Source of the DNA: Microcaldota archaeon | GTDB taxonomy: Archaea; Micrarchaeota; Micrarchaeia; Norongarragalinales; UBA8480 | Length of the DNA stretch: 64,000 nucleotides | Direction: 5' to 3' | Assembly: GCA_023247085.1 (NCBI GenBank) | Contig: JAHFHC010000002.1 | Coordinates: 35,683-99,682 of the forward strand | Notes under the pieces: model-generated | The model's input: only the letters and a program-made list of their open reading frames with translations | Databases searched by the model: none | What the model was told of the DNA's origin: nothing | Part shown: positions 1 through 64,000 of the stretch, in pieces | How the letters are laid out: every line of letters starts with the position of its first letter | Numbering within the stretch: the stretch's first letter is position 1 | Position numbers and translations under genes: made by a program

Positions 1-184
1 CTTTCACTATGCCGAGCTTTTCTATTTTCTTCCAGTTGTTGAACAACGTCACTCGACCAATTCCGCTTCCCTCTGCAATTTGCTGTTTTGAATAATCAAA
101 CAGCCTATTCTCCAATAAAAAATCTACAATTAAGATAACCGGCGTCCTGCCAAAATGTTCCACAAGCACAGATTCATCTTTCAT
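1..184 (-). CDS. Helix-turn-helix DNA-binding protein, C-terminus cut off by the window edge
   Basis: The minus strand reads from ATG at 184 to the window edge without a stop, giving 61 residues starting MKDESVLVEHFGRTPV. A typical winged-helix region follows (DYSKQQIAEGSGIGRVTLFNN), in which a recognition helix follows the QIAEGSGIG turn. It is probably a small archaeal transcription regulator. Fold assignment rests on pattern only. A repeat-rich region sits directly upstream (189-218), where an autoregulatory site would be expected. Confidence 0.7.
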   Translation of the reverse strand, partial: MKDESVLVEHFGRTPVILIVDFLLENRLFDYSKQQIAEGSGIGRVTLFNNWKKIEKLGIVK

Positions 185-188
185 ATTT

Positions 189-218
189 GTTCAACGTTTA
201 CTAAAATGAACGTTCAAC
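189..218. promoter_or_regulatory. Repeat pair upstream of the HTH gene, possible operator
   Basis: GTTCAAC occurs at 189-195 and again at 212-218. AACGTT occurs at 193-198 and 209-214, flanked by partly symmetric bases, so the block is both a direct repeat and an imperfect palindrome. An A/T-rich box (ATATAT near 219-226) lies behind it relative to the minus-strand HTH gene. The repeats would therefore overlap its transcription start. This is the usual layout of archaeal autorepression; the function is inferred. Confidence 0.4.
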
Positions 219-308
219 ATATATTAGCTTTGTGGTTCGCGCCGCGTTTGCCTTTTTGTCAATTTTTTTGGCAGGTAAGTTGTTAAATCCTGCTAAATAA
301 ATTCCAAA

Positions 309-581
309 ATGTGTTTTGACCTCAACTTGATAAAAGCGGATATTTTGCACAAGCTGTTCCGTAAGCGAAAGTGGGGTGCGTCGCACACTTCAGTTGACAA
401 TCTTCACAAGAGTTGTCCTTCTCACTTGAAAGGCGAATACAAAGAAGTGGCGCAGCAGCTCATTAGAGAAGGTTTCATTTTATCCAAGCCAACTGGATAC
501 GGGCAAGAAGTGTCACTTAACCCGTTAAAACGCGAAGAAATAATTGCAATCATACGAATTTTTTTTGAAGATTCACTTTAA
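309..581 (+). CDS. Small conserved archaeal protein, winged-helix-like
   Basis: This 90-residue protein has the recognisable pattern KWGASHTSVDNL ... HLKGEYKEVAQQLIREGFI ... KPTGYGQEVSLNP. I associate this with small uncharacterised archaeal proteins of about 80-90 residues. The helix-helix-strand order with a PTGYG turn suggests a winged helix. It stands alone between the divergent HTH gene and the convergent methyltransferase. No function is assigned. Confidence 0.7.
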   Translation: MCFDLNLIKADILHKLFRKRKWGASHTSVDNLHKSCPSHLKGEYKEVAQQLIREGFILSKPTGYGQEVSLNPLKREEIIAIIRIFFEDSL

Positions 582-634
582 GCTCATGAAAATGTAGCTC
601 TAGTATTTTCGGCCGTTTTGAAGTGGTTGATTTA

Positions 635-1489
635 TCATCTCTTATAACTTGCCGATGGGTTTTGCCAGTAGTCCTTAGTTCTAATTTTATAAAAGCGGCT
701 TAGATCAACTTTAGTATCGGAACTGCGTTCTAGTATAAGAAAGTAATTTCCGTCAATTGTTGTTTTACCCCTTCCAAGAGCTAGCCTTATTTCTTTAGGC
801 CACCCTATTACCGTACGCGCTCTCTTTTTTCTAAATTTAATTCCGTTTCTTTCAAGATAATCTTTTACGTGTCTCTCGTGTTTTCCAAGAAAATAGCCTG
901 GCACATGGAGAATGGCTTTGCCACCTCTTGCAAGACCATTTGCAATTACTTCCAACGCTTTTGCCTTATCAATTACATAACGCATTGTTTGAAATGCAAA
1001 AATTAAGTCTTGATCTCTTAACTCAAGCCCTTCAATAATACCAGTTCTTACTTTCACCGTGGGAACGTTTCCCATAATCATTCCAGCTAATGATCCGAAA
1101 GTATTTTGTGGTTGTAGAACGACTGGACCATCCACATCATGTTTTCCAGCGGCGTGGTCAGCTGCACTTTGCGTTAAAGTAATACCATCTAGATTTGCGA
1201 TTCCGCCTTTAAAAATTCCCAAAGTTCTTAGCGCGTATCCCCTGCCGCACCCAACTTCAAATACGTTGACTTTTCCCTTCTTACGTTCATACGCTGCATC
1301 TACTTCTTTTCTCAAGTCCATTCCTTTTGGCGGCTGCAAAACAATACTCCTCGTCATATTCCAAGGAGTCTTGCTTTCTTCAATATCTATGTAACTCCTG
1401 AGCTTTGCAGCTATTTCTCTATGTTCAACAGACTCCGGCTCAACGTGGGGAAAAGCTTTCCTTATCCACTTATGTTCAATCGGCTCCAT
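635..1489 (-). CDS. Class I SAM-dependent methyltransferase
   Basis: The protein has 284 residues. Motif I is VFEVGCGRGYALRTLG (about residues 76-91), the glycine-rich SAM-binding turn. FAFQTMRYVI and a glycine-rich AILHVPGY stretch match the later strands of a Rossmann methyltransferase. The substrate cannot be read from sequence. It is the last gene of a proS-GNAT-methyltransferase run with a 3-base gap from the GNAT gene, so it is probably co-transcribed. Modification of a translation component is conceivable but unproven. Confidence 0.75.
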   Translation of the reverse strand: MEPIEHKWIRKAFPHVEPESVEHREIAAKLRSYIDIEESKTPWNMTRSIVLQPPKGMDLRKEVDAAYERKKGKVNVFEVGCGRGYALRTLGIFKGGIANLDGITLTQSAADHAAGKHDVDGPVVLQPQNTFGSLAGMIMGNVPTVKVRTGIIEGLELRDQDLIFAFQTMRYVIDKAKALEVIANGLARGGKAILHVPGYFLGKHERHVKDYLERNGIKFRKKRARTVIGWPKEIRLALGRGKTTIDGNYFLILERSSDTKVDLSRFYKIRTKDYWQNPSASYKR

Positions 1490-1492
1490 TTT

Positions 1493-2026
1493 TTACTTTA
1501 GCCTCATGTAAACATGGCTCCAGTATTTTCCACGCACTTTTGACCAATTCGGCAGAGTAGCTACATTTTGAAATCCAACTTTTTCGTACAACGCTCGTGC
1601 TGGTTTGTTTCCCGAGAATACAGTTAAGTAAATTATCCTTGGGTGAAGCTTCCTTTTTGCTAATTTAATTAGCTCAACAAGTAGCTTCTTGCCCAGACCT
1701 TTTCCACGATATTGCCTAGCAATTGAAATTCCGACCATTGCATTGACCCGATCAACGCCCCGTTGCCTAATTGCATCACAAACGCCAATTATTTCTTTGC
1801 CTCTCCAAGCAACTAGCTTAACCATTTCCCCCTTTAGTATTTTTTCGCGTTTGCCCTTTAGCCACACTTCCTCTTCCTTCATTGAAGGCACCTTATCAAC
1901 GAGAATAAATGGTTGCGGTTTCTCTTTAACTATTTTTTCAAAGAAGTCACGAAACTGCTTTGCAGTGGCTTTGCTATCAAGTTCCCTTATCTCAACTTCT
2001 TCACCGTTCTTCAAAACGAACTTCAT
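1493..2026 (-). CDS. GNAT-family N-acetyltransferase
   Basis: The protein has 177 residues. The acetyl-CoA-binding motif A is clear as SIARQYRGKGLGKKLLVELI (around residues 100-119), followed by NKPARALYEKVGF (motif B). This is the usual arrangement in RimI-like and related acetyltransferases. Its start codon directly abuts the proS stop, which indicates translational coupling. The substrate is unknown. Confidence 0.85.
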   Translation of the reverse strand: MKFVLKNGEEVEIRELDSKATAKQFRDFFEKIVKEKPQPFILVDKVPSMKEEEVWLKGKREKILKGEMVKLVAWRGKEIIGVCDAIRQRGVDRVNAMVGISIARQYRGKGLGKKLLVELIKLAKRKLHPRIIYLTVFSGNKPARALYEKVGFQNVATLPNWSKVRGKYWSHVYMRLK

Positions 2027-3478
2027 CTAGTATTGCCTCGCTATGTAAACTTGTGCGCCTGTTTTACCACAAACGCAGCATTTTCCGCTCACTTTTTTTT
2101 CTCCAACTAGTTCGCCGCGTACTTTGCCGCCTTTTGTAAATGCTTGTAATTCCTGGCTGCATTTCACGCCTTCTTTTTCAGTGGAACAAATGAACGTCTT
2201 TGCATAGCACTTTGCGTCAAGTGCTTTTCCAACTTCTTCTTTTGTCTTTGCTGTTTTCACTTTATCTTCGAGGTCATCTTGTGCTTTTTTCAGTAAATCT
2301 TTATCTAGCTTCGCGCCTGTTTCTTTTACATTGCCAGCCATTTCGCTGAATTTGCAAGTGGTTTTATCTCGGTTATCTCTTCTGACAATCGTTGCTGTTT
2401 TTTCTTTTGCTTCCCTTGCGCCAATTTCAATGCGTAATGGAACCCCTTTGAGTTCCCAGAAATTGTACTTGTAGCCCGGAGTTTTTGTTGAATCGTCAAC
2501 TTTACACTCTACTCCATTTGCTTCAAGCTCTTCTTTTATTTCCATGCAGTATTTTTCAATGTTCTTCTCTTCGCCTGTCTTTGGAATTGGTATGATTATT
2601 GTTTGTAGCGGAGCAAGTGCGAATGGAAATACTAATCCCTTGTTGTCGCCGTGCGTTGCAATTAGGGCTGCCATCATTCTCCATATTCCTGGCCCAAAGC
2701 AAGTCGAGTGTGGCGAGTGTTCTTTTCCATTTTCGTCATTGTACTTAACGTTGAACGCCTTTGTGAAATTAGCACCAAGGTAATGCGTAGTTGCAAATTG
2801 GAGTGTTTTTCCATCTGGTAGCATTATGTCAGTTGCATAAGTTTCTACTGCACCTGCAAACTTGTCCCATTGTGGGCGCTTGAAAAAGTAAAATGGTAAA
2901 CACATAACTTCAGCGCATTTTTCAAGTATTTTTTTATCTTCTTCAACTTGTGCTCTTGCCTCTTTTTCGTTGGCAAATACGTTGTGAGTTTCAATCCACA
3001 TGAATTCACAGCCACGCATAAAGGGGTTAGTTTCGCTTTCATTGCGAAAAACTGTGCATGATTGATAGTACTTTATAGGCAAGTCAGAGTGACTTTTTAC
3101 CCACAAGTTGTACATTTGGTAAAATGCAGTTTCACTTGTTGGCCGAAGCGCTAGCCTTCGAGCCATGTCATGTTCTCCTTGTTTTGTTATCCAGTAAACT
3201 TCTGGAGTAAACCCTTCAGCGTGTTCTTTTTCAACTTCAAAATTATCTTCAGGGATAACTGTTGGAAAAGAAACTGGCTCGTGCCCATATTTTTCCAATT
3301 CAGTTTCAAATAACTTATAGAGCTTTTTGAAAACCTTCATTGACCACGGCTTATGTACGACAAAGCCTTGCACGTTATAGCGAATGTCTGCCAAGTCTGC
3401 GGCGTAGATAATTGTGTTATACCAGCTGGAAAAGTCATTTTCTTTATCTTTGTTAAATTCACGTGAACTCATTTGCAT
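2027..3478 (-). CDS. proS: Prolyl-tRNA synthetase, archaeal/eukaryotic type
   Basis: ProRS charges tRNA-Pro with proline. The 483-residue length fits the archaeal/eukaryotic class, which lacks the bacterial editing insertion. Class II motif 2 is seen in YQSCTVFRNE and RGCEFMWIETHN; motif 3 is in the HGDNKGLVFPFALAP segment. The C-terminus ends in Cys-containing segments (KCYAKTFICS; GKCCVCGK) and a terminal Tyr (ARQY), typical of the zinc-binding C-terminal domain of this subgroup. It heads an apparent operon with a GNAT and a methyltransferase. Its cognate tRNA-Pro(CGG) is in this window at 56.7 kb. Confidence 0.97.
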   Translation of the reverse strand: MQMSSREFNKDKENDFSSWYNTIIYAADLADIRYNVQGFVVHKPWSMKVFKKLYKLFETELEKYGHEPVSFPTVIPEDNFEVEKEHAEGFTPEVYWITKQGEHDMARRLALRPTSETAFYQMYNLWVKSHSDLPIKYYQSCTVFRNESETNPFMRGCEFMWIETHNVFANEKEARAQVEEDKKILEKCAEVMCLPFYFFKRPQWDKFAGAVETYATDIMLPDGKTLQFATTHYLGANFTKAFNVKYNDENGKEHSPHSTCFGPGIWRMMAALIATHGDNKGLVFPFALAPLQTIIIPIPKTGEEKNIEKYCMEIKEELEANGVECKVDDSTKTPGYKYNFWELKGVPLRIEIGAREAKEKTATIVRRDNRDKTTCKFSEMAGNVKETGAKLDKDLLKKAQDDLEDKVKTAKTKEEVGKALDAKCYAKTFICSTEKEGVKCSQELQAFTKGGKVRGELVGEKKVSGKCCVCGKTGAQVYIARQY

Positions 3479-3543
3479 AGTTTATGCTCGTCCTCCTTTT
3501 GTTCTTTTATTTTACTGTACTTTTCTTGGAAATCTGATACGTT

Positions 3544-4953
3544 TTAAATCCACTCTTCTTTTACCAACAAGTATTTAGCCAGTACATTGAGATTGGTTTT
3601 ACTTACTTTTTTCACAAGCGATACCTTAGCGCTTTTAGCAGGTACGATAAAATGCGAAGCAATGCCCGTTTTTTCCATTCTCAATAGCTGCTCAGTTATT
3701 TTGATAAGTTCAATTTCATGTTGTTCAACGTCTATGCACACTTTTTCTCCGTTTAAGTATGGCCCTCGGCTTATTTTTTTACCTTTCAAAAAGCCCACAA
3801 CGTTTTCGCTATGCCAAGCTGGTGGCCCAACGAGTTGCTTTACTTTCGGTAGCTCACTTGACGTAACTTCAAATAACAATTGCCCAGTTGAATAAGAGTC
3901 ACAGCTTCCAAATAAGTGAAAGCCACTTGCTTCTAGTTGCTTGAAAATGTTTTTTTCAGTTCGCTTAAACTGGGGGAATAAAATGTCGTCAACTACATCT
4001 GGTTTTTTTAGTTCAATTAACAAAAACGTTGTGCCGCGTTTAGAGATTATTTTATTCAATATCTTCGCTTTACTTTGACTTGCTAATTGGCTTTTTTCTT
4101 TAAAGAAAGCTTCGCTTGGTTTTTTTACAAACGCTTTTGCTAACAAAATGAACTTTGCTAAACTCTGTGAAGAAATTGCAGCTGCCGCGTTTCTATTGCG
4201 GTCAATCACATCGATTAGTATAATTGACGCATCTTTGAAGCGGTGTAGTAGTTCAACTTTGCCTTGCTTTGTTTCAGAATTCCACGTGCCTTCGTAATCA
4301 ACTATTATTGGAGGTAGCCAAATTGCTGCTTCGCGTAGTAAGTTCTCTAAGTCGCCGTACTTTAGCATTAGTTGCTCGCACACTAGGCCAGAGAAGCCGC
4401 CGATTTCCACTTCTGCGCCGTAAATTTGGTTTGTTTTTAAGAGTTTTTTCAAAACCCTGACATCGCGACGCTGGCGTTGCGTTAATTTTTTTTGTAAATA
4501 ATCCATGTGCAATGGCGAGCGGTCAACTGCGCTTTTAATTCCAGTGTTAGGTTCAACTTTAAAGCAGGGGATTACTTCAATTTGGAAACCTGCAACGTTT
4601 GATTGAAGGTAAGGGTGTTCAGCATAGTGCGTTTCCCATTTTGTTTTTACTGCTTTTTTTGCTGCATCAAACGTTTTCTTAACAATAACTTCTTCATTCA
4701 TCTCGCGAGGAAATGCCGCAAACAAGTCGATATCTCGATCCCCGCGTAAACCAGTGTCACGCGCTGCGCTGCCTACAAAAGTAACTTCGACTGTTTTTGG
4801 CAAGAATTTTTCTAAATTCGAAATGACTTCGGCTGCGAATTTCTTCTCTTCTTTTAGCTCCGCTGGAGAAGGTGAAACCTCACCAGCTATTTTAGCAAAT
4901 ACGCGCTCCATTTCCATATAACTAGAAATACTCTGTGGTTGAATAAAAACCAA
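3544..4953 (-). CDS. cca: CCA-adding enzyme, archaeal class I
   Basis: The enzyme adds the 3' CCA end to tRNAs. The 469-residue length matches archaeal class I enzymes. The catalytic nucleotidyltransferase signature is FVGSAARDTGLRGDRDIDLF (around residues 58-77), with the metal-binding Asp pair in RDIDLF. Body and tail regions follow (HRFKDASIILIDVIDRNRNAAAAIS). None of the five tRNA genes in this window encodes CCA, so this activity is required. It lies just upstream of proS on the same strand. Confidence 0.95.
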   Translation of the reverse strand: MVFIQPQSISSYMEMERVFAKIAGEVSPSPAELKEEKKFAAEVISNLEKFLPKTVEVTFVGSAARDTGLRGDRDIDLFAAFPREMNEEVIVKKTFDAAKKAVKTKWETHYAEHPYLQSNVAGFQIEVIPCFKVEPNTGIKSAVDRSPLHMDYLQKKLTQRQRRDVRVLKKLLKTNQIYGAEVEIGGFSGLVCEQLMLKYGDLENLLREAAIWLPPIIVDYEGTWNSETKQGKVELLHRFKDASIILIDVIDRNRNAAAAISSQSLAKFILLAKAFVKKPSEAFFKEKSQLASQSKAKILNKIISKRGTTFLLIELKKPDVVDDILFPQFKRTEKNIFKQLEASGFHLFGSCDSYSTGQLLFEVTSSELPKVKQLVGPPAWHSENVVGFLKGKKISRGPYLNGEKVCIDVEQHEIELIKITEQLLRMEKTGIASHFIVPAKSAKVSLVKKVSKTNLNVLAKYLLVKEEWI

Positions 4954-4997
4954 GGCGATGGGAGCAATCTACTTATATGTTGCGAGATTAATTAAGT

Positions 4998-5492
4998 TTG
5001 ATTGCTGTGGTTTTGATTCGCCGTGCTAAAAAGTCAGATAAGCGCCAATTGTTGGGGCTGTCAAGAGAGTTTCACAATTCAACGCGCTTGAATCGCCGCA
5101 TTGTATCTGCGAAATTATTTCAATTACTTGCTCGGGATTTCAAACATTATCATAAAGAAAAAATAGCTAAGTACACTAACGCCGACGAAGATAACGCGAC
5201 TTTTGTAGCTGAAGAAAACGGAAAGTTGATTGGGTTTATTTATGGCCGAATAGAAGAAGCCCAAAAAAAGAAGTTAAAGCGAATTGGGTACGTTGCAGAT
5301 TGGTTTGTGCTTGAAGGATTTAGGCACAAGGGTATCGGAAGGAGATTGTGGGCTCAACTAATAATTTGGTTTAAGTTAAAGAAATGCGATTGCATTGAAC
5401 TCAAAGTCTATCCGGACAACGAACCATCAAAGAAAATATACCGAAAGCTAGGCTTAATTGAAAAAGATATTATAATGGGAAAAAAACTCTGA
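4998..5492 (+). CDS. GNAT-family N-acetyltransferase
   Basis: This 164-residue protein carries a GNAT acetyl-CoA site, VLEGFRHKGIGRRLWAQLI, and then NEPSKKIYRKLGL near the C-terminus. No ATG starts the frame: TTG at 4998 or GTG at 5007 are the candidates. An A/T-rich box (TTATAT near 4974) lies about 25 bases upstream, which would make the mRNA nearly leaderless. It diverges from cca across a 44-base gap. Substrate unknown. Confidence 0.82.
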   Translation: MIAVVLIRRAKKSDKRQLLGLSREFHNSTRLNRRIVSAKLFQLLARDFKHYHKEKIAKYTNADEDNATFVAEENGKLIGFIYGRIEEAQKKKLKRIGYVADWFVLEGFRHKGIGRRLWAQLIIWFKLKKCDCIELKVYPDNEPSKKIYRKLGLIEKDIIMGKKL

Positions 5493-5529
5493 TTGAGCTT
5501 TTCTGATTACTTTACTTTGATTAGGTCTT

Positions 5530-7515
5530 TTACTTTAATTCTATTCTTATTTTTTCAAGCAAGCTTTTCTTTTTGTTTGACGGCGCTAGCGCGTGTTGAA
5601 GCACTTGAACTATATTCTCAACTGGCACTATTTCAATTGCCTTGAGTTGCTTTGGTGATAGCACGAGGTCTCCATAGTTAGATTTTGGAATTATGATTGT
5701 TTTAATTCCCGCATTTATCGCTGCCTCTGCTTTTTGCGTTACGCCGCCAATTGGCAGCACTTCTCCTCTTACGCTAAGCGAGCCAGTCATAGCGATGTTT
5801 TGCAAAATCGGTGCTTCTTCCAATGCTGAGATCACTGCAGTTGCAACACTAATGCTTGCACTATCGCCTTCAACTCCCTCGTAAGTTTGCAAGAACTGCA
5901 CGTGAATATCATAAGAAGAAATATCCTTACCAGTGTGCTTTTTGATAATAGCAGAAACGTTTTCAACTGCTTCTTTTGCAATGCTCCCTAGTTTACCCGT
6001 TGCAATGATTCTGCCTTCTTCTTTGCTTGACGATGGCGCAATTTCAGCAACAATTGGCAAAACAATCCCGCTGTCGCCCATTACTGCCAATCCATTTACT
6101 TTGCCTATTTGCTTGCCGTTTATTGTAAATACTTTATAGTCTTTCTTTTGTTCAAGCATTTGGCTAGCTATTTGTTGTTCTAAAGTCTGTGAAAGCTTCT
6201 TAGCTAATTCAACGTGCGCTAAAGTTGCATATTTCGCTCCTTCTTGTTGCGCGATATCGCCTGCTGCGCGTATAAGCCCGCCTAATTCGCGCAATTTCAA
6301 TGTTAATTTTCCTTTTCGTCCACTTCGCTTTCGTGCTTCGTTTATGATTTCCATAACTGCTTCGCGTTCAAAGTGAGGAATTTTGCCGTCTTTTTTCACT
6401 TCTTGCGCAATGAATTTACAAATCTTCATCCTGTTCTCTTTTGTATCTTGAATACTTTCATCCATGTAAACTTCATAGCCATACCCTCGTATGCGTGAAC
6501 GCAATGCAGGATGCATGTACTTGATGTCGCTGTAATTCCCAGCGGCGATTAATACGAAATCACATGGCACAGCTTGTGTTTTTACTAATGCGCCAGAACT
6601 CATTTCGCTTTGGCCAGTGATTGAATATTTCTTTTCTTGCATAGCTGTTAATAGTTCTTGTTGGCTACGCGCTTTGATTGTTGCAACTTCGTCAACAAAC
6701 AACACTCCTTTGTTAGCTCTATGTATTGCTCCAGCTTCAATTCGAAGATGCGCCGGCGTGCCCAATCCTCCCGACTGCAAGGGATCGTGCCTGCAGTCCC
6801 CAAGTAGTGCTCCTGCTCGTGCGCCTGTTGCGTCGACGAACGGTGCTTTTTTCTTGTCGTGGTTATCAACAAGGAGTTTCATTTGCTCGTGTTCCATTCC
6901 GGGCATTAGCTTACCTTTACCTATTTGCGTTGCAAATGTCAACATCGCGGACATTACAAAGAGTCCAATTAGCAACGCTGCGGTGATTATGTCCCCCAAA
7001 TGCGGGCGAGCGTAGAATAATAGGAGGAAAGAAACGAGGATGACAACTGCCATTACTATTAGGTTTACATTGCTGCCTGACATGCGTGCTTTCATTCTGT
7101 TCGCTTGAAGCATTTTTCGGCCTTCGCCGGCTTTTACTACTTTGATAACTGGGGCATTTTCATCTTCAGAATTTTGGTAAACAAGTATATCTTCAAGAGC
7201 TTCAACTGGCAGCAATTCCGCCATTGCTTGAGCTAACATTGACTTGCCAGTTCCAGGTGAGCCAATTAGTAATACGTTGCGTTTTTGGCTAGAAGCTTTT
7301 TTGATTATATTCACTGCCCTTTCCTGGCCAATGATTTGGTCAATAACCTTATCCGAAACAGGGATATCCGCAGTAGAATCGAACTTGTCAAAGTCAACTG
7401 AATCCGTAGCTTGAGTTTCTTTAGAAACCTTGCGCGCTTTAGACTTCTTAGTATTCACTTCTTTGATATTCGCTTCTTCGGTACCGTCAGTATCTTGATT
7501 ATTTTCTGTTGCCAT
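5530..7515 (-). CDS. lonB: Membrane-anchored archaeal Lon protease (LonB)
   Basis: ATP-dependent protease of the inner membrane face, 661 residues from the ATG at 7515. The ATPase domain has Walker A GSPGTGKS and Walker B VLFVDEVA. Two adjacent transmembrane helices are inserted in the ATPase domain ([17 protein letters not shown] and [19 protein letters not shown]), the hallmark of archaeal LonB. The C-terminal protease domain shows the catalytic Ser in [12 protein letters not shown] and the Lys in [11 protein letters not shown] longer frame opens at 7596 but would run into the divergent RNase Z gene, so the MATENN start is preferred. Confidence 0.96.
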
Positions 7516-7558
7516 ATTGTATATAGCTTTATCAATTTCCTTGTTTAATATTCTTAAC

Positions 7559-8455
7559 ATGATTCGAATAATTGCACTTGGAACAAGCGGGAGCATGCCA
7601 ACTCCAAAATCTCCCCCTAGTTGCTTTGCGGTGAAATGGGGCGGCGTTTACTTATTTGACTGCTGCGAAGGCGGGCAACGTCAAATGATGAAGTACAACG
7701 TAAGTTTCGCTGGAATTGACGCCATCTTTCTATCTCACTTACATGCCGATCATTTTGTTGGCATATTTGGCTTATTACACTCAATGAATTTCACTGGCCG
7801 TACAAATGCACTGAAGTTATTCGGACCACGTGGCACAAAAAAACTCTTTTCCTCTATTTTTGCATTGAAAGAATTCACAATGCGATTTCCAATTGAAATA
7901 CTTGAAGTTGAAGCATCCAAAAAACCTTTTTTCCAAACTGATTTATTTTCCGTCAAAGCGTTCGACGTAAAGCACAACGCTCCACATTCTCTTGGCTATG
8001 TTTTACAAGGGCTACCTTATCGCCGGTTTGACATGGAAAAATGTAAAAAAGTTGGCGTGCAAGGAAAGGATTTTTCGATATTGCAAGAAAAAGGTGAAGT
8101 TATGGCGAACGGCAAAAAAGTCAAGTATGCAGATGTAACTTACGTACAAGATGGGAAAAAAATCGTTTACACCGGCGACACTGCGCCGTGTAGTTCAATT
8201 GCAACAAATGCCAAAAATGCAGATTTACTTATACACGATGCATGCTTCTTAGAAAAACATAAGGCACACGCCAAACAAAAACTACACTCGACGTGTCTAG
8301 ATGCTGGGAAAAATGCGAAAAAAGCCAAAGTGAAAAAATTACTACTCACGCACTTTTCAAACCGTTACGATGACCAAACCGAATTACTTAAAGAATCCAA
8401 AACCGTTTTCGAAAACAGCGAATTAGCCCAACCCGGATTAGAGATTATGATTTAA
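7559..8455 (+). CDS. rnz: Ribonuclease Z (tRNA 3'-endonuclease)
   Basis: Metallo-beta-lactamase-fold nuclease that removes tRNA 3' trailers so CCA can be added. It has 298 residues from ATG 7559 ([16 protein letters not shown]). Metal ligands are visible in [20 protein letters not shown] and LLTHFSNRY. The substrate-recognition exosite region lies in between. It diverges from lonB with 43 bases between the two start codons, so both promoters must overlap. Functionally it acts on the tRNAs of this window together with cca. Confidence 0.93.
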
Positions 8456-8530
8456 GTATAATCCCTCCTCGCGACAAAGTTTAAGTTCGCCTTTTACCTA
8501 TAACTCTTCGCTAATTGGCGATGATTTGAT

Positions 8531-9259
8531 ATGATTCAATGGATTTGTTTTGACTGGGGAGACACGCTAGCGGATATACGTGGAACTTACGAAGAGATGG
8601 AACGTGACCATGGGGTTTACAACACTTTACAGCACTTCGGAATTAAAGTTCAATTAGATGAATTTGATTTAGCATACGCTGAAGTTTCCAAACGCTTTTC
8701 AGTTGCACTACGCGGCAATACTAAGCGTTGGCAAAAAGGCTTCTTCTTCCTTGAGCTTTGTAATCGACTTAACTTTCCAATTACAGAGGAAGAGTCCAGT
8801 CGAATGGGTGATTATTATAACCAACAATTTATTTCGAAGTTGAAACTGTTGCCCGGCGCTGCTGAGCTAGTTGAATCCCTTGCTAAAAATAATGCAATTC
8901 GCCTTGCGCTTATTTCAAATGCAAATGGCGAACGTGTACGCAAACAACTTGAGTTCTTCAAGCTAAACACTTATTTCTCAATTGTATTGATTTCAGATGA
9001 ACTTGGCTACGAAAAGTCAAGCGTTGAACCATTCAATATATTCTTGCAACTCGCCAAGCAAATGAATCCCGATACAATTCCGAGCCAATGTGTCATGATT
9101 GGCGATCGAGCAGATGAAGATGGCTACGCTAAAAACGCAGGTATGAAAACAATCATAGTAAAGCGGACTCACCGTGCTACATCTAAAGATGATGTTGCTC
9201 CAGATTACGTTGTTGACGATTTATATGATTTGAAAAAACTACTAGTGACCTTGTTATAA
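8531..9259 (+). CDS. HAD-superfamily hydrolase
   Basis: The protein has 242 residues. Motif I is FDWGDTLAD, motif II LALISNANGERV, motif III ends with a Lys near YEKSSVEPF, and motif IV is MIGDRADEDGYAKNAGM. The classic DxD of motif I appears as DWGDT, a variant seen in some HAD proteins, where Gly occupies the position of the usual acid/base Asp. A phosphatase role is probable; substrate unknown. Confidence 0.85.
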   Translation: MIQWICFDWGDTLADIRGTYEEMERDHGVYNTLQHFGIKVQLDEFDLAYAEVSKRFSVALRGNTKRWQKGFFFLELCNRLNFPITEEESSRMGDYYNQQFISKLKLLPGAAELVESLAKNNAIRLALISNANGERVRKQLEFFKLNTYFSIVLISDELGYEKSSVEPFNIFLQLAKQMNPDTIPSQCVMIGDRADEDGYAKNAGMKTIIVKRTHRATSKDDVAPDYVVDDLYDLKKLLVTLL

Positions 9260-9312
9260 GGGTTTTAAAACGAAGTTTTCCTATTAATTTTTACTTTTAA
9301 GAGGTTATTGTT

Positions 9313-9855
9313 ATGAATAAACAAGAGTTAATCACAACTACGGTAGTATTCCTAATTATTTTTGGCCTAGCATTTAGCTTCACATCTTGGCTCAAAATTC
9401 AAAACACAACGCTGTACGATTTCAAAATAGTTTCCCAAACACCTGCAGTTGATACTCTAAGTCAAATATTTCACCAAAACCGTTCACTTATACTGCGTGA
9501 AGAGTTAACAGCTAAACCATCTAGACAAAATAGCGCCATTGCGTCAATGGCAGCTGAACTCGTTTATGCTTCAACTGCAATGCACGTTCCAGTGTACGTA
9601 TACGCTACTGTAAATGGAGTTCCTGTAAATGAAACTTGTAATCTCAACAATTCAAATTGCGGCGCGCCTGACATAATTGTTCGGCCTGAAGCGTCTTCAA
9701 ACCCATGCAATTGTATTATACTAAACACTAACAAAACAATGGAAATAAGTGGGTCAATTGATTTCATGCTTCAAAGTGCTGCAAATATACGAAAAGTAGT
9801 GTACTTAGCCGCGTCTCCACTTGAAACACAAGCGCCGGTGAACAAAAGTGAATAA
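9313..9855 (+). CDS. Membrane-anchored extracytoplasmic protein of unknown function
   Basis: This 180-residue protein has one N-terminal hydrophobic segment (TTVVFLIIFGLAFSFTSWL, residues 9-27). A soluble domain follows with paired cysteines (CNLNNSNC and NPCNC). Asn-Xaa-Thr/Ser sequons are frequent, fitting an exported glycoprotein. GAGG precedes the ATG as a ribosome site. Its last codons overlap the GTG start of pheS, so translation of the two is probably coupled, although no functional link is obvious. Confidence 0.65.
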   Translation: MNKQELITTTVVFLIIFGLAFSFTSWLKIQNTTLYDFKIVSQTPAVDTLSQIFHQNRSLILREELTAKPSRQNSAIASMAAELVYASTAMHVPVYVYATVNGVPVNETCNLNNSNCGAPDIIVRPEASSNPCNCIILNTNKTMEISGSIDFMLQSAANIRKVVYLAASPLETQAPVNKSE

Positions 9856-11341
9856 ATTGGATAAATCAAATTTATTAGACAAATTAACGCAGAATTTTCA
9901 AAGGTTAGACGAGGTAGCTGAATCAATTGGCGTACCCGCTTCTACATTAGCGAGCATGGTATCTCAACTTGAAGAAGAAAAATCAGTTGAGCTAAAGCGC
10001 GAAGAGCGAACAATTGTACAACTTACCCCAGAAGGGCAAAATGCATTGAAGGAATTACCAGAAAGAAAATTAGTTTCATCTCTTGTAAACGAAGAAGAAG
10101 TTGGAAAATTACTTGAACGAACGGGATTACAACCAGTTGCATTGCAGTGGGCAAAGAAAAACAACTGGGTAATGTTGCTTAATGCTGGCGGCAAGACGCT
10201 TGTTAAAAAATTACCTGAAGCTGGAACAAAAAGCAACCACGAAATTCTTCTTGCTAAATTTTATCATGATCCAATTGTTAAAACAACTGAAGAATTGCGT
10301 TGCGCAAAAGAATTGCGTGACCGTAAATTAGTAAAGTTACTTGAACAAAAAGTCCTGTTCGTAAAACTAACGGGTACGGGCAAAGTTAGTTCTGCTAAAG
10401 CACACCGAAGTAATGTAGAATTGATTAGTCAAGTTACGCCGCAAATAGTGAAGTTCGGCACAAACGCGAAGTTGCGTGAATACGACGTGCAAGCAGAAGT
10501 GGCAGCAGTTTACCCTGGCAAAAAACATCCTTTGCAAATCATGGCTGACCGAATGAGAGACGTACTGGTGGGCATGGGCTTTGAAGAGATGGATGGACCA
10601 ATTGTTGAAAGCAGTTTTTGGAATTTTGACGTGCTGTTTATGCCTCAAAATCACCCGAACCGCGACTTAATGGACACGTTTTTCCTCAAGCAGCCAAGCC
10701 AAGCAAAAGTTGAACCTAAATTAGCGGATATTGTAAAACAAGTTCATATTAACGGCTGGAAAACTGGCTCAAAGGGATGCGCTTCACAATGGAGTATCAA
10801 CGAAGCAGCAAAACCAATTCTACGCACACATACAACTTCAACCACTTATCGTTACTTGAACAAAATCGGAACCGGAGAAATAAAATCGCCCGCGCGCTTC
10901 TTTTCAATTGCAAAAGTTTTCCGTAATGAAGCAATTGACCGAACGCATTTACCCGAATTCCACCAAATCGAAGGATTCGTTGCAGCAGATGGCCAAAACC
11001 TACGTACTCTAATGGGAGTGTTTACTGACTTCTACAAAGAACTCGGCATTTCAAAAATCCGCTTCAAGCCAGTTTTTAACCCATACACTGAGCCTTCAAT
11101 GGAAATATTCGGCTACCATGAAGTATTGTCAAAGTGGGTTGAAATTGGAAACTCCGGCATATTTCGTCCAGAGACACTTGCTCCATTTGGAATAAAACAA
11201 AACGTATTAGGCTGGGGCTTAGCGCTTGAACGCGCAGCAATGATTCTATTTGGCGTGGATGACATAAGAAAAGTGGTTGGCGCATCAACAGATTTACAAT
11301 GGATTCGCGATTTTCCAGAACTCCCAGAGGTATTGAGATAA
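9848..11341 (+). CDS. pheS: Phenylalanyl-tRNA synthetase alpha subunit
   Basis: Catalytic subunit of the heterotetrameric PheRS, 497 residues, starting at GTG 9848. The N-terminus contains a winged-helix stretch (RLDEVAESIGVPASTLASMVSQL), as in archaeal/eukaryotic PheS. Catalytic class II motifs follow: HPLQIMADRMRDVLVGMGFEE, RTHTTSTTYR (motif 2 region), FFSIAKVFRNEAIDRTHLPE, and motif 3 at GWGLALERAAMILFGVDDIR. It overlaps the preceding gene by 8 bases and is 2 bases from pheT. Confidence 0.97.
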   Translation: MNKLDKSNLLDKLTQNFQRLDEVAESIGVPASTLASMVSQLEEEKSVELKREERTIVQLTPEGQNALKELPERKLVSSLVNEEEVGKLLERTGLQPVALQWAKKNNWVMLLNAGGKTLVKKLPEAGTKSNHEILLAKFYHDPIVKTTEELRCAKELRDRKLVKLLEQKVLFVKLTGTGKVSSAKAHRSNVELISQVTPQIVKFGTNAKLREYDVQAEVAAVYPGKKHPLQIMADRMRDVLVGMGFEEMDGPIVESSFWNFDVLFMPQNHPNRDLMDTFFLKQPSQAKVEPKLADIVKQVHINGWKTGSKGCASQWSINEAAKPILRTHTTSTTYRYLNKIGTGEIKSPARFFSIAKVFRNEAIDRTHLPEFHQIEGFVAADGQNLRTLMGVFTDFYKELGISKIRFKPVFNPYTEPSMEIFGYHEVLSKWVEIGNSGIFRPETLAPFGIKQNVLGWGLALERAAMILFGVDDIRKVVGASTDLQWIRDFPELPEVLR

Positions 11342-11343
11342 AA

Positions 11344-13005
11344 ATGGTAGTAGTGTCTTTTCCAACAAATCAACTCAAAAAGAAACTAAAACTCAGTGGC
11401 GACTTTCAAAAAACGCTTTCTGAAACACTATTTAAAATTGGAATGGAACTCGAGTCAATAAATGACGACGAAACCATAATTGACATAGCTGGAGCAGGTA
11501 ACCGCATTGATGCAGTTTCACTAGAAGGCCTTGTCAGGATAGTAAATGCATACGTTGGAAACTACGATTTTTATTTTCCAAAAATCACAAAAGGCAAAAA
11601 CACAATTAATGTAGACAAAAGCGTAGCCGACATAAGGCCTTACATGGGTAACTTTATTGTGCGCGATATAAACATCGACGATGAGTTACTGACTCGCATA
11701 ATCAATTACCAAGAAAAAATTGCCTCTACATTTGGTCGAAACAGAAAAGTAATCGGAATGGGTTTATTCAAATTAACTGAACTAAAGTTTCCACTCCAGT
11801 ATATTGCCCTTCCTGCAAAACAAATTAAATTTGCCCCCCTTGGCTTTGAACAAGAAATGACTGGCGATGAGATCCTAAAAAAGCACGATAAAGGCGCCAA
11901 ATACGGCGACTTATTCGCCGGGAAAGATAAGTTACCCATATTGCGCGACGCAAACGGCAAAATCTTAACGATGCCAGGAATAACAAACAGTAATGATCTA
12001 GGCCGAGTTGAACCAGGAAAACAAGACTTATTCATAGAAGCAACTGGCTCAAATCCAACGATGTTAATTCAATTATTAACCGCATGCGCGCTTGACTTCA
12101 TTGAACTTGGTGGCAAAATAGAAAGCTGTACTGTAAATTATAATGGCAAAAAAGTAGAATTTCCGCAATTCACTTTTGATAAATACGTGCTTTCAATAAG
12201 TGAAATTGAATCAAAATTGGGCTTATCCCTCTCGTCACAACAAGCAGTTAAACTACTAAAACAAATGATGTTGCCAGCAACTGCAAAAGGCAACTCCGTT
12301 TTAGTCGATGTGCCTCGCTTTCGCTCTGACGTTGTACATAAAGTAGACGTAATAGAAGATGTTGGCAGAGCTTACGGCTTTGACAATTTTTCTCCCCTTG
12401 CTCCAACTCAGTATAACTTCGGCAAAAAACACGGCAAGACGATTTTATTTGATTCAATTATAAGTTCATTTGTAGGACTGGGCTTCCAACAAGTTGTCTC
12501 CTTGATTTTAACCGCTAAAAGTGAAGCAACTACAAAAGCAAATGTTGCGGACAATGGAAAATTTGTCGAATTACACTCAAGCCGGGCACTTGGATTAGAT
12601 TCATGCCGTCAATCTCTTTTACCGGGTTTACTTGCAATAGTAGCAAGTAACAAGGGATATTCTTACCCGCAAAAAATATTCGAAGTTGGAGAATGTCTTG
12701 AACTTGACAAAAATAATGAAACCGGTGCATCAACCACTTGGAAAACATCTGGGGTTATAGCTGGTGCAAACCTTGGCTTTGCAGATGCAAAAGCAACAAT
12801 AGAAGCACTTGGCAGGTGCCTTGATGATTACAAACTAAAAATAGAGCCAATGGAAGACAAGCGATTCATAACGGGCAGGTGCGCAAAAGTAACTGGAAAA
12901 ACCTTCAGCGGCTTATTCGGAGAACTTGACCTTCAATTACTCCGCAACCACGGCATAGAAATGCCTTGCACTGCAATGGAAATAGAGCTGAAGCAAAAGA
13001 AATAA
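11344..13005 (+). CDS. pheT: Phenylalanyl-tRNA synthetase beta subunit
   Basis: Beta subunit of PheRS (editing B3/B4 and structural domains), 553 residues starting MVVVSFPTNQLKKKL. The archaeal/eukaryotic form lacks the bacterial N-terminal tRNA-binding extension, and the length here is typical. Recognisable segments are DIAGAGNRIDAVSLEGL, VGMGL-type FRKVIGMGLFKLTEL, DVPRFRSDVVHKVDVIEDVGRAYGFDN and the C-terminal FSGLFGELD. An upstream in-frame ATG at 11299 lies inside pheS and is not used here. Confidence 0.95.
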   Translation: MVVVSFPTNQLKKKLKLSGDFQKTLSETLFKIGMELESINDDETIIDIAGAGNRIDAVSLEGLVRIVNAYVGNYDFYFPKITKGKNTINVDKSVADIRPYMGNFIVRDINIDDELLTRIINYQEKIASTFGRNRKVIGMGLFKLTELKFPLQYIALPAKQIKFAPLGFEQEMTGDEILKKHDKGAKYGDLFAGKDKLPILRDANGKILTMPGITNSNDLGRVEPGKQDLFIEATGSNPTMLIQLLTACALDFIELGGKIESCTVNYNGKKVEFPQFTFDKYVLSISEIESKLGLSLSSQQAVKLLKQMMLPATAKGNSVLVDVPRFRSDVVHKVDVIEDVGRAYGFDNFSPLAPTQYNFGKKHGKTILFDSIISSFVGLGFQQVVSLILTAKSEATTKANVADNGKFVELHSSRALGLDSCRQSLLPGLLAIVASNKGYSYPQKIFEVGECLELDKNNETGASTTWKTSGVIAGANLGFADAKATIEALGRCLDDYKLKIEPMEDKRFITGRCAKVTGKTFSGLFGELDLQLLRNHGIEMPCTAMEIELKQKK

Positions 13006-13053
13006 AGTGACAAACTGCGGAACTTCGTTAACTTTTTTGAAAATCGGATTATC

Positions 13054-14316
13054 TTATTGTGGCGTAGGTGAAGGGCTTTCAAGTTTAGGATGCCACTCTT
13101 CCAAAGCGCGTTTTAAGTCGGCATTATAAGCCTTTCCAGCAAGTAAAATTAATTTGCGTGCCGCAGCTAAATCCGCCCCCTCTAGCCTTCTACCCATAGA
13201 AATTGCTTTTGCATAATGACGAGCAGCTATTTCAGGATTCCCTGATTTTAATTGCGTGCGTGCGTCTACAATTGCATTTTTCGCTTCCCTTGCCAATCCT
13301 TCTTCAGTAGCTTCGATTTCAATTGGTTTGCTTCCTTTTTTTTCATGTTCTGTTTCAACATTGGCAGTGCCAATGGGACTTGCAGGAGTAATGCCAGCTG
13401 CGGCTCCACTTGTGCTGTTTGGCTCAATAGTGTAGTTAGTCATAATAGCCGCTATTTTATTTTTTTTTACATATGCCCCTAGTTTCTCTTCCCAGTTTTT
13501 GCCAGGCATTTTTACTAATTCAAACAACGGTACGTGTACCGGTCTATTAGAAGTTGTGTCAAGTTTTGCCTCTCCGGTTGTTTCTGGAGTATCACTAACT
13601 TCATATTCATCTTTTGGTGGTTTAGGTTCTACAAATGGGTGAATTGGTACCACTTCTCTTTTACCAAAGTTTCTTAATTCAACTTTAGTAGGTTTAGGCA
13701 ATTGATTCATGGCAAATGGTACGCCGAAAGCTAAGAGGCCGCCTAAAGTTAAGGCACCTAATGCATGTCTCACTAGTCCCGGTTTACCTCTCTTTTTTGG
13801 TAACAACGCAGAGGCCGCTCTTAATGCAACTGCTTCTTCTTTTTGCGTTCTAGGTCGCTGCTTCGGCTTTGAAATTTTAGTGGTATCAGGCGCTGGTTTT
13901 GACTCTTTTCGAGTTGGTTTAGGTGCTGTAGGTACTGAAGGTGTTGGCTTTGTTTTCTCTTTGACTGCAACTACTGCGGCTTGCTTCAAAAAGTGGCTCA
14001 ATGTAGGTGCTTCAAAATGAGTTTTTAAACTACGTAAAGCTTCTTTAGCATCGGTTCCACTTGTGATTTTTCTTTCATGGTGTCTAATAAGTTCTCCTGT
14101 TCTACTCAAAAATGCTTCAGTTTTTTTTGCAGTGGTTGCTTCTTTATGCAAACGCGCCATGTGGCTGCCGAGTTCCATTAATCTACTTGCAAACTTAGAA
14201 TCAGTTTTTGCTCGTTTTGCAAATTCAGTAAATAGGTGACCTTTACTTGTTTGTAAAAAACCGTAGCGTGGAATTTTCTTTTCCTCGTAAAATCGCTTTG
14301 CATCTTCTCTTCTCAT
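13054..14316 (-). CDS. Single-pass membrane protein with FY-R-G N-terminal domain and TPR-like C-terminus (paralog 1)
   Basis: The protein has 420 residues. Residues 1-115 form a helical domain beginning RFYEEKKIPRYGFLQTSKG. A Pro/Lys-rich low-complexity linker follows, then one transmembrane segment (LGALTLGGLLAFGVPFAM, about 187-204). The outer part holds a short conserved block (PLFELVKMPGKNWEEKLGAY). The C-terminus has a helical repeat-like region (ARTQLKSGNPEIAARHYAKA) resembling a TPR unit. It is adjacent and homologous to the gene at 14331. Its N-terminal domain also resembles that of the PP2C phosphatase at 55.6 kb. Function unknown. Confidence 0.7.
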   Translation of the reverse strand: MRREDAKRFYEEKKIPRYGFLQTSKGHLFTEFAKRAKTDSKFASRLMELGSHMARLHKEATTAKKTEAFLSRTGELIRHHERKITSGTDAKEALRSLKTHFEAPTLSHFLKQAAVVAVKEKTKPTPSVPTAPKPTRKESKPAPDTTKISKPKQRPRTQKEEAVALRAASALLPKKRGKPGLVRHALGALTLGGLLAFGVPFAMNQLPKPTKVELRNFGKREVVPIHPFVEPKPPKDEYEVSDTPETTGEAKLDTTSNRPVHVPLFELVKMPGKNWEEKLGAYVKKNKIAAIMTNYTIEPNSTSGAAAGITPASPIGTANVETEHEKKGSKPIEIEATEEGLAREAKNAIVDARTQLKSGNPEIAARHYAKAISMGRRLEGADLAAARKLILLAGKAYNADLKRALEEWHPKLESPSPTPQ

Positions 14317-14330
14317 TTTTTATCTAGTAC

Positions 14331-15461
14331 CTATTTTGTTTTTTTAAGTTTTTGTTTTGTTTCTTCAACTTTAGCCGCTGGTTTTTGTAGCAAACGATGC
14401 CAGTCTTGCATAGCATGTTGAATGCTATAGCTTGAATTTGGCTCAGCGATGTTCATCAACGCGTGTGCATGCTCTAAGTCGCTTCCGGTTAATTCTCTAC
14501 CAAAATAAATTGCGCGCGTGTAATGTAACGCCGCCATATCGTAGTTTCCTTTATCCCACTGACTGCGTGCTTTGTTTATTGCCATTTCTGCTCGTTCGGT
14601 TAATGCTTTTTCAGTTGGGTCTATATCTGGATTTGTAGTTTCTTTTGGCACATATTTCGTTGACACATCAGTTGTGCCGCTTGCGCTTGCAGTGGTGGGC
14701 ACTGGTTTGTTTAAGTCGGCTGTGTTATTTGGAGTTGCAGTTGTGAGCACTACCTCGCTTGGTTCAATTGGTTCCTGCGAATAATCCAATATTGAAGCTT
14801 TTACGCCGTTTTTGCTTGAATACGCTGCGAGTTTATCCGCCCATGTCTTGCCGGGCATTTTTACTATTTTAAACAACGGTACCTCTATTTGTGGCGTGTA
14901 AATTGTTGATTCAATTTGAGGAGGTCTAATTAATTGATTTTCAGGAGTTTTCATTGCTTGGTGCATACCAAATAGTCCACCTGCAATTGCGCTGGCAGTT
15001 ATTGCTAAGGCGCCGAATGCGCGCACTAGCCGTTTTGGTTTATTTCTCTGTTGTGGTAAAGCTGCGGTTGGTGTGGCTTTTTCTTGTTTGGCTGGTGTGA
15101 TTGTTGCAATTGCTGTTTGTTTTAAGAATTCATTTAATGTGGGTGCTTTAAAGTGTCTATTTAGGCGTCGTAATGCATCTTTAGCATTCGTTCCTTTTGT
15201 CATTGTGGTTTCGTGGTGTTTTACGAGTTCAATTACTTTTTGTTTAAAGAAGTCGGTTTTGTCTGTAGTAGTTGCTTCTTTGTGTAGGCGTGCTATGTGG
15301 GCGCCTAGTGCTGTTAAATCTTTTGAGAATTGTGGGTCAGTCTTTCCTTGTCTTGCAAATTCAGTAAATAGGTGACCTTTACTTGTTTGTAGAAGGCCGT
15401 AACGTGGAATTTTCTTTTCCTCGTAAAACTGCTTTGCTTCGTTTACTTTCATTTTTCTCAA
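14331..15461 (-). CDS. Single-pass membrane protein, tandem paralog 2
   Basis: This 376-residue protein has the same architecture as its neighbour: QFYEEKKIPRYGLLQTSKG N-terminal domain, linker, transmembrane segment (FGALAITASAIAGGLFGMH), block PLFKIVKMPGKTWADKLAAY, then a TPR-like tail (ARSQWDKGNYDMAALHYTRA). The linker and outer loop have diverged most; the N-terminal domain, the MPGK block and the tail are kept. The genes are 14 bases apart in the same direction, so they arose by tandem duplication and are probably co-expressed. Function unknown. Confidence 0.7.
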   Translation of the reverse strand: MRKMKVNEAKQFYEEKKIPRYGLLQTSKGHLFTEFARQGKTDPQFSKDLTALGAHIARLHKEATTTDKTDFFKQKVIELVKHHETTMTKGTNAKDALRRLNRHFKAPTLNEFLKQTAIATITPAKQEKATPTAALPQQRNKPKRLVRAFGALAITASAIAGGLFGMHQAMKTPENQLIRPPQIESTIYTPQIEVPLFKIVKMPGKTWADKLAAYSSKNGVKASILDYSQEPIEPSEVVLTTATPNNTADLNKPVPTTASASGTTDVSTKYVPKETTNPDIDPTEKALTERAEMAINKARSQWDKGNYDMAALHYTRAIYFGRELTGSDLEHAHALMNIAEPNSSYSIQHAMQDWHRLLQKPAAKVEETKQKLKKTK

Positions 15462-15467
15462 TAATGT

Positions 15468-17063
15468 TTATACTGTTTCAATTATAATTCCTTCGATTTC
15501 AACAACTGGAAACTGCTTAGTTTGTTCAAGCGCAAACCCTATTTTGTCTTTACTCGTGCCATATAGCGTATATAGTTTTTGTCCTTTTTTCACTTTGTCG
15601 CCAGTTTTCACATGTATAATCATTCCAACTGTCTTGTTAGCTGGACAGCCTAATATGCGGCAAACGCGCGAAATCGATTTACTGTCAACATGTTGTACTT
15701 TGCCGTCTGTTTCAGCAACCACGTCACTTGTAATTTTAGAAATTTTAATATCTTTTTCAGTTATATCCGGGTCGCCACCTTGAGCGGCTACAATCTCTTT
15801 AAACTTCTGGTAAACTTTTCCACTGCGCATCTGGTGCAACGCAATCCGGTAACCTTCTTCTTGAGTTGTGCCACGCACCATTCTTAAAACCCTTCCAGCC
15901 ATAAGGCAAGTTTTTTCGCAAAGTAACCCGTCGCCGCCTTTTAATACTTTTAGAACTTCTTGCGCTTCTAACCCGGGTCCAATGGCCATGCTGATTGGTT
16001 CACTCCCGTCAGTTATAAGCACTTCAACTTTCATACCTAGTTTTGCACCAAGCGATTGAAAATCTTGAGCTAATTCGCGCGCTTTGTCAACATCAAGTAT
16101 CTTCGTCCCCCGGCCAATTGGAATATCAAGCAAAACGTGCGTTGCCCCTTCGCTTTTCTTCTTTGCTAAAATACTTGCTAACAAAAGTGACTTTGGATCC
16201 AAACGAAGCGGGTTACGGATTTTAATCAACTTGTCATCTGCAACAGCCATGTTGACTGCGCCGCCCCACACTAAGCAACCATTAGTCTTCTTCACTACTT
16301 TTTTAATGTCTTGAATAGAAAGCGAAACCGGACAAAACACTTCCATTGTATCTGCTGTTCCAGACGCACTTGAAATCGCCCTAGTGCACGTTTTTGGAAT
16401 CGTTATGCCGAGCGAAGCAAGAAGCGGCACAAGCAAAATGCTCACGCGGTCGCCAGCAACTCCTCCAATTGAATGCTCGCTAACGATTATTTTGCCTTTT
16501 TCAAACTCAAGCTTATCTCCAGTTTCATAAATTGCCTTTGTCAAAGCAGTTGTCTCTTCAGTGTCCATCTCATTAGTGTAAACTCCGGTGATAAACGCGG
16601 CTAATTCGGCATTTGAAAGCTTTTCATCCATTAAATCGCGAATAATAGCGCTGATTTCTTCTTTTGTCAAAGTCTGACCATCGAGTTTGTTTCTAATATA
16701 ATCGAGACTTTTTGGCCGTTGAGTTGACTGAATAACCACTTTTTCTCCAGTCTTTACGCCAAGCGCCTGCCCTACTTCTGCCATTAATTCTATTTCGCCA
16801 GGCTTAACATAATACTTTGAATAATTTACAATTGCAACAATCTCCTTGTTGCGATACTTAACTTTAACTCGGTCTAATAAACTCAAATCAAGCTGTTTTG
16901 CCTCCTCTTCACTTAACACAACTTCGTTTTGGCCTGCTTCAATATCCAAAACCTTTGCAGTGAGATTCATTGTTTCAAAATTTCCCATGTGTATCATGCC
17001 TTTTTCGAACCCTTGTTGAGGGGTATTGACTTGAGTGTTTTTCTTTGTCTTCAACATAACCAT
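15468..17063 (-). CDS. deoA: AMP phosphorylase (archaeal DeoA-like)
   Basis: AMP phosphorylase converts nucleoside 5'-monophosphates plus phosphate to base and ribose 1,5-bisphosphate in the archaeal AMP/RuBP pathway. The archaeal N-terminal barrel (AKVLDIEAGQNEVVLSEEEA) precedes the thymidine-phosphorylase-like core: SEHSIGGVAGDRVSILLVPL, TRAISSASGTADTMEVFCPV and KTNGCLVWGGAVNMAVADD. The frame opens at 17063, but conserved sequence begins at MNLTAK (16970); ATGs at 16997 and 16988 are also possible. The first ~30 residues may therefore not be translated. It diverges from ftsZ. Confidence 0.92.
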   Translation of the reverse strand: MVMLKTKKNTQVNTPQQGFEKGMIHMGNFETMNLTAKVLDIEAGQNEVVLSEEEAKQLDLSLLDRVKVKYRNKEIVAIVNYSKYYVKPGEIELMAEVGQALGVKTGEKVVIQSTQRPKSLDYIRNKLDGQTLTKEEISAIIRDLMDEKLSNAELAAFITGVYTNEMDTEETTALTKAIYETGDKLEFEKGKIIVSEHSIGGVAGDRVSILLVPLLASLGITIPKTCTRAISSASGTADTMEVFCPVSLSIQDIKKVVKKTNGCLVWGGAVNMAVADDKLIKIRNPLRLDPKSLLLASILAKKKSEGATHVLLDIPIGRGTKILDVDKARELAQDFQSLGAKLGMKVEVLITDGSEPISMAIGPGLEAQEVLKVLKGGDGLLCEKTCLMAGRVLRMVRGTTQEEGYRIALHQMRSGKVYQKFKEIVAAQGGDPDITEKDIKISKITSDVVAETDGKVQHVDSKSISRVCRILGCPANKTVGMIIHVKTGDKVKKGQKLYTLYGTSKDKIGFALEQTKQFPVVEIEGIIIETV

Positions 17064-17124
17064 TAATAATCTACCGTTAACTCAATACTATCTAGAAATT
17101 TATTTGTTCCCATCGGAGATTTTT

Positions 17125-18219
17125 ATGGATAAACAATACGAAGAACTGCTCGCAAATAGAAACTACGTAATAGAAGAACCAGGCAAAGCGCTGTCAGAAG
17201 ACGAAAAAGAAATCCTTGCCGTACTAGAAGCCAGCCAGCCAAAAATTTACATTGTAGGCACTGGAGGCAGCGGCTGTAACACAGTAAACCGCATGGCTCA
17301 AATCGGAATCAAAGGCGCATACACTGTTGCCATGAATACCGACGCGCAACACTTACTTCGAATAAAAGCCGACAAACGCCTCTTGCTAGGCAAAAAGAAA
17401 ACAAAAGGCCTTGGCGCAGGAAGCAACCCCGCAATTGGAGAAGCAGCTGCACAAGAATCACAAGAAGAAATAAAACAAATCCTAGCAAATGCAGATTTAG
17501 TATTCATAACCGGAGGGATGGGTGGAGGAACTGGAACTGGTTCAGCTCATGTAATTTCCAAAATAGCAAAAGACATAGGTGCAATTGCAATTGGGGTTGT
17601 CACGCTCCCATTTTATTCTGAAGGGCCACGCAGAATGCAAAACGCAGCAGACGGCTTAGGAAAACTACAACGCAACGCCGACACTGTAATTTCAATTCCG
17701 AACGACAAATTACTTCAATTTGTTCCAGATCTGCCACTTAATGCCGCATTCAAAGTAGCGGATAGCATTTTAGTAAATTCAGTTAAAGGAATAACTGAAT
17801 TAATCACTAAACCAGGTTTAGTGAACCTAGACTTTGCAGATATGCGCACAATCCTCGAACACGGCGGAGACGCTGTAATTGGACTTGGAGAAGTGAACAA
17901 CGACGAGACAAAAGACCGTTTGTTAATCGCAGCTGAAAAAGCGCTAACCTCTCCATTACTTGATATTGACGTTCGAACCGCAGACCGCGCATTAGTGAAC
18001 ATCACTGGAGGGTCAAGCATGACTCTAGGCGAAGCAGAAGCAGCTGTTAATGCAATTGCTTCCAAAGTTTCCAAAGACGCTCACATAATTTGGGGCGCAA
18101 CAATTGACGACACAATGGAAAAAGGCGGAGTACGCATTTTAGCTGTACTCGCTGGAATAAAACACAAAAGTGAACCAAGCCAACAAACAGAGGCAAATAT
18201 AGACCTCGATTTCGTGTGA
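17125..18219 (+). CDS. ftsZ: Cell division GTPase FtsZ
   Basis: Tubulin-like GTPase of the division ring, 364 residues from the ATG at 17125, preceded by GGAG. The nucleotide-binding glycine loop is GTGGSGCNTVNRM and the tubulin signature GGMGGGTGTGSAHVIS. The T7 synergy loop appears as NLDFADMRTIL. The C-terminus is short with no obvious extended tail. It starts the conserved archaeal ftsZ-secE-spt5-rpl11 block. Confidence 0.97.
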   Translation: MDKQYEELLANRNYVIEEPGKALSEDEKEILAVLEASQPKIYIVGTGGSGCNTVNRMAQIGIKGAYTVAMNTDAQHLLRIKADKRLLLGKKKTKGLGAGSNPAIGEAAAQESQEEIKQILANADLVFITGGMGGGTGTGSAHVISKIAKDIGAIAIGVVTLPFYSEGPRRMQNAADGLGKLQRNADTVISIPNDKLLQFVPDLPLNAAFKVADSILVNSVKGITELITKPGLVNLDFADMRTILEHGGDAVIGLGEVNNDETKDRLLIAAEKALTSPLLDIDVRTADRALVNITGGSSMTLGEAEAAVNAIASKVSKDAHIIWGATIDDTMEKGGVRILAVLAGIKHKSEPSQQTEANIDLDFV

Positions 18220-18229
18220 TAAAACTACA

Positions 18230-18406
18230 ATGAGTATATTACAACCTGCATTTGACTTCGTTGAACAAAGCAAACGCGTAGTCAACGTAACTCACAAGCC
18301 AAAAGACGAAGAATTCAGGCAAATGACGCTCATCACTGGCCTCGGACTAGCCGTAATCGGAATAATTGGATTCATAATTTCCATGGTGGCGCATTTCCTA
18401 AGATAA
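18230..18406 (+). CDS. secE: Preprotein translocase subunit SecE/Sec61-gamma
   Basis: This 58-residue protein runs from ATG 18230 to TAA 18404-18406. It has an amphipathic N-terminal helix (FDFVEQSKRVVNVTHKPKDEEF) and one transmembrane helix (GLGLAVIGIIGFIISMVAHF). Size, topology and position between ftsZ and spt5 are those of archaeal SecE, which clamps SecY in the membrane. It lies 10 bases downstream of ftsZ. Confidence 0.9.
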   Translation: MSILQPAFDFVEQSKRVVNVTHKPKDEEFRQMTLITGLGLAVIGIIGFIISMVAHFLR

Positions 18407-18470
18407 ACGCCAGTACATTTTTTTATATTTTTTCTACCAAAAACCAAAATTGCAAAAACGTGAAATACAA

Positions 18471-18899
18471 ATGTTATACACCTATCGAGTAACCGCCGGA
18501 CAAGAAACCATTGTTTCAGACTTACTACAGAAAAAAATTGAAAAAACCGGTGCACCAATAAAAGCAATAATAGTTGCGCCACGCTTGCGCGGCTACGTAC
18601 TAGTAGAAGCACCAGATGACATAAGCGCCAAGTCAATAATTGCAAATGTCCCACACATTAAAGGCGCATTGCACAAAGCAATGGTAATAGGCGACATCGC
18701 AGAATTACTTGAAAGCAAACCACAAGAAATCATACTTAACAAAGGCGATTTAGTTGAAATCATAGCAGGTGCATTCAAAGGCGAAAAAGCCAAAGTAGTA
18801 CGCCTCGACCAAGAAGACGCAACAGTTGAACTAATCGAAGTAGCTGTACCAATTCCAGTAACCATCAAAGTAAACACTTTGAAACTAATGCCAAAATAA
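18471..18899 (+). CDS. spt5: Transcription elongation factor Spt5 (NusG homolog)
   Basis: This 142-residue protein binds the RNA polymerase clamp together with Spt4. The NGN domain starts LYTYRVTAGQETIVSDLL and the KOW motif is LNKGDLVEIIAGAFKGEKAKV. A TTG at 18450 would add seven residues, but the ATG at 18471 begins where archaeal Spt5 proteins begin and has GTGAAA just upstream. Its partner Spt4 is encoded at 27.9 kb. Confidence 0.94.
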   Translation: MLYTYRVTAGQETIVSDLLQKKIEKTGAPIKAIIVAPRLRGYVLVEAPDDISAKSIIANVPHIKGALHKAMVIGDIAELLESKPQEIILNKGDLVEIIAGAFKGEKAKVVRLDQEDATVELIEVAVPIPVTIKVNTLKLMPK

Positions 18900-19019
18900 A
18901 CTCAACTACGTTTTAGGTATTTTTGGCCCTCCTGCGAAATCATTATTAATTGTCCATTTCCTACTTACCTAGCTTCTGAGTCTAAAAAAATACGCTTTTA
19001 ATCTGGAGATGAAATTTAC

Positions 19020-19517
19020 ATGACTAACAAAATGACCATACCTGCAATGGTAGAAGCAGGCAAAGCAAGCATGGGCCCACCGTTAGGACCTGCGCTCGGC
19101 CCTTCTGGAGTAAACCCCGGTCAAGTGATTGCAGCAATCAACGAAAAAACAAAAGCATTCGCTGGAATGACTGTACCAATCAAAGTTGTTATTGACAAAG
19201 ATTCCAAAACATTTGAAATCGAAGTAGGCACACCCCCAACTTCAAGCTTGATAAAAGGCGAACTCGGCTTAAAAGAGCCAGTTAAAGAAGAAGCTGGAGT
19301 AAAAGGCAAAAAAACAATCGGAAACCTCTCTTTTGACCAAGTGGTTAAAGTTGCACGAATGAAACGCGATTCAACACTTGCAAAAACACTCAAAGCAGGA
19401 GCAATGGAAGTAATGGGTACGTGCGTTTCACTTGGAGTAACCGTAGAAGGCAAAAAACCACAAGAAGTCCAAGCAGAAGTAAAAGAAGGCAAATGGGATA
19501 AACCACTAAAAGAATAA
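19020..19517 (+). CDS. rpl11: Ribosomal protein uL11
   Basis: Large-subunit stalk-base protein, 165 residues. The conserved N-terminus reads KASMGPPLGPALGPSGVNPG, followed by PIKVVIDKDSKTFEIEVGTPP. The C-terminal rRNA-binding domain contains GTCVSLGVTVEG. GGAGATG lies 9 bases before the ATG and an A/T box (CTTTTAAT near 18992) lies upstream. It is separated from rpl1 by an inverted HD gene. Confidence 0.97.
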   Translation: MTNKMTIPAMVEAGKASMGPPLGPALGPSGVNPGQVIAAINEKTKAFAGMTVPIKVVIDKDSKTFEIEVGTPPTSSLIKGELGLKEPVKEEAGVKGKKTIGNLSFDQVVKVARMKRDSTLAKTLKAGAMEVMGTCVSLGVTVEGKKPQEVQAEVKEGKWDKPLKE

Positions 19518-19563
19518 GCTGTGCTTTATTCACAACGCGCTGTGTGTTTATTTTTCGTTTTTT

Positions 19564-20871
19564 TTAAACTTTTTCAACTCCGCCGCCCCAAATTGCTGGT
19601 GGCACGTGCGGTTGCTTTATCACTAGCCGTTTAACAATATGCCTAATGGCTTTGCGTGCGGTTTCTGCTTCTTCATGATGAACTGCTACAAATAGTTTTT
19701 TATCTTCTTCAGGCGTTTCGGGCAAGTAAGTTCTTTCAACTACTTTGCCGCCATCCACAACGCGATACTTTATTTTCTTTTCAAACGAACTAGTTACGTC
19801 AACGTAAAATCTATGTTCTTTTAACCCAGATCTACGCAATGCCCTTATAATTTTCAAGCGCATTAATGCAAGTTGTGCAGGATTTCTAACTCGGGATTTC
19901 AATTGTGTGAAATTCGCTGCAAAAACCGGAACATAACTGCTGTGCACGTTGTGTTGTTTGAACAGTGGTTCGGCTTCAGGGATATCGCTTTCGCGTAATT
20001 TTTTTTCTGCGACATGTTCAATTTCATGTGTTAAATCTCTAACTGTGACGACTTTTTGGTCAATTGCTTTTTGCAAAGCTCTACGTAACAAGTGGCGTGT
20101 TAGCATCAAAAACGGTTGGCCGTAGAGTTCAGACCAAAATAAGTTTCGATAATCCGAAAATTTGCGAACCGCAGCTTCACCTTCTCTTGTAACACATAAT
20201 TTTCCTTTATGTAGCCGCAAATTTTCGATGACTTCTTCAACGTTTCTACCAACGCCAGCTTGTACGTGGGAATACGCGCCGATTTTAAAAGCGTCGCGCT
20301 GAAGGTAATCCATTCTATCGGCATATTCTGTAATTATTTCGCCCAACCCTTTGCCGCGCATTAATCCAAGCACTTTTTCAAAGTCGAGCCCATGTTTTTT
20401 AAGTAAAGCTGGAACTCCGTTTTCCCTGAGTTTTTTCTCACCAAGTTGCTCGTGATCCATTCCAGTCGATTTCTTTACAATTGGTTCAGAACCATGTGAA
20501 AACGCCGAGTGCCCAACGTCGTGAAGTAAAGCAGCTACGCGCAATTGTTGAATTTGCTTTTGAGATAAGCGTAGCCTTTGCCCTATTCTTCCAGCTAAGT
20601 GCATTGCGCCTATTGCATGCTGAAGCCGATCATGCGAAGCACTAGTATAATACCCTGACAAATCAGCTTCCATTTGATGTACAAATTGCAATCTAGCCAC
20701 GCTTGGCACGCCTAATAGCGATTGCTCTACTTTTGTAAGTGTTATCGAGCCATGAATGGCATCATGAAGCGTGTTATCTTCATCGTCAATTAACTCGTGG
20801 CCAATTACAGCTAAGCCTTCTCTTCGCCATAAATCATTTGGCTCTTTTTTTCTGCGCTTGTTTTCAGCCAT
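19564..20871 (-). CDS. HD-domain phosphohydrolase (dNTPase/SAMHD1-like)
   Basis: The protein has 435 residues. HD metal ligands are visible in order: HDRLQHAIGAMHLA, LLHDVGHSAFSHGSEPI and EYADRMDYLQRDAF. This ligand spacing belongs to the dGTPase/SAMHD1-like branch of HD proteins, so dNTP hydrolysis is plausible. The C-terminal third is helical and carries no recognisable additional domain. It is oriented against the ribosomal genes on both sides, splitting rpl11 from rpl1. Confidence 0.88.
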   Translation of the reverse strand: MAENKRRKKEPNDLWRREGLAVIGHELIDDEDNTLHDAIHGSITLTKVEQSLLGVPSVARLQFVHQMEADLSGYYTSASHDRLQHAIGAMHLAGRIGQRLRLSQKQIQQLRVAALLHDVGHSAFSHGSEPIVKKSTGMDHEQLGEKKLRENGVPALLKKHGLDFEKVLGLMRGKGLGEIITEYADRMDYLQRDAFKIGAYSHVQAGVGRNVEEVIENLRLHKGKLCVTREGEAAVRKFSDYRNLFWSELYGQPFLMLTRHLLRRALQKAIDQKVVTVRDLTHEIEHVAEKKLRESDIPEAEPLFKQHNVHSSYVPVFAANFTQLKSRVRNPAQLALMRLKIIRALRRSGLKEHRFYVDVTSSFEKKIKYRVVDGGKVVERTYLPETPEEDKKLFVAVHHEEAETARKAIRHIVKRLVIKQPHVPPAIWGGGVEKV

Positions 20872-21012
20872 GTAGATAGCTACGGCGAAAGCGTTTTAAA
20901 GCCGTTCACTTCTTTTTAATGTTAACTGAGTTGCTTCGCCCGAAGTGACTTTTCTAACAATCGACTATTTTGCTTCGGTGAAATAGAAGGGTTTCAAAAA
21001 AGCGTAATTTAT

Positions 21013-21645
21013 ATGGACAAAGGTAAATTGTCAAAAGCTATTCAAACTGCTCTAGAAAAAGGCAAAGGTAAATGTAAGTTTGCCCAAAGCGTAGAAATCG
21101 CGGTTAATTTTCACGATATTGACTTCAACAAGCCAGAAAATCGTCTTAACTTAGACGTTGTACTTCCTTATGTTCCAAAACAACAAAAAATCGCAATTTT
21201 TGCAGACGGCCAACTAGCACTTGACGCTAGGACAACGTGCGATAAAACCATTTCGCCAGCTGAAATTGAACAGTACACAAAAGACAAAAAATTACAAAAA
21301 GAACTACTTCAATACTCGCTAATTTCGTCAACTGCGTTAATGCCTGTTGTTGGAAAAGCACTTGGTCAATTACTAGGTGCACGTGGAAAACTACCGCGGC
21401 CAGTTATGCCTGGAACCAGCTTAAAGGATTTAGTTGACCGAGTAAAGCGCAGCATTTCAGTTAAAACAAAAGGCAAATACTTACCAACTGTACATGCGCT
21501 AATTGGAACCGAGTCAATGTCCAGTGACCAACTACTTGAAAACTTACAAACTATACTTGAAGCAATTGAAAAGAAAATCCCCGAACACCAAATCTCTTCA
21601 ATATTTATAAAAACCACAATGGGGCCAGCTGTAAAGGTGGCTTAG
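21013..21645 (+). CDS. rpl1: Ribosomal protein uL1
   Basis: This 210-residue protein of the L1 stalk often doubles as translational repressor of its own operon in archaea. The family pattern is seen in FNKPENRLNLDVVLP-type sequence near residue 35, LGKALGQLLGARGKLPRPVMP, and the C-terminal SSIFIKTTMGPAVKVA. It begins the rpl1-rpl10-rpl12 unit with a 5-base gap to rpl10. I did not identify a convincing L1-binding copy in the leader. Confidence 0.96.
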   Translation: MDKGKLSKAIQTALEKGKGKCKFAQSVEIAVNFHDIDFNKPENRLNLDVVLPYVPKQQKIAIFADGQLALDARTTCDKTISPAEIEQYTKDKKLQKELLQYSLISSTALMPVVGKALGQLLGARGKLPRPVMPGTSLKDLVDRVKRSISVKTKGKYLPTVHALIGTESMSSDQLLENLQTILEAIEKKIPEHQISSIFIKTTMGPAVKVA

Positions 21646-21650
21646 TAAAC

Positions 21651-22478
21651 ATGATTTCCAAACCACAAAAACTTGAAACTGTAAAAAACGTTGGGAAAAA
21701 ACTCTCCCAGTACAAAGTAGTAGCAGTAGCAAGCATCAGTGGGTTAAAATCAAGACAATTTAACGCGATTAAAAAGAAACTCCGCGGCCAAGCAGAACTC
21801 ATAGTAGCACGAAAAACACTACTGCAAAAAGCAATTGATAACAGCAAGCCAGAAGTCAAGGGACTAGAAGCACACATGACTGGCGCTGAAATACTAGTTT
21901 TATCCAATCTCGATGCGTTTAAGTTATACAAATTATTCAAACAAAACAAAACTAAAACAGCTGCTAAAGCAGGTGCAATTGCACCAGCTGACATAGTTAT
22001 CCCGGCAGGTGAAACTAACCTTGCGCCGGGTCCAGTGCTCACTGAATTAAAACAAGCGAAACTAGACGCAAAAATCCAAGGGCCAAAAATCGTAATTACA
22101 AAAGATGCAGTTGTAGCAAAAGCGGGTCAGCCAATTTCGCCACAAGTAGCATCAGTACTATCCAAGCTAGGTATTGAGCCACTAGAAGTTGGAATTGAGC
22201 TCCAAGCTGCCTTTGAAGAAGGTACAATTTACCCGGGTGCAATTCTAAACGTTGACGACGAACAAATCCTAGCACAAATCGTGAGTTGCCACCAAAAGGC
22301 GGTTAACCTTGCTGTTAATGCAGAGATCTTCAACAGTGTTTCAATGGAATTATTGTTAATGAAAGCTTCCCGCGAGTCTAAAGCAATCAGTGGGCTCTTC
22401 AAGCCAAATGTTGGTGAAGAACAAAAAGCAGTTCAAACTGAAACTCCAGCAGAAGCACAATCTCCGCCAGTAGCATAG
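21651..22478 (+). CDS. rpl10: Ribosomal protein uL10 (stalk P0)
   Basis: This 275-residue protein is the archaeal long form that carries the stalk P1 dimers. It begins [29 protein letters not shown] and contains [20 protein letters not shown], the conserved GTPase-centre segment. The C-terminus is shorter and less charged than in many archaea (ending AEAQSPPVA), lacking the usual acidic GLxSLF tail that rpl12 has. Confidence 0.96.
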
Positions 22479-22579
22479 CGCAGTCGGAATTCTTAATTTT
22501 TCTTTTAATTTTCAAAAAAATAACAACAAACAAAAAAGAGCTTGTAAAACAATCAAAAATAATAAACGGTGAATCAAAA

Positions 22580-22876
22580 ATGGAATATACTTACGCAGCA
22601 ATGTTGCTTCACGCAACTAAACAACCAATCAATGCAGAAAACTTGAAAAAAGTGCTAACCGCAGCAGGCGCAACAGCGGATGAGCTAAAGATCAAGGCAC
22701 TTGTAACTGCATTAGAGGGAGTTAATATTGAAGAAGCAATTGCAAAAGCAGCAGTAGTTGCCGCTCCAGCAGCAGGCGCAGCGCCCGCAGCAGCAAAAGC
22801 TGAAGTGAAAGACGAAAAAACTGAAGAAAAGAAGGAAGAAGAAGCCGCAGCCGGACTAGCAAGCCTATTCGGCTAA
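22580..22876 (+). CDS. rpl12: Ribosomal protein P1 (archaeal L12)
   Basis: Acidic stalk protein, 98 residues. The N-terminal dimerisation domain is [20 protein letters not shown]; an alanine-rich hinge ([18 protein letters not shown]) and a charged segment follow. The tail AAGLASLFG is the factor-recruiting GLxSLFG element. It lies 101 bases after rpl10, leaving room for its own promoter. A long T-rich stretch follows. Confidence 0.97.
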
Positions 22877-22879
22877 AAA

Positions 22880-22959
22880 GCCTTTTTTCTTTCCTTTTAT
22901 TTTCTTTTTTTATTTTAATTTTTTTTATTGATTTTTTTCTATTTATTTTTCTTTTAATT
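22880..22959 (+). terminator. T-rich terminator after the stalk operon
   Basis: About 80 bases made almost only of T with scattered C and A follow the rpl12 stop codon, with several runs of 5-8 T. Oligo-T tracts are the established archaeal termination signal, and several in series suit a highly expressed ribosomal operon. There is no stable hairpin in the tract. Confidence 0.75.
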
Positions 22960-23058
22960 CAGTAGCCTTGGCACTAGCGATACATAAAATAAAACTAAAA
23001 AAAGAAGTCGAACCCGTCCGGTTGTTTTGGGGGCTCGAGTGGGTAAGAAGTGCAAAAT

Positions 23059-23475
23059 TTATCCAGCTGGTTTGGTTTCTGGAGCTGGCATTAGCTTAGC
23101 ACGTGGCACGTTAATAGGTGCGCTTACGTTAATTCCAAATGCAAGTAGAGTTCCAATTGCTGAACAAGTGTAAGTCATTGCAGTTAGCAAGTCGCTAGCC
23201 ATGTTCTCTGGAAGTTGGCCGGTTTTCTCCCACTGTTCTTTTGCGTTTTTAGCGTCTTTTTCGCTTTCTTCAAATACAATCTCGCCTTCAATTACCATCT
23301 TAGCAACATCTGGCTTGTATGTGACTTCATAAGTATAAGTTACTAACAGCTTAGTTTTATCGAATTTTAATGAGCCGACTCGAATGTTAACTACGGACCC
23401 ACTGTGAGCCATGTCTTTCATTCGTTCTGCGCTGATTTTTTTTACTGTTCCGCCGGTAATCATTTGAAACAACAC
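23059..23475 (-). CDS. Conserved hypothetical protein, faint SecB-like pattern
   Basis: This 138-residue protein is predicted beta-rich (NIRVGSLKFDKTKLLVTYTYEVTY), followed by a charged helix and then MTYTCSAIGTLLAFGINV and PINVPRAKLMP. The strand order with a C-terminal helix and Pro-rich end faintly recalls SecB-like chaperones. I would not assign that without a profile search. The ATG at 23463 (MITGG) is an equally good start. Confidence 0.6.
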   Translation of the reverse strand: MLFQMITGGTVKKISAERMKDMAHSGSVVNIRVGSLKFDKTKLLVTYTYEVTYKPDVAKMVIEGEIVFEESEKDAKNAKEQWEKTGQLPENMASDLLTAMTYTCSAIGTLLAFGINVSAPINVPRAKLMPAPETKPAG

Positions 23476-23569
23476 CTCTAGTTAATACGTCTAAATAGTA
23501 CTATTGCCGATAAAGGGCTATTAGTATACAATTATAGAAATTAAACTGCTTTTAAAACCGCCGGTTTTT

Positions 23570-24259
23570 TCAAAAGTCAAGCGTTTGGCCAATTTGAAGC
23601 ACTTTAACTTCAGCGCGGCCGTTGCCTTGGCTCCGTTTGGCAAAATCGTGTGAATCAACCATTATTTTTTCAAATGTGTTAAAGTGCATTGGCACAACGA
23701 ACCTAGCTTTAATACGTTTAATCGCACTAAGCGCCCCATATATGTCCATTGTGTAAGTGCCGCCAATTGGAATCAAAGCAACGTCTACGTTGATTTGACC
23801 CATTTCAAAAAAGTCATATGTGTCTCCAGCAAAGTAGACACTCTTACCGTTTTTTTCAACAATATATCCAACTGGGTTAATGCTCTGCGGGTGGCGCGCT
23901 GGAGTAACTGAAACATTAAGCCCATGAAGCGTAAATTCATCTCCAGTTTGCACTGCCATTTTTTGCCTGGGCGAAACATCAGTTAACAATGCGAGAGTTT
24001 GATCTGGAGCAACAACAGTTGCAAATGTCTTTTGACTAATGCGCGTAACATCATAAGGGTCACAGTGGTCAAAATGCTCGTGGCTGATCATAATAGCATC
24101 TGCTTTTCTAATAGAGTCAACGTTCTGTATCCCCGGACTTACAAGCCGTTGCATTTGCCTGGGCTTTTGGTCAAACCAAGGGTCAAAGTAGATGATGCTT
24201 CCGCCAAGGTTAACTTCAAAACTCGCGTGCCCGAGCCAAGTGACGCTTGCCATAAACAA
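23570..24259 (-). CDS. Metal-dependent hydrolase, UPF0173-like metallo-beta-lactamase fold
   Basis: The protein has 229 residues. It starts VTWLGHASFEVNLGG and has the metal-binding motif MISHEHFDHCDPYD, then AGDTYDFFEMG and PMHFNTF. This succession matches the UPF0173/UlaG-like branch of metallo-beta-lactamase proteins. The ATG at 24253 (MASVTW) may be the true start. Substrate unknown. Confidence 0.88.
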   Translation of the reverse strand: MFMASVTWLGHASFEVNLGGSIIYFDPWFDQKPRQMQRLVSPGIQNVDSIRKADAIMISHEHFDHCDPYDVTRISQKTFATVVAPDQTLALLTDVSPRQKMAVQTGDEFTLHGLNVSVTPARHPQSINPVGYIVEKNGKSVYFAGDTYDFFEMGQINVDVALIPIGGTYTMDIYGALSAIKRIKARFVVPMHFNTFEKIMVDSHDFAKRSQGNGRAEVKVLQIGQTLDF

Positions 24260-24424
24260 AACAAGGGGGGCAAATACTATTAAAACCTACTTGACTCAAC
24301 GATATGTGGCATAGTCAGTGAAGCATAACTTCCGGAATTCATATTGTGCTCCATTTTTGCGCCTATCCTATTATCCTATTAAAAACTCAAAATACTTAAA
24401 ATATAAAATTGGTGAAATTTACAA

Positions 24425-25582
24425 ATGTTAGATAGACAACCAGTAGACAATTCAAGCAGCGAAACAACAACCCAACCAATTGACAAGTCGAATAACAAGC
24501 CAAATATTCCAATTGCCTTCATAGCTTTCTTAATTATTGCAATAGCGTTCATTTTGTTCAATGTTTACAGCTTTTTAACGCCAGTGAGTCCAATCGCAGG
24601 CGCAACAAATGCGGTTGTTGCAAAACCAATTTTACTTAGCGCCCAGAATTGCGTTAACTGCTTTCCACTTGACCAAGCTGCAACTCAAATCTTTCAAAAC
24701 TTCGACCGCGTTTCTTACGCAGATAGCCACGGAAAAGATTTAGTTACTAAGTATTCGATTGCTAAACTTCCAGCGTTAATAATTTTCGACCCTTTAGCTC
24801 AATCTAATCCGCAATTAGCACAATTACTTGTCAAAAAAGGTGACGCGTTTGTCTTGGAAGCACCATCGGCTCCTTTTTACGACATTGCCTCTCAGTCAAT
24901 AAAAGGAATCGTAACGCTAACTTCAATCACACCACTTAACTGCAGTAAGTGTACGGCTCCTTCGAATCTTGCTGACGAGTTTAAACAAAACAAAGTCAGC
25001 CTCGTATCTCAGTCGTTCATTGAGGGAAGCGAAAAAGCAAATGAGTTAATAGCTAAATACAATCTGTCTTTCTTACCTGCATTTATTTTAACGCATGATT
25101 TGCTTGAATACCCGACATTTAAACGATCATGGAACACAATGGGTTCAATTGAGCCAGATGGGACACTAGTTATGCGCCTTCCACTTCCGCCGTACAAAAA
25201 CATCTCAACACAAAACATCGAAGGACTCGTAAGTGTAACTTACTTAAGCGACACAAGTTGTACGGCATGTTACAATGTTTCTGTTCACCGGGCTGTTTTG
25301 AAAGGATTAAATGTACATATAGAAAACGAGACTTTTGTTGACGTGAGCTCACCTGAAGGCACCGCGATTTTAGCTAAGTATAATGTAACTGCTGTACCAA
25401 CTATATTGTTATCAAAAGAAGCGAACGTCTACTTTTCCATTAAACAAGTGTGGGCAACAGTTGGCTCAACAGAATCAGATGGCGTTTTTGTATTTCGTAA
25501 TTTAGCTAAAACTCCTGGCTTAGTTTATAAGAATTTGACTACTGGCCAGATTTTAAATTCAACTTCGCCAAGTGCAACTTAA
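24425..25582 (+). CDS. Membrane-anchored protein with three tandem thioredoxin-like domains
   Basis: The protein has 385 residues. One N-terminal membrane helix (IPIAFIAFLIIAIAFILFNVY, about 32-52) is followed by three repeated units of about 100 residues. Each has a Cys-x-x-Cys near its start (CVNC, CSKC, CTAC) and a cis-Pro-type segment after a 'KY(S/N)' helix (KLPALIIF, FLPAFILT, AVPTILLS). All units probably face outward. A role in extracytoplasmic disulfide chemistry is inferred. Its 3' end overlaps the convergent adk gene by 44 bases. Confidence 0.8.
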   Translation: MLDRQPVDNSSSETTTQPIDKSNNKPNIPIAFIAFLIIAIAFILFNVYSFLTPVSPIAGATNAVVAKPILLSAQNCVNCFPLDQAATQIFQNFDRVSYADSHGKDLVTKYSIAKLPALIIFDPLAQSNPQLAQLLVKKGDAFVLEAPSAPFYDIASQSIKGIVTLTSITPLNCSKCTAPSNLADEFKQNKVSLVSQSFIEGSEKANELIAKYNLSFLPAFILTHDLLEYPTFKRSWNTMGSIEPDGTLVMRLPLPPYKNISTQNIEGLVSVTYLSDTSCTACYNVSVHRAVLKGLNVHIENETFVDVSSPEGTAILAKYNVTAVPTILLSKEANVYFSIKQVWATVGSTESDGVFVFRNLAKTPGLVYKNLTTGQILNSTSPSAT

Positions 25583-26183
25583 CGTATTCAATTGCGTTTT
25601 CTCTTCGAGAATCAACTTCGAGCATTGGACAAAGTTGCTTGTAATGCTTTAGCAATGGCTTAGTTTTTTCTTCGTATATAGCTATTCGCCTAGCTATAGT
25701 TGTAGCTTCGTCTTCTTTTCTGTGAACTAATTCGCCCCCGCACACGTCACATGTTCCTGTTTTACGCGGTGGAGAGTACTTCGTGTTAAAAATAGCGTGA
25801 CACTTTGAACAAATAACGCGATTAATAATCCGATCAACAATAGTTGGTTCATCTGCAAACAAGTTTATAACTAAGTCAATTTTCTTATTGCGTTTTGCCA
25901 GTAAATCTTCCAAATCCCCCGCTTGTTTCAAGTTACGAGGATACCCGTCTAATATGACGTCGTCGTTTATTTCCTTTGCAACTAAGGCTAGAGTCTCTTC
26001 ATCACTCATTAGTTTACCTGCATCTAAGTCTTCTTTAATTTTTTTTCCAAGTGGAGTGCCAGCTGCAATTTCGCGCCTAAACAAGTCACCAGTAGAAATT
26101 TGCCTAGCTACTTTTTGAGTTTGTAACGCTTGTGCTAACGTGCCCTTTCCCGAACCAGGCGCACCAAGCAAAACCAAAATCAT
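25539..26183 (-). CDS. adk: Adenylate kinase, zinc-lid form
   Basis: Interconverts AMP + ATP and 2 ADP; 214 residues. P-loop GAPGSGKGT, AMP-binding STGDLFRREI and DGYPRN are intact. The lid carries four cysteines (CSKC ... CDVC), the structural zinc site of long bacterial-type kinases. This is not the short archaeal AdkA type found in methanogens. It is encoded convergently with the thioredoxin-like gene, with overlapping ends. Confidence 0.95.
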   Translation of the reverse strand: MILVLLGAPGSGKGTLAQALQTQKVARQISTGDLFRREIAAGTPLGKKIKEDLDAGKLMSDEETLALVAKEINDDVILDGYPRNLKQAGDLEDLLAKRNKKIDLVINLFADEPTIVDRIINRVICSKCHAIFNTKYSPPRKTGTCDVCGGELVHRKEDEATTIARRIAIYEEKTKPLLKHYKQLCPMLEVDSRRENAIEYVKLHLAKLNLKSGQ

Positions 26184-26253
26184 TTGTAAACCCTACACCT
26201 TTTTATTAACGAAAAAGCGGGCTCGGTGGGATTCGAACCCACGACCCTCTGGT

Positions 26254-26276
26254 TTCTTCCCTCTAGAGAATAGAGT
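26254..26276 (-). other. Anticodon-loop intron (37/38) of tRNA-Lys
   Basis: A short 23-nt intron follows A37 of the CTTTTA loop half. It contains CTCT/AGAG self-complementarity, enough to help form a bulge-helix-bulge with the exon ends. This is the canonical archaeal position. Confidence 0.82.
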
Positions 26277-26298
26277 TAAAAGCCAGATGCTCTAGCCA

Positions 26299-26354
26299 TT
26301 TCAGGAACAAAGAAAAACACGGTTGCGATAATCGCTATCATGCTTCTTTATTCT
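26299..26354 (-). other. D-loop intron of tRNA-Lys
   Basis: These 56 nt interrupt the D-loop (AGCT / TGGCTA). The intron contains AAAGAA near its 5' side, TTTTTCTTT near its 3' side and an inner GCGAT/ATCGC hairpin. It lacks the exact double-hairpin design of the other large introns, though it reuses the same purine/pyrimidine words. Junctions were placed by restoring a standard D-loop and may be off by 1-2 nt. Confidence 0.8.
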
Positions 26355-26539
26355 AGCTGAGCTACAAGCCCACGTTAGTTTTTCGGACTGAATCAAAATA
26401 TAAACTTGCACTTCGCCCACTCATACTTAATAATCTTGGCGAAATGTAAGGCTATAACAAAGCAGCATTAATTCGGGTGCTTAACTGCTTTGTTTTCTGC
26501 TTTGTTATATAAACCTGCGTGGTTTTGTATTTGGGTAAT

Positions 26540-26923
26540 ATGCCAATTGCAGTTGTGTTAGATACGAATTTCCTCTTATTGCCTTTTCAGCGTAAGCTAG
26601 ATCTAGAAGGGGAAGTTGAACGATTATTAGAAACCCCGCACTTCTACGTGGTACTTGGCCAGTGCCTTGACGAATTACGCGAAATGGGGTCAAAACAACG
26701 CAAATTCTCTCCAGCCAGCAGAGCAGCTTTAGCCTTAATAGCAAATAAAAAATTTGTAGTTGAACGCGGCTTTCCGGGTCCGCCAGACGATGCAATCCTA
26801 AAATATTGCATTGCAAAAAATGCAATTATGTGCACTGCGGACGCTGCATTGCGCGCCAAGGCTAAAAAAGCGCGAGTTAAGACGATTTATTTACGAGGCA
26901 AAAGCCATTTAGCACTAGCTTAG
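26540..26923 (+). CDS. PIN-domain nuclease, Fcf1/VapC9-like
   Basis: This 127-residue protein starts IAVVLDTNFLLLPFQ, where the Asp is the first PIN acidic residue. Others are in LGQCLDELREMG, PPDDAILKYC and CTADAALRAKAKK, giving the four-acid PIN centre. Single-domain PIN proteins of this type sit upstream of rpo7 in many archaea, so it is more likely an RNA-processing factor than a toxin. ATG 26540 is preferred to the TTG-type start further up. Confidence 0.85.
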   Translation: MPIAVVLDTNFLLLPFQRKLDLEGEVERLLETPHFYVVLGQCLDELREMGSKQRKFSPASRAALALIANKKFVVERGFPGPPDDAILKYCIAKNAIMCTADAALRAKAKKARVKTIYLRGKSHLALA

Positions 26924-26963
26924 CGTTTTTAAAAGATAACTCTATTATGTTTAAGGCGTTGTT

Positions 26964-27251
26964 ATGCCTCTATCAAAGTCACACGAAAATCACTTAGTTG
27001 TATTGGAAGCTGCCGGGGTTCCAAATCATGAGTTATTTAGACCTTATCCAAGAGTAACTGCTGCTTTACACGCATCAGTAACCGTTGATAGCGCTGCGCC
27101 TATTGCTGGCTTTGCTCATCAAATTGGCAGAAGAATAGGTGATATGCCTACAGCAAAACGCGATAAGTTATTAGCTTCAATTGAACGCCGTGCGCTTATA
27201 CGTCGCAAAGATACAACTCTTTACGATTTATTAGAGAAAGTTAGCGCTTAG
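26964..27251 (+). CDS. Small hypothetical protein
   Basis: This 95-residue protein is predicted mainly helical, with an Arg/Lys-rich second half (RDKLLASIERRALIRRKDTTLYDLL). I do not recognise a family. It lies between the PIN gene and rpo7 in an otherwise conserved archaeal gene order and is preceded by AAGGCG and a reasonable ATG. Confidence 0.55.
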   Translation: MPLSKSHENHLVVLEAAGVPNHELFRPYPRVTAALHASVTVDSAAPIAGFAHQIGRRIGDMPTAKRDKLLASIERRALIRRKDTTLYDLLEKVSA

Positions 27252-27336
27252 TCATTTTATTTGGTTTTTTATGTATCAAAGCGTTTTTTAATAAGGACTC
27301 TCCTATTTTTTTACTTATTTTAAGAGGTTTACATGT

Positions 27337-27852
27337 ATGTATCGATTAGTAACTTTCAAAGAAGTAGTTAGAATCCCGCCAAACCATTTTGGAAAAAAAG
27401 TGTCAAAAGGCGCCCTAGATTTGCTTAGAGAGCAATACGAGCGAACAGTTTCCAAACAACATGGCATTGTAATTAGCTTGCACGATGCAAGAATAAAGTC
27501 AACTGGCAAAGTGATTCACGGCGATGGAGCTGTATTTTGCGACGTTGAATTTGATGCATTAGTTTTTACTCCAGTTGCAAACGAAGTTGTTGAAGGTCGG
27601 GTATCTGAAATAGTCGAATTTGGTGCATTTGTGCGGCTTGGACCAATCGATGGCTTAGTGCACGTTTCACAAATAGCAAACGATTACTTTTCATACGATA
27701 AAAGAGTAGATGCCCTCGTTGGCAAAAATTCAAAGAAATCCCTTAAAAAAGGAGAATTAGTTCGCGGTAAAATTGCAACAATCAGTTTGAAAGACACGAT
27801 TCCCAACAGTAAAATCGCTTTGACGATGCGCACTGAAGGGCTAAATAAGTGA
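27337..27852 (+). CDS. rpoE1: RNA polymerase subunit Rpo7 (E')
   Basis: This 171-residue protein is the large half of the archaeal RNA polymerase stalk (RPB7 homolog). The N-terminal tip domain starts MYRLVTFKEVVRIPP; the S1 RNA-binding domain has VVEGRVSEIVEFGAFVRLGP and DGLVHVSQI. GAGG precedes the start. It is followed 7 bases later by spt4, the usual archaeal order. Confidence 0.96.
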   Translation: MYRLVTFKEVVRIPPNHFGKKVSKGALDLLREQYERTVSKQHGIVISLHDARIKSTGKVIHGDGAVFCDVEFDALVFTPVANEVVEGRVSEIVEFGAFVRLGPIDGLVHVSQIANDYFSYDKRVDALVGKNSKKSLKKGELVRGKIATISLKDTIPNSKIALTMRTEGLNK

Positions 27853-27859
27853 TGTAGAA

Positions 27860-28048
27860 ATGATGGAAAAAGCATGTAAACAATGTAGGCTAATAGTCGA
27901 AGGACCAATTTGTCCACTGTGTAGTTCAGGTGATCACTTAACCAAAACTTGGGAGGGTCACATTTTCATCGTGAATCCAGAAGGTTCAGAAGTAGCAACT
28001 GCGATTGGCGCCAAAACACCAGGCAGATACGCGCTTAAAATAAAATAA
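27860..28048 (+). CDS. spt4: Transcription elongation factor Spt4 (RpoE'')
   Basis: This 62-residue zinc protein partners with Spt5. The zinc ligands are CKQC and CPLC, followed by KTWEGHIFIVNPEGSEVA and a C-terminal GRYALKIK strand, all typical of archaeal Spt4. The second codon is also ATG, so the start is uncertain by one residue. Confidence 0.95.
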   Translation: MMEKACKQCRLIVEGPICPLCSSGDHLTKTWEGHIFIVNPEGSEVATAIGAKTPGRYALKIK

Positions 28049-28100
28049 ATAGAAATAATACAAATACTAAAAAATTTAAAAGAAGTGAGTGTCGAAAATC

Positions 28101-28397
28101 ATGAAATTAAAAATCCTTTCAAAGAAAAACAACGTGTTGTTCAACCGAACTGAAGTAACTGCCTCGGCAACTGAATTTGAGTCAACCCCTTCGCGCAAAG
28201 AATTGCTTGGAGCTATGGCAACTGAATTAAAGTGTGAGGCAGGTGCATTAGTTCTAGAGCAGATTCACCAGCCGTTTGGCTCTAAAAGCGTTGCAATAAA
28301 TGCAAAAGTATATGATTCTCCAGATGCAGCTGCAAAAGCTGAACCAAAGTTTAAGTTTGAACGCGGTCAAGCAAAAGTACAGCCTAAACCGAGTTAG
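28101..28397 (+). CDS. rps24e: Ribosomal protein eS24
   Basis: This 98-residue protein starts MKLKILSKKNNVLFNRTEV and contains TPSRKELLGAMATELKCE and HQPFGSKSVAINAKVYDS, the eS24 signature. A GTG at 28089 would add four residues, but the ATG at 28101 matches family length. It is followed by rps27ae in the normal order. Confidence 0.95.
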   Translation: MKLKILSKKNNVLFNRTEVTASATEFESTPSRKELLGAMATELKCEAGALVLEQIHQPFGSKSVAINAKVYDSPDAAAKAEPKFKFERGQAKVQPKPS

Positions 28398-28430
28398 AGT
28401 AAAAAGGTAAATTGAGGTAAATTGAAAATT

Positions 28431-28568
28431 ATGGCAAAAGACGCTAAGAAAAAACCAAAAGCATATGTTGTCGGCAAAAACTGTCCAAAATGCGGGCCAG
28501 GCAACAAACTAGCTGGTCATAAAGATCGATTTGGCTGCGGCAAATGCGGTTACTACGAACGCAAATAG
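28431..28568 (+). CDS. rps27ae: Ribosomal protein eS27-like zinc protein (S27Ae/eS31)
   Basis: This 45-residue gene is shorter than most gene finders report. It starts [17 protein letters not shown] and has the four zinc cysteines in [10 protein letters not shown] and [10 protein letters not shown]. Size, basic N-terminus and location after rps24e identify archaeal S27Ae, which is the non-ubiquitin half of the eukaryotic fusion. It ends with TAG at 28566-28568. Confidence 0.94.
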
Positions 28569-28651
28569 GATTACAATTCGCTATGGGGTTTATAGTGTTA
28601 TAAACTCGCCGTGGCTTTGCTAAATAAACCCGAATAGTTTCTATTAATTAC

Positions 28652-29188
28652 ATGGCCGTACTTGAAGCGCTGCTTTTTTACTTTTTACTCATAGTTGCCA
28701 CGCTGTTAATTGCCAAGAGAAAAACTTGGATTCAAACACTAAATTACTTAGGGCTACAAACAAAGAAACCGAACGTAATGCAAATAATGCGCAATGCGGC
28801 GATTCTAGTATTCATCATATTCATCAGCCTTACCGTTCTTTCAATTATATTATCGCTTGTGATTGTGGATGACTCGCAAAAAGTGTCTGCTATAATTTCA
28901 ACTCTTTCTTTGCCAGCGATTTTAGTTGCAGTAACAATCGGTCCATTTGCAGAAGAATTATTCTTCAGGGGATGGTTACAAAAAAATATTGGCGTAGTTC
29001 TCTCAGCACTTATTTTTGCAGGCCTTCACTTTTCATTTGGTTCAATTGCAGAAATATTTGGTGCACTTGTAGCCGGTTTAGTAATTGGCTATTGGGTAAA
29101 ATACCGGGATTCAAACCTCTGGCCAGCTATAATAGCCCACGCGGTTTACAATGCAATTAGCATTTTGCTAGTACTGGTGATAAAATGA
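28652..29188 (+). CDS. CPBP-family intramembrane metalloprotease
   Basis: This 178-residue multi-pass membrane protein has the three family motifs: EELFFRGWLQ (EExxxR), FAGLHFSFG (FxxxH) and IIAHAVYNAI (HxxxN-like). The CAAX-protease/bacteriocin-processing family cleaves within membranes or processes prenylated substrates; the substrate here is unknown. Its last codon overlaps the kae1 start (ATGA). Confidence 0.9.
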   Translation: MAVLEALLFYFLLIVATLLIAKRKTWIQTLNYLGLQTKKPNVMQIMRNAAILVFIIFISLTVLSIILSLVIVDDSQKVSAIISTLSLPAILVAVTIGPFAEELFFRGWLQKNIGVVLSALIFAGLHFSFGSIAEIFGALVAGLVIGYWVKYRDSNLWPAIIAHAVYNAISILLVLVIK

Positions 29189-30243
29189 TTGTACTAGGAA
29201 TTGAAAGCACAGCGCATACCTTTTCAGTTGCAATTGTACAGAAAAGCAAGGGACTCAGCAAAACAAGCAAAGCCACAAAGCGCGCTAAAACTAAACGCCA
29301 ATTGAGTTCGATCGAGGTTCTTGCCAATGCTTCAGATAAATACGCATCTACTCTTGAAGGTTACATTCCGCGCAAATTAGCTGATCATCATGCCGAAGCA
29401 TTTCCAAAACTATTGCAACAAGCTCTATCTGATTCAAGCATTTCTTTAAGCGAAATAGATGCAATTGCGTTTTCTCAAGGAAGTGGAATTGGGCACTGTC
29501 TTCACGTTGGATACGTGGCTGCAAAAACACTTTCCACTATGCTAAAAATACCGCTTGTGCCAGTTAGCCACAGCATCGGCCACATTGAAATCGGGCGAGA
29601 ATTCAACTGCGAAACCAATGACCCGCTCGTAGTTTACGTATCTGGAGGAAACACGCAAATTCTCGGCCTTGATAAAAAAAATTCGAAGTATCATGTATAC
29701 GGTGAAACAAGTGACATTGGAATTGGCAATTTCCTCGACGTACTTGGAAGAAAATTGGAGCTAAAGCCATCAGATGCAGTTGGAGTTGTGAATGCAGCGC
29801 AACTAGCGAGTAAATATATTGAAATGCCTTACACGATTCGCGGAATGAACCTAGCTTTTTCAGGTCTCTTAACGTACATTGAAAAAAAACTTATTCCACA
29901 AATCGAAACAAAAAAATTTACAAAAGAAGAAATTGCGTTTTCAAGCCAAGAAACTGCCTTTGCAATGTTATGCGAAGCGGTTGAACGCGCCTTGTGCCAC
30001 ACCAACAAAAAAGAAATCCTCTTATGTGGTGGAAATGCCCGCAACGCACGCTTGCAAGAAATGCTAAAAGAAATTTGCAGAGAACACAACGTCCACTTCG
30101 CTTGCACTTCTTTTGAATACTCCGGCGACCAAGCTGCAATGATTGGCTTAACTGGAATAAAAATGCTTGAATCAAAATGCCTTCCAAAATATGAGGCTCC
30201 AGTGCAGCGTTTGCGTACTGATTTAACACACGTTTGTTGGTGA
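29185..30243 (+). CDS. kae1: tRNA threonylcarbamoyl transferase Kae1 (TsaD/KEOPS)
   Basis: This 352-residue subunit transfers the threonylcarbamoyl group to A37 of ANN-reading tRNAs. It starts MIVLGIESTAHTFSVAIV; metal/nucleotide residues are in DHHAEAFPKLL, YVSGGNTQIL and SGDQAAMIGL. A Lys/Thr/Ser-rich insertion of roughly 20 residues (SKGLSKTSKATKRAKTKR) near residue 25 is not part of the usual fold. It is translationally coupled to the CPBP gene and followed by Sua5 and Bud32. tRNA-Lys and tRNA-Arg(UCU) of this window are expected substrates. Confidence 0.96.
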   Translation: MIVLGIESTAHTFSVAIVQKSKGLSKTSKATKRAKTKRQLSSIEVLANASDKYASTLEGYIPRKLADHHAEAFPKLLQQALSDSSISLSEIDAIAFSQGSGIGHCLHVGYVAAKTLSTMLKIPLVPVSHSIGHIEIGREFNCETNDPLVVYVSGGNTQILGLDKKNSKYHVYGETSDIGIGNFLDVLGRKLELKPSDAVGVVNAAQLASKYIEMPYTIRGMNLAFSGLLTYIEKKLIPQIETKKFTKEEIAFSSQETAFAMLCEAVERALCHTNKKEILLCGGNARNARLQEMLKEICREHNVHFACTSFEYSGDQAAMIGLTGIKMLESKCLPKYEAPVQRLRTDLTHVCW

Positions 30244-30387
30244 ATTATTGACCTCAATTTGTCGGTGCTTAGCTGGGAACCTTTTTATTTCTTTTTTTCC
30301 CATTCTTATTTACCCAAAGAAGCAAAATCGTAATTTAGACAACTAGCGTTTAAGTTTTAGAAGACGCGGTGTAGGTGAAAAAAACGT

Positions 30388-31035
30388 ATGAAAACTAAGC
30401 TCTATCAGTTTATTTTAAAAGAACGCGAAAAAACAGCGAAAGTACTTGAAAACCTTGCCAATCTCTTGCGAAATGGCGGGGTAGCAGTTATCCCAACTGA
30501 AACCTGTTATTCACTTGCAATAGATGCTACAAACGACGAAGCCGCACAGAAATTAAACGCCTTAGGTGTAAAACCCGGTTTAACCAATCCAATAATTGTA
30601 AGTGACTTGCGTATGGCTAACGAATACACTTTGATAAATCCCTTAGCTGAAAAAATATCGCATTCATTTATGCCTGGTCCAGTTACATTGGTTGTTGACT
30701 TACTTCCAGAAACTAAACTCTCCAAAAACGTGTTCACAGATGGAGCATCCTTTAGAATTTCAAGCAACGTGTTTACACGCGCACTTGCAAGTGAATTAGA
30801 AAAACCTATAACCGTGTCTATATTGAGTGATTCGCCACCAATTTACAAATTTAAAGACCTCTACGATACGTTCAACACGAAACTAGACGCGATCGTAAGT
30901 TCAGGAGACTTGCCACAAGTAATGCCATCGACTGTAGTAGACGTCAGGTCACCTGTTCCACACCTGGTGCGCCAAGGGCCAGTTCCATTCGACGAAATAA
31001 TGAACTTAGTTGCTAAAACCACTGTAGAAGCCTAA
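30388..31035 (+). CDS. sua5: Threonylcarbamoyl-AMP synthase (Sua5/YrdC domain)
   Basis: This 215-residue single-domain protein makes threonylcarbamoyl-AMP from Thr, bicarbonate and ATP. YrdC features are VAVIPTETCYSLAIDATN, FMPGPVTLVVD, FRISSNVFTRALA and STVVDVR. The C-terminal Sua5 domain is absent. GGTGA lies before the ATG. It stands between kae1 and bud32, so the three steps of t6A synthesis are clustered. Confidence 0.92.
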   Translation: MKTKLYQFILKEREKTAKVLENLANLLRNGGVAVIPTETCYSLAIDATNDEAAQKLNALGVKPGLTNPIIVSDLRMANEYTLINPLAEKISHSFMPGPVTLVVDLLPETKLSKNVFTDGASFRISSNVFTRALASELEKPITVSILSDSPPIYKFKDLYDTFNTKLDAIVSSGDLPQVMPSTVVDVRSPVPHLVRQGPVPFDEIMNLVAKTTVEA

Positions 31036-31113
31036 AAGCACTTCGACACTATTATGATCCGCAATGCTAAAGACATATTCTTATGTATGTGTGGCGTGTA
31101 GATAACTCTAGTT

Positions 31114-31731
31114 ATGCACAAAACACCGAACAACCAAGGCGCAGAAGCCGTTGTAACTAACTGCATTTACTTTAACACTCCAGCCATATCGAAGCGCAGG
31201 CTTCCAAAACGCTATCGCGTGCATTCCCTTGACTCAAAACTACGTTTAGAACGTACTAAAATCGAAGCAAGGATAATGCACCGCGCAAAAGCAACTGGGA
31301 CAAATTGCCCGCTTGTATTATCAGTTGACCTTGAACGATGCGAATTAATCGAAACGCGATTAAACGGAGTTAAACTAGTTGACTACCTACAAGATAAAAA
31401 AAATCAAAAAAATGCCAAACGCATTTTAGCAGATGCCGGCACTCAACTTGCAAAACTTCACCTTGCAAACATAAGCCACGGGGATTCAACTACTTCAAAT
31501 TTCATGACTGACGGCAAAAGTGTTTTCATATTTGATTTTGGCTTATCGCAATTCAATGCAACTGACGAAGAACGCGCCATTGACTTACTCTTATTTTTTA
31601 AGTCCGTATCTGAACTTCAATTCAAGTATTTCATCAAAGGATACGCGGCACAATACGGTGAAAAACAAACCAAGCAATTAATATCAAAGATTCGTGAAAT
31701 AGAGTCAAGAGCAAGATACGTGGAGCGTTAA
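31114..31731 (+). CDS. bud32: KEOPS kinase/ATPase Bud32
   Basis: This 205-residue small RIO-like kinase belongs to KEOPS. GAEAVVTNC is the N-terminal signature, KRRLPKRYRVHSLDSKLR the following basic block, SHGDSTTSNFM the catalytic loop and FIFDFGLSQ the metal-binding DFG. It is encoded separately from Kae1, unlike the fused form in many methanogens. Eight bases separate it from the EamA gene. Confidence 0.94.
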   Translation: MHKTPNNQGAEAVVTNCIYFNTPAISKRRLPKRYRVHSLDSKLRLERTKIEARIMHRAKATGTNCPLVLSVDLERCELIETRLNGVKLVDYLQDKKNQKNAKRILADAGTQLAKLHLANISHGDSTTSNFMTDGKSVFIFDFGLSQFNATDEERAIDLLLFFKSVSELQFKYFIKGYAAQYGEKQTKQLISKIREIESRARYVER

Positions 31732-31739
31732 ACACTTCA

Positions 31740-32615
31740 ATGGAATGGTATTTTTTTGCAATAGCCTCTGCAATTGTAACTGCAATTATAGGCGTAACTG
31801 AAAAAAAGATTTTACAACACGAGCATTCGCTTACTTTTTCAGTTACACATGCGCTAATAGCTTTAGTTATTTCACTCCCCTTTTTTATCTACTTTGATTT
31901 TTCAACCATTACGCCGCAACTCATAATTGCAATATACTTTGCTATGCTTTTAGCTGCAGCTGCGTTTTGGCTTACTGCAAAAGGAGTCAAACATTTAGAA
32001 CTATCTGTTTCCAGCCCGCTGACTCTACTTAACTTCATTTTCTTGCCTTTTCTAGCTTTTCTATTCGTAGGAGAACGCTTATCTTTCAAACAAATAGCAG
32101 GCGTTTGCCTCATACTGTTGGGAGTACTAGCACTAGAGCTAATTGTTCACCGCGGCAAGTTCTTTCCTCACATTAAAACAAAAGGAAAAGAACAATATTT
32201 TCTATTTATGCTAATTGCAGGCTTATTCTATGCAGTTACCGCAATTCTTGATAAGCATCTACTTGCCGCAGTGAATCCATTTACTTATTTATTGCTTGCG
32301 CATTTCTTCATTGCCCTTAATAGCTTATTGTTTTTCGCGTTTTTCGACAAGGAATTCAAGCGAGATTTGAAAAAAATCTTTTCGCAAGACTTAAAAACCA
32401 CGATTTTTGTAGCCTTCTTATCCATTATACAAAGGTTAACTTTTGCATTTGCAGCTTCAGCGGCTTACATAAGCATAGCAGTTGCAATTAAGCGCCTTAG
32501 CATACTATTCTCCGCGCTATTAGCTGGCAAACTATTTCACGAAAAAAACATAGTTGAAAAACTAGCGGTTTCAATACTAATGCTAATCGGCGCATTATTA
32601 CTAGTGTGGCCGTAG
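31740..32615 (+). CDS. EamA/DMT-family transporter
   Basis: This 291-residue protein has about ten hydrophobic segments in two repeats, beginning MEWYFFAIASAIVTAIIGV. The EamA-like repeat ending is recognisable in FLAFLFVGERLSFKQIAGVCLILLG and again in AGKLFHEKNIVEKLAVSILM. Such proteins export metabolites. The substrate is not predictable, and its position after bud32 may only reflect shared transcription. Confidence 0.88.
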   Translation: MEWYFFAIASAIVTAIIGVTEKKILQHEHSLTFSVTHALIALVISLPFFIYFDFSTITPQLIIAIYFAMLLAAAAFWLTAKGVKHLELSVSSPLTLLNFIFLPFLAFLFVGERLSFKQIAGVCLILLGVLALELIVHRGKFFPHIKTKGKEQYFLFMLIAGLFYAVTAILDKHLLAAVNPFTYLLLAHFFIALNSLLFFAFFDKEFKRDLKKIFSQDLKTTIFVAFLSIIQRLTFAFAASAAYISIAVAIKRLSILFSALLAGKLFHEKNIVEKLAVSILMLIGALLLVWP

Positions 32616-32707
32616 AACTGTTCAAAAACCGCGCTAGCGCTAAAGTTGTTTTTAGAAAAAATTGAAAAAAGGAAGAAAACTCAAAAGAGTAGGGAGTTGG
32701 AAAATTC

Positions 32708-32821
32708 CTAAAGTTCTCCGACTCTTCGTTTCTGCTTGCGCTTCATGCGCTTGCGGCGTTTCTTTACCCATTTCCAGCGCATTCTGCCAGATTTCTTCCA
32801 TTTTCGCGGTCTAGAACCCAT
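32708..32821 (-). CDS. rpl41e: Ribosomal protein eL41
   Basis: A 37-residue frame runs from ATG (32819-32821) to TAG (32708-32710). It encodes [19 protein letters not shown] followed by [14 protein letters not shown] and ends VGEL. The Arg/Lys/Trp composition and the [16 protein letters not shown] core are those of eL41, the smallest ribosomal protein. The internal Met at residue 14 would give the more usual 24-25-residue length. It is too short for routine gene calling. It lies alone between converging neighbours. Confidence 0.85.
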
Positions 32822-32890
32822 AAAGTATTGAACCCATTAATTTGAACTAAATTTGCTTAAAACTGAGTGTATTTATTGTGCTGCCAAAGT

Positions 32891-33340
32891 TTATAAGTTG
32901 AATTCCTTGGCTATTTTCTTCATTGTCTGTACTTGGTTTGAGAATTTAAACAACTTCACTGCTTGCTTCCACGTGACCCACTTAAAAGCGTCATGTTCTT
33001 GAACGGGGTTATGCTTAAGTGAAACGCGACGCGTTTTACTCTTGACAAGCCAGCCAGTGAAACGCGCGTGCGTGTAACTGTGCTTTTTCTCGTATACTTT
33101 TCCAAACTTGAACTTTACAACTACTTTGCTTTTGCGAATAACGCTATAGTCTTTTTTTCGAAGGCCAACTTCTTCCCACAATTCTTCAGCTAACGCTTCA
33201 CGTTCCGTGTGTCCATCCAAGCCGCCTTTTGGCAACTCCCAACCACGCCAATTAAGTACGCGATGTAATACTAAAACATCCCCTTTCTTATCAAGCACAA
33301 CTGCGAAGATTCCACGACGAGTTTTAGATTTTTTTACCAT
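32891..33340 (-). CDS. Nudix hydrolase
   Basis: This 149-residue protein carries a Nudix box, GGLDGHTEREALAEELWEEVGL, around residues 40-61; the usual Arg of the REUxEE core is replaced by Glu. WELPKGG precedes it as in Ap4A-type Nudix enzymes, and the HDAFKWVTWKQA ending also fits that group. It may hydrolyse dinucleoside polyphosphates or related nucleotides. It diverges from the HAD gene across 230 bases. Confidence 0.87.
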   Translation of the reverse strand: MVKKSKTRRGIFAVVLDKKGDVLVLHRVLNWRGWELPKGGLDGHTEREALAEELWEEVGLRKKDYSVIRKSKVVVKFKFGKVYEKKHSYTHARFTGWLVKSKTRRVSLKHNPVQEHDAFKWVTWKQAVKLFKFSNQVQTMKKIAKEFNL

Positions 33341-33392
33341 GAAATACGTAACGATAAATTTTTATTGTTTTGTTCAATTAATTATAGTATAT

Positions 33393-33441
33393 GTCAAAAG
33401 TCAACACTTTAAATTTGTTGCTAAGTTGCTCTACTTTTGAC
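33393..33441. repeat. Inverted repeat in the Nudix/HAD intergenic region
   Basis: GTCAAAAGT at 33393-33401 is exactly complementary to ACTTTTGAC at 33433-33441, with an A/T-rich 31-base spacer. It lies between two divergent genes, where a shared regulator site or a structured leader could sit. The rest of this 230-base intergenic stretch is A/T-rich without a recognised feature. Confidence 0.4.
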
Positions 33442-33506
33442 TTTGCTAATTTTTGGCATTTTTCATCCTAGCATCAGTTAGTTGAAACTTTGTCTGGTTG
33501 TTTGCT

Positions 33507-33587
33507 ATGGAATTAATTTGTTTAGGTGTACTTTTCTTGCTTTTTCTAGTTGTATGTGGGAAGGAGGTGAAGGTTGGTGGCAGTTAA
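33507..33587 (+). CDS. Possible hydrophobic leader peptide overlapping the HAD start
   Basis: ATG 33507 opens a 26-residue frame (MELICLGVLFLLFLVVC then GKEVKVGGS) ending at 33587, ten bases inside the HAD gene. It encodes one membrane-like stretch and contains the strong GGAGGTGA ribosome site of the HAD gene. It could be an upstream coupling peptide or chance. Confidence 0.25.
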   Translation: MELICLGVLFLLFLVVCGKEVKVGGS

Positions 33588-34230
33588 ATGCGTGATTTTT
33601 GACAATGATGATACGCTCTACTATGCGCCAGGCATAGGGAAAGAGGCAGTTGGTTACATGGTTGAATTTGCTGCAAGTGCTTTAAATATCTCAGTTGAAG
33701 ACGCGGCGCTTGAACGTGTTAAAATAAAGCGAAAATATGGCGTTGACTCTACTCCCTTTGCTTTTAACCAAAAGTATGGAATTGATTTTGATGAAATGAT
33801 AAATTTTGCATATTCGCAAATTGAGCTAAAAAAATACGGGATTAGTAAAAATGATAGTTTAATCAAAACGTTGTCTGCATTAAAGGTTCCAAAATTTATA
33901 TTAACAAATAACACTGCGGAATTCGCTTCACTAATATTGTCTGAATTGGGTGTTGCTAATTTATTTAAGCGCATTTTTGGCTGCCGTGAAGTAGATTTTA
34001 AACTTAAACCCGCGCCTGAAGCATATTTGCGTGTACTTAATTTTGCAAATGTAAATGCAAGTGAAGCGGTTATGGTAGACGATCGAGTTGATTTTCTCTT
34101 AGGCGCTGCTCAGTTGAGGATGCGCACTATATTATTCTCCCGCGACATGAGCTTTCATCCGCTTTGTGGCGTTGATTTTGTGATTCGAGATTTAAAAGAA
34201 TTGCCGAAGTTACTAAGTGAATTGAAATGA
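33577..34230 (+). CDS. HAD hydrolase, pyrimidine 5'-nucleotidase-like
   Basis: This 217-residue protein starts at GTG 33577, six bases after GGAGGTGA. Motif I is VIFDNDDTLYYAPG (DxDxT intact), motif II FILTNNTAEFA, motif III Lys in FKLKPAPEAY, motif IV VMVDDRVDFLLGA. The DNDDTLY form is typical of Sdt1/Phm8-like nucleotidases. Its stop overlaps the start of a nucleoside hydrolase, suggesting nucleotide then nucleoside breakdown in one operon. Confidence 0.88.
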   Translation: MAVKCVIFDNDDTLYYAPGIGKEAVGYMVEFAASALNISVEDAALERVKIKRKYGVDSTPFAFNQKYGIDFDEMINFAYSQIELKKYGISKNDSLIKTLSALKVPKFILTNNTAEFASLILSELGVANLFKRIFGCREVDFKLKPAPEAYLRVLNFANVNASEAVMVDDRVDFLLGAAQLRMRTILFSRDMSFHPLCGVDFVIRDLKELPKLLSELK

Positions 34231-35144
34231 AACGTAAATTAGTGATAATTGATACTGATCCAGGTCACGATGACGCTCTTGCTTTGATGCTTGCATTGCG
34301 AAGTAAAAAATTGCGAGTACTTGCGGTTACTACGGTAGCTGGAAATTCCACCATTCAAAATACGACTCGAAATGCCCGGTTTGTGCTTAAGTTGCTTGAC
34401 GCGCAAAATATTCCAATTTATTCGGGCGCTTCAAAACCACTTTGTCGTAAATTAGTGAAGGCAGTTGTACATGGAAAGAATGGTTTATCTGGTTTAAAGT
34501 TTAAACAAAAAAGTAATTTAACCAATAACGCTGCCGAAAAGATAATCTCAATTGTTCAACAAAATGCTGGCGTGACTATAATTACTTTGGGTCCATTGAC
34601 CAACTTAGCTCAAGCTATTTTGAAAAAGCCAAGTGTCATGTTGAAAGTGAAGAAATTTGTTATTATGGGTGGTGCGATTAAAGTTCCTGGAAATAAAAGT
34701 AGAGTGGCTGAGTTTAACTTTTTTGTTGATCCAGAGGCCGCGGATATAGTGTTTAAATTTCCAGTTGCAAAGATGCTCATTCCACTCGATGCAGGTAATC
34801 CTATTTTCCTAAAAAACTCGGATTTTCGTAAGATAAGGGGGTCACTGAAAAAACCAATATTGCAGCTTATGAATTCGTATATGGGAAATCTCTATAACTA
34901 CATAAAGGTAAAACGTGCGCTTATATATGACGCATTAGCGGTATATTCACTAATAAAGCCCAGCGCTTGTAGAAAAAAGCGATATAATATTGTAATAGAA
35001 ACAAAAGGAGAAGCTACGCGTGGCATGTCAGTTACCGAGCTGAGGCAGTTCAAAAAAACGCTACCAAATGCAACTGTAGTTGAAAAAATTTCAGCAAACG
35101 CTTTTAAGCAGGCGTTTATAAATTCTCTTTCAAAAAGGGGATAA
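34227..35144 (+). CDS. Inosine/uridine-preferring nucleoside hydrolase
   Basis: This 305-residue enzyme hydrolyses nucleosides to base and ribose. The calcium-binding Asp cluster IIDTDPGHDDALALMLAL is complete. NSTIQNTTRNARFVLKL, FVIMGGAI and FNFFVDPEAADIVF follow as in the IUNH family. YDALAVYSLI supplies the late Asp. It overlaps the HAD gene by 4 bases (ATGA). With that nucleotidase and the AMP phosphorylase at 16 kb it points to active nucleotide salvage. Confidence 0.93.
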   Translation: MKRKLVIIDTDPGHDDALALMLALRSKKLRVLAVTTVAGNSTIQNTTRNARFVLKLLDAQNIPIYSGASKPLCRKLVKAVVHGKNGLSGLKFKQKSNLTNNAAEKIISIVQQNAGVTIITLGPLTNLAQAILKKPSVMLKVKKFVIMGGAIKVPGNKSRVAEFNFFVDPEAADIVFKFPVAKMLIPLDAGNPIFLKNSDFRKIRGSLKKPILQLMNSYMGNLYNYIKVKRALIYDALAVYSLIKPSACRKKRYNIVIETKGEATRGMSVTELRQFKKTLPNATVVEKISANAFKQAFINSLSKRG

Positions 35145-35147
35145 CCA

Positions 35148-35921
35148 ATGCGTTTGAATTTACATCCATATTCAATTGAAGTTATTGAAAAACCCGGAAG
35201 TTTACCCCCTAGGCGTAGAGAAGTGCTTCTTCGCTCTGTTGTTCGAATAGCACAAGATGCATTTGGAAAAACAACTCGCGAAACCATGGAACGTCGTGTT
35301 TTACCGGCAGATGAGATTTTGGTAGTAAGGAAGGGGCGTAGGATAATCGGCTACTCTTTAAATAGATATTTTAATTTGCCTACTGGAAGAATGCTTTACC
35401 TTTCTGGATCTGCAGTTGAAAAGCAACATGAAGGAAAAGGGCTTTACGGTGCATTGCGACCACTATCCATTCTATTAGCCTGTAGGGACAATCGTTTTTC
35501 ACATATTGCGACTAGAACCCAAAATCCAATAATATATGCTTCCCTTGCAAAACTTGGTCTTCATCCTATAGAAGGACGAAAAGTGCCAAAAGAAATAAGT
35601 ACGGCTGCAATACACTTAGCAGCTGAAATCAGTCCGGGCAAGGCGTTTGATTCTGCTTCTCTAGTTATAAAACAGGCATTTAGGGGATCAGCAAGTGTAG
35701 CTTCTCCAAAGCATCACGATGAAAGATTCAATACCTTTGTTTCAACAAGAATAAATGAAGCGCAAGGCGACGCGTTGTTACAAGTGGGAATGCTGGACAG
35801 ACGGAAAGCCCGAGTACTTTTCCTAACTGCAGCTGATAAAATAAGCAAAAAAACAGCTATAGACGCACAAAAATTAGTTGAGCGACTCACTGTTGTTGGT
35901 AAAAGTGCGTTTGATTCATAA
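35148..35921 (+). CDS. GNAT-fold acetyltransferase-like protein
   Basis: This 257-residue protein has GNAT-like features in residues 52-140: LPADEILVVRKGRRIIGYSL, YLSGSAVEKQHEGKGLYGAL (acetyl-CoA loop) and TRTQNPIIYASLAKLG. The C-terminal 100 residues are helical and not assigned. A partial, broken copy of the same gene follows immediately (35922-36246). It lies 3 bases after the nucleoside hydrolase. Confidence 0.7.
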   Translation: MRLNLHPYSIEVIEKPGSLPPRRREVLLRSVVRIAQDAFGKTTRETMERRVLPADEILVVRKGRRIIGYSLNRYFNLPTGRMLYLSGSAVEKQHEGKGLYGALRPLSILLACRDNRFSHIATRTQNPIIYASLAKLGLHPIEGRKVPKEISTAAIHLAAEISPGKAFDSASLVIKQAFRGSASVASPKHHDERFNTFVSTRINEAQGDALLQVGMLDRRKARVLFLTAADKISKKTAIDAQKLVERLTVVGKSAFDS

Positions 35922-36246
35922 ATGGCCTGCGAAGATATTCAGCGCCACACTATTCCGATAAATGCGTTTTTCGTGATTAGAAAAAAAGTAATTGCTTTTT
36001 TGAGCAATAAATATTTAAACTTGCCAACTGGCCTGTTATTCTACCTCGCAGGAACAAGTGTACATGCTGATTACGGGCGCGTTGGACTTTATAGTTTGCT
36101 GTCAGGTTAACCTCGAAAATTGAGGTGGCTTGTTGATGGTTGGTTTAATGGATCTTAGGAAAGCAGAGCAAGCTTTTCTCGCCGCTGCAGGGAAAGTAAG
36201 CTCAATTGCCGCTGGCAAAATCGTTGAACAATTGCGACACTTGTGA
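35922..36246 (+). pseudogene. Decayed tandem copy of the preceding GNAT-like gene
   Basis: A 62-codon frame (35922-36110) aligns with residues about 45-107 of the upstream protein, e.g. KYLNLPTGLLFYLAGTSV against RYFNLPTGRMLYLSGSAV. After its stop and a TGA at 36121, a different frame from about 36124 to 36246 reads LLMVGLMDLRKAEQAFLAAA. That matches the parent's LLQVGMLDRRKARVLFLTAA near residue 215. So the copy has lost its N-terminus and about 100 central residues and carries stops. Confidence 0.75.
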
Positions 36247-36286
36247 AATAAAGGTATTTAATTGCGAGTTTGCTATTATTTCCAAT

Positions 36287-37288
36287 ATGCAAGAAGAGTC
36301 AATTACGCACAAGCGAGGAACTAGGCTTCACATTACTGAGCTTGATCCGGAAGATCCAAATTTTGAACACCACGTTGCTGATTCATGGAGAAACATAAAG
36401 GCTAGTTATCAGGAGTATCCCTATGTTGAAGTGGGAGATCCAGTGCATGTTAGGCGAGAAATAGCCGCTGGTCGGCTGAGGACTTTTCTAGTGCGTGAAG
36501 ATAACCGAGTGGTTGGAACCGCAGCAATGGTTTCAAATGGTCCAGTCTGGGAATTCGGAAGATTGGCAGTTGACCCGAGCCACCGTGGAAAGGCTTACGG
36601 TCAAGCGCTTGTCTGGCACAGATTATCTGCGGCTGCAGGTGACCCGGTTTATACTACTGCACGCGCAGCTGAACCAGCCACTACGCATAATATCTTCAAG
36701 GCGTTTGCAACTACGAAGGGCGGAGTGCATATCCTCGGCGTTGCGCCATATGCTTTGGTTAATCACAAACAAGAGTTTTTAATCGAGATGGGCGGAAATC
36801 TTGGAAAAGCATCTGACTTCCAGCACCCGCGCTTTACCCCTGCAGAATGGGCTTTTCTCGGGCCATTTTTAAAAGGGCGGAGAACGGCATCATTTACTCA
36901 CGTAAGGCCAAGCAATGTTAAAATTGGCGACATTGTAAAAGTTTCAGAGCACAGTAAATACGGCGTAGCTGAACCAATTGGAAACAAAGCAATTCGGGAT
37001 GTAATAACCGCTGCACGGCGCAACTCGCTTGTAAACTTCTTAATGCTTCGCGTTCCGCTTAGAGACGAGCATTTGCCACTACGTGAAGCTTTGGTGCGTA
37101 ATGGCTTTATTCCATCAGCAATTGGACCCAAGGGAAACTATATTATCTATGGCTTAGTCACGAAACCGAAACGCAAGGTAAAGCTAGGTGAAGTTAACCT
37201 ACCAAGCAGCTTCGACGAGCCGCACGTTGCGCCAGTTAAAGATGCAATTATGAAAATAGTTGAAGCTTACCACGAGCAGCTAGCGTAA
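36287..37288 (+). CDS. GNAT acetyltransferase, long form
   Basis: This 333-residue protein starts at MQEESITHKRGTRLHITEL. The acetyl-CoA motif is LAVDPSHRGKAYGQALVWHR (about 100-119), followed by NIFKAFATTKGG. The second half (residues 180-330) may be a degenerate second acetyltransferase unit, since FLMLRVPLRDEHLPLREALVRNGF has the strand-helix ending of GNATs. An upstream frame extension overlaps the decayed gene and is not used. Substrate unknown. Confidence 0.78.
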   Translation: MQEESITHKRGTRLHITELDPEDPNFEHHVADSWRNIKASYQEYPYVEVGDPVHVRREIAAGRLRTFLVREDNRVVGTAAMVSNGPVWEFGRLAVDPSHRGKAYGQALVWHRLSAAAGDPVYTTARAAEPATTHNIFKAFATTKGGVHILGVAPYALVNHKQEFLIEMGGNLGKASDFQHPRFTPAEWAFLGPFLKGRRTASFTHVRPSNVKIGDIVKVSEHSKYGVAEPIGNKAIRDVITAARRNSLVNFLMLRVPLRDEHLPLREALVRNGFIPSAIGPKGNYIIYGLVTKPKRKVKLGEVNLPSSFDEPHVAPVKDAIMKIVEAYHEQLA

Positions 37289-37297
37289 CTCGTGCTT

Positions 37298-38395
37298 TCA
37301 AATCTTTTTGCACAGTTCAGTGTAGAACTGCTCAACTTGTCTCAATTGTTCTAGTTGCATTTTTTCGTCTGGAATGTGTAGTTTCATGTTACCTGCCCCT
37401 ACGTTTATAGTTGGAATGCCTGCTTTTGAATAGTATCGCGCGTCGCTTGCGCCGAGCTTGTGCAAGTAGCCCGATATTGGTGTGCCGGTTACTTTTTCCA
37501 GCGTTGCCTGCGCGGTTTTGATAAATTCAGATTTTTCATCGCTAATCCAACCAGGCTCATTTTTTTGTATGTTTAATTTAACACTTTCTGGCAGTAGCTG
37601 CGTCAATTTTGCAGTGAATTTTTCTATTTTGATATCCGCAGGAAGCCTGAAGTCAATTGTTGCCTTGCATTGAAATGGAACTACGTTTTCAGCTGTTCCG
37701 CCTGAAATCAACGTAGTGTTCATAGTTGGATGTGAAAAAACATATTCGTGATCGTGCGATTTCAGTTTAAACTCTTTTTCAAGCGCAACCAGCGCCGTTG
37801 CCATTGTATGCGCTGCATTTTTTGTATCTTGTGGGTAAGCCGCGTGCCCCCCTTTTCCCTCTGCAGTTAGTTCAATTTGCAACCGCGCCTTGTGTCCAGT
37901 TGCTAATTGCATTGCAGTCGGCTCGCCGATAACTGCATAGTTTGCAGTTATTCCTTTTGCAATGGTTGCGCCTGTACCATTGTGGCCGCCAACTTCCTCG
38001 TCACCAACCGCGATTAGTATAATCTCACTGCTTAGGTTTTGTTTTGAAATTGCAATTGCCGTGTTAATCATGGCGGCTAAATTACAAGTCATGTCACATG
38101 CACCCAAGCCCCATAGTTCCCCTTTTTTCACAACTGGGTCAAACGGGTCAACAGTCCACTGATCAGATGGGGGTACGGTGTCATAGTGACCGTTTAGAAT
38201 TATCTTTCGACTATTTTCTTTTCGGCCTTTAGTTGAGCCTATTACGCTTACAACTCCATTGCTAGAAATTAGTTCAACGTGTAAATCGTTTTTTTCCAAG
38301 TAGGTTTTAATTAAGTCAACTGCCGCACTCTTATCTGCGCTACCTTCATACTTGTGTAGTTTAATTAATTCGCTTGAAAGTTCAATTGTTTTCAT
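37298..38395 (-). CDS. M20-family peptidase/deacylase (ArgE/DapE/ACY1-like)
   Basis: The protein has 365 residues. Metal ligands are in ILNGHYDTVPP, LGACDMTCNLAAM and AVGDEEVGGHNG; the dimerisation-domain His is in GKGGHAAYPQDTKNA and the C-terminal His near MKLHIPDE. It hydrolyses an N-acyl amino acid or small peptide. A GNAT gene ends 2 bases upstream, so an acetylase and a deacylase are encoded together. A second M20 protein is at 40.2 kb. Confidence 0.92.
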   Translation of the reverse strand: MKTIELSSELIKLHKYEGSADKSAAVDLIKTYLEKNDLHVELISSNGVVSVIGSTKGRKENSRKIILNGHYDTVPPSDQWTVDPFDPVVKKGELWGLGACDMTCNLAAMINTAIAISKQNLSSEIILIAVGDEEVGGHNGTGATIAKGITANYAVIGEPTAMQLATGHKARLQIELTAEGKGGHAAYPQDTKNAAHTMATALVALEKEFKLKSHDHEYVFSHPTMNTTLISGGTAENVVPFQCKATIDFRLPADIKIEKFTAKLTQLLPESVKLNIQKNEPGWISDEKSEFIKTAQATLEKVTGTPISGYLHKLGASDARYYSKAGIPTINVGAGNMKLHIPDEKMQLEQLRQVEQFYTELCKKI

Positions 38396-38397
38396 TA

Positions 38398-38964
38398 TTA
38401 CAACCGTCTTGCAAAATACTTGCGTTGAGTAATAGTGCTGCTAGCTACGCGCCCAGATCCACTGTGCTCAAATAACATTTTATACCCCATGCTCCTGGCT
38501 AGCTTTTCTCTTGCAGGATGAATTGTGCGCAGTGCAACCGAATCGTAACCTAACTTTTTACCGTATTCGTGCCTTGCCTCTGCAAGTTTTCGACCAATTC
38601 CTCTATTTTCATGGTCAGGGTGAACTGCTACAAAGTCAAGGTAGTAAGTTTTTCCAAATGGCTTGAATGCAGCTTGGTGTTCTTTTGGCAAGTGCTCTCT
38701 TCCCCATTCGCGCATAAACTCACTAAATGCATGACTTCCACCAACGCCAATCACTTGGCCATTTTCCATAGCTATGAATATTTTCCCGTGTCGTTTTTTG
38801 TTATTCTCTCGAAAAACATTTTCAACAACACTTTCAATTGTCCACGGGTCATTATACATAGAACCGGGTCCGAAACGCTTTACAAATATTGCAGCCGCTT
38901 GGCTAGTTAATTTTCTATTTCGTAAATTCAATGCCTTTACTTCCATTTTCATCAACTTTTCCAC
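38398..38964 (-). CDS. GNAT-family N-acetyltransferase
   Basis: This 188-residue protein has the motif A segment FVAVHPDHENRGIGRKLAEA and then IHPAREKLARSMGYKML. Several Met codons near the start (38964, 38946) leave the N-terminus open. It is co-directional with and 2 bases from the M20 peptidase. Substrate unknown. Confidence 0.85.
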   Translation of the reverse strand: MEKLMKMEVKALNLRNRKLTSQAAAIFVKRFGPGSMYNDPWTIESVVENVFRENNKKRHGKIFIAMENGQVIGVGGSHAFSEFMREWGREHLPKEHQAAFKPFGKTYYLDFVAVHPDHENRGIGRKLAEARHEYGKKLGYDSVALRTIHPAREKLARSMGYKMLFEHSGSGRVASSTITQRKYFARRL

Positions 38965-39013
38965 AGGGTAAATTCTTTTGCCTTGTTATATTTTTAACTT
39001 TTTAACGAAACGT

Positions 39014-39024
39014 TTTTATTTAAC
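39014..39024 (+). promoter_or_regulatory. TATA-like box for a leaderless small gene
   Basis: TTTTTATTTAA lies about 27 bases before the ATG at 39046, the spacing that places transcription start on or beside the start codon of an archaeal leaderless message. Confidence 0.4.
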
Positions 39025-39045
39025 CCTTTGGACAAATAGTAGGTC

Positions 39046-39159
39046 ATGAAAGTTAACGCTATTGTGGAAATGCTAGTAGCATATACCCTTAGCTTAAGCG
39101 CTTTCATTACAACCTTCTGGCATATGCTTTTGGGCATTCGAGCCGGGATTTTGAGATAA
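39046..39159 (+). CDS. Possible 37-residue membrane peptide
   Basis: ATG 39046 to TAA 39157-39159 encodes MKVNAIVEMLVAYTLSLSAF followed by ITTFWHMLLGIRAGILR, a single amphipathic/hydrophobic helix. A TATA-like box sits at leaderless distance. Nothing else explains this gap between two divergent genes. No homologue recognised. Confidence 0.4.
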   Translation: MKVNAIVEMLVAYTLSLSAFITTFWHMLLGIRAGILR

Positions 39160-39191
39160 ACTCTTTATAACTTTCTCAAAAGGTGCCTGCT

Positions 39192-40232
39192 ATGAATGCT
39201 TTAATTATACCTACTACTTGCAAGTTGAATTGCGCTGCTAGCGTAGAAAATGCAAAAATTACGTTTGCAGCTTCGCGTGCGGTTTCTTCCCTTAAAGGTA
39301 TGCAATTGGAATCCATAGATAGTTTTGAAGCTGGGCAGTTAGTTGCAGTTAAGGTTGTTAGAAATAACAGCGGAAAACTTATTCGACTAAACGATTTAAG
39401 CACTTATGCTCCCATTGCTGGCGATGTTTTAGTTTGTCTAATTGGTGCAAATGGCTCGTTTAAAATTGAAGTTATAACTGTGCCAACTGCTGTCAATGAA
39501 TGGGTGGTGGTTAATCGTGGCGGTTTAGTTGGCCAACCCATGTTTGATGTCGGTGAGTCGAGTTTAGTTGTCAGTTACCTTGGAAACCTTGTCAAAGACA
39601 ATATGCCGGTTAAATTAACTGACAAATTGCCTGCAGAATACAAGTTTTATAAGCCAATAATTGCAGTGGTGGGCACTGACACTAATACTGGCAAGACGGT
39701 TACGACCGCTAAAGTGATCAGCGAGCTCAAGCAAATGGGGTTATCTGTAGGTGCTTGCAAATTAACGGGCATATGTGGAGACGATATATTATCTTACAAA
39801 GATGCTGGCGCAGATGAACTCGTTGATTTTACTGATGCGGGTTTACCTTCTACAATTTGTACTGAAGAAACTGCAGTTAATGCCGCATTAAAATGCATAT
39901 CTAGTTTACAAAACAACGACGTTATAGTTGCGGAATTTGGATCTACGTTGATTGGCGGTCACCCTGTGTTATCGATATTGAAAGCTTTTAATTTAAGTAA
40001 TTTGAAAGTAGTTGTTTGTTGTTCGGACGTACCTGGAGCAATAGGTGCAATGTTTTTGCTTGCAAGTGGAGCAAATGGCTTGAGGCCTTCACTATTTTCA
40101 GGGCTAGTTGCAAATAGCGAGCTAGCTTGTGCTAAGGTGTTAGAAACTACTGGCGTGCCATGTGCTTCTGCTGCTAAATTCCTTTTGCGTACAATGATTT
40201 TTCAAGGTGTTACAAATGTTGAATTGTGTTGA
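39192..40232 (+). CDS. DUF1611-like P-loop protein (DgcN-like)
   Basis: This 346-residue protein starts at ATG 39192 with AGGTG six bases upstream. An N-terminal beta-rich domain (residues 1-155) precedes a P-loop domain: IAVVGTDTNTGKTVTTAKVI, CKLTGICGDD, ADELVDFTDAG and IVAEFGSTLIGGHPVLS. This order resembles DUF1611 proteins such as the D-glutamate N-acetyltransferase DgcN, and more distantly dethiobiotin synthetase. It overlaps the following M20 gene by 17 bases. The resemblance is by eye. Confidence 0.65.
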   Translation: MNALIIPTTCKLNCAASVENAKITFAASRAVSSLKGMQLESIDSFEAGQLVAVKVVRNNSGKLIRLNDLSTYAPIAGDVLVCLIGANGSFKIEVITVPTAVNEWVVVNRGGLVGQPMFDVGESSLVVSYLGNLVKDNMPVKLTDKLPAEYKFYKPIIAVVGTDTNTGKTVTTAKVISELKQMGLSVGACKLTGICGDDILSYKDAGADELVDFTDAGLPSTICTEETAVNAALKCISSLQNNDVIVAEFGSTLIGGHPVLSILKAFNLSNLKVVVCCSDVPGAIGAMFLLASGANGLRPSLFSGLVANSELACAKVLETTGVPCASAAKFLLRTMIFQGVTNVELC

Positions 40233-41304
40233 ACTTGCTAAGCAACTGGCAGCTATTCCTAGTTTTCAAGGTAATCGTGAGGTTTCTTTGTTTTTGAAAA
40301 ATTACTTGGAAAAAGAAGGTATTTCTGTTCAAGTTATTGAAAAAAATAATGTACTGAATGTAGTTGCGCGTACTGGAAAGCGGGACGGCAGATCCCTATT
40401 GTTAAACGGTCACACTGATACTGTTCCACCTCAACTTGGTTCGCAAATGCCAGTAAGTACAATTCGAGATGGAAAGCTCTTTGGCTTAGGCACCGTTGAC
40501 ATGAAGGCAGGAGCAGCTGCAATGACTTGCGCTTTTCTTGAACTAGCTAAAAAAGAAACTGAGCTTAATGGCGAAGTGATTTTAGTCCTTGTTGGAGATG
40601 AAGAAAATGGCGGAGCAAATGGAACAAAAGCAACACTAGAGGTGGGGGTTAAAGCAGATTACGTAGTTATAGGCGAACCAACTAATCTTAAAATTTGCCT
40701 TGGACAGAAAAGCGCATTGCAATTAGAAATAAGCGCTAATGGCAACGCACGCCACGCAAGTCGAATAAGGCCAGATGACAATGCAGTGTCTAAAGTTACA
40801 AATGTGCTGTACTCATTAGAAAAAGCTTTTCCAGTTCCAGTCGGGCCAGATGACTTCTTGTTCAATAAAACAACTATGAATATAGGTACTGTCTTTGGAG
40901 GTACTGCTGCAAATGTAGTTCCAGATAAATGTACGGCTACTATTGACTTTAGATTTTCTCCATTGTCTTCCAAAGAAGAGTTAACCAATCAAATTATGAC
41001 TAATTTAAATGAAGCCATAACTGTAAAAGAGAGGTTTACTGCGCTTGGCTGGTCACTTGATAAAAACACGCCTTATTGTCGTGCGCTTGTTTCTACAATG
41101 AAAAAAGTTGGAATCAAAGAAGAATTTGTTTACAAATTTGGTTCAAATGATGCTAGATTCTATAATGCAGAAGGTTGCCAAGTCGTTAATATTGGCCCTG
41201 GAAATAATTTACTTTCACATACGGGCAAAGAAGAAGTCGAAGTAAATCAAATAGAACAAGCTAAGCAAGTATATTTGAAGCTAGCGCAAGAGTTATTAAA
41301 ATAA
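40216..41304 (+). CDS. M20-family peptidase/deacylase, second copy
   Basis: This 362-residue protein starts at ATG 40216 behind AAGGTG. Metal ligands are in LLNGHTDTVPP, LGTVDMKAGAAAM and VGDEENGGANG; the bridging His is in NARHASRIRPDDNA. It is homologous along its length to the M20 protein at 37.3 kb (for example NGHxDTVPP and the shared IGEPT). Translational overlap with the DUF1611-like gene suggests the two act on one N-acylated substrate. Confidence 0.91.
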   Translation: MLNCVELAKQLAAIPSFQGNREVSLFLKNYLEKEGISVQVIEKNNVLNVVARTGKRDGRSLLLNGHTDTVPPQLGSQMPVSTIRDGKLFGLGTVDMKAGAAAMTCAFLELAKKETELNGEVILVLVGDEENGGANGTKATLEVGVKADYVVIGEPTNLKICLGQKSALQLEISANGNARHASRIRPDDNAVSKVTNVLYSLEKAFPVPVGPDDFLFNKTTMNIGTVFGGTAANVVPDKCTATIDFRFSPLSSKEELTNQIMTNLNEAITVKERFTALGWSLDKNTPYCRALVSTMKKVGIKEEFVYKFGSNDARFYNAEGCQVVNIGPGNNLLSHTGKEEVEVNQIEQAKQVYLKLAQELLK

Positions 41305-41320
41305 GTCGAGTAAGTAAATT

Positions 41321-42952
41321 ATGACATCTGTAAAAGTGCCACGAAGGGGATTTGGAAAAATACAATTACTTTCTGCCGAAGCTATGTTTGGACAAAATGG
41401 AATTTGGCACGCAAAAGATACTGCGGAGCTCTCTGCAGCAATGGCTACTCACAAAGATGCACTACAAGAACTTCATCGCCAGCCACACTTATCTCCTGCG
41501 GTTAAAGATAAATTAACTGAAGCGCTTCGTTATTCTGCTCACGGGCAAGCGATTCCTCCGCATATTGCATCTCAATTAGTTTCAATGCTTAATAGCGCAG
41601 CGTTTAGAACAGCAGGTAGTTCAACTATGCAGTGGACTGCGTGGACAGCTTCAAGAAACCCCAAAGCGCCCGCAATTTCAGTAAAGAAATCTCCAGTTCC
41701 GGTGGTGTCTACTTTACCGCAAGCAGATGTTTATGTTCAACTTGGTAATAAGCTTTTTAGAACTTTGAGAAGTACAACTCGCAAAGTTTCTTCTGCAGTT
41801 GTTGGCGCAATTGACGAAGCAAGGCGGCGCCATCCAAAAGCAACTGTAGATGAACTTAGAGAACTAGCCGCAACTGTAGCAAGCGAGGGGGTTTTTGCAC
41901 CTTCTAGAACAAAAGCTCTTACAAAAGTCGACTACAAATTTGTAAAAGGGCCAAAAGGCAAAGTCCGAGCTGCGATTATAGATGTTAGTTCTGAATTACT
42001 TGGGCTTGGTTTTTCTGATGATATTTTGAAAAGTTATAAATTGCAATCCGGCTTATCTAAGAGTTTAGCTGGTGCATTTTTACAAATAGATGCACAAGAG
42101 CGAAAGAAGCTTCCAAAGAACGTTGCAATTATGGTGCGTGACAACCAACTTGCTGGCCAGTTTAAGGGAGATATTGAATCGCTTAGAGGGCACCTTGAGG
42201 CAATACTTAGGGAACATCACGGCAAAGCCGGTGGAGATGTTGAAGTAAGTGTAGTGCTTCAACCGAATGTTCAAAAACGTGCAGAAAATATCCCGAGAGC
42301 CGCAGCGCATGGCGTTCCGTTTACTGGTTTAAAAGTACAGCGAGTAGGTGATGGTAAAAGCGTTTCTCCTGAATTAATCATACGCTATGGCCGGTTCCCG
42401 TTATCTACTGAGGCAGATGCTGAGCTTGAAAAACAAGGAGTAAAAGTTTTAGATCATAGTGATTTCGTTATTGCTGCAGATAAAACCGTTAATGGCCGCG
42501 TCACTAATTTGCTTAAGCTAGAGCCGATGAGTGCTTCTACTGTTTTTGTACCGCGCAATGCCGTTTCTCAAAATAGTTTGTTTTCAACTGCTTCTGACAA
42601 AGAACTTGATGCAATATTGGAGCGAGCTAAAGTTGAGAATTGGAGCGGGGTAGTAGTTAAACTTCCAACAAAATTAACACTAGGCAAAACTGGCCAAGAG
42701 GCAGTCACTGCACATTTCGTTAACCCGCATTCGCCCCTTCAAGTAGATGCATTGAGAAAAGCTATTCGAGATATACGTTTTGATGCAAGTGCTGCACCTG
42801 ACGCTGAAAAGAAAAAAGCAAAATTAGCATTCGAGGAATTAGCAGTTTCAAGCCTCCCCGAATTAGGTGGCAGGGGTTTAGAACTAAGAACACTTGCAAT
42901 GCCTAGATTTAAAGTGTCAAAAATAACCACAATAGTTGAACCTAATCACTAA
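41321..42952 (+). CDS. Large unknown protein with possible ATP-grasp-like region
   Basis: The protein has 543 residues. Residues 1-230 are mostly helical without a recognised family. From about 345 on the pattern LIIRYGRFPLSTEADAELEK, GVKVLDHSDFVIAADKT, MSASTVFVPRNAV and WSGVVVKLPTKLTLGKTGQ recalls the start of an ATP-grasp fold (carboxylate-amine ligases). The later Mg-binding residues cannot be placed confidently. It follows the M20 gene by 16 bases and ends inside the convergent helicase gene by 11 bases. Confidence 0.55.
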   Translation: MTSVKVPRRGFGKIQLLSAEAMFGQNGIWHAKDTAELSAAMATHKDALQELHRQPHLSPAVKDKLTEALRYSAHGQAIPPHIASQLVSMLNSAAFRTAGSSTMQWTAWTASRNPKAPAISVKKSPVPVVSTLPQADVYVQLGNKLFRTLRSTTRKVSSAVVGAIDEARRRHPKATVDELRELAATVASEGVFAPSRTKALTKVDYKFVKGPKGKVRAAIIDVSSELLGLGFSDDILKSYKLQSGLSKSLAGAFLQIDAQERKKLPKNVAIMVRDNQLAGQFKGDIESLRGHLEAILREHHGKAGGDVEVSVVLQPNVQKRAENIPRAAAHGVPFTGLKVQRVGDGKSVSPELIIRYGRFPLSTEADAELEKQGVKVLDHSDFVIAADKTVNGRVTNLLKLEPMSASTVFVPRNAVSQNSLFSTASDKELDAILERAKVENWSGVVVKLPTKLTLGKTGQEAVTAHFVNPHSPLQVDALRKAIRDIRFDASAAPDAEKKKAKLAFEELAVSSLPELGGRGLELRTLAMPRFKVSKITTIVEPNH

Positions 42953-45023
42953 GAAACATTTTATGTAGGGTAGTATCATTTGTCGATGTTTTTCCGCTTG
43001 TAATGCTCTTAATTTCTTGTTTAGATCGCTTTGCGTAATCCTCAACGGTCTTTATTCCTGCGTTGTATAGTTTTCTTCCTCGTACTCTTCCAATTCCGCG
43101 TATTGTGCAAATGTCAAGTAACTCTTCTTTTATTCCGTGTTTTATGCGTCGGCGTAAACGTTTTGCTTCTTGATAAACACTTGTTTGATTTTCAAGAAAT
43201 GCAAGTTCGCGCAATGCGTAGCAAAGCCATTCGGCGTTTCGCTTGCGTGTTAGCAGCATTCCTGGTGGGGTTTCAAAATCTGTAAGCATTTGTTCTTCAG
43301 TTGCTTCATTAATCCAGCCGTTTAGCACTTTAGCTGTTTTGAATTTGTCTAAAGCTTCGGCATCCCACGCTGGAAAATCTTCTAGCAAGTTATACGCGTC
43401 GTCCCACAGTGTTTTTTCTTCACCTTTTTTTACGTATATAAGTGGACGCATTTCAGTTGCTTCACAAATCGCATAAAGATAGTCAATTGTTTGCCTGGGG
43501 ATTTGTTTTTTGATAAACGAGAGGAACTTCGCGCCTGTCAAAGGGTCTATGTATAATTGTGCTATTCGCCTACCAACAGGCGTAGCTGCCAAACGGCCAC
43601 TTTTTTCTCGAATAAAGTCAAACTCTTTTAACTCTCCACAAATGCGGTCAATAACTCCCGCTAGTTGACCGCGGTCACCGTATTGGAACGCGTAGAATGT
43701 AGAGTCAAAGAACTTGTGTAATTCCTCTATTGTTGAAACATAGTTTGAAGAAATAAGCGAAAGAGAATGAAAGCGAATAGCAGTTTCATTTGCGAGTTTA
43801 CTGTACAAGTCCTCTGGTTTTCCGTAAACGTACTTCTCCCACACTTCCCCAACATCTTTTTTACTGCTTAACATAACTCCGATTCCAACATCGTCGTAAT
43901 TTGGCCTACCGCTTCTACCTAACATTTGTTGTACTTCCATTGCAGGTATAAATTCTGAAAAGTTGCCATTAAACCGCTTTAAATCTTTTACAATCACCCA
44001 TGTAGCCGGATAATCAATGCCCATTGCAAGTGTAGTTGTACACACAATTGCCTTAATTGTCTTTTCGTGTTTGAACCCATCTTCAATTAATTGACGTTGT
44101 TTTGGTGTAATTCCAGCATGGTGAAACGCAACTCCATTTGCCATGCACGCAGAAAGCTCTTTGCACTGGGTTGTTGGAGTTGGCAACGCTTTCAAGGCGC
44201 GTTTACTCATATCCGCCAGTTGCGCTTCGTCCCCCTGCTGCAAAAACTTCTTTGTAATTGCGCCAAGTTCACGCGCAGTTGACTCAGCGCCACGCCTGCT
44301 AGCTACAAAAACCAGCGCTTGCCCATTTTGTTTAAATCGCAATGCGTTTTCCAACACGTCGTGCAATTGTTTTTTATCACTTACTTGAATGCTTGCTAAT
44401 GCATTGTCTTTAAACTGCACTTCTTTTTCACTGCTAACCCCAACAATTAACTTCGTTGGTCTATACTCGCTGTAAAACAACTTTGCATTTAGCCACTCGG
44501 CCATTTCACTTGCATTTGGAATAGTTGCGCTTAACCCAAGCAGCTTTTTTTTAGCAAGATGAAGCTTCGTCATAACGACTTCCAGCGTTGCGCCACGTTG
44601 ATCATCGCCAATCAAGTGGCACTCGTCGAACACAACTGCGTTGATTTCCTCCATAAACTGTGGCGAATGTGTCAAAATTGAATCCAGCTTCTCGGAAGTT
44701 AAAATCGCAACATTGGCGTCACCGATCTTTTCATCATCGCTATCTAACTCTCCAGTTGAAATCCCGACTTTCAATTCAAAAACAGCCAACTTTTTAGTAA
44801 ATTCATTATACTTTTCACTTGCCAATGCACGCAACGGAACAACATACAGCGTCTTCTTACCATGTTCAAAATGATTTAAGATCCATAACAACGACACAAG
44901 CGTCTTTCCACTAGCAGTAGGTGAACTAAGCACAGCTCGGTCACTTTCAAATAAACCCTCTTGCGCTACTTTGTTTTGCATTTCGTTTAGCTTAGAATAG
45001 CCAAGCTTTGCCAAATTTTCCAT
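42942..45023 (-). CDS. hel308: Ski2-like DNA helicase, Hel308 type
   Basis: This 693-residue SF2 helicase probably acts in replication-fork repair. Motif I is SSPTASGKTLVSLL, Ia VVPLRALASEK, II VFDECHLIG, III GLSATIPNA, IV-VI include VFVASRRGAESTA, TTTLAMGIDYPA and QMLGRSGRPNYD. The winged-helix and ratchet domains follow. A helix-hairpin-helix ends the protein (TIRGIGRVRGRKLYNAGIKTVED). It overlaps the downstream Nudix gene by a single base. Confidence 0.92.
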   Translation of the reverse strand: MENLAKLGYSKLNEMQNKVAQEGLFESDRAVLSSPTASGKTLVSLLWILNHFEHGKKTLYVVPLRALASEKYNEFTKKLAVFELKVGISTGELDSDDEKIGDANVAILTSEKLDSILTHSPQFMEEINAVVFDECHLIGDDQRGATLEVVMTKLHLAKKKLLGLSATIPNASEMAEWLNAKLFYSEYRPTKLIVGVSSEKEVQFKDNALASIQVSDKKQLHDVLENALRFKQNGQALVFVASRRGAESTARELGAITKKFLQQGDEAQLADMSKRALKALPTPTTQCKELSACMANGVAFHHAGITPKQRQLIEDGFKHEKTIKAIVCTTTLAMGIDYPATWVIVKDLKRFNGNFSEFIPAMEVQQMLGRSGRPNYDDVGIGVMLSSKKDVGEVWEKYVYGKPEDLYSKLANETAIRFHSLSLISSNYVSTIEELHKFFDSTFYAFQYGDRGQLAGVIDRICGELKEFDFIREKSGRLAATPVGRRIAQLYIDPLTGAKFLSFIKKQIPRQTIDYLYAICEATEMRPLIYVKKGEEKTLWDDAYNLLEDFPAWDAEALDKFKTAKVLNGWINEATEEQMLTDFETPPGMLLTRKRNAEWLCYALRELAFLENQTSVYQEAKRLRRRIKHGIKEELLDICTIRGIGRVRGRKLYNAGIKTVEDYAKRSKQEIKSITSGKTSTNDTTLHKMFLSD

Positions 45024-45463
45024 TATAATAATTTGTCGCGGTAGAGTTTTAGAAAGTATGGCATTGTAGAAATAACTGGTTCTGGCATTGAATTGAGGTC
45101 AAACCAGCCAAAATCTTCAAACTTGTGCGGCTCTCCGTTTCTCGCTTTTTCCCTATCGACCAGCACTTTGAAATCCAAAGCAACCCAGTGAGTTTTCTTT
45201 CCATTATCCACTCTGTGCACATCTCTATAGCCTAAAAATTCGTACCCAATTACATCTGTGCAGTATTCTTCTTTAATTTCTTTTTTCAAACAATCCTCTA
45301 TCTTTTGCCCAAAATCCAGCGCACCGCCGCCAATGTCCCAGCGTCCATGTTCATCTCTACAATTTTGACTACGCTTAGCCATGATGAATTTGCCTTTACC
45401 ATCGTGACAAAAGTAAACAATTGCAACGCCAACATAATCAAAACCTTTTTTTGCTTCGCTCAT
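45023..45463 (-). CDS. Nudix hydrolase, intact tandem copy
   Basis: This 146-residue protein has a divergent Nudix box: WDIGGGALDFGQKIED and KEIKEEYCTDV, with Gln in place of the first Glu and Lys for Arg, while the metal-binding EE pair is kept. The long conserved EFLGYRDVHR and GKKTHWVALDFKVLVD strands are shared with the next gene. Start ATGAGCGAAG overlaps the stop of the upstream, frameshifted copy. Confidence 0.85.
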   Translation of the reverse strand: MSEAKKGFDYVGVAIVYFCHDGKGKFIMAKRSQNCRDEHGRWDIGGGALDFGQKIEDCLKKEIKEEYCTDVIGYEFLGYRDVHRVDNGKKTHWVALDFKVLVDREKARNGEPHKFEDFGWFDLNSMPEPVISTMPYFLKLYRDKLL

Positions 45464-45890
45464 TTTAACTTATCTCCATATTGTTTGAAAAACTTCGGAA
45501 ACTGAGAATGAATATTCTTTGGCAAATTATCGAGCGTAAACCATTTTATTTCGTTGAACTTATGTGGCTCACCATTAGAAACTGTTTTTGGATCAACTAA
45601 ACACTTAAAGTAAAGCGCAATCCAATGTGTTTTCTTTCCCTCATGCTCGCGGTGTACATCGCCATAACCAAGAAATTCATGCTTCAAAACTTCTGTGCAA
45701 TACTCTTCCTTAATTTCTTGTTTTAACCGATCAATAATAGCGTCTCCAAACTCAACTGCACCGCCACCAATATCCCAATTGCCATGTTCATCGCGGCAAT
45801 TCTTGCTGCGTAACCCCATCAAAAAACGGCCATTCCCATCATGGCAAAAGAAAGAACTGTAACGCCTACATGATCAAAACCTTTTTGCAT
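45460..45890 (-). pseudogene. Nudix hydrolase copy broken by a one-base frameshift
   Basis: ATG 45890 begins MQKGFDHVGVTVLSF, matching KKGFDYVGVAIVYF of the intact neighbour. The frame then runs to a stop. One base shifted, the reading FCHDGNGRFLMGLRSKNCRDEHG-like continues unbroken to 45460; here only its first part is quoted. The break lies near 45850 in CTTTCTTTTGCC. It may be a true mutation, a sequencing error at a T-run, or programmed shifting. The intact part alone would be a 120-residue fragment starting MMGLRS. Confidence 0.7.
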
Positions 45891-45893
45891 AAG

Positions 45894-46748
45894 TCATTCC
45901 TTCTTTCTGTTCTCAATTAAAATTGCTAATTCTTTTTGTTCTTCACTGCTTAACTCCAATTCAATTGGCTTAATTCCACTTTTGTTGACTCTGCATGGCC
46001 AAGTTACAAAAATCCCATGTTTTGGTTCATAGTAAGAAACTGTAAGAACTTCGCCTTGCGCTGAAAGCAACGCTTCAACAAGCGTGCATATCTCACTAGC
46101 TGTACCATAAGTCGAAGCATTGTATTCGGATAAGTATGTGCTGAAAAAATTCCGGGTGTCATTGATAATTTTATTTTTGTTACTTACTGGTTCTGAAAAA
46201 ACTGGAATTCCGCGTTTGCCATGCTCACCAATGAAAGTAGCATCTATAGTTTTTGAGAAATTCTTTCTGTCATTCGAAATTAAGTACTTTAGTCGGTTAA
46301 CATCAAGCTGCCCGCCAAATCCAATAAAATTTCCGCTGTCAAGTCCAGTTAAATTTTGCGCCAGGTGAACAGTTCTATCGCAAGGAGTTGTAATTATTAT
46401 TATCTTGCAAGATTTCTTTGGTTTAATTTTAGAAAAAATATCTACAATTATAGGTTTGTTTAACGTCCACAAGCTACTGCCAGAAGGTGCGCCAAATGCC
46501 CCCGCAGTTATTACAATTATATCTGCATCATTTGCATTTTCGTATTTTCCAACTTGAATTTTATCCGCATTTTGCGGAAAACTTCCAATTAAGTCAAATT
46601 TTAGTCCTTCTGCTTTAGCTAAATTGCGATCTATTAGTGTCAATGCGTTTGTAGGTAGTTTAATTTGTAGGCAAAATGCGGTTGTACTGCCAACTCTTCC
46701 AATTCCAATAATTGCAATTTTTGTCATTTCAGTTTTCTCTTTTTTCAT
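45894..46748 (-). CDS. LDH/MDH-like dehydrogenase, atypical active site
   Basis: The protein has 284 residues. The NAD-binding turn is IAIIGIGRVGSTTAFCL; catalytic GEHGKRG (His) and LDVNRLKYLI (Asp, Arg) are conserved in LDH/MDH enzymes. The mobile loop (TAGAFGAPSGSSLWTLNKP) lacks the two Arg residues that usually bind and polarise the substrate, and the NPVD segment is TTPCD. It probably binds NAD but acts on an unusual substrate. The ATG at 46727 (MTKIAI) is an alternative start. Confidence 0.82.
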   Translation of the reverse strand: MKKEKTEMTKIAIIGIGRVGSTTAFCLQIKLPTNALTLIDRNLAKAEGLKFDLIGSFPQNADKIQVGKYENANDADIIVITAGAFGAPSGSSLWTLNKPIIVDIFSKIKPKKSCKIIIITTPCDRTVHLAQNLTGLDSGNFIGFGGQLDVNRLKYLISNDRKNFSKTIDATFIGEHGKRGIPVFSEPVSNKNKIINDTRNFFSTYLSEYNASTYGTASEICTLVEALLSAQGEVLTVSYYEPKHGIFVTWPCRVNKSGIKPIELELSSEEQKELAILIENRKKE

Positions 46749-46771
46749 AAAAGAAAGTAGCCCCGAGCGGA

Positions 46772-46832
46772 TTTTCGTTTCTCACAGGTTTTCTTTTCCG
46801 TGAGGCTTTTCTTTTATCAAAAGAAAAGGTTC
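46772..46832 (-). other. T-loop intron (59/60) of tRNA-Gln, hairpin family
   Basis: A 61-nt insertion within TTCGAA|T. Hairpin I: CTTTTCTTTT and AAAAGAAAAG, 46806-46828, with a 3-nt loop. Hairpin II: CTCAC plus GG paired with CC plus GTGAG, 46781-46804, with loop AAAAGAAAA on the RNA strand. It is the clearest example of the family. Confidence 0.85.
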
Positions 46833-46876
46833 TTCGAACCGCTGTCAATGGATTCAGAGTCCACTATCCTTGACCA

Positions 46877-46940
46877 TTGTCTAAAATTCTTTCTTTTACA
46901 CTGAAAGGCTTTTCTTTCTTTTAAGAAAGAAAAGGGTTTC
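46877..46940 (-). other. D-loop intron of tRNA-Gln, hairpin family
   Basis: A 64-nt insertion between the two halves of the D-loop. Hairpin I is CTTTTCTTTC with GAAAGAAAAG at 46909-46934 (10 bp). A second GAAAG-containing stem CTTTC/GAAAG with an AAAA loop follows, a variant of the shared design. Confidence 0.8.
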
Positions 46941-47060
46941 CTAGACGACGGGGCTATTTAGTATGTTTTTGGCCTGTTCAGTTTTAGAAGCTTTTCTCTA
47001 TAGGGTTATTTTCTTTGGTTTAGTTTTTTTGCGATTCTAAAAAGCGAAACCCTTATTAAT

Positions 47061-47088
47061 TTATCAGTTGATATATTTATCAAGTGAT
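47061..47088 (+). promoter_or_regulatory. Direct repeat upstream of the toxin-antitoxin pair
   Basis: TTATCAGTTGAT (47061-47072) and TTATCAAGTGAT (47077-47088) are two near-identical 12-base copies 16 bases apart, ending five bases before the antitoxin ATG. Operators in this place are the normal autoregulation sites of toxin-antitoxin operons. Confidence 0.5.
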
Positions 47089-47093
47089 TAATT

Positions 47094-47384
47094 ATGCAAA
47101 GAATGTTACTGGAATTTAGCCCGAAGAATCTTGATCGATACCCTAGGCTCGATACTGTGCTTATGGTTGAAAAAGAGTTGTTTAGATATAAAAGCGACAA
47201 GACTATTACTGAAATATGGAAATTGTTGCCGAAAAAAACCATGTGGACTACCTTTGTCACTATTCTTGATTACTTAGAGTATTCTGGCAAAATACATTTA
47301 GAAGAAGATAAAACCATCACCTGGATTTGGGATCCAGCCGGGGTTGCTTCGCTTAATATGAAAAAGAGGTTATTTATTGGATGA
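47094..47384 (+). CDS. Putative antitoxin, winged-helix-like
   Basis: This 96-residue protein is predicted helical with a wing-like end: TITEIWKLLPKKTMWTTFVTILDYLEYSGKI then HLEEDKTITWIWDP. This resembles small archaeal winged-helix antitoxins that precede RelE-type toxins. Its stop codon overlaps the toxin start (ATGA), and repeats lie just upstream. Confidence 0.65.
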   Translation: MQRMLLEFSPKNLDRYPRLDTVLMVEKELFRYKSDKTITEIWKLLPKKTMWTTFVTILDYLEYSGKIHLEEDKTITWIWDPAGVASLNMKKRLFIG

Positions 47385-47731
47385 GCGATAATCGCGTTAA
47401 ACACGTTGCTTTTGTAGATGAAAAACTTCTCGCTACGTTTTCTGAACTTAAAAGTGGAAAATTTGAAGAAAAGCAACTAGTTTCTTACATTGAACGAGCT
47501 ATTGATGATTTGAAGGAAAATCCACTAGTTGGCATAGTTGTTCCAATGAAACTTTGTCCTAGAGAATACATCGCTAAATTTAATGTGAATAACTTGCGAA
47601 AATATGATTTACCAAATGGCTGGCGACTCGTTTATACTTTGAAAGGAAATCAAGTGGAAATTATTTCAGTTATACTTGAATGGTTTAGCCATAAAGAATA
47701 CGAAAAACGTTTTGGTTACAGAGTAAGTTAA
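47381..47731 (+). CDS. RelE-superfamily toxin
   Basis: This 116-residue protein ends with the RelE/ParE-like pattern: NNLRKYDLPNGWRLVYTLKG, VEIISVILEWFSHKEYEKRFGY. Such toxins are typically ribosome-dependent mRNA nucleases. The final HKEYEKRFGY matches the archaeal RelE branch. Paired by overlap with the putative antitoxin. Confidence 0.8.
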   Translation: MSDNRVKHVAFVDEKLLATFSELKSGKFEEKQLVSYIERAIDDLKENPLVGIVVPMKLCPREYIAKFNVNNLRKYDLPNGWRLVYTLKGNQVEIISVILEWFSHKEYEKRFGYRVS

Positions 47732-47756
47732 CTTGAATTCCACTCAGTTAATGCGT

Positions 47757-48278
47757 TTACCAAGGCACTTTTTTTAGTTTCGTTGCATGGGCAATGCGGT
47801 TAAACAAAATGTGCAAAAAGAACGTGGCGACAACCACTAATAGGATATCTGTAAACACTAAGTTTACTTTAGTGTTGTAAACTGGATATGCGACAATAAG
47901 TGCGATTATTACGAATAGTATTTTATCCATAATTGTAGATTCTTGCCCGCTTTTCATTTTTCTTCTTCTTTTTACAAAGCTTCCAATTAAATCTCCAAGC
48001 ATTGCGCCTAGTGACAATAGAAATGCCGTTAATATTTTTTCATTAAGCGAGAGTTGCATGAACAATTGTGGGAAAATGGTTATGATTGCTATGCCGGTTA
48101 TTGTTCCACTTGTGACGCCAAATAAGAAGCCTATAATTGTTTTGTTTTCTCCAAATATACGTTGTTTATCTTGAAGCTCTTTGCCTAAGTCAATTGGGGT
48201 TCTGCCGTTGAATATCACTGGCGTGGCATTTGCTACGTAGGCGGGTAAAATGAACAGTAGTAAATCAATTATTTCCAT
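47757..48278 (-). CDS. carS: CDP-archaeol synthase
   Basis: This 173-residue multi-pass membrane enzyme activates digeranylgeranylglyceryl phosphate with CTP. The CarS signatures are LPAYVANATPVIF, PIDLGKELQDKQRIFGENKT and GAMLGDLIGSFVKRR; the last holds the polar Asp. With the geranylgeranyl reductase at 61 kb it forms the archaeal lipid core pathway of this window. Confidence 0.93.
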   Translation of the reverse strand: MEIIDLLLFILPAYVANATPVIFNGRTPIDLGKELQDKQRIFGENKTIIGFLFGVTSGTITGIAIITIFPQLFMQLSLNEKILTAFLLSLGAMLGDLIGSFVKRRRKMKSGQESTIMDKILFVIIALIVAYPVYNTKVNLVFTDILLVVVATFFLHILFNRIAHATKLKKVPW

Positions 48279-48339
48279 GCTAGGTTTAATATTGTGTCAC
48301 GTTTTATTAAAATCTACTTTTTCGGGAGGTTATGCGATA

Positions 48340-48501
48340 ATGACTACAATTAGTGATGAGATTATAAAAAACTGCAGGGAGTGCTTTTTCCAGCAAGGTT
48401 ATGGGGTTAAACTCATTGACCAAAAAGGAAATATACTAGTTTGTCCGCTTGATTCTAGCCATCGATATGCTATTGACGGTGGTTTGCTTAAAAGAGCTTA
48501 A
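48340..48501 (+). CDS. Small Cys-containing protein
   Basis: This 53-residue protein starts at MTTISDEIIKNCRECFFQQG. Two cysteines (CREC) and a later CPLDSSH are spaced like an incomplete zinc ribbon. GGGAGG lies eleven bases upstream as a ribosome site. No family recognised. Confidence 0.6.
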   Translation: MTTISDEIIKNCRECFFQQGYGVKLIDQKGNILVCPLDSSHRYAIDGGLLKRA

Positions 48502-48595
48502 TTTGCGTTTTTACGCTTTGTTTTTTTAATGCTTTGATTTTTTTTAGTTTTGTTTTCGTTTGTTTGAGTTTTTTGTTTTAGTTTAATGCAAGTTT

Positions 48596-49192
48596 ATGTT
48601 GAGTGTAAAAAATATGGATTTATTATCATTTGGAAAAAAATCAATTGAGCAAATAATGAAAGATGGGGCAAAAAATGAAGCCCAGCTCAAGCAACTTATA
48701 AGCGAGGCTTGCCAGCGTGGTGCAATGCATGCGAAGTTATTCGTAGATGCCCATGGGCCGGATAAAACGGCAACTGAAGATGTTTTAGTTGACCTCATTA
48801 GCCAAGTAACTAAAGAAAAAGGGGTTCTATACTGTAAAGGCGAAATTGAAAGTTCAATAGAGGCAAATGAACTATACACGGCGTTTTCTGAGATTGAAAT
48901 AGTGACTGTTAATTTCAATACTTTAGTTAACCTTGCGCTACGCTATGCTCCTGCGGGTGTTGAGATATTGGAGCCAGATAAGCTTTCTTTAAGCATGAAG
49001 GAGTGTCAGGATATATTGCTTGACGCTAGCCAAAGTTCACAAATGTATTCTAAGTTTATTCTAGAGAATTCAATGAATGAAGCGCAAAAAGTTGACTTCG
49101 CTGAAAGGATAAAACGCAAAGCAGAATATGGCGCAAAATTACGCGGCTCAAAGCAAATAGCAGAAGATGGTTCTCGCACTAAAAATCAATAA
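48596..49192 (+). CDS. Hypothetical protein, conserved-looking
   Basis: This 198-residue protein has an alternating alpha/beta core (residues 50-130) containing HAKLFVDAHGPDKTATEDVL and YTAFSEIEIVTVNFNTLVNL, with a charged helical C-terminus. ATG 48614 is an alternative start (MDLLSFG). Not recognised. The YRYAPAGVEILEP-type turn is suggestive of a small-molecule-binding domain but no more can be said. Confidence 0.6.
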   Translation: MLSVKNMDLLSFGKKSIEQIMKDGAKNEAQLKQLISEACQRGAMHAKLFVDAHGPDKTATEDVLVDLISQVTKEKGVLYCKGEIESSIEANELYTAFSEIEIVTVNFNTLVNLALRYAPAGVEILEPDKLSLSMKECQDILLDASQSSQMYSKFILENSMNEAQKVDFAERIKRKAEYGAKLRGSKQIAEDGSRTKNQ

Positions 49193-49246
49193 CTTATTTG
49201 TTCTTTTCTATTTTTTCTATTCTTTTGCTAAATGGCTTTTGTACTA

Positions 49247-49570
49247 TTAGCATAGTGGCAAGTGTAAATTCCACAAGCGTTTAAACGACTGGCCGTATAG
49301 TTTAGAGTTAGTGACGAAAACAACGTCTCCTGTTTTAGATAGCCTAAAGTGAGTTACATTTTCGGTTGGTTTAAAGTCGCGCATTTCTTCGATAAGCTTT
49401 GCGTATTGTTCGCGAAGCGAGTTTTTTACTTCTAGACTCTTTTCTCGCCTGCTCAATAGCTTCTCTTGTTTGCTTAACCTATGCTGTTCGTGAATGCCTT
49501 TGATAATTGCTTGAACCCTACACGGCAATTCATCATAACGCATTCGACTATTAGCTGGCGTTTCGACCAT
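49247..49570 (-). CDS. Hypothetical coiled-coil protein
   Basis: This 107-residue protein has a central heptad-like stretch (LSKQEKLLSRREKSLEVKNS) that suggests a coiled coil. It is followed by a short beta-like end (THFRLSKTGDVVFVTNSKLYG). No family recognised. The 178 bases downstream toward secD hold only A/T-rich sequence. Confidence 0.5.
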   Translation of the reverse strand: MVETPANSRMRYDELPCRVQAIIKGIHEQHRLSKQEKLLSRREKSLEVKNSLREQYAKLIEEMRDFKPTENVTHFRLSKTGDVVFVTNSKLYGQSFKRLWNLHLPLC

Positions 49571-49748
49571 TATAGTGCCCCCTGTGCTTTATAAGAATTT
49601 TCTGATTAATAAAGTAAAATGGCTATGTTTTAGTTAAAATAGAGAAAAAAAAGATTTTTTTTATCGCATTGTACTGCTTATTTGGCTTTTGAACAAATGT
49701 TTTGTTTTTGCAGTAAAGTGCCTTTAGCTGATGTTAGGCGTGCAAAAA

Positions 49749-51410
49749 TCATTTCTTGTACATTTCTTCAACTATTGCGCCAAAAGCGGGCCTTGTTATG
49801 AGAATGCCCACTAGTATTCCGATTATTGTAGCTAGTGCGAATCCGCTTATTTCCACTATTCCGGACAATAATAGCGGCATCATTGCAACTATTGCGACTC
49901 CGGCTGTTGTGAATATAATACTAAATGCTTTGCCTATTTTTTCGCGTAACCCGTATTCGGTTTCCTCTTCATCTTGTTTTTTCTTTGCAAGTACCTCGTC
50001 AGTGATTATCAGCTGGTCATCTACTCCTGTTCCGATAAGGGAAATGATTCCAGCCATTGCAGCTAAGTCTAAATTGCCAATTCTGCCAAGCACTGCTGTT
50101 AAAATCAGGATTTCAATTGAGTTTATCAACACAATCGGTATGCTTAGTTTGTAATCTTTATAGCGTAAAATAATGAGTAACGCAACAATTGCTATTGCTA
50201 ATAAAGTTGCAATTGCGCTGTACGTTAGGAATTGCCTGCCTAGGGCGGGTTCAATTGCAAATGAGCTGCCTACAAGCGCGCTTACTGGTAGCTTGCCTCC
50301 GCTGATAACACTTTTCAATTGCTTTATTTGTGTTAAAGCATAAGATTCTTGTTCTTTACTAGTTGCGCCAAGCGCTGTTCCTGTAATTGAATAAAATTGT
50401 GAAATGCTTCCACTTGCTAGCCCTTCTGATAATTGCGGGGCTGAAAGTAAGCCAATAGCGCGCCATTCGCTTATCTCGCCACGTATTGTTAACGGAACGA
50501 TATCAGCGTCTGTTTTAACAATTACTTTCTTAGTAGTGCTCGAATTAATTGTGTCAGTTGCCCCATTTGCACCTGCGGCGGCTTCAAATCCCGCGGTTTG
50601 TAATGTGGATTGTATTTTTGAAAGTGTGGATTGACTTACAATAACTGTTGTCTTATTACGTAACACTGCAGAAACCGCTGCTGTGTTGTTGCTAGTGGCG
50701 CTTGTGAGTTCATCGACAAAAATAAGCGCGATATCATTGCCTTCTTTTTTCAAAGCATCTGTTGCTTGCTTTTGGCTAAGTGCGTTGAGTTCACTTCTTT
50801 GTAAAATAATCGCTGCATTTTCTGGTCGGTCTAGAAACATGTATACTGGGTAACGTGCTTTTCCGCGGCCAGCTTCTGAAAATGCCTCAGCCCCCTGTCG
50901 AGTAACTGAAAAACTAAGTGACCAGCTTGGCGTACCCAGGCTTGCAGGTGTCCCTTCTCCATTTGGCCCACCAACAGCCACTACGCTTTCTCCACTAACC
51001 GCTTGTTTGCCATCGATAATCCCCTCGAACCGGCCTTGTTCTTGCAAGATTTTCTTTACATTAGCAATTGCAGATTCATCCGCATTTGGCACTTCTACAA
51101 GCACTTCTTTTGACCCAACTGGCCGTACAATTGCTTGTGACAAGCCATAACTATTAATGCGGGTTTTAAGCGTCTCTACAATTGAATCCATCGTATTAGC
51201 GTCGACATTTTTCTCCAATGAGACTGGAATGCGTACTCCTCCTATGAATTCAATGCCGAGTTTCGCGTCAAAAGTATACGGGTTAGCGTCAGCAAGAAAT
51301 AGCGCAAAAAATGACAATAGCACAGCTAAAATGAGTATTTGAATTTTGTAATTTTCAAGCAACTTTCTATAATTCATTTTGAATTCAATCTTCCTTTTAT
51401 TTTTTGTCAT
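49749..51410 (-). CDS. secD: Protein-export membrane protein SecD
   Basis: This 553-residue RND-type protein works with SecF to drive export. The N-terminal membrane helix is followed by the P1 domain (FDAKLGIEFIGGVRIPVSL), a large outer domain and five C-terminal helices. GLLSAPQLSEGLASGSISQF and GMIS-type LAAMAGIISLIGTGVDDQLIITDE are diagnostic. The ATG at 51377 (MNYRKLL) is the more typical start. It is transcribed after secF. Confidence 0.94.
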   Translation of the reverse strand: MTKNKRKIEFKMNYRKLLENYKIQILILAVLLSFFALFLADANPYTFDAKLGIEFIGGVRIPVSLEKNVDANTMDSIVETLKTRINSYGLSQAIVRPVGSKEVLVEVPNADESAIANVKKILQEQGRFEGIIDGKQAVSGESVVAVGGPNGEGTPASLGTPSWSLSFSVTRQGAEAFSEAGRGKARYPVYMFLDRPENAAIILQRSELNALSQKQATDALKKEGNDIALIFVDELTSATSNNTAAVSAVLRNKTTVIVSQSTLSKIQSTLQTAGFEAAAGANGATDTINSSTTKKVIVKTDADIVPLTIRGEISEWRAIGLLSAPQLSEGLASGSISQFYSITGTALGATSKEQESYALTQIKQLKSVISGGKLPVSALVGSSFAIEPALGRQFLTYSAIATLLAIAIVALLIILRYKDYKLSIPIVLINSIEILILTAVLGRIGNLDLAAMAGIISLIGTGVDDQLIITDEVLAKKKQDEEETEYGLREKIGKAFSIIFTTAGVAIVAMMPLLLSGIVEISGFALATIIGILVGILITRPAFGAIVEEMYKK

Positions 51411-51430
51411 TTATCTTTACTTTTCTTCAC

Positions 51431-52549
51431 TTATGTCATTTGTTTGGATTTCTTCTCAGCGTGATTCAATATCAACACTGCGTTTAAACACCACGTTGCA
51501 ACAAAGTCAACACAACTTCCAATAACCGCAACTATGCCTAATTCAAAGTAAACTGGAATTTGTAAATATAGTCCAGCAAGTGCAAGCACTGTAAATGCGC
51601 CTATTGAAGTTAAGTTCATCAACGCTCCAGTTTTAAATGCGCCAAATGCCCGCTTTGCTGGGGTATCTTCCTTGCGTTTTAACACGCGCATAGTTAACAT
51701 GACGTCAGTGTCAAGGGAAAACCCAATTAACATCAATAACCCTGCAATTGACGCTAGAGAAAGCGGAATACCAAATAAACTCATTATGCCAATTGTGATC
51801 ACGATGTCGTTCACTGCCCCGCTTATAACCGCTAAACTTGGAATAAGTGACCTAAACACTATGAAAACAACTATTGCTGACAGTAAAAATGAAAATAATA
51901 GAATCTCTTGTGACTTAACTAAGAAAAATTTGCTTAATGCTGGCCCAACTTCCCTAAACGAATAGCTCTTAATTGATATTTTACTTGAAATAGCAGAAAT
52001 TATCGCTTTTCTATAATCATCTTGACTAGCTCCAAATTTCTCAACAGCTAACTTAACTGCTACGTGGCCTTCGTTTCCAGCATATTCACTTTCAAGCGCC
52101 TTCAGTATATCCCGGCTAATTGAAACTACTTCTGCGTTCAATTCAGCTTGCTTCTCTAAATATGCCTTCACTTCGCCTGTATTTGTCGCTGTAGTTGCAT
52201 TAACTTCTAATTCGCGCAATTGAGTGTCTTTAATTTGTAATGCCTTTACTTTTTCTTCCAAGCCAACGAGTTTTTCATTTGACTCAACTTCAATTTCAAC
52301 CCCTGTTCCGCCTGGACTGGCAAAAGTGCGAATACTAGAAATTCGTGCAACTTTCTCAACAGCCGACTTTAGCTCAGCAATATCGACATGGTCATTTGTC
52401 TGTACACTGAGCAACACGCCTCCGCGTAAGTCAACTCCCTGCGGAATCCCTCTTACAAAAATAATTGCAAGTGCAGCTAAAAACAATACAATTGGTATAA
52501 CCGCAAGCCGCTTGTAGTTCTTCGACTCATACACATTTGGTAAATCCAT
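51431..52549 (-). CDS. secF: Protein-export membrane protein SecF
   Basis: The 372-residue partner of SecD. The first membrane helix is followed by GVDLRGGVLLSVQTND, a long outer region with a coiled-coil-like insertion (LVGLEEKVKALQIKDTQLRE), then helices including GAVNDIVITIGIMSLFGIPL and GLLMLIGFSLDTDVMLTMRVL. The archaeal order secF-secD with a 20-base gap is seen. Confidence 0.95.
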   Translation of the reverse strand: MDLPNVYESKNYKRLAVIPIVLFLAALAIIFVRGIPQGVDLRGGVLLSVQTNDHVDIAELKSAVEKVARISSIRTFASPGGTGVEIEVESNEKLVGLEEKVKALQIKDTQLRELEVNATTATNTGEVKAYLEKQAELNAEVVSISRDILKALESEYAGNEGHVAVKLAVEKFGASQDDYRKAIISAISSKISIKSYSFREVGPALSKFFLVKSQEILLFSFLLSAIVVFIVFRSLIPSLAVISGAVNDIVITIGIMSLFGIPLSLASIAGLLMLIGFSLDTDVMLTMRVLKRKEDTPAKRAFGAFKTGALMNLTSIGAFTVLALAGLYLQIPVYFELGIVAVIGSCVDFVATWCLNAVLILNHAEKKSKQMT

Positions 52550-52728
52550 AAATCTTTAACCGCTAAAACTTTAGAAAAAGCGCTATAATGCTTGTCCACT
52601 AAAAATTGAGCACGCTATGTATTTTAACCTTTTTGACTTATCCGGACAGAAAGTATAAAACTCGAACTGTTCCAAAAACCATAGCACTGCAGGGATAGCA
52701 AAGTTTGGTCAAATGCGCAGGACTTAAG

Positions 52729-52795
52729 CGAACCCTTTTCTTTTTTTTGAAAAAAGAAAAGTCTTCGAGCCCAAAAGAAAAAATGGTTCTCCGAA
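52729..52795 (+). other. Anticodon-loop intron of tRNA-Leu, hairpin family
   Basis: Hairpin I at 52735-52761: CTTTTCTTTTTT with AAAAAAGAAAAG (12 bp, 3-nt loop). Hairpin II at 52767-52789: GAGCC with GGTTC, whose loop contains AAAAGAAAAAA. Confidence 0.85.
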
Positions 52796-52826
52796 ATCCT
52801 GTCCCGTATGGGTTCGCCGGTTCAAA

Positions 52827-52890
52827 TCGGCTTTTCTTTTTGTAAAAAGAAAAGTCCGACGGAAAAGAAAAACTTCTTTCTTTTTGGAAA
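52827..52890 (+). other. T-loop intron of tRNA-Leu, hairpin family
   Basis: A 64-nt insertion at TTCAAA|T. Hairpin I at 52831-52854: CTTTTCTTTT with AAAAGAAAAG. A second tract GGAAAAGAAAAAC follows; here it is able to pair with TTTCTTTT (52877-52884) instead of being a free loop. Confidence 0.85.
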
Positions 52891-52960
52891 TCCGGCTCCC
52901 TGCACTTTTTTTCTAATTGAAAGTAACGTTTGTTAACCTAGATGTACTGTTTATAGTTAT

Positions 52961-53569
52961 ATGGAACCAAGTGTCCCTAAGTGGCTTGACCGGTCATTTA
53001 CTTTTTCTCCAGTTAGAAATTTCTTTGGCGCCTATTATAAAGTAGCGCCAGGTGCCTGGAGCCTCGCAGATGGAAAGCATAAATTCGCCGGCCATACCGT
53101 AGTAAAAGATAAAAAAATGGTTATTTTTGCTCCTACAAAGCTCAAGCGTGCCACGCACTTAGTTGCTTTTCCTGCTCCAGAACATTTTGAAGTGTTAAAA
53201 AATGCAGCAAAATTGCTAAGAGAAGGTGGGCCAGCTGAGCTTAATCCTGGTGCATTGGGTACGGTGGAGCTACGCTGCCCAATTGAGAGAAAAATTGCGC
53301 TGCTTAGTTTTGTGCAATCTCATTACTCAAGCAAAGTGATGCGCCGCAAGTGGATTAGTCGCTATGGTGGGTGGCGTACGCGTGCATTAAAACTTGCCAT
53401 TCAAATGGCTCACCGCGAGAATCGTACTTTGATAATTCGAGAGGGAAAAAAAGTCAGGCTAACGCCGAAATTAATAACGGATTTGGAAAGGGCATGCGAG
53501 GCACTGGGAGTAAAGCTTATCCGCGACTTTTCAGAAATGCGCGTTCCGCCTAAGCGCTTAACTTCGTAA
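52961..53569 (+). CDS. Hypothetical protein
   Basis: This 202-residue protein has a beta-rich first half (residues 15-75, WSLADGKHKFAGHTVV) and a basic helical second half with many Arg/Lys (RKWISRYGGWRTRALKLAIQ). The basic half could bind nucleic acid. I do not recognise a family. It lies downstream of tRNA-Leu and 62 bases before the kinase-like gene. Confidence 0.6.
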   Translation: MEPSVPKWLDRSFTFSPVRNFFGAYYKVAPGAWSLADGKHKFAGHTVVKDKKMVIFAPTKLKRATHLVAFPAPEHFEVLKNAAKLLREGGPAELNPGALGTVELRCPIERKIALLSFVQSHYSSKVMRRKWISRYGGWRTRALKLAIQMAHRENRTLIIREGKKVRLTPKLITDLERACEALGVKLIRDFSEMRVPPKRLTS

Positions 53570-53631
53570 CGCGTGATTAAACTACGCCGAGACGTTTTTA
53601 TTCCTTTTTTTAGTTAACCTTATGATACCTA

Positions 53632-54222
53632 ATGCCAACTTTACCTAAACGAAAACTTGGGAAACGCATAGGAGGAGCAAGCGAAGGAGATGTTTATCTC
53701 TCTGGTCAAGACGTAACCAAAATGCTGCACCCGAAGTTGTCTCAAGGGGTTAATCGCAATGTTTCAATTGCAGAACAAAAAATGCGGTTTTACTCCCATA
53801 AAATCGGACACTTGCTTTTTCCACACCATGTTTTAGATGTACATTCTGTTGTAACTCGGCCGAGTGGTATTTTTATTTCAAGCAAATTTAGACCGGGCGT
53901 TCGAGTTCCTCCCAAATACTTGCCAGAAGCACACCGCGTTCACACGACTTTATTAGACGCTGGCATAAGCTGTGATGCAGGTTCAAAAGAACCAAATTAC
54001 GTATTAAGTGGCGGTAAAATATTGTTTTATGAAGTGACTTCGCTAGAGCCGAATAAAGTCTTAAAACACTTAGAAAGTCGCAGTGATTTAGATCAGCATA
54101 AGCGTGAACGAATTAAATTTTTACTTTTACAATACCGCCGCAATTGGAAAGACTATTGCGAACAAGCTAGAAAAAGATGGGAAGCAAAAAGCCTCGAAAG
54201 AATGGAAAGAACAAAGCGTTAA
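53632..54222 (+). CDS. Degenerate protein-kinase-like protein
   Basis: The protein has 196 residues. LGKRIGGASEGDVYLSGQDV followed by TKML resembles the kinase glycine loop and beta-3 Lys. LLDAGISCDAGSKEPNYVLS then GGKILFYEV resembles a shortened catalytic loop with conserved Asn and a DFG segment whose Asp is replaced by Glu. The very small size and altered residues suggest a pseudokinase or minimal phosphotransferase. The assignment is by eye. Confidence 0.5.
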   Translation: MPTLPKRKLGKRIGGASEGDVYLSGQDVTKMLHPKLSQGVNRNVSIAEQKMRFYSHKIGHLLFPHHVLDVHSVVTRPSGIFISSKFRPGVRVPPKYLPEAHRVHTTLLDAGISCDAGSKEPNYVLSGGKILFYEVTSLEPNKVLKHLESRSDLDQHKRERIKFLLLQYRRNWKDYCEQARKRWEAKSLERMERTKR

Positions 54223-54275
54223 AATCCAGTGTTTCCTTAAACTCTTAACGATTTCTACATTGTGAATTTATTCAA

Positions 54276-55565
54276 ATGCGAATACTGTCCAATCAAGTTA
54301 AAAAATACAACGGCAAAAAAGTAGCTTTAGCTGGCTGGGTACAAACCGTTCGCGACGTTGGCTCACTTGTTTTCATAATTATGCGCGACCGTGCAGGTTT
54401 ACTTCAATTGATTTGCAAGGGCGAAGCCGCTGAAACCGCGCGCAAGTTAAGCCTAGAAAGTTCAATCGAAGTCACTGGAATTGCAAAGGTTGACGAAAAA
54501 ATAAAACTCGGTGGAGTCGAAATACAAGTTGAAACCCTGGTGCTTGTTGCTGGTTCGCTTCCAAAACTTCCAGTTGACATCGCTGGAAAAACAGAAACTA
54601 ATTTTGAACACCGTTTTGACCACCGCGTTATTGATTTGCGCAGGGAAGAACCGCAAGCAATATTTGCAGTACAATCTACATTGTGCAATGCATTTCGCGA
54701 AATTTTAAACAAAGATGGATTCACTGAGATTCACACGCCAAAAATAATCGCAACTGGAACAGAAGGCGGCACTTCACTATTTCCGGTTAAATATTTTGAA
54801 AAACAAGCGTATCTTGCCCAAAGCCCCCAGTTCTACAAGCAAATGCTTGTTGGAAGCGGGTTTGAAAGAGTTTTTGAAATCGCACCAGTATTCCGCGCTG
54901 AAGAACACAACACTCCGTGGCACTTGAATGAGTATGTTTCACTAGATTTTGAAATGGGTTTTGTACGCGATGAACTACAAGTTATAAAGCAATCCGAAAA
55001 AGTGCTTAAATACATGCTAAAAAAAGTAATTGAAAAAAACGAGAAGCAACTTAAATTGTTTAACATTAACCTCAAAATTCCAAAGAAAATCCCCGTGCTA
55101 AAATACTGGGACTTGCCAAAAATCTTTGAATCTATTGGCAAAGAATTTGCGCCAATGTCAGATTTATCACGCGATCACGAAGCAACTCTTTGCACTTACG
55201 CAAGTGAAAAGTTTGACTCTGAATTTGTATTTGTCAACAATTACCCTATTGAACTACGACCAGCTTACACTCAACCACACACAAAGAAAAAATACTCGCG
55301 CGGTTTTGACTTGCTATTCAGCGGAGTTGAAATTGTTTCAGGAGGACAACGCGTTCACGACCCAGCGGTACTTGAAAAACAACTTACAGCAAAAGGATTT
55401 AACCCAGCTGACTTCGAGTTTTACCTAGAAACTTTCAGATACGGCATGCCGCCCCACGGGGGACAAGCATTTGGACTTGAACGCTTAACTGCTAGATTAC
55501 TAAAACTCAACAACGTGCGCGAAGCAACCTTCTTCCCACGAGATAGAAACAGAGTAACCCCCTAG
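54276..55565 (+). CDS. aspS: Aspartyl-tRNA synthetase, archaeal type
   Basis: This 429-residue class IIb enzyme probably also charges tRNA-Asn in organisms lacking AsnRS. The OB-fold anticodon domain is [20 protein letters not shown]; motif 1-2 appear in [21 protein letters not shown] and [21 protein letters not shown]; motif 3 is [20 protein letters not shown]. Whether it is discriminating cannot be decided from what is seen here. Confidence 0.96.
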
Positions 55566-55597
55566 CAAACGTGTATGTTTGCGTATTAACTGTACTT

Positions 55598-56653
55598 TTA
55601 CTTCTTCGGCATTTTTACTTTTACAACTAATGCTGTGCTGTTATCGGGTCCACCGCGTTTATTGGCTGTTTTAATTAAATACTTGATTAAGTCAGTATGC
55701 GTGATTTTCCCGCGCGCGTATTTAACGAGCGCATTTTTAATTTCTCTATCAGTTACGCGCTTGTTTATCCCATCGCTGCATAAAAAGAAAACGTCGCCGT
55801 TCTTTGCTTGAACTGTTTTATACTCTGGCTCAATTCCGTTTTCTCCACCAACCGCTTGCAGTAACTGGTTTTGTACTCCTGGTAAACTGTGGTCAGTTGT
55901 TAATTGTGACAATTTATGCGCTAGTATGCCTTTACGTAAGAGATAGACCCGCGTGTCTCCAACGTGCACAACGTGTGCCTTTCCGTCTTTTTCAATATGC
56001 AGTGCCGTTAAAGTGGTTCCCATCATTAACTTGTGCTTAGCTTCATCGGTATAATAAACTCCTTTTCGCTCCTCTGCCTTTATCCCTCTCTTAGTTTCCT
56101 CATTTTTTTCAACTACTGCTTGATGCGCTTTATGTATACCCTCAAGAAGTGTGCTTGGTTCTTTTGTATCAAAATGATTCGCAAGAGCAGCTACTGCTGT
56201 ACTAGCCGCTTTATAGCCATTAGCGTGTCCGCCCATTCCATCTGCAACTACGAACAACTGCTTTTCTGGGTGTATTAAACAAACGTCGTCATTACTTGAA
56301 CGCTTCATTCCCTTGTGAGTAGCCCCTGTGCATTCAAAGCTAATCCGTACTGGGTTAATATAATCGTCAAGCGCGTCTTTTGATGCAGTGTGCGTAAGTA
56401 AATGTTCAACTGCACTGCGATGTTTTCCAGCTGAATGCAGTTCAAGTGCTTTACTTATAACGTGTTTTACAATTAGGTCTCGCTGTGGTTCAAGTGCAGA
56501 AAATTGTCTTCCAATTGTCTGTAGCTCGTGGGTGCTTACTATTTTTCTATCGTGAAGTTCTTTTAACCCCGAACGTAACTTAACAGGTAACCAGCCCCAT
56601 CGTGCCATACCTATTCCGTCGTAGAACTCCCGTTCTCCAGATGCGTTCACCAT
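55598..56653 (-). CDS. PP2C-type Ser/Thr phosphatase with a novel N-terminal domain
   Basis: The protein has 351 residues. The PPM phosphatase core (about 105-351) has NDDVCLIHPEKQLFVVADGM and GGHANGYKAAS with metal Asp residues, VVHVGDTRVYLLRKG, QLTTDHSLPGVQ, FFLCSDGINKRVTD and RGGPDNSTALVVKV. Residues 1-105 are helical and begin EFYDGIGMARWGWLPVK, which aligns with the N-terminal domain of the two membrane proteins at 13-15.5 kb. It dephosphorylates protein Ser/Thr; partners unknown. Confidence 0.9.
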   Translation of the reverse strand: MVNASGEREFYDGIGMARWGWLPVKLRSGLKELHDRKIVSTHELQTIGRQFSALEPQRDLIVKHVISKALELHSAGKHRSAVEHLLTHTASKDALDDYINPVRISFECTGATHKGMKRSSNDDVCLIHPEKQLFVVADGMGGHANGYKAASTAVAALANHFDTKEPSTLLEGIHKAHQAVVEKNEETKRGIKAEERKGVYYTDEAKHKLMMGTTLTALHIEKDGKAHVVHVGDTRVYLLRKGILAHKLSQLTTDHSLPGVQNQLLQAVGGENGIEPEYKTVQAKNGDVFFLCSDGINKRVTDREIKNALVKYARGKITHTDLIKYLIKTANKRGGPDNSTALVVKVKMPKK

Positions 56654-56725
56654 GTATTGTATAGGCTAGTGTTTTATAGTTTAAAAAACGAGGCGGGCAA
56701 ATGAGGGTGCGTGCTAGATAAAAAA

Positions 56726-56864
56726 TGGGGCTGCTGAGATTTGAACTCAGATCATCAGCTTTTTATGAGCCGTCGAGGTTTTCTTTTTTCCTCGAGGTTT
56801 TTTCTTTTTCAAAAGAAAAAAGCTCGCCCGAAGCTGATAGCATACCAGGTTGGCCCACAGCCCC
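56726..56864 (-). tRNA. tRNA-Pro(CGG) with an anticodon-loop intron
   Basis: Acceptor GGGGCTG/CAGCCCC, discriminator A, anticodon stem TCAGC/GCTGA with loop TTCGGG|A (anticodon CGG), T-stem CTGAG/CTCAG. One 66-nt intron at 37/38 is removed to leave 73 nt. The D-stem is weak, as in other archaeal tRNA-Pro. An Arg(UCG) reading with a shifted stem leaves too short a variable loop and is less likely. Confidence 0.87.
56761..56826 (-). other. Anticodon-loop intron of tRNA-Pro, hairpin family
   Basis: Hairpin I at 56798-56821: TTTTTTCTTT with AAAGAAAAAA (10 bp, 4-nt loop). Hairpin II at 56774-56794: CGAGG with CCTCG, loop AAAAAAGAAAA on the RNA strand. Confidence 0.85.
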
Positions 56865-56941
56865 AAGGTTAATGCGGTGCTTGATTCTTTTGGCGCAAAC
56901 GCTTTTTAATTAACTTTGTTTAGTGTTTCCTAGATCCGAAA

Positions 56942-57286
56942 ATGTCGATGCGTTTACTTAAACCCAAAATACTCCACATAGTTGACAAGCTTACTGGCAA
57001 GACACCTAAAACTTTATTAGATTACGGCGATTCTGCGTATGCACTTGAACGCCACGCGTCTGGCGTTGGTGGCGCAATTACAAAGCTATTTTCTGACCAC
57101 GAAATTAAAGTGCTTTTACTATGGGCTATTATCTCCCCTTCGGCTGCACTAGCTTATTTAATTTGGAAAAAATACCCAGAATTTAGGCTATTAGCCGTTC
57201 CTTTATTTGGCATTAGTATCTTTCAATTTATTGGCCAATGGGGTGGCCTCTACTGGGCGCTTCAACGAATGGGCATAGTCCCGTAA
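56942..57286 (+). CDS. Small membrane protein of unknown function
   Basis: This 114-residue protein starts MSMRLLKPKILHIVDKLTGK; two hydrophobic helices (LWAIISPSAALAYLIW and LLAVPLFGISIFQFIGQWGG) in the second half follow a basic first half. No motif recognised. It lies between two tRNA genes on the opposite strand. Confidence 0.6.
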   Translation: MSMRLLKPKILHIVDKLTGKTPKTLLDYGDSAYALERHASGVGGAITKLFSDHEIKVLLLWAIISPSAALAYLIWKKYPEFRLLAVPLFGISIFQFIGQWGGLYWALQRMGIVP

Positions 57287-57332
57287 AAAACAAGTCTGCT
57301 TATTTTTGCTGCTAGCGTTTTACTAACCGTAG

Positions 57333-57473
57333 CGGGCGAGGTGGGATTTGAACCCACGACCTTCAGCTTTCTTACGCCTTTTCTTTGGCGCCACACCTGG
57401 CACCTTTCTTTTAGAAAAAGAAAGGGGCATGGTTTAGAAGGCTGTCGCTCTATCCAAGCTGAGCTACAAGCCC
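57333..57473 (-). tRNA. tRNA-Arg(UCU) with an anticodon-loop intron and acceptor-stem mismatches
   Basis: The order and lengths of all arms are standard: GGGCTTG, TA, GCTC/GAGC, ACAGC/GCTGA, loop CTTCTA|A (anticodon TCT), GTGGG/CCCAC, CTCGCCC, G. One 66-nt intron at 37/38 is removed to leave 75 nt. The acceptor has two adjacent non-pairs (U5-C68, U6-U67) and the anticodon stem an A27-A43 non-pair. The 5' exon equals that of tRNA-Lys. It may be a recombinant or need editing. Confidence 0.82.
57369..57434 (-). other. Anticodon-loop intron of tRNA-Arg, hairpin family
   Basis: Hairpin I at 57403-57425: CCTTTCTTTT with AAAAGAAAGG (10 bp, 3-nt loop). Hairpin II at 57375-57390: CGCC with GGCG, loop AAAGAAAA on the RNA strand. 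Confidence 0.85.
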
Positions 57474-57604
57474 ATTAGTAATAGTCGTTGTGAAATCTTG
57501 TTTTAAAATATGTTTTGAATAGTGCAAATAATACCATTTTCAAGCAATTAGTGCTTTCAGTTTTTCTTCGGATTTTTTGATTTTTTTCCACAACTTCCCG
57601 CCTT

Positions 57605-57650
57605 CGTCGTATGTCGAATATTTTTACGTCGTATGAATAGGTATTTATAC
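57605..57650 (+). promoter_or_regulatory. Strong promoter with flanking direct repeat before a membrane protein
   Basis: CGTCGTATG occurs at 57605-57613 and 57627-57635, exactly 22 bases apart (two helical turns). The TATA-like box GTATTTATAC follows at 57641-57650. The message would start near 57675 and carry about 105 bases of leader before the ATG at 57781. The preceding stretch from 57474 shows nothing else recognisable. Confidence 0.5.
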
Positions 57651-57780
57651 GGTCCGAGGAAAATATCTAATTACCCGCAATAAACGTTTTTTACTTTTTC
57701 CACTCTCGGAGCATACCAGCATCTGATCTGTGACACAAAAAGTACAAAGACTCGAGTTTCGGGTGGTAGGTTAAAAAAAC

Positions 57781-58143
57781 ATGGCAGCATCATTCCAAAA
57801 AAGTTACGGCAAGTATGGCTCGTGGGCTTTCTTAGTCGGCTTGATCATTACGATCGTAGCTGGTTTTGTAACCACTGGGTTTGAATCTTGGTACACGTTA
57901 GTCCTCGCAGTGCTTGGATTAATAGTCGGGTTCTTGAATGTAACTGACAAGGAAACGCAACTATTCTTAGTTGCATCGATTGCCTTAGTAGCATCGGCAT
58001 CGAGTCTGTCCAACGTAGTAGCATTTTCTGCAACTGCACAACAAGTATTGCAGACGATCTTAGGCTACGTAGTGGTGTTCGTATCGCCAGCAGCAGCAAT
58101 CGTTGCTCTAAAAGCAGTGTACGACATCTCAAAGGAACAGTAA
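57781..58143 (+). CDS. Small four-helix membrane protein, probably highly expressed
   Basis: The protein has 120 residues. Four hydrophobic segments (WAFLVGLIITIVAGFV, LVLAVLGLIVGFL, LFLVASIALVASASSL and ILGYVVVFVSPAAAIVALKA) leave only short polar loops. Its own promoter with repeats, a long leader and a hairpin/T-run terminator suggest an abundant product. Similar small membrane proteins occur in DPANN genomes. Function unknown. Confidence 0.7.
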   Translation: MAASFQKSYGKYGSWAFLVGLIITIVAGFVTTGFESWYTLVLAVLGLIVGFLNVTDKETQLFLVASIALVASASSLSNVVAFSATAQQVLQTILGYVVVFVSPAAAIVALKAVYDISKEQ

Positions 58144-58161
58144 AACCCCTTGTACAAGAAG

Positions 58162-58195
58162 GAGCGGCGAATACAACCCGCTCACTTTTTTTCTT
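58162..58195 (+). terminator. Hairpin plus T-run terminator
   Basis: GAGCGG (58162-58167) pairs with CCGCTC (58178-58183) across a 10-base loop. It is followed within three bases by a T-run and several more T-rich blocks. This bacterial-looking terminator directly follows the small membrane protein gene. Confidence 0.65.
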
Positions 58196-58330
58196 TTTAA
58201 TTCTTTTTTAATTTGTTTTAATTTCGTTAACCTTATTCTGCTTAATTTTTTTGTTCGGTATTTCGAGCCTTAGAGCTTTTCTTTTTTCTTTCACTGATTG
58301 TTTATAATATCCAATTGCCTATCTTTTTCC

Positions 58331-59149
58331 ATGCAGCGAATAACAATCACAATAGACGACAGTTTACTCAACCGCCTTGACTCGCTAGTTAATACAAAGC
58401 AAGCAAAGAACCGATCCGCTGCAGTTGATTCCCTGCTAAAATCAGCGTTGTCACAAAACAGCGTTGAAACTGCAGTTATACTAGCTGCTGGCAAAAAGGA
58501 TAAACTATGGTCAGAAAAACACAATTGCATTAAGCCACTGGCAATAATTGAAAGTAAAGCCACTGGTGCAACTCCCATGTCCGTTATTGAACTCTTATTG
58601 AAAAAACTAGGAGAAGCTGGTTCAAAACGAGTGATAATCGTGGTTGGCTACGGTGGTGACCAAATAATGGCTTTGCTAAAAGACGGCAAGCAATTTGGCT
58701 TGACAATTGAATACATCACTGACGAGAACAACAGCGGCAGCGCAGGTGCGTTGCTTTTATGCAGGCAAAAAATAAACCAGCCGTTTATACTTGCTTATTC
58801 CGACGTATATTGCCCTGACCTTGACTTGTTGGACTTAGCTAAATTCCACAAGGAAAACCAAGCGAACGGCGCAGTTTGCACTTTGTCCCTTGTAAATGTA
58901 AAAACGCCAAATGCTTTTGGAGTAGCTAAATTAACTGGTTCAAAAATAGTTTCTTTTGCAGAAAAACCCCGGGCAGAAGCACAGAGTAACTTAGTGAATG
59001 CAGGAATAGCTGTTTGTGAACCAACTATATTTGACTACGTTTCAAAAACGCCAAGTAGTTTTGAAAAAGAACTGCTGCCAATGCTAGTGGAAAAAGAAAA
59101 ATTATACGGTTACATTTACTCAGGCAAATGGATGGATGTTGAGCTATAA
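58331..59149 (+). CDS. Fusion of ribbon-helix-helix domain and sugar nucleotidyltransferase
   Basis: The protein has 272 residues. Residues 1-42 (MQRITITIDDSLLNRLDSLV and KNRSAAVDSLLKSAL) form a ribbon-helix-helix DNA-binding domain. From residue 48 a nucleotidyltransferase domain starts AVILAAGKKDKLW and continues to VVGYGGDQIMALL, FILAYSDVYCPDLDLLDL and SGKWMDVEL. The usual GxGTRL signature of sugar-nucleotide enzymes is altered (AGKKDKL). It may be a regulator sensing an NDP-sugar. Confidence 0.82.
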   Translation: MQRITITIDDSLLNRLDSLVNTKQAKNRSAAVDSLLKSALSQNSVETAVILAAGKKDKLWSEKHNCIKPLAIIESKATGATPMSVIELLLKKLGEAGSKRVIIVVGYGGDQIMALLKDGKQFGLTIEYITDENNSGSAGALLLCRQKINQPFILAYSDVYCPDLDLLDLAKFHKENQANGAVCTLSLVNVKTPNAFGVAKLTGSKIVSFAEKPRAEAQSNLVNAGIAVCEPTIFDYVSKTPSSFEKELLPMLVEKEKLYGYIYSGKWMDVEL

Positions 59150-59220
59150 AGAACAAGCGTGTGCGAAGCGAAAATAGATATTGTTCTTTGAAAGCTAGTT
59201 CCAAGTATCTAGAGTCAATT

Positions 59221-59559
59221 TTATCCGTATGATAGCGGCGCTCTCATTCTACCTATGAAAGGCAAATGTTCTTTACCTTCATATTTAGGTGCTCTAATAA
59301 AATGTAGGTTTAATTTCCTATCAACAAACACGTGCGTTGCTCCTGACTCCAAAAAAGCTCTAATTCGTGGCTCCGATTTCCGCCATTTTTCAGTATTGCC
59401 TAGATTACCTTCCCAAGCAGCTGTTGCGCCCACTTGTTTTGTCCAACTGCGAACTTTTTTGTCATAGTCCTCAGTTAAGCTCACTGCCAATATTGCGCCG
59501 CCTAATGTAGCTGGTCTTGCCGCTGAACTTACAAATCCAACTGCGGATACTGCCCCCAT
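59221..59559 (-). CDS. Hypothetical protein
   Basis: This 112-residue protein has an Ala/Gly/Val-rich N-terminus (VSAVGFVSSAARPATLGGAI) and a hydrophilic second half (WRKSEPRIRAFLESGATHVF). It is not recognised. It converges on the nucleotidyltransferase gene. Confidence 0.5.
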   Translation of the reverse strand: MGAVSAVGFVSSAARPATLGGAILAVSLTEDYDKKVRSWTKQVGATAAWEGNLGNTEKWRKSEPRIRAFLESGATHVFVDRKLNLHFIRAPKYEGKEHLPFIGRMRAPLSYG

Positions 59560-59713
59560 GGCTAGCGTTTTTGCCTCTCTTTTTTTATATGTTGAAGCTG
59601 AGACTTTAGAATTTGCGGCAGTGACTCATAAGTAATCACGCCTAACAGTTGTTCATTTCTAGAAACCATGTAACTCTAAAGTATTCGTGGCTTTTTTACT
59701 TTATTGGTTTTTG

Positions 59714-59827
59714 TTATCTTCGGCTACCGCGGCGTTGTTCTTTAACTGGTCGCTTTGCGCGTTTTTTTCTCTTTTGTCTCCAATTTGGTTGCTTTTTCTT
59801 TTCTGCTTTAACTGGTTTATCTGCCAT
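59714..59827 (-). CDS. 37-residue very basic protein
   Basis: ATG 59827 to TAA 59714-59716 encodes MADKPVKAEKKKQPNWRQK, then RKKRAKRPVKEQRRGSRR, about half Lys/Arg. AAAGGAGGAC stands before the ATG, one of the best ribosome sites of the window. It is likely a nucleic-acid- or ribosome-associated peptide, but I do not recognise a family. It diverges from the phosphomannomutase across 49 bases. Confidence 0.65.
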   Translation of the reverse strand: MADKPVKAEKKKQPNWRQKRKKRAKRPVKEQRRGSRR

Positions 59828-59876
59828 GTTTGATAAATCGTCCTCCTTTTTTAACTTGTTATAACTAATTACACCC

Positions 59877-61256
59877 ATGGCAAACATAAATTCCCATATG
59901 TTTAGAGAATACGACATCCGTGGCGTGTATAATTCAGAATTATTTGACCGAGATGCAGAGCTCATAGGCAAAGCATTTGGCACACTATTGCTAAAACGCG
60001 GAGAAAGTAGTGTTCTAGTTGCAAGAGACTGTAGAGTATCTTCCCCGCCTTTGTCCAAAGCGCTTATTTCAGGTTTACAGTCAACTGGCTGTAAGGTTAT
60101 TGACATTGGAATCGCTTCTTGGGGACTGATTAACTATGCATTACGTCAAAAAAGTAACCGCGGCAATGCCGTGTTTGTTTCAGCTAGCCATAATCCTGCG
60201 AAATATAATGGTTTTAAACTAGTTGCAAAAGGACATTCACTTGCAGGCAAAGAGATACGCTCCTTACTTGAGTTAATAACCGCCAATTCATTTGCAACTG
60301 GCACTGGTTCGCTTTCCGTGGTTGAATACGCCGGCGAATATATTGAGTTTTTGAAAAGCAAAATTCAGCTTAAACGCAAAGTCAAATTCGTTGTTGACTA
60401 CGGCAATGGGATGGGTGCACTTGTTGGCTCGAAGTTGTTCAAACAACTTGGCTGTGAAGTAACTGAACTTTATCCAGAACTTGACGGTTCGTTTCCAAAT
60501 CACTTGGCTGACCCGAGCGTAGTTGAAAATTTGCAAGACTTAATTGCCGCAGTGAAAAAAAATAAAGCTGAATTTGGAATTGCTTTTGACGGCGATGGTG
60601 ACCGAATTGGTGCAGTTGATGAAAAAGGAAGCATAATGTGGGGCGACCAATTAACTGCCATATTTGCAAAAGATATATTGAAAACAAAACCGCGTACAAA
60701 AATTGCATTTGAAGTGCGGTGCTCACGCGCCTTGCCAGAAGTGATTAAAGCCAATAATGGAATAGCAATTGAATGCCAATGTGGGCATAGCTTAATCGAA
60801 GAAACCCTCAGGCGTGAAAAAGCGCTGCTTGCCGGAGAGATGAGCGGCCACGTGTTCTTCGCAGACGACTTTTACGGGATAGACGACGCAGTTTACGTTG
60901 CATTGCGTTTAATCGAAATAATAAGCAATTTACAAGCCGATTGCCCAGTGTCTTCACTCCTATCTGATTACCCCCGTTATTTTGCCTCAAAAGAATATCG
61001 GCCATTTTGTCCAGATGGTGAGAAGCGAGCTACGTTCGCTGCGATTGCAAAAGAATTTGAAGCAGAAGGTTCAACTGTGTCAAAAATTGACGGTGCAAAA
61101 GCGATTTTTCCAGATGGATGGGGGCTAATACGTGTTTCAAACACTCAACCTGCGCTTTCCCTGCGTTTTGAAGGAACGACCCTCGCTGCAATGCAACGCA
61201 TACAAAAGCTATTCGCTGATAAACTTACAAAACACGGGATAGAACTAACAAAATGA
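59877..61256 (+). CDS. Phosphomannomutase/phosphoglucomutase
   Basis: This 459-residue enzyme interconverts hexose 6- and 1-phosphates for glycan synthesis. The active Ser is in VSASHNPAKYNGFKL, the metal loop FDGDGDRIGAVDE, the sugar-specificity loop GEMSGHVFF and the C-terminal phosphate site RVSNTQPALSLRFEGT. The start is MANINSHMFREYDIRG. Its stop overlaps the start of the reductase gene (ATGA). Confidence 0.95.
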   Translation: MANINSHMFREYDIRGVYNSELFDRDAELIGKAFGTLLLKRGESSVLVARDCRVSSPPLSKALISGLQSTGCKVIDIGIASWGLINYALRQKSNRGNAVFVSASHNPAKYNGFKLVAKGHSLAGKEIRSLLELITANSFATGTGSLSVVEYAGEYIEFLKSKIQLKRKVKFVVDYGNGMGALVGSKLFKQLGCEVTELYPELDGSFPNHLADPSVVENLQDLIAAVKKNKAEFGIAFDGDGDRIGAVDEKGSIMWGDQLTAIFAKDILKTKPRTKIAFEVRCSRALPEVIKANNGIAIECQCGHSLIEETLRREKALLAGEMSGHVFFADDFYGIDDAVYVALRLIEIISNLQADCPVSSLLSDYPRYFASKEYRPFCPDGEKRATFAAIAKEFEAEGSTVSKIDGAKAIFPDGWGLIRVSNTQPALSLRFEGTTLAAMQRIQKLFADKLTKHGIELTK

Positions 61257-62344
61257 ACGAGACAACCGCCGACGTGGTAATTGTAGGTGCAAGTGCAACT
61301 GGTTCACTAGCAGGCAGAGAAGCAGCCAAACGCGGTGCAAGTGTTTTACTATTAGAAGAAGATTCACTTCCAGGAAAGTTTCACAAATGCAGTGGGTTAT
61401 ATTCAAAGCGCGGCATTGAAAAACTAAACGTAGACTATTCCGGCTTTTTTTGCAATGAAATCAAAGGTGCAAATATTCACGCAGGAAAACACTCGTTCAC
61501 TGTTCAAAAAAAAGAATCAATAGCGCTTGTACTTGATCGACAAAAATTAGACGAAGCGCTATGTCAACAAGCTATTGACGCAGGCGCAAAATTACAAACT
61601 AGCCAAAAGATAATGCGTAAAAATGAAAATGGAATTGCATCACAAAATTCAATGTTTGGTTTTCGTTATTTAATCGGCGCAGATGGAGTTTCGTCAACGG
61701 TAGCTCATCTTTACAATTTTCCTTCAATTGGCAACGGCAACATTGCAATGTGCTATGAAGCTGAATTTGATAATTGCAATATTGAAAACCCTGAGCTTGT
61801 TGATGTATTTCTTGACCGCAAGATTTTTCCGGGTTTTTTTGGTTGGATAATTCCATCGGGCGGAAAAAAGGCGCGCATTGGATTTGGCACAACAAAACAC
61901 GCGGCATTGAAAATAGCTTTTAATAGTTTTTTTGCCTTGCCTCAAGTTCAACAAGTTCGCGGGGATAAAACGCTACGCGATTTCTGGCATGCTATTCCGT
62001 TGCGTACGCGAAAAGTTACTCAAAAACAAAACGTGTTACTTGTAGGTGATGCCGCTGGACAAGTGAAGTCAACAAGCGGCGGCGGGGTAGTGTTTGGCGG
62101 TCAATGTGCCATGTTAGCTGGAGAAATCGCTGCACGTAACTGCAATGGAGAAAATTTGAACTACGAAGCAGCATGGAGAAAAAAATTTGGCAAAGTGTTG
62201 AAAACCCACCGTGCAATACGCAAAATATTTGATGCTGTTCCAACGCCATTGCATAAGTTAACCGTCTTTGGCTTCGATAAACTATTTGTTTCAAAACTCG
62301 TTGAAAAGTTTGGCGACATGGATTACATTGCCAGCGTAAAATAA
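61253..62344 (+). CDS. Geranylgeranyl reductase-family flavoprotein
   Basis: This 363-residue FAD enzyme saturates the isoprenoid chains of archaeal lipids. The FAD-binding turn is VVIVGASATGSLAGREAAKR, then PGKFHKCSGLYSKRG (the conserved Cys), FGWIIPSGGKKARIGFG and GDAAGQVKSTSGGGVVFGGQ. It is translationally coupled to the phosphomannomutase. Confidence 0.92.
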   Translation: MNETTADVVIVGASATGSLAGREAAKRGASVLLLEEDSLPGKFHKCSGLYSKRGIEKLNVDYSGFFCNEIKGANIHAGKHSFTVQKKESIALVLDRQKLDEALCQQAIDAGAKLQTSQKIMRKNENGIASQNSMFGFRYLIGADGVSSTVAHLYNFPSIGNGNIAMCYEAEFDNCNIENPELVDVFLDRKIFPGFFGWIIPSGGKKARIGFGTTKHAALKIAFNSFFALPQVQQVRGDKTLRDFWHAIPLRTRKVTQKQNVLLVGDAAGQVKSTSGGGVVFGGQCAMLAGEIAARNCNGENLNYEAAWRKKFGKVLKTHRAIRKIFDAVPTPLHKLTVFGFDKLFVSKLVEKFGDMDYIASVK

Positions 62345-62388
62345 GTTTGGTTGTTTTAGCTTAATCTTTGCTTTCCAATTTTTTTGCT

Positions 62389-63093
62389 TTACTTTCCAAA
62401 CCTTTGTTCTGTTGTTTCAAAGAATTCTTTTGCGGCTATAAAGTCTTTTTGTTCAAACTCTGGCCATAATTTTGACGAAAAGTAAAGTTCTGAAAAAGAG
62501 TTTTGCCACGGCAAGAAGCCAGACAAGCGCTGTACGTTTCCAGTTCGAATGATTAACTGCGGTGATTCTGGCGAGTATAAGTAATTTGCAAAAGTGGATT
62601 CATCGACTGTGCTTGCGTCGACTTTTCCACTGGTTATATCCGCGGCTAAGCTCTTGCTAGCATTTAGAAGTTCTTCCCTGCCACTATACGCAATTGCAAT
62701 GTTGAGATTCTTTCCTTTTCTATCAATTGTTTTTTCTTCAACTTTCTGCATCCCGTTTTTTATTGTTTCAGGAAGCAACTCGCGTTTTCCAAAGAATTTA
62801 ATGCGGCAATCGTGGTCGCCGAACTTTGGGTGTTTCAACATGTCGTTTAAGTTTTTGTCCATTAGTTTGAACAAAACATTTAGTTCATTGTTTGAACGCT
62901 TGGAAAAATTATCAAGGGAAAGCGCCCATAAGGAAACTGTTTTTACTTCACTTTCAAATGCCCATTTGGCAAATTCGCCTGCTTTTTTAAACCCTTCCAA
63001 GTAAGCTGATTCAATTGGCAACCCTTTTTTCTTTGCAAACCGTCGGTTTCCATCAGGGATAACTGCAACACTTTCAAGTAATTGTTCAGACAT
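62389..63093 (-). CDS. uppS: cis-Prenyltransferase (undecaprenyl/polyprenyl diphosphate synthase)
   Basis: This 234-residue enzyme makes the polyprenyl lipid carrier for glycan assembly. The first motif VAVIPDGNRRFAKKKG holds the catalytic Asp, then SLWALSLDNFSKRSNNEL, IAIAYSGREEL and the C-terminal LIIRTGNVQRLSGFLPWQNS with ELYFSSKLWPEF. Together with the phosphomannomutase it supports protein glycosylation. Confidence 0.95.
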   Translation of the reverse strand: MSEQLLESVAVIPDGNRRFAKKKGLPIESAYLEGFKKAGEFAKWAFESEVKTVSLWALSLDNFSKRSNNELNVLFKLMDKNLNDMLKHPKFGDHDCRIKFFGKRELLPETIKNGMQKVEEKTIDRKGKNLNIAIAYSGREELLNASKSLAADITSGKVDASTVDESTFANYLYSPESPQLIIRTGNVQRLSGFLPWQNSFSELYFSSKLWPEFEQKDFIAAKEFFETTEQRFGK

Positions 63094-63177
63094 TTGAAAT
63101 AACCGTTTTTTCTATTTTACGACCTTTGGCCGTGGATGTTATTATAAACTCCCGTCTTTTTTAAATGTGCACCAACT

Positions 63178-63525
63178 ATGAATTCTATCTATAGAGAAAA
63201 AAACGGGAAAAAACAACGTCTATTTAGCAAATTTAAAAAAATGGGGTCAATATCGCGCTTCCTAGGATTAATGTTCCAATCCAAAGCAGCTATTCCCCTC
63301 TTATTCACTGGAAACGGCAGAATAGCAATTCACTCTTATTTTTGCCCACCCTTTGACGCGGTTTTTCTCAATAAAGACAAAGTTGTTATAAAAACATCGA
63401 CTGTGCTTCCAAATAAATTCCTCACCGTTAAAGAAAACGCATTTTTCCTTTTGGAATTACAACATGGTTCAATTTCGAAATTTGCTATTAAAAAACGAGA
63501 CAAGTTAATGTGGACAATGAAATAA
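63178..63525 (+). CDS. DUF192-family protein
   Basis: This 115-residue protein shows the DUF192 order: FLGLMFQSKAAIPLLFT, HSYFCPPFDAVFLNKDKVVI, NAFFLLELQHGSI and a closing KRDKLMW. The family is small and all-beta with unknown function, common in archaea next to secretion genes. It overlaps the next gene's GTG. Confidence 0.8.
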   Translation: MNSIYREKNGKKQRLFSKFKKMGSISRFLGLMFQSKAAIPLLFTGNGRIAIHSYFCPPFDAVFLNKDKVVIKTSTVLPNKFLTVKENAFFLLELQHGSISKFAIKKRDKLMWTMK

Positions 63526-64000
63526 GCGAAACCCTCTTCGGCTGGCGAATAATTGGCAAACCAAACAAAACAAGTCTACTTGCCAAATTCTCTTTAACCG
63601 TATCGGAGCGAGCGATTTGCGTTGACTTAGTAAAACAATTCTTTTTCTCGAATAAATCACTTGACCAACTTCTACTCAAGAAATGCGAATCGCAATTAAC
63701 ACTAATGTCACAAAAAACCTTTGACAAAATACTTATGATATGCGATTCAGTTTTGTCCGGCGTAGGGCCACTGTCAGTTTTGCTTGAAAGTGACGCAGAA
63801 GAAATATCCGCTTCACTTGGAATTGTACGAATTTACGAAAAGCACAATGGCTGGGTTGACACGCAATTAGAAATCACTTCCCCCGCTTACTTAGTTCACG
63901 TTGCTGATAAACTTTCTGCTGGTTGCGGTCGGAGACTAACTCGTGACGAACCAGTTCTAAACGCTTTTCTACCAAATGGCACACGCATACATGTGGTCTC
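63510..64000 (+). CDS. Type II/IV secretion-type ATPase (FlaI/VirB11/PilT family), 3' end outside the window
   Basis: GTG 63510 opens a frame that runs to the window end without a stop, about 163 residues. VLSGVGPLSVLLESDAEEIS, NGWVDTQLEITSPAYLVH, VADKLSAGCGRRLTRDEPV and NAFLPNGTRIHVV match the N-terminal domain of the family, before the Walker A that would come next. It probably powers an archaellum or type IV pilus. The usual NG motif after the 'EEI' strand is not seen (EEISASLG). Confidence 0.85.
   Translation, partial: MDNEISETLFGWRIIGKPNKTSLLAKFSLTVSERAICVDLVKQFFFSNKSLDQLLLKKCESQLTLMSQKTFDKILMICDSVLSGVGPLSVLLESDAEEISASLGIVRIYEKHNGWVDTQLEITSPAYLVHVADKLSAGCGRRLTRDEPVLNAFLPNGTRIHVV

Follow-up and report, generated by a model that had tools for sequence, protein, structure and literature searches.

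A short triplex-motif repeat family in tRNA and rRNA genes of a Micrarchaeota archaeon, probably a non-autonomous mobile element

Class II triplex motifs, or PIT elements (BoxC, TMECO), consist of a pyrimidine arm, a loop, a purine arm, a further loop and a reverse-Hoogsteen purine strand, with many copies scattered through each genome (Holder et al. 2015, PMC4666352). The elements studied there are bacterial, G/C-rich and mostly intergenic; the TMECO motif in E. coli gave no triplex signal in vivo, and the paper draws no link to tRNAs or introns, the word tRNA being absent from it. Transposition of tRNA introns has been described for Thermoproteales (Fujishima et al. 2010, as summarised in the review PMC4090602), with near-identical introns in different tRNAs and tRNA positions, bulge-helix-bulge (BHB) splice sites and recent gain; the same review calls the mode of archaeal tRNA intron gain unknown. 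Other related systems are the MITE-type elements, which are short, non-coding, present in many copies and associated with target duplications, and the substrates of the ARMAN-2 epsilon2 endonuclease, with introns at non-canonical positions.

The element described here resembles the PIT elements in strand order and dispersal, but it is archaeal, A-rich and located in tRNA and rRNA genes, and its linker is longer and often self-complementary. From the Thermoproteales introns, as far as the review portrays them, it differs in its defined mirror-repeat core, its non-intron copies, its empty sites with target duplication and its occurrence in Micrarchaeota. In contrast to MITEs, its duplications vary in length, fixed terminal inverted repeats are missing and the core is a triplex motif; also unlike the expectation for MITEs, Y1, RVT_1 and integrase searches of the own genome revealed no cognate transposase. 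Its introns share the endonuclease type (4fz2) and the unusual positions with the ARMAN-2 substrates, whereas here they belong to one sequence-structure family. Each of these parts is of a known kind. In the literature searched, which took in few subscription journals and no preprints, the combination appears new, and no report linking a triplex motif to tRNA introns was found. We interpret the shared design as a tiny non-autonomous mobile DNA element with a triplex motif core and a preference for tRNA and rRNA genes, which is seen as a BHB intron where it can be spliced, and assign this reading a probability of about two in three.

Interrupted tRNA genes and their shared design

The analysed window (the whole stretch of 64,000 nucleotides) contains a region with five interrupted tRNA genes and eight introns in total (Table 1). 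A search of the window with Rfam revealed tRNA as the sole match and no group I or II intron. After intron removal, the Pro, Arg and Lys genes were called as tRNAs by ARAGORN; identity and exon completeness were read by eye for the two genes on which ARAGORN returned no call (Gln) or an unresolved one (Leu). Since ARAGORN on individual loci missed tRNAs detected by Rfam, its silence was not taken as evidence of absence.

Table 1. Interrupted tRNA genes of the window, their element-bearing introns, and antisense copies elsewhere in the genome.
Feature	Position	Strand	Details
tRNA-Lys(UUU)	26218-26371	-	two introns, 26300-26352 and 26253-26275, both without the element; internal contrast
tRNA-Gln(CUG)	46759-46955		introns in D loop and T loop
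Gln D-loop intron	46881..46940	-	hairpin I (Pyr/Pur1) 46909-46934; Pur2 about 46890-46897
Gln T-loop intron	46772..46832	-	hairpin I 46806-46828; Pur2 46789-46797, in loop of hairpin II
tRNA-Leu(UAA)	52689-52904		introns in anticodon loop and T loop
Leu anticodon-loop intron	52728..52795	+	hairpin I 52735-52761; Pur2 52773-52782
Leu T-loop intron	52827..52890	+	hairpin I 52831-52854; Pur2 52863-52872
tRNA-Pro(CGG)	56726-56864		intron-bearing
Pro anticodon-loop intron	56761..56826	-	hairpin I 56798-56821; linker CCTCGAGG; Pur2 56779-56788
tRNA-Arg(UCU)	57333-57473		intron-bearing
Arg anticodon-loop intron	57368..57433	-	hairpin I 57403-57425; Pur2 57379-57386
Antisense copies, in or beside tRNA genes (n=5)	C28:322, C29:5339, C35:30900, C36:6164, C36:25696		assigned by eye

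The first-pass annotation of this DNA had proposed a common element in six of the eight introns, and our analysis confirmed it, the two tRNA-Lys introns being the exceptions. Each of the six carries a 10-12-bp pyrimidine/purine hairpin (hairpin I) with a 3-4-nt loop, followed 8-16 nt further on by an A/G tract. The hairpin arm varies between introns (TTTTTTCTTTT in Pro, CCTTTCTTTTT in Arg, CTTTTCTTTCT in the Gln D loop), and RNA folding predicted hairpin I in 6/6 introns (z -1.6 to -4.1). The tract had been placed in the loop of a second, GC-containing hairpin in four of these introns. Folding agreed with this for the Gln T-loop, Pro and Arg introns and weakly for the Leu anticodon-loop intron, and it placed the tract of the Gln D-loop intron, again weakly, in such a loop; the tract of the Leu T-loop intron paired with a downstream U-rich stretch. 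Over all copies, the second hairpin holds for a subset: a stem of at least 3 bp between linker and downstream sequence was present in 36% of copies vs 18% after shuffling. A stem of at least 3 bp flanking hairpin I was found in 76% vs 30%. Neither of these stems needs the mirror symmetry described below.

Putative BHB motifs were read by eye. The T-loop intron of tRNA-Gln has a candidate central helix of UUCG (exon) and CGAA (intron) with 3-nt bulges; candidate helices elsewhere are GUAA/UUAC in the 16S gene of the relative G009 and ACCUG/CAGGU at the own C27 site, and that of Pro appears relaxed. Endonucleases of the ARMAN-2 type accept relaxed substrates. The organism's own splicing endonuclease matched the tRNA intron endonuclease 4fz2 (377 residues, E 6e-128) and on this homology is assigned to the fused, ARMAN-2 type (epsilon2), which can explain the tolerance of introns at unusual positions.

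A covariance model built from a MAFFT alignment (R1) contained no consensus pairs because the arm lengths differ; gapped patterns were used instead. The pattern TTTCTTT-N(2-14)-AAAGAAA-N(6-24)-AAAGAAA, with the reversed pattern as control, occurred at 38 places in the own genome (892,562 bp, about 0.9 Mb, in 36 contigs, 92% complete) vs 3 for the control. The bare 10-mer AAAAGAAAAG was not enriched (68 vs 69 reversed). Base composition, which the first-pass annotation had named as the possible refutation of its design, accordingly accounts for the 10-mer and not for the design. Judged by eye, 27 of the 38 copies are sense introns of tRNA or 16S genes (the 16S location was confirmed by Rfam), five are antisense (Table 1), four flank tRNA genes and two lie between protein genes (C26:3846 and C16:13797). 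Copies of one short mobile element thus interrupt most tRNA genes of this archaeon.

Enrichment was also seen in 46 of 98 relatives, for example 54 vs 0 reversed in G039 and 43 vs 0 in G009. Across the GTDB class the copies occupy tRNA introns, rRNA introns, tRNA flanks and some intergenic sites, and G009 has several in introns of its 16S and 23S genes. Twelve of 13 inspected copies of G076 and about half of those of G067 were in or adjoined a tRNA gene; both relatives have intact tRNA genes, and their copies lie near tRNA ends, mostly sense and 3'. Because most copies in these two relatives sit beside tRNA genes, the element is not intrinsically an intron. Copy number in the 98 genomes fell with the number of easily detected tRNAs (Spearman -0.52, p 4e-8, uncorrected for phylogeny). 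Named archaea from other phyla (Diapherotrites, Aenigmatarchaeota, Altiarchaeota) likewise have copies within tRNA genes or immediately on their 3' side. Copies of the same order exist in bacteria with a different linker, and an Rfam search of 11 such loci revealed none near a tRNA.

The mirror-image third strand

The second tract (Pur2) is related to the purine arm of hairpin I (Pur1) by mirror symmetry. Among 118 copies with an asymmetric Pur1, Pur2 was closer to the mirror image in 101 and to the direct copy in 2, with 15 ties; the p value of 1e-27 for 101:2 overstates independence, as the copies are related, although they span many genera and arm sequences. In C9:6587, for example, Pur1 is GAAAGAAAAAAA and Pur2 AAAAAAAGAAAG, and in the Gln D-loop intron the mirror image of Pur1 (AAGAAAGAAAAG) is found in AAAAGAAAG. 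On its linker side, Pur1 has an A run of the same length as the one that starts Pur2 in 89% of 36 distinct own copies (35% permuted) and in 86% of copies from relatives (n=101; 33% permuted). The symmetry is kept in 10 of 11 own copies outside sense introns. The linker between hairpin I and Pur2 is often self-complementary (CGTCGACG, CATCGATG, CCCTAGGG, CGTTAACG).

Direct or inverted repeats, not mirror repeats, are what templated copying produces. The simplest explanation of the symmetry is therefore selection for a fold that places Pur2 antiparallel on Pur1. A switch had been suggested for these introns, in which the second tract forms Watson-Crick pairs with the pyrimidine arm and so displaces the purine arm. 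It would need Pur2 to repeat Pur1; the mirror image pairs worse in the Watson-Crick sense, and the switch is therefore unsupported, while an intrastrand triplex fits. The order Pyr-Pur-Pur with a mirrored third strand on one strand is, as read from sequence, that of a class II intrastrand triplex motif. The stems and most first loops lie within the limits of the ITxF search (loops 1-6 nt, stems 6-15 nt); the linker, as second loop, is usually about 6-16 nt long and exceeds them, with the topology retained. We infer that the element can form a triplex and that selection probably acts on single-stranded DNA: according to Semerad and Maher (1994, as cited in PMC4666352), RNA does not form purine-motif triplexes, which would place the constraint on DNA. 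An RNA triplex of the U.A-U type was considered and rejected, because it would need a strand order other than that of the sense strand.

Against a DNA-level origin stands the orientation of the copies. Within RNA genes about 27 of 32 own copies are sense (by eye), as are 11 of 12 copies 3' of tRNA genes, and a purely DNA-level element would have to invoke oriented insertion. This bias, together with the excess of flanking stems and second hairpins over shuffled sequences and folds that beat shuffles, would be expected if hairpin and mirrored strand were selected in the transcript, for pre-tRNA folding, for release or fate of the excised intron or trailer, or as a protein landing site, with copies spread by ordinary recombination. 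We consider such an RNA-level module unlikely. Mirror symmetry is the strongest signal, yet purine-motif triplexes are absent from RNA according to the report cited in PMC4666352; antisense and intergenic copies retain the symmetry, and the two copies between protein genes also speak for DNA.

Evidence of movement

One family indeed occupies unrelated tRNAs and several positions within them, the observation from which spread by copying had been proposed at the outset, and the spread itself is now documented by empty sites, identical cores and direct-repeat flanks. The copy at C26:3846, of about 57 bp, lies where the splicing endonuclease gene meets the gene that follows it, between 26-bp direct repeats with one mismatch. 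The congener G002, with 99% identity in the endonuclease domain at this place, carries the 26-bp sequence once and lacks the element; an empty site in a relative and repeats at the filled site show insertion of a mobile element. A second congener, G001, lacks the T-arm intron C27:25184 and the T-loop intron C8:7081. At the orthologous tRNA-Arg, Pro, Leu, Met and other sites the core differs between congeners; the Leu anticodon-loop site of the window is occupied by a different element core in G001, and the Pro anticodon-loop site by a different element in G002. A 53-nt core is identical between the anticodon intron of tRNA-Arg in the window and the T-loop intron of another tRNA in G002, where the core of the Gln T-loop intron also recurs.

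Flanking repeats of at least 14 nt were detected at 6 of 97 copies vs 3 of 578 controls. In the distant genus of G067, five of 13 copies have repeats of 11-39 bp, compared with 3 of 156 mismatched flank pairs; the repeats start 7-9 nt from the core, and their 5' boundary is nearly constant. Long target duplications are lacking at most true introns, so the repeats prove that the family is mobile, not how each individual intron came about. We also considered whether a target duplication at the palindrome TTCGAA would form the BHB helix automatically; this fits the T-loop sites and fails at the G009 16S and C27 sites, at which the end of the intron corresponds to the exon in inverted, complementary form.

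Integrases prefer tRNA genes, and duplicated 5' or 3' tRNA fragments flank some copies (17 nt at C36, 52 nt at C27, 12 and 17 nt at C32 of G001). Both observations agree with the proposal made for Caldiarchaeum (PMC3293823), in which tRNA-targeting, integrase-driven elements leave behind short scars together with duplicated pieces of tRNA. This explanation is nevertheless improbable, as the repeats range from 8 to 52 bp, one site is not a tRNA (C26), only the 50-100 bp element lies between the repeats, and a search for phage-type integrase domains in the own genome, G001 and G077 was negative; the variable duplication length also argues against an integrase with a fixed stagger. Still less credible is the movement of ordinary BHB introns among tRNA genes by gene conversion with the motif as passenger: large-scale tRNA intron transposition, by an unknown mechanism, has a precedent in Thermoproteales (PMC4090602), but the core is also present on the 3' side of intact tRNA genes, in rRNA and between protein genes, sites that offer no homology to tRNA introns. 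Chance accumulation of low-complexity A/G tracts, to which the AT-rich genome and the unenriched 10-mer might point, is refuted by the reversed-pattern and permutation controls and has next to no probability.

Proposed mechanism and implications

In the mobile-element reading, a non-autonomous unit of about 50-100 bp with the order Pyr arm, short loop, Pur1 arm, linker (about 8 nt) and Pur2 would fold on one DNA strand, the hairpin purine arm being covered by the antiparallel third strand (A.A-T, G.G-C). The main targets of the unit would be tRNA genes and their immediate surroundings, with rRNA genes and, now and then, other sites as further targets, and insertion would generate target duplications of about 8-39 bp. 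A copy inside an RNA gene would survive if its ends create a BHB cleavable by the ARMAN-type (epsilon2) endonuclease, and would then be seen as an intron; at some sites the core has been replaced by that of another family member. The triplex may be the structure recognised by the mobilising machinery. A domain search of the own genome (92% complete) revealed no Y1 transposase, which is compatible with a Y1 enzyme that may be supplied in trans. RVT_1 reverse transcriptase was absent from 11 of 12 element-bearing genomes, including the own one. Mobilisation by free-standing LAGLIDADG enzymes seems less likely: the domains are present, but most matches lie in long open frames typical of inteins.

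A wider reading, that DNA-level transposition of triplex motifs into tRNA and rRNA genes operates across several archaeal phyla, is a source of much tRNA intron gain and shares its principle with the bacterial PIT repeats, is tentative, and we would not yet favour it. The family is a concrete candidate for the way in which archaeal tRNA introns are gained and pass from gene to gene, because it combines a clearly delimited mobile unit with empty sites in congeners and a candidate recognition structure. In bacteria, neither a function nor a mode of spread is known for the dispersed triplex repeats; the family gives them a relative whose mobility is visible in the sequence itself.

Paired, inverted and inserted copies in the archaeal genome

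Three compound introns of the archaeon's own genome (G000) carry two copies of the element in opposite orientation. Judged from their sequences, the A- and T-tracts of the two copies could pair with each other. Ahead of the inverted element pair on contig C36 stand 17 nt that duplicate the beginning of the tRNA coming after it; at the corresponding site the same-genus relative G002 has just one of the two elements. In G000 an inserted element also lies between the tRNA-splicing endonuclease gene and the gene after it; in G002 these two genes adjoin or overlap. This copy is located at the gene of the very enzyme that splices the element.

Coordinates of features in G000
Feature	Contig: position	Stretch: position
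Compound intron, two opposite copies	C29:5279-5383	
Compound intron, two opposite copies	C35:30900	
Compound intron, two opposite copies	C28:322-526	
Site of the inverted element pair	C36:25642-25733	L044
Element at tRNA-splicing endonuclease gene	C26:3846	L054 1380-1413
ORF (221 aa), LAGLIDADG-type domain	C16:11082-11747	L012 810-1475

Variants of the element in relatives and bacteria

Copies in G067, G064, G087 and G048 (L088-L091, L274-L281) have a 3' tail in common, roughly AACAGTATCGGATATTACT, which extends ~20 nt past Pur2, the second A/G tract, and suggests a longer element in the G067 genus. The genomes G075, G083, G091 and G095 contain very few detectable tRNAs, yet few or zero A/G-type copies; a motif of different composition may be present in their introns.

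The same strand order, with a TAAC/TAGC linker, was found in many bacteria, among them Selenomonadaceae, Oscillospiraceae, Chitinophagales and Polaromonas (L093-L172). At many of these loci the bases directly past Pur2 (GGCGA) and the hairpin loop, for example GCTTCGCC, are complementary, a predicted arrangement resembling an H-type pseudoknot.

A LAGLIDADG-type ORF between tRNA genes

The ORF on contig C16 lies downstream of one tRNA, which bears the element, and directly upstream of another, at C16:11773; its product may be a free-standing homing endonuclease.

Follow-up and report, generated by a model that had tools for sequence, protein, structure and literature searches.

Among the genes encoded in the 64,000-nucleotide stretch of Microcaldota archaeon DNA analysed here (the window), two overlapping forward-strand genes at 39192–40232 and 40216–41304 may constitute a functional unit for the N-acylation and deacylation of an amino acid, a reading to which we assign a probability of roughly 0.4. 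The first gene encodes a 346 amino acid P-loop protein of the SIMIBI type, a candidate amino-acid N-acyltransferase, and the second an M20 metallo-deacylase of the ArgE/DapE/LysK type. In the proposed scheme, the P-loop protein would acylate an amino acid at its alpha-amino group, the most likely acyl group being acetyl and its donor acetyl-CoA, and the coupled M20 zinc enzyme would either remove that group after intervening chemistry or balance the reaction. The acyltransferase reaction, its acetyl-CoA donor and its substrate are ones that we infer.

The N-terminal ~150 residues of the P-loop protein match no Pfam family and are followed by a Walker A motif, GTDTNTGKT, at residues 161–169 (~39672–39698). 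Alignment of the P-loop family reveals a set of invariant positions comprising the GKT of this motif, K190, G193, D198, a DAG triplet (215–217), T221 and E248. The M20 partner matches Pfam Peptidase_M20 (111.4 bits) and M20_dimer (65.7 bits) as well as TIGR01910 (205 bits), and its metal-binding and catalytic residues (H65, D94, E128, E129, E153 and H334) are all conserved. The two ORFs overlap by 17 nt, ATGTTGAATTGTGTTGA, at 40216–40232 on the forward strand (within the sequence at 40201–40240), and an overlap of identical length is found at 4606–4622 of the equivalent locus (L004) in a sister species (G001). Translation of the P-loop and M20 genes is probably coupled.

A paralogous second M20 gene lies on the reverse strand at 37298–38395. 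Both copies (each >109 bits in Pfam) have a catalytic and a dimerisation domain and keep their metal-binding and catalytic residues intact, and they are 35% identical to each other (230 bits), which is closer than to the M20 proteins compared outside the genus; that the window encodes two homologous M20 deacylases, as the preliminary description had it, is therefore correct. Both resemble the ArgE, DapE and LysK deacylases over their full length, sharing the H, D, E, E, E, H series of metal and catalytic residues, but with TIGR01910 (the ArgE/DapE family) they score 199–205 bits where the cut-off is 217.6, and an NCBIfam search placed them below every equivalog cut-off. The M20 enzyme encoded at 40216–41304 differs from these deacylases also in being coupled to a P-loop gene. 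The best match of a window M20 protein beyond the genus, among those compared, is an M20 protein from an arginine operon in another Micrarchaeota genome (G209; 135 bits).

The pair and its overlap are kept in the sister species at 55–57% protein identity, where they are followed by genes for a 543 amino acid protein and Hel308, and beyond these by TrpY, DAHP synthase and trp genes. This conserved neighbourhood was seen in one sister genome. Full-length relatives of the P-loop protein are present in 3 of 301 Micrarchaeota genomes, a count that leaves out weak matches, mostly to ORFs of ~440–490 amino acids in which only ~40 residues are aligned, consistent with SRP-type GTPases. No homologues of the protein were found in viral contigs. 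In three settings, an M20 gene accompanies a member of the family. The Priestia homologue is located in a phosphonate cluster with OTC, two ATP-grasp enzymes and an M20 protein, whereas the alphaproteobacterial and actinobacterial relatives adjoin ABC transporters, not M20 genes.

Further clues to the function of the family come from G209, a single incomplete MAG (78%) whose P-loop protein is 27% identical to that of the window. Here the gene order on one contig (C142) is argH-argG-[P-loop]-argC, and a second contig (C172) carries the rest of argC followed by argD-argF'-argB-M20, the operon being joined across a contig gap of ~41 codons of argC. The argF' gene encodes an N-acetylornithine carbamoyltransferase (364 bits against a cut-off of 288), argB encodes an acetylglutamate kinase that lacks a GNAT portion, and the operon runs through N-acetylated intermediates. 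No ArgJ was found in G209, and of its three GNATs one is Elp3-like and two score over no NAGS cut-off. Other Micrarchaeota argB/C/D operons that were examined, and whose start is visible, encode LysW with LysX, ArgJ or a GNAT-fused NAGS/kinase of the PRK04531 type; the G209 operon has none of these (LysW with LysX, ArgJ, a GNAT-fused kinase), and the P-loop gene is its sole unassigned gene. As read across the contig gap in this one MAG, the arginine operon, of the acetylated kind, has a single step to which no known enzyme is assigned, and the P-loop gene takes that place. Its product is a candidate new N-acetylglutamate synthase, one that would most likely supply N-acetylglutamate for arginine synthesis. 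In this it would occupy the same arginine-operon step as the established N-acetylglutamate-forming systems (ArgJ, the GNAT ArgA, the PRK04531 NAGS/K fusion and the LysW/LysX carrier route), but it belongs to none of these families and has no GNAT or ArgJ domain.

The sister species carries the ArgJ pathway as well as the P-loop/M20 pair, so the pair is not the N-acetylglutamate synthase there. Family searches of the window genome (G000) detected neither argG nor ArgJ; the amino-acid kinase matches there read as an aspartokinase, a UMP-kinase-like protein and a weak third, and its best ArgC match (54 bits) is aspartate-semialdehyde-dehydrogenase-like. With arginine-synthesis genes not detected, an arginine role for the pair in the window genome was rejected, as was a role in lysine/DAP synthesis, DHDPS being found in neither the window genome nor the sister. 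A broader and somewhat more tentative proposal than that for the pair itself is that the P-loop family forms a hitherto unrecognised class of amino-acid N-acyltransferase, neither GNAT nor ArgJ, which in some Micrarchaeota (G209) could provide N-acetylglutamate synthase activity to an arginine pathway of the acetylcitrulline type and, in the window lineage, could have been recruited with its own M20 deacylase into another N-acylated amino-acid pathway.

Arginine prototrophy is hard to predict in reduced DPANN archaea. The GapMind study described gaps at the first step of arginine synthesis together with a recently discovered synthase (PMC7311316), and enzymes for this step have repeatedly been found in unexpected families (cf. 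PMC7311316). Should the P-loop protein be an amino-acid N-acyltransferase, the arginine gap in G209 would be filled, proteins labelled 'DUF1611' or 'dethiobiotin synthase' would acquire a likely function and the window pair would become a testable two-enzyme module.

A different and rather unlikely reading makes the P-loop protein an ATP-dependent amine-modifying enzyme or ligase of the BioD/CobQ kind, acting through carboxylate or carbamate phosphorylation, with the M20 enzyme hydrolysing the resulting amide. The solved structures nearest to the protein by sequence profile are indeed dethiobiotin synthetases (E 4e-5 to 8e-4), Desulfovibrio BioD is among the matches that it draws, and its P-loop region, which recalls those of BioD, MobB and CobQ, has a BioD-like GTxxxxGKT motif. 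However, no similarity to dethiobiotin synthetases was found beyond ~50 residues around the P-loop, and the ~346 amino acid window protein has an extra N-terminal domain and DAG and E motifs that are peculiar to its family. The gene context also differs, the family being found with arginine or M20 genes, and the G209 operon requires an acetylglutamate-forming step rather than an ATP-dependent ligation.

It is improbable that the neighbourhood arose by chance, with unrelated enzymes standing beside a P-loop/M20 pair that was acquired and whose function is unrelated or regulatory. The restriction of the family to so few Micrarchaeota genomes is typical of horizontal spread and its alphaproteobacterial members are tied to ABC transporters, but conservation of overlap and order between two species at ~56% protein identity argues against this explanation, as does the recurrent association of the family with M20 genes.

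Marginally less probable still is a DgcN-like salvage of D-amino acids, in which the P-loop protein would acetylate, for instance, D-glutamate, with the M20 enzyme deacetylating the product. DgcN, a DUF1611 protein, is an N-acetyltransferase. The published DgcN–DgcA route converts D-glutamate to L-glutamate (PMC10845958, PMC12363236), and the window protein resembles DgcN in having a P-loop domain behind an N-terminal domain, in the N-acylation of an acidic amino acid proposed for it and in the PGAP label of its alphaproteobacterial homologues ('DUF1611 domain-containing'). This label and the published route also speak for the acylation and deacylation scheme proposed for the pair. The likeness to DUF1611 is a remote one of the P-loop, however: PF07755 (DUF1611_C) scores 21.0 bits, under the cut-off of 25, over positions 12–46 of 201, that is ~35 P-loop residues only. 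The first 150 residues have no Pfam match to DUF1611_N at E up to 1, and the sequence profile of the protein recovered no DUF1611 structures. Foldseek did return the DUF1611 structure 2obn (233–253 columns), but the AF2 model used as query, from a two-sequence alignment, is weak (pLDDT 38). Membership of DUF1611 thus fails at the sequence level, and with it the identity with DgcN that had been suggested; of the supposed DUF1611-like protein coupled to an M20 enzyme, it is the 17-nt overlap that stands. Nor was a DgcA-type racemase found in the incomplete MAGs G000, G001 and G209, each of which has one MR_MLE_C match, the two examined (G000 and G209) being enolases. The partner is instead a deacylase, and the G209 copy is located in an L-arginine operon.

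The 543 amino acid lineage-specific protein (41321–42952, forward strand) adjoins the pair and had been thought ATP-grasp-like. It has no meaningful match in Pfam, NCBIfam, PADLOC or PHROGs, and the ATP-grasp assignment is not supported at the sequence level: there is no Pfam ATP-grasp match at E up to 1 and no NCBIfam match, whereas the Priestia ATP-grasps score up to 106 bits in Pfam, and hhalign against 20 LysX/RimK sequences gave 0.3% compared with 77–97% for GshB, DdlB and LAL. Its AF2 model, also from a two-sequence alignment, has a pLDDT of 41 and gave no significant fold match; because both models are poor, the fold matches of the P-loop and 543 amino acid proteins are taken as weak. 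Homologues of the latter are found only in the sister species (61%) and G022 (34%), with a weak partial match in G288 and none in viral contigs.

That the GNATs, both M20 enzymes, the P-loop protein and a 543 amino acid peptide ligase jointly make an N-acylated peptide or cofactor, the eight-gene pathway of the preliminary description, is very improbable and as a conserved unit largely refuted, since although all the genes fall inside 8 kb they occupy both strands, the ATP-grasp signal is not significant, the sister retains together only the P-loop, M20, 543 amino acid and Hel308 genes, with the GNATs and second M20 not near the pair, and in G022 the 543 amino acid homologue has other neighbours in a genome without a P-loop homologue. 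Conservation as a cluster extends to those four genes, in one sister genome. For the P-loop/M20 pair, the idea that an amino acid is acylated and later deacylated is supported by gene order (the overlap is kept in the sister, and relatives of the P-loop gene are found with an M20 gene in the G209 arginine operon and in the Priestia cluster). The 543 amino acid protein, the GNATs and the second M20 are neighbours of the pair, not demonstrated members.

Two of the three GNATs originally proposed are well founded. The product of 38398–38964 (reverse strand, like the second M20 gene, from which a gap of 2 nt separates it) matches Acetyltransf_1 at 47.8 bits, and the ~333 amino acid product of 36287–37288 (forward strand, converging on the second M20 gene) does so at 38.0 bits (cut-off 20.7); the genome has six matches to Acetyltransf_1 in all, of which four fall inside the window, a point in favour of the joint pathway. 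The third, a 257 amino acid protein (35148–35921, forward strand), is weakly supported, with no Pfam match above a GNAT cut-off (best Acetyltransf_18, E 0.09, 12.9 bits, cut-off 22.7). The decayed copy also described is borne out by homology: 35922–36110, on the forward strand, is a partial copy of the 35148–35921 gene (tblastn 37% over 59 amino acids, 50 bits) that then runs into in-frame stops.

The gene calls of the cluster, which lies on a Micrarchaeota MAG of 892,562 bases (92% complete), were checked by Pfam and NCBIfam scans. A preliminary description had suggested that the genes of the region could together make or recycle an N-acylated amino acid or peptide; its gene observations were confirmed in part. 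Of the three GNATs and one decayed copy described, which lie between a nucleoside hydrolase gene (34227-35144) and the P-loop gene, two are clear GNATs (36287-37288, forward strand; 38398-38964, reverse strand) and the stop-interrupted remnant is homologous to the 257 amino acid protein in front of it (50 bits, 37% identity over 59 amino acids), but that protein, encoded from 35148, matches GNAT only at E 0.09. The two M20 deacylases (37298-38395, reverse strand; 40216-41304, forward strand) are confirmed by the same scans, with H65, D94, E128/E129, E153 and H334 positions conserved in both and the active site of the latter intact. They are 35% identical to each other (230 bits) and farther from the M20 proteins compared from outside the genus, so that the second copy (37298-38395) seems to have arisen by duplication within one lineage. 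A Hel308-type helicase gene (42942-45023, reverse strand) ends the cluster. It is adjoined by two very similar Nudix-like genes (45023-45463 and 45460-45822, reverse strand), probably a tandem duplicate, and four of the six Acetyltransf_1 matches in the whole genome fall inside the window, at 1493-2026 (-), 4998-5492 (+) and the two clear GNATs.

In a congeneric species (G001, contig C131) the Hel308, 543 amino acid protein, M20 and P-loop genes follow one another in the same order, with 61, 57 and 55% identity for the last three, respectively, and the frames of the P-loop (39192-40232 in the window) and M20 genes overlap by 17 nt in both genomes. Beyond this block there is neither a GNAT nor a second M20 at the G001 locus; another genome, G022, encodes a homologue of the 543 amino acid protein (34%) among different neighbours and no P-loop homologue. 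The functional unit is thus the P-loop/M20 pair; the 543 amino acid protein is at best its neighbour, the GNATs and the other M20 have been added locally, and the whole-cluster pathway is not supported. Adjoining the G001 pair (5839-11380 of the locus) are genes for a TrpY-family regulator (NF053754, 147 bits, below its cut-off), a transaldolase-like protein and DAHP synthase, followed by trpC, a kinase-like gene, trpB and trpA, the trp genes being identified by reading the sequences.

The 543 amino acid protein (41321-42952) had been suspected of being an ATP-grasp enzyme. By eye, residues 353-450 resemble an ATP-grasp linker and first strands (R..., DKT, VPR, VVVK), but hhalign picks out part of this stretch at 0.3% probability only, the level of the negative controls (0.1-0.5%), against 77-97% for GshB, DdlB and L-amino-acid ligases. 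Soon after an ExR motif the protein ends, too early to accommodate the remaining ATP-grasp core, and it has no meaningful match in Pfam and none in NCBIfam, PADLOC or PHROGs; no significant ATP-grasp similarity was detected.

As for the likeness of the P-loop protein to DUF1611, the P-loop and the overlap with the M20 gene stand, but the PF07755 match is under the cut-off and restricted to the Walker A region. MobB and BioD are likewise matched around Walker A only, and the nearest solved structures by profile are dethiobiotin synthetases, via the P-loop alone, with no DUF1611 structure among these matches. An AF2 model matches SIMIBI folds including 2obn (DUF1611); at pLDDT 38 it is poor and was given little weight. 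Full-length relatives are rare, occurring in three of 301 genomes of the phylum; others are plasmid-borne in Priestia, Rhodobacterales and Microvirga, and one lies on an actinobacterial-looking contig filed as phage. The invariant core of the family comprises Walker A GKT, K190, G193, D198, GA, DAG, T221 and E248.

A clue to function comes from another Micrarchaeota genome (G209), in which argH-argG-[P-loop]-argC ends contig C142, and contig C172 opens within argC, in the stretch for its C-terminal part, and continues with argD-argF'-argB-M20. Since the argC pieces cover separate parts of ArgC (positions 2-214 and 256-345), we infer from sequence a single operon cut by an assembly gap. The argF' product scores 364 bits as N-acetylornithine carbamoyltransferase (NF003384, cut-off 288) against 165 bits as ornithine carbamoyltransferase, and the route is that via acetylcitrulline. 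The argB product is an acetylglutamate kinase without a GNAT extension. A single enzyme is still missing from the operon, the one that forms N-acylglutamate, and a single gene in it is without assignment, that for the P-loop protein. No known N-acetylglutamate synthase was found in the operon and no ArgJ in the genome, whose three GNATs comprise an Elp3-like protein and a further two that score under every NAGS cut-off. The argument concerns one incomplete MAG, with a P-loop member 27% identical to the window protein.

Across the argC surroundings of about 36 further Micrarchaeota genomes, operons begin, where this is visible (a few contigs are cut or unclear), with LysW and LysX (two examples score 300-315 bits with TIGR02144), ArgJ (G192, G028, G014 and G001) or a GNAT-bearing NAGS/kinase of PRK04531 type (G017, G130 and G230; a separate piece in G123); the kinase of G024 is as long as the last type. 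The phylum holds at least three first-step solutions for argB/C/D operons, all absent from that of G209. Some genomes (G094, G262) encode a second LysW-like protein.

DgcN, of the DUF1611 family, is an N-acetyltransferase. By analogy with DgcN-DgcA, which papers describe as converting D-Glu to L-Glu (PMC10845958, PMC12363236), and given the gene structure, conserved overlap, family motifs and gene context observed for the pair, the P-loop protein would acylate an acidic or similar amino acid on its amino group, probably with the acetyl group of acetyl-CoA, and the M20 enzyme would take the acyl group off again. The P-loop protein is a candidate new class of amino-acid N-acyltransferase, and the N-acylation/deacylation interpretation is partly supported for these two genes and not for the rest of the cluster. 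In the window genome argG, ArgJ, true argC and DHDPS are not found over cut-offs and no amino-acid kinase reads as argB, whilst arginine synthesis in G001 goes through ArgJ, so in these two genomes the pair would act on something else, in a role other than arginine synthesis.

Alphaproteobacterial members of the family are associated with ABC transporters, and functions may therefore differ between branches. Rhodobacterales plasmids (four loci: L011, L013, L087, L088) keep a set of alpha/beta hydrolase or hypothetical protein, P-loop family protein and ABC transporter, often with an S8 peptidase and a sigma factor nearby. In Priestia megaterium (plasmid NZ_CP085446; 7698-8759 of locus L012) the family member clusters with ornithine carbamoyltransferase, two ATP-grasps, an M20 of a different subfamily and a PEP-mutase-family gene, in an apparent phosphonate natural-product cluster that also holds two TPP enzyme genes and an LLM oxidoreductase.

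Elsewhere in the window, lineage-specific proteins have similar N-termini around an [RW]YG[FWL]L-like motif (13054-14316 and 14331-15461 (-); 55598-56653 (-)), as do two proteins from other parts of the genome, at 8344-9153 of locus L084 and at the start of locus L082. The adjacent pair at 13-15 kb shares 61% identity over 118 amino acids; in another protein this N-terminus stands before a PP2C-like domain.
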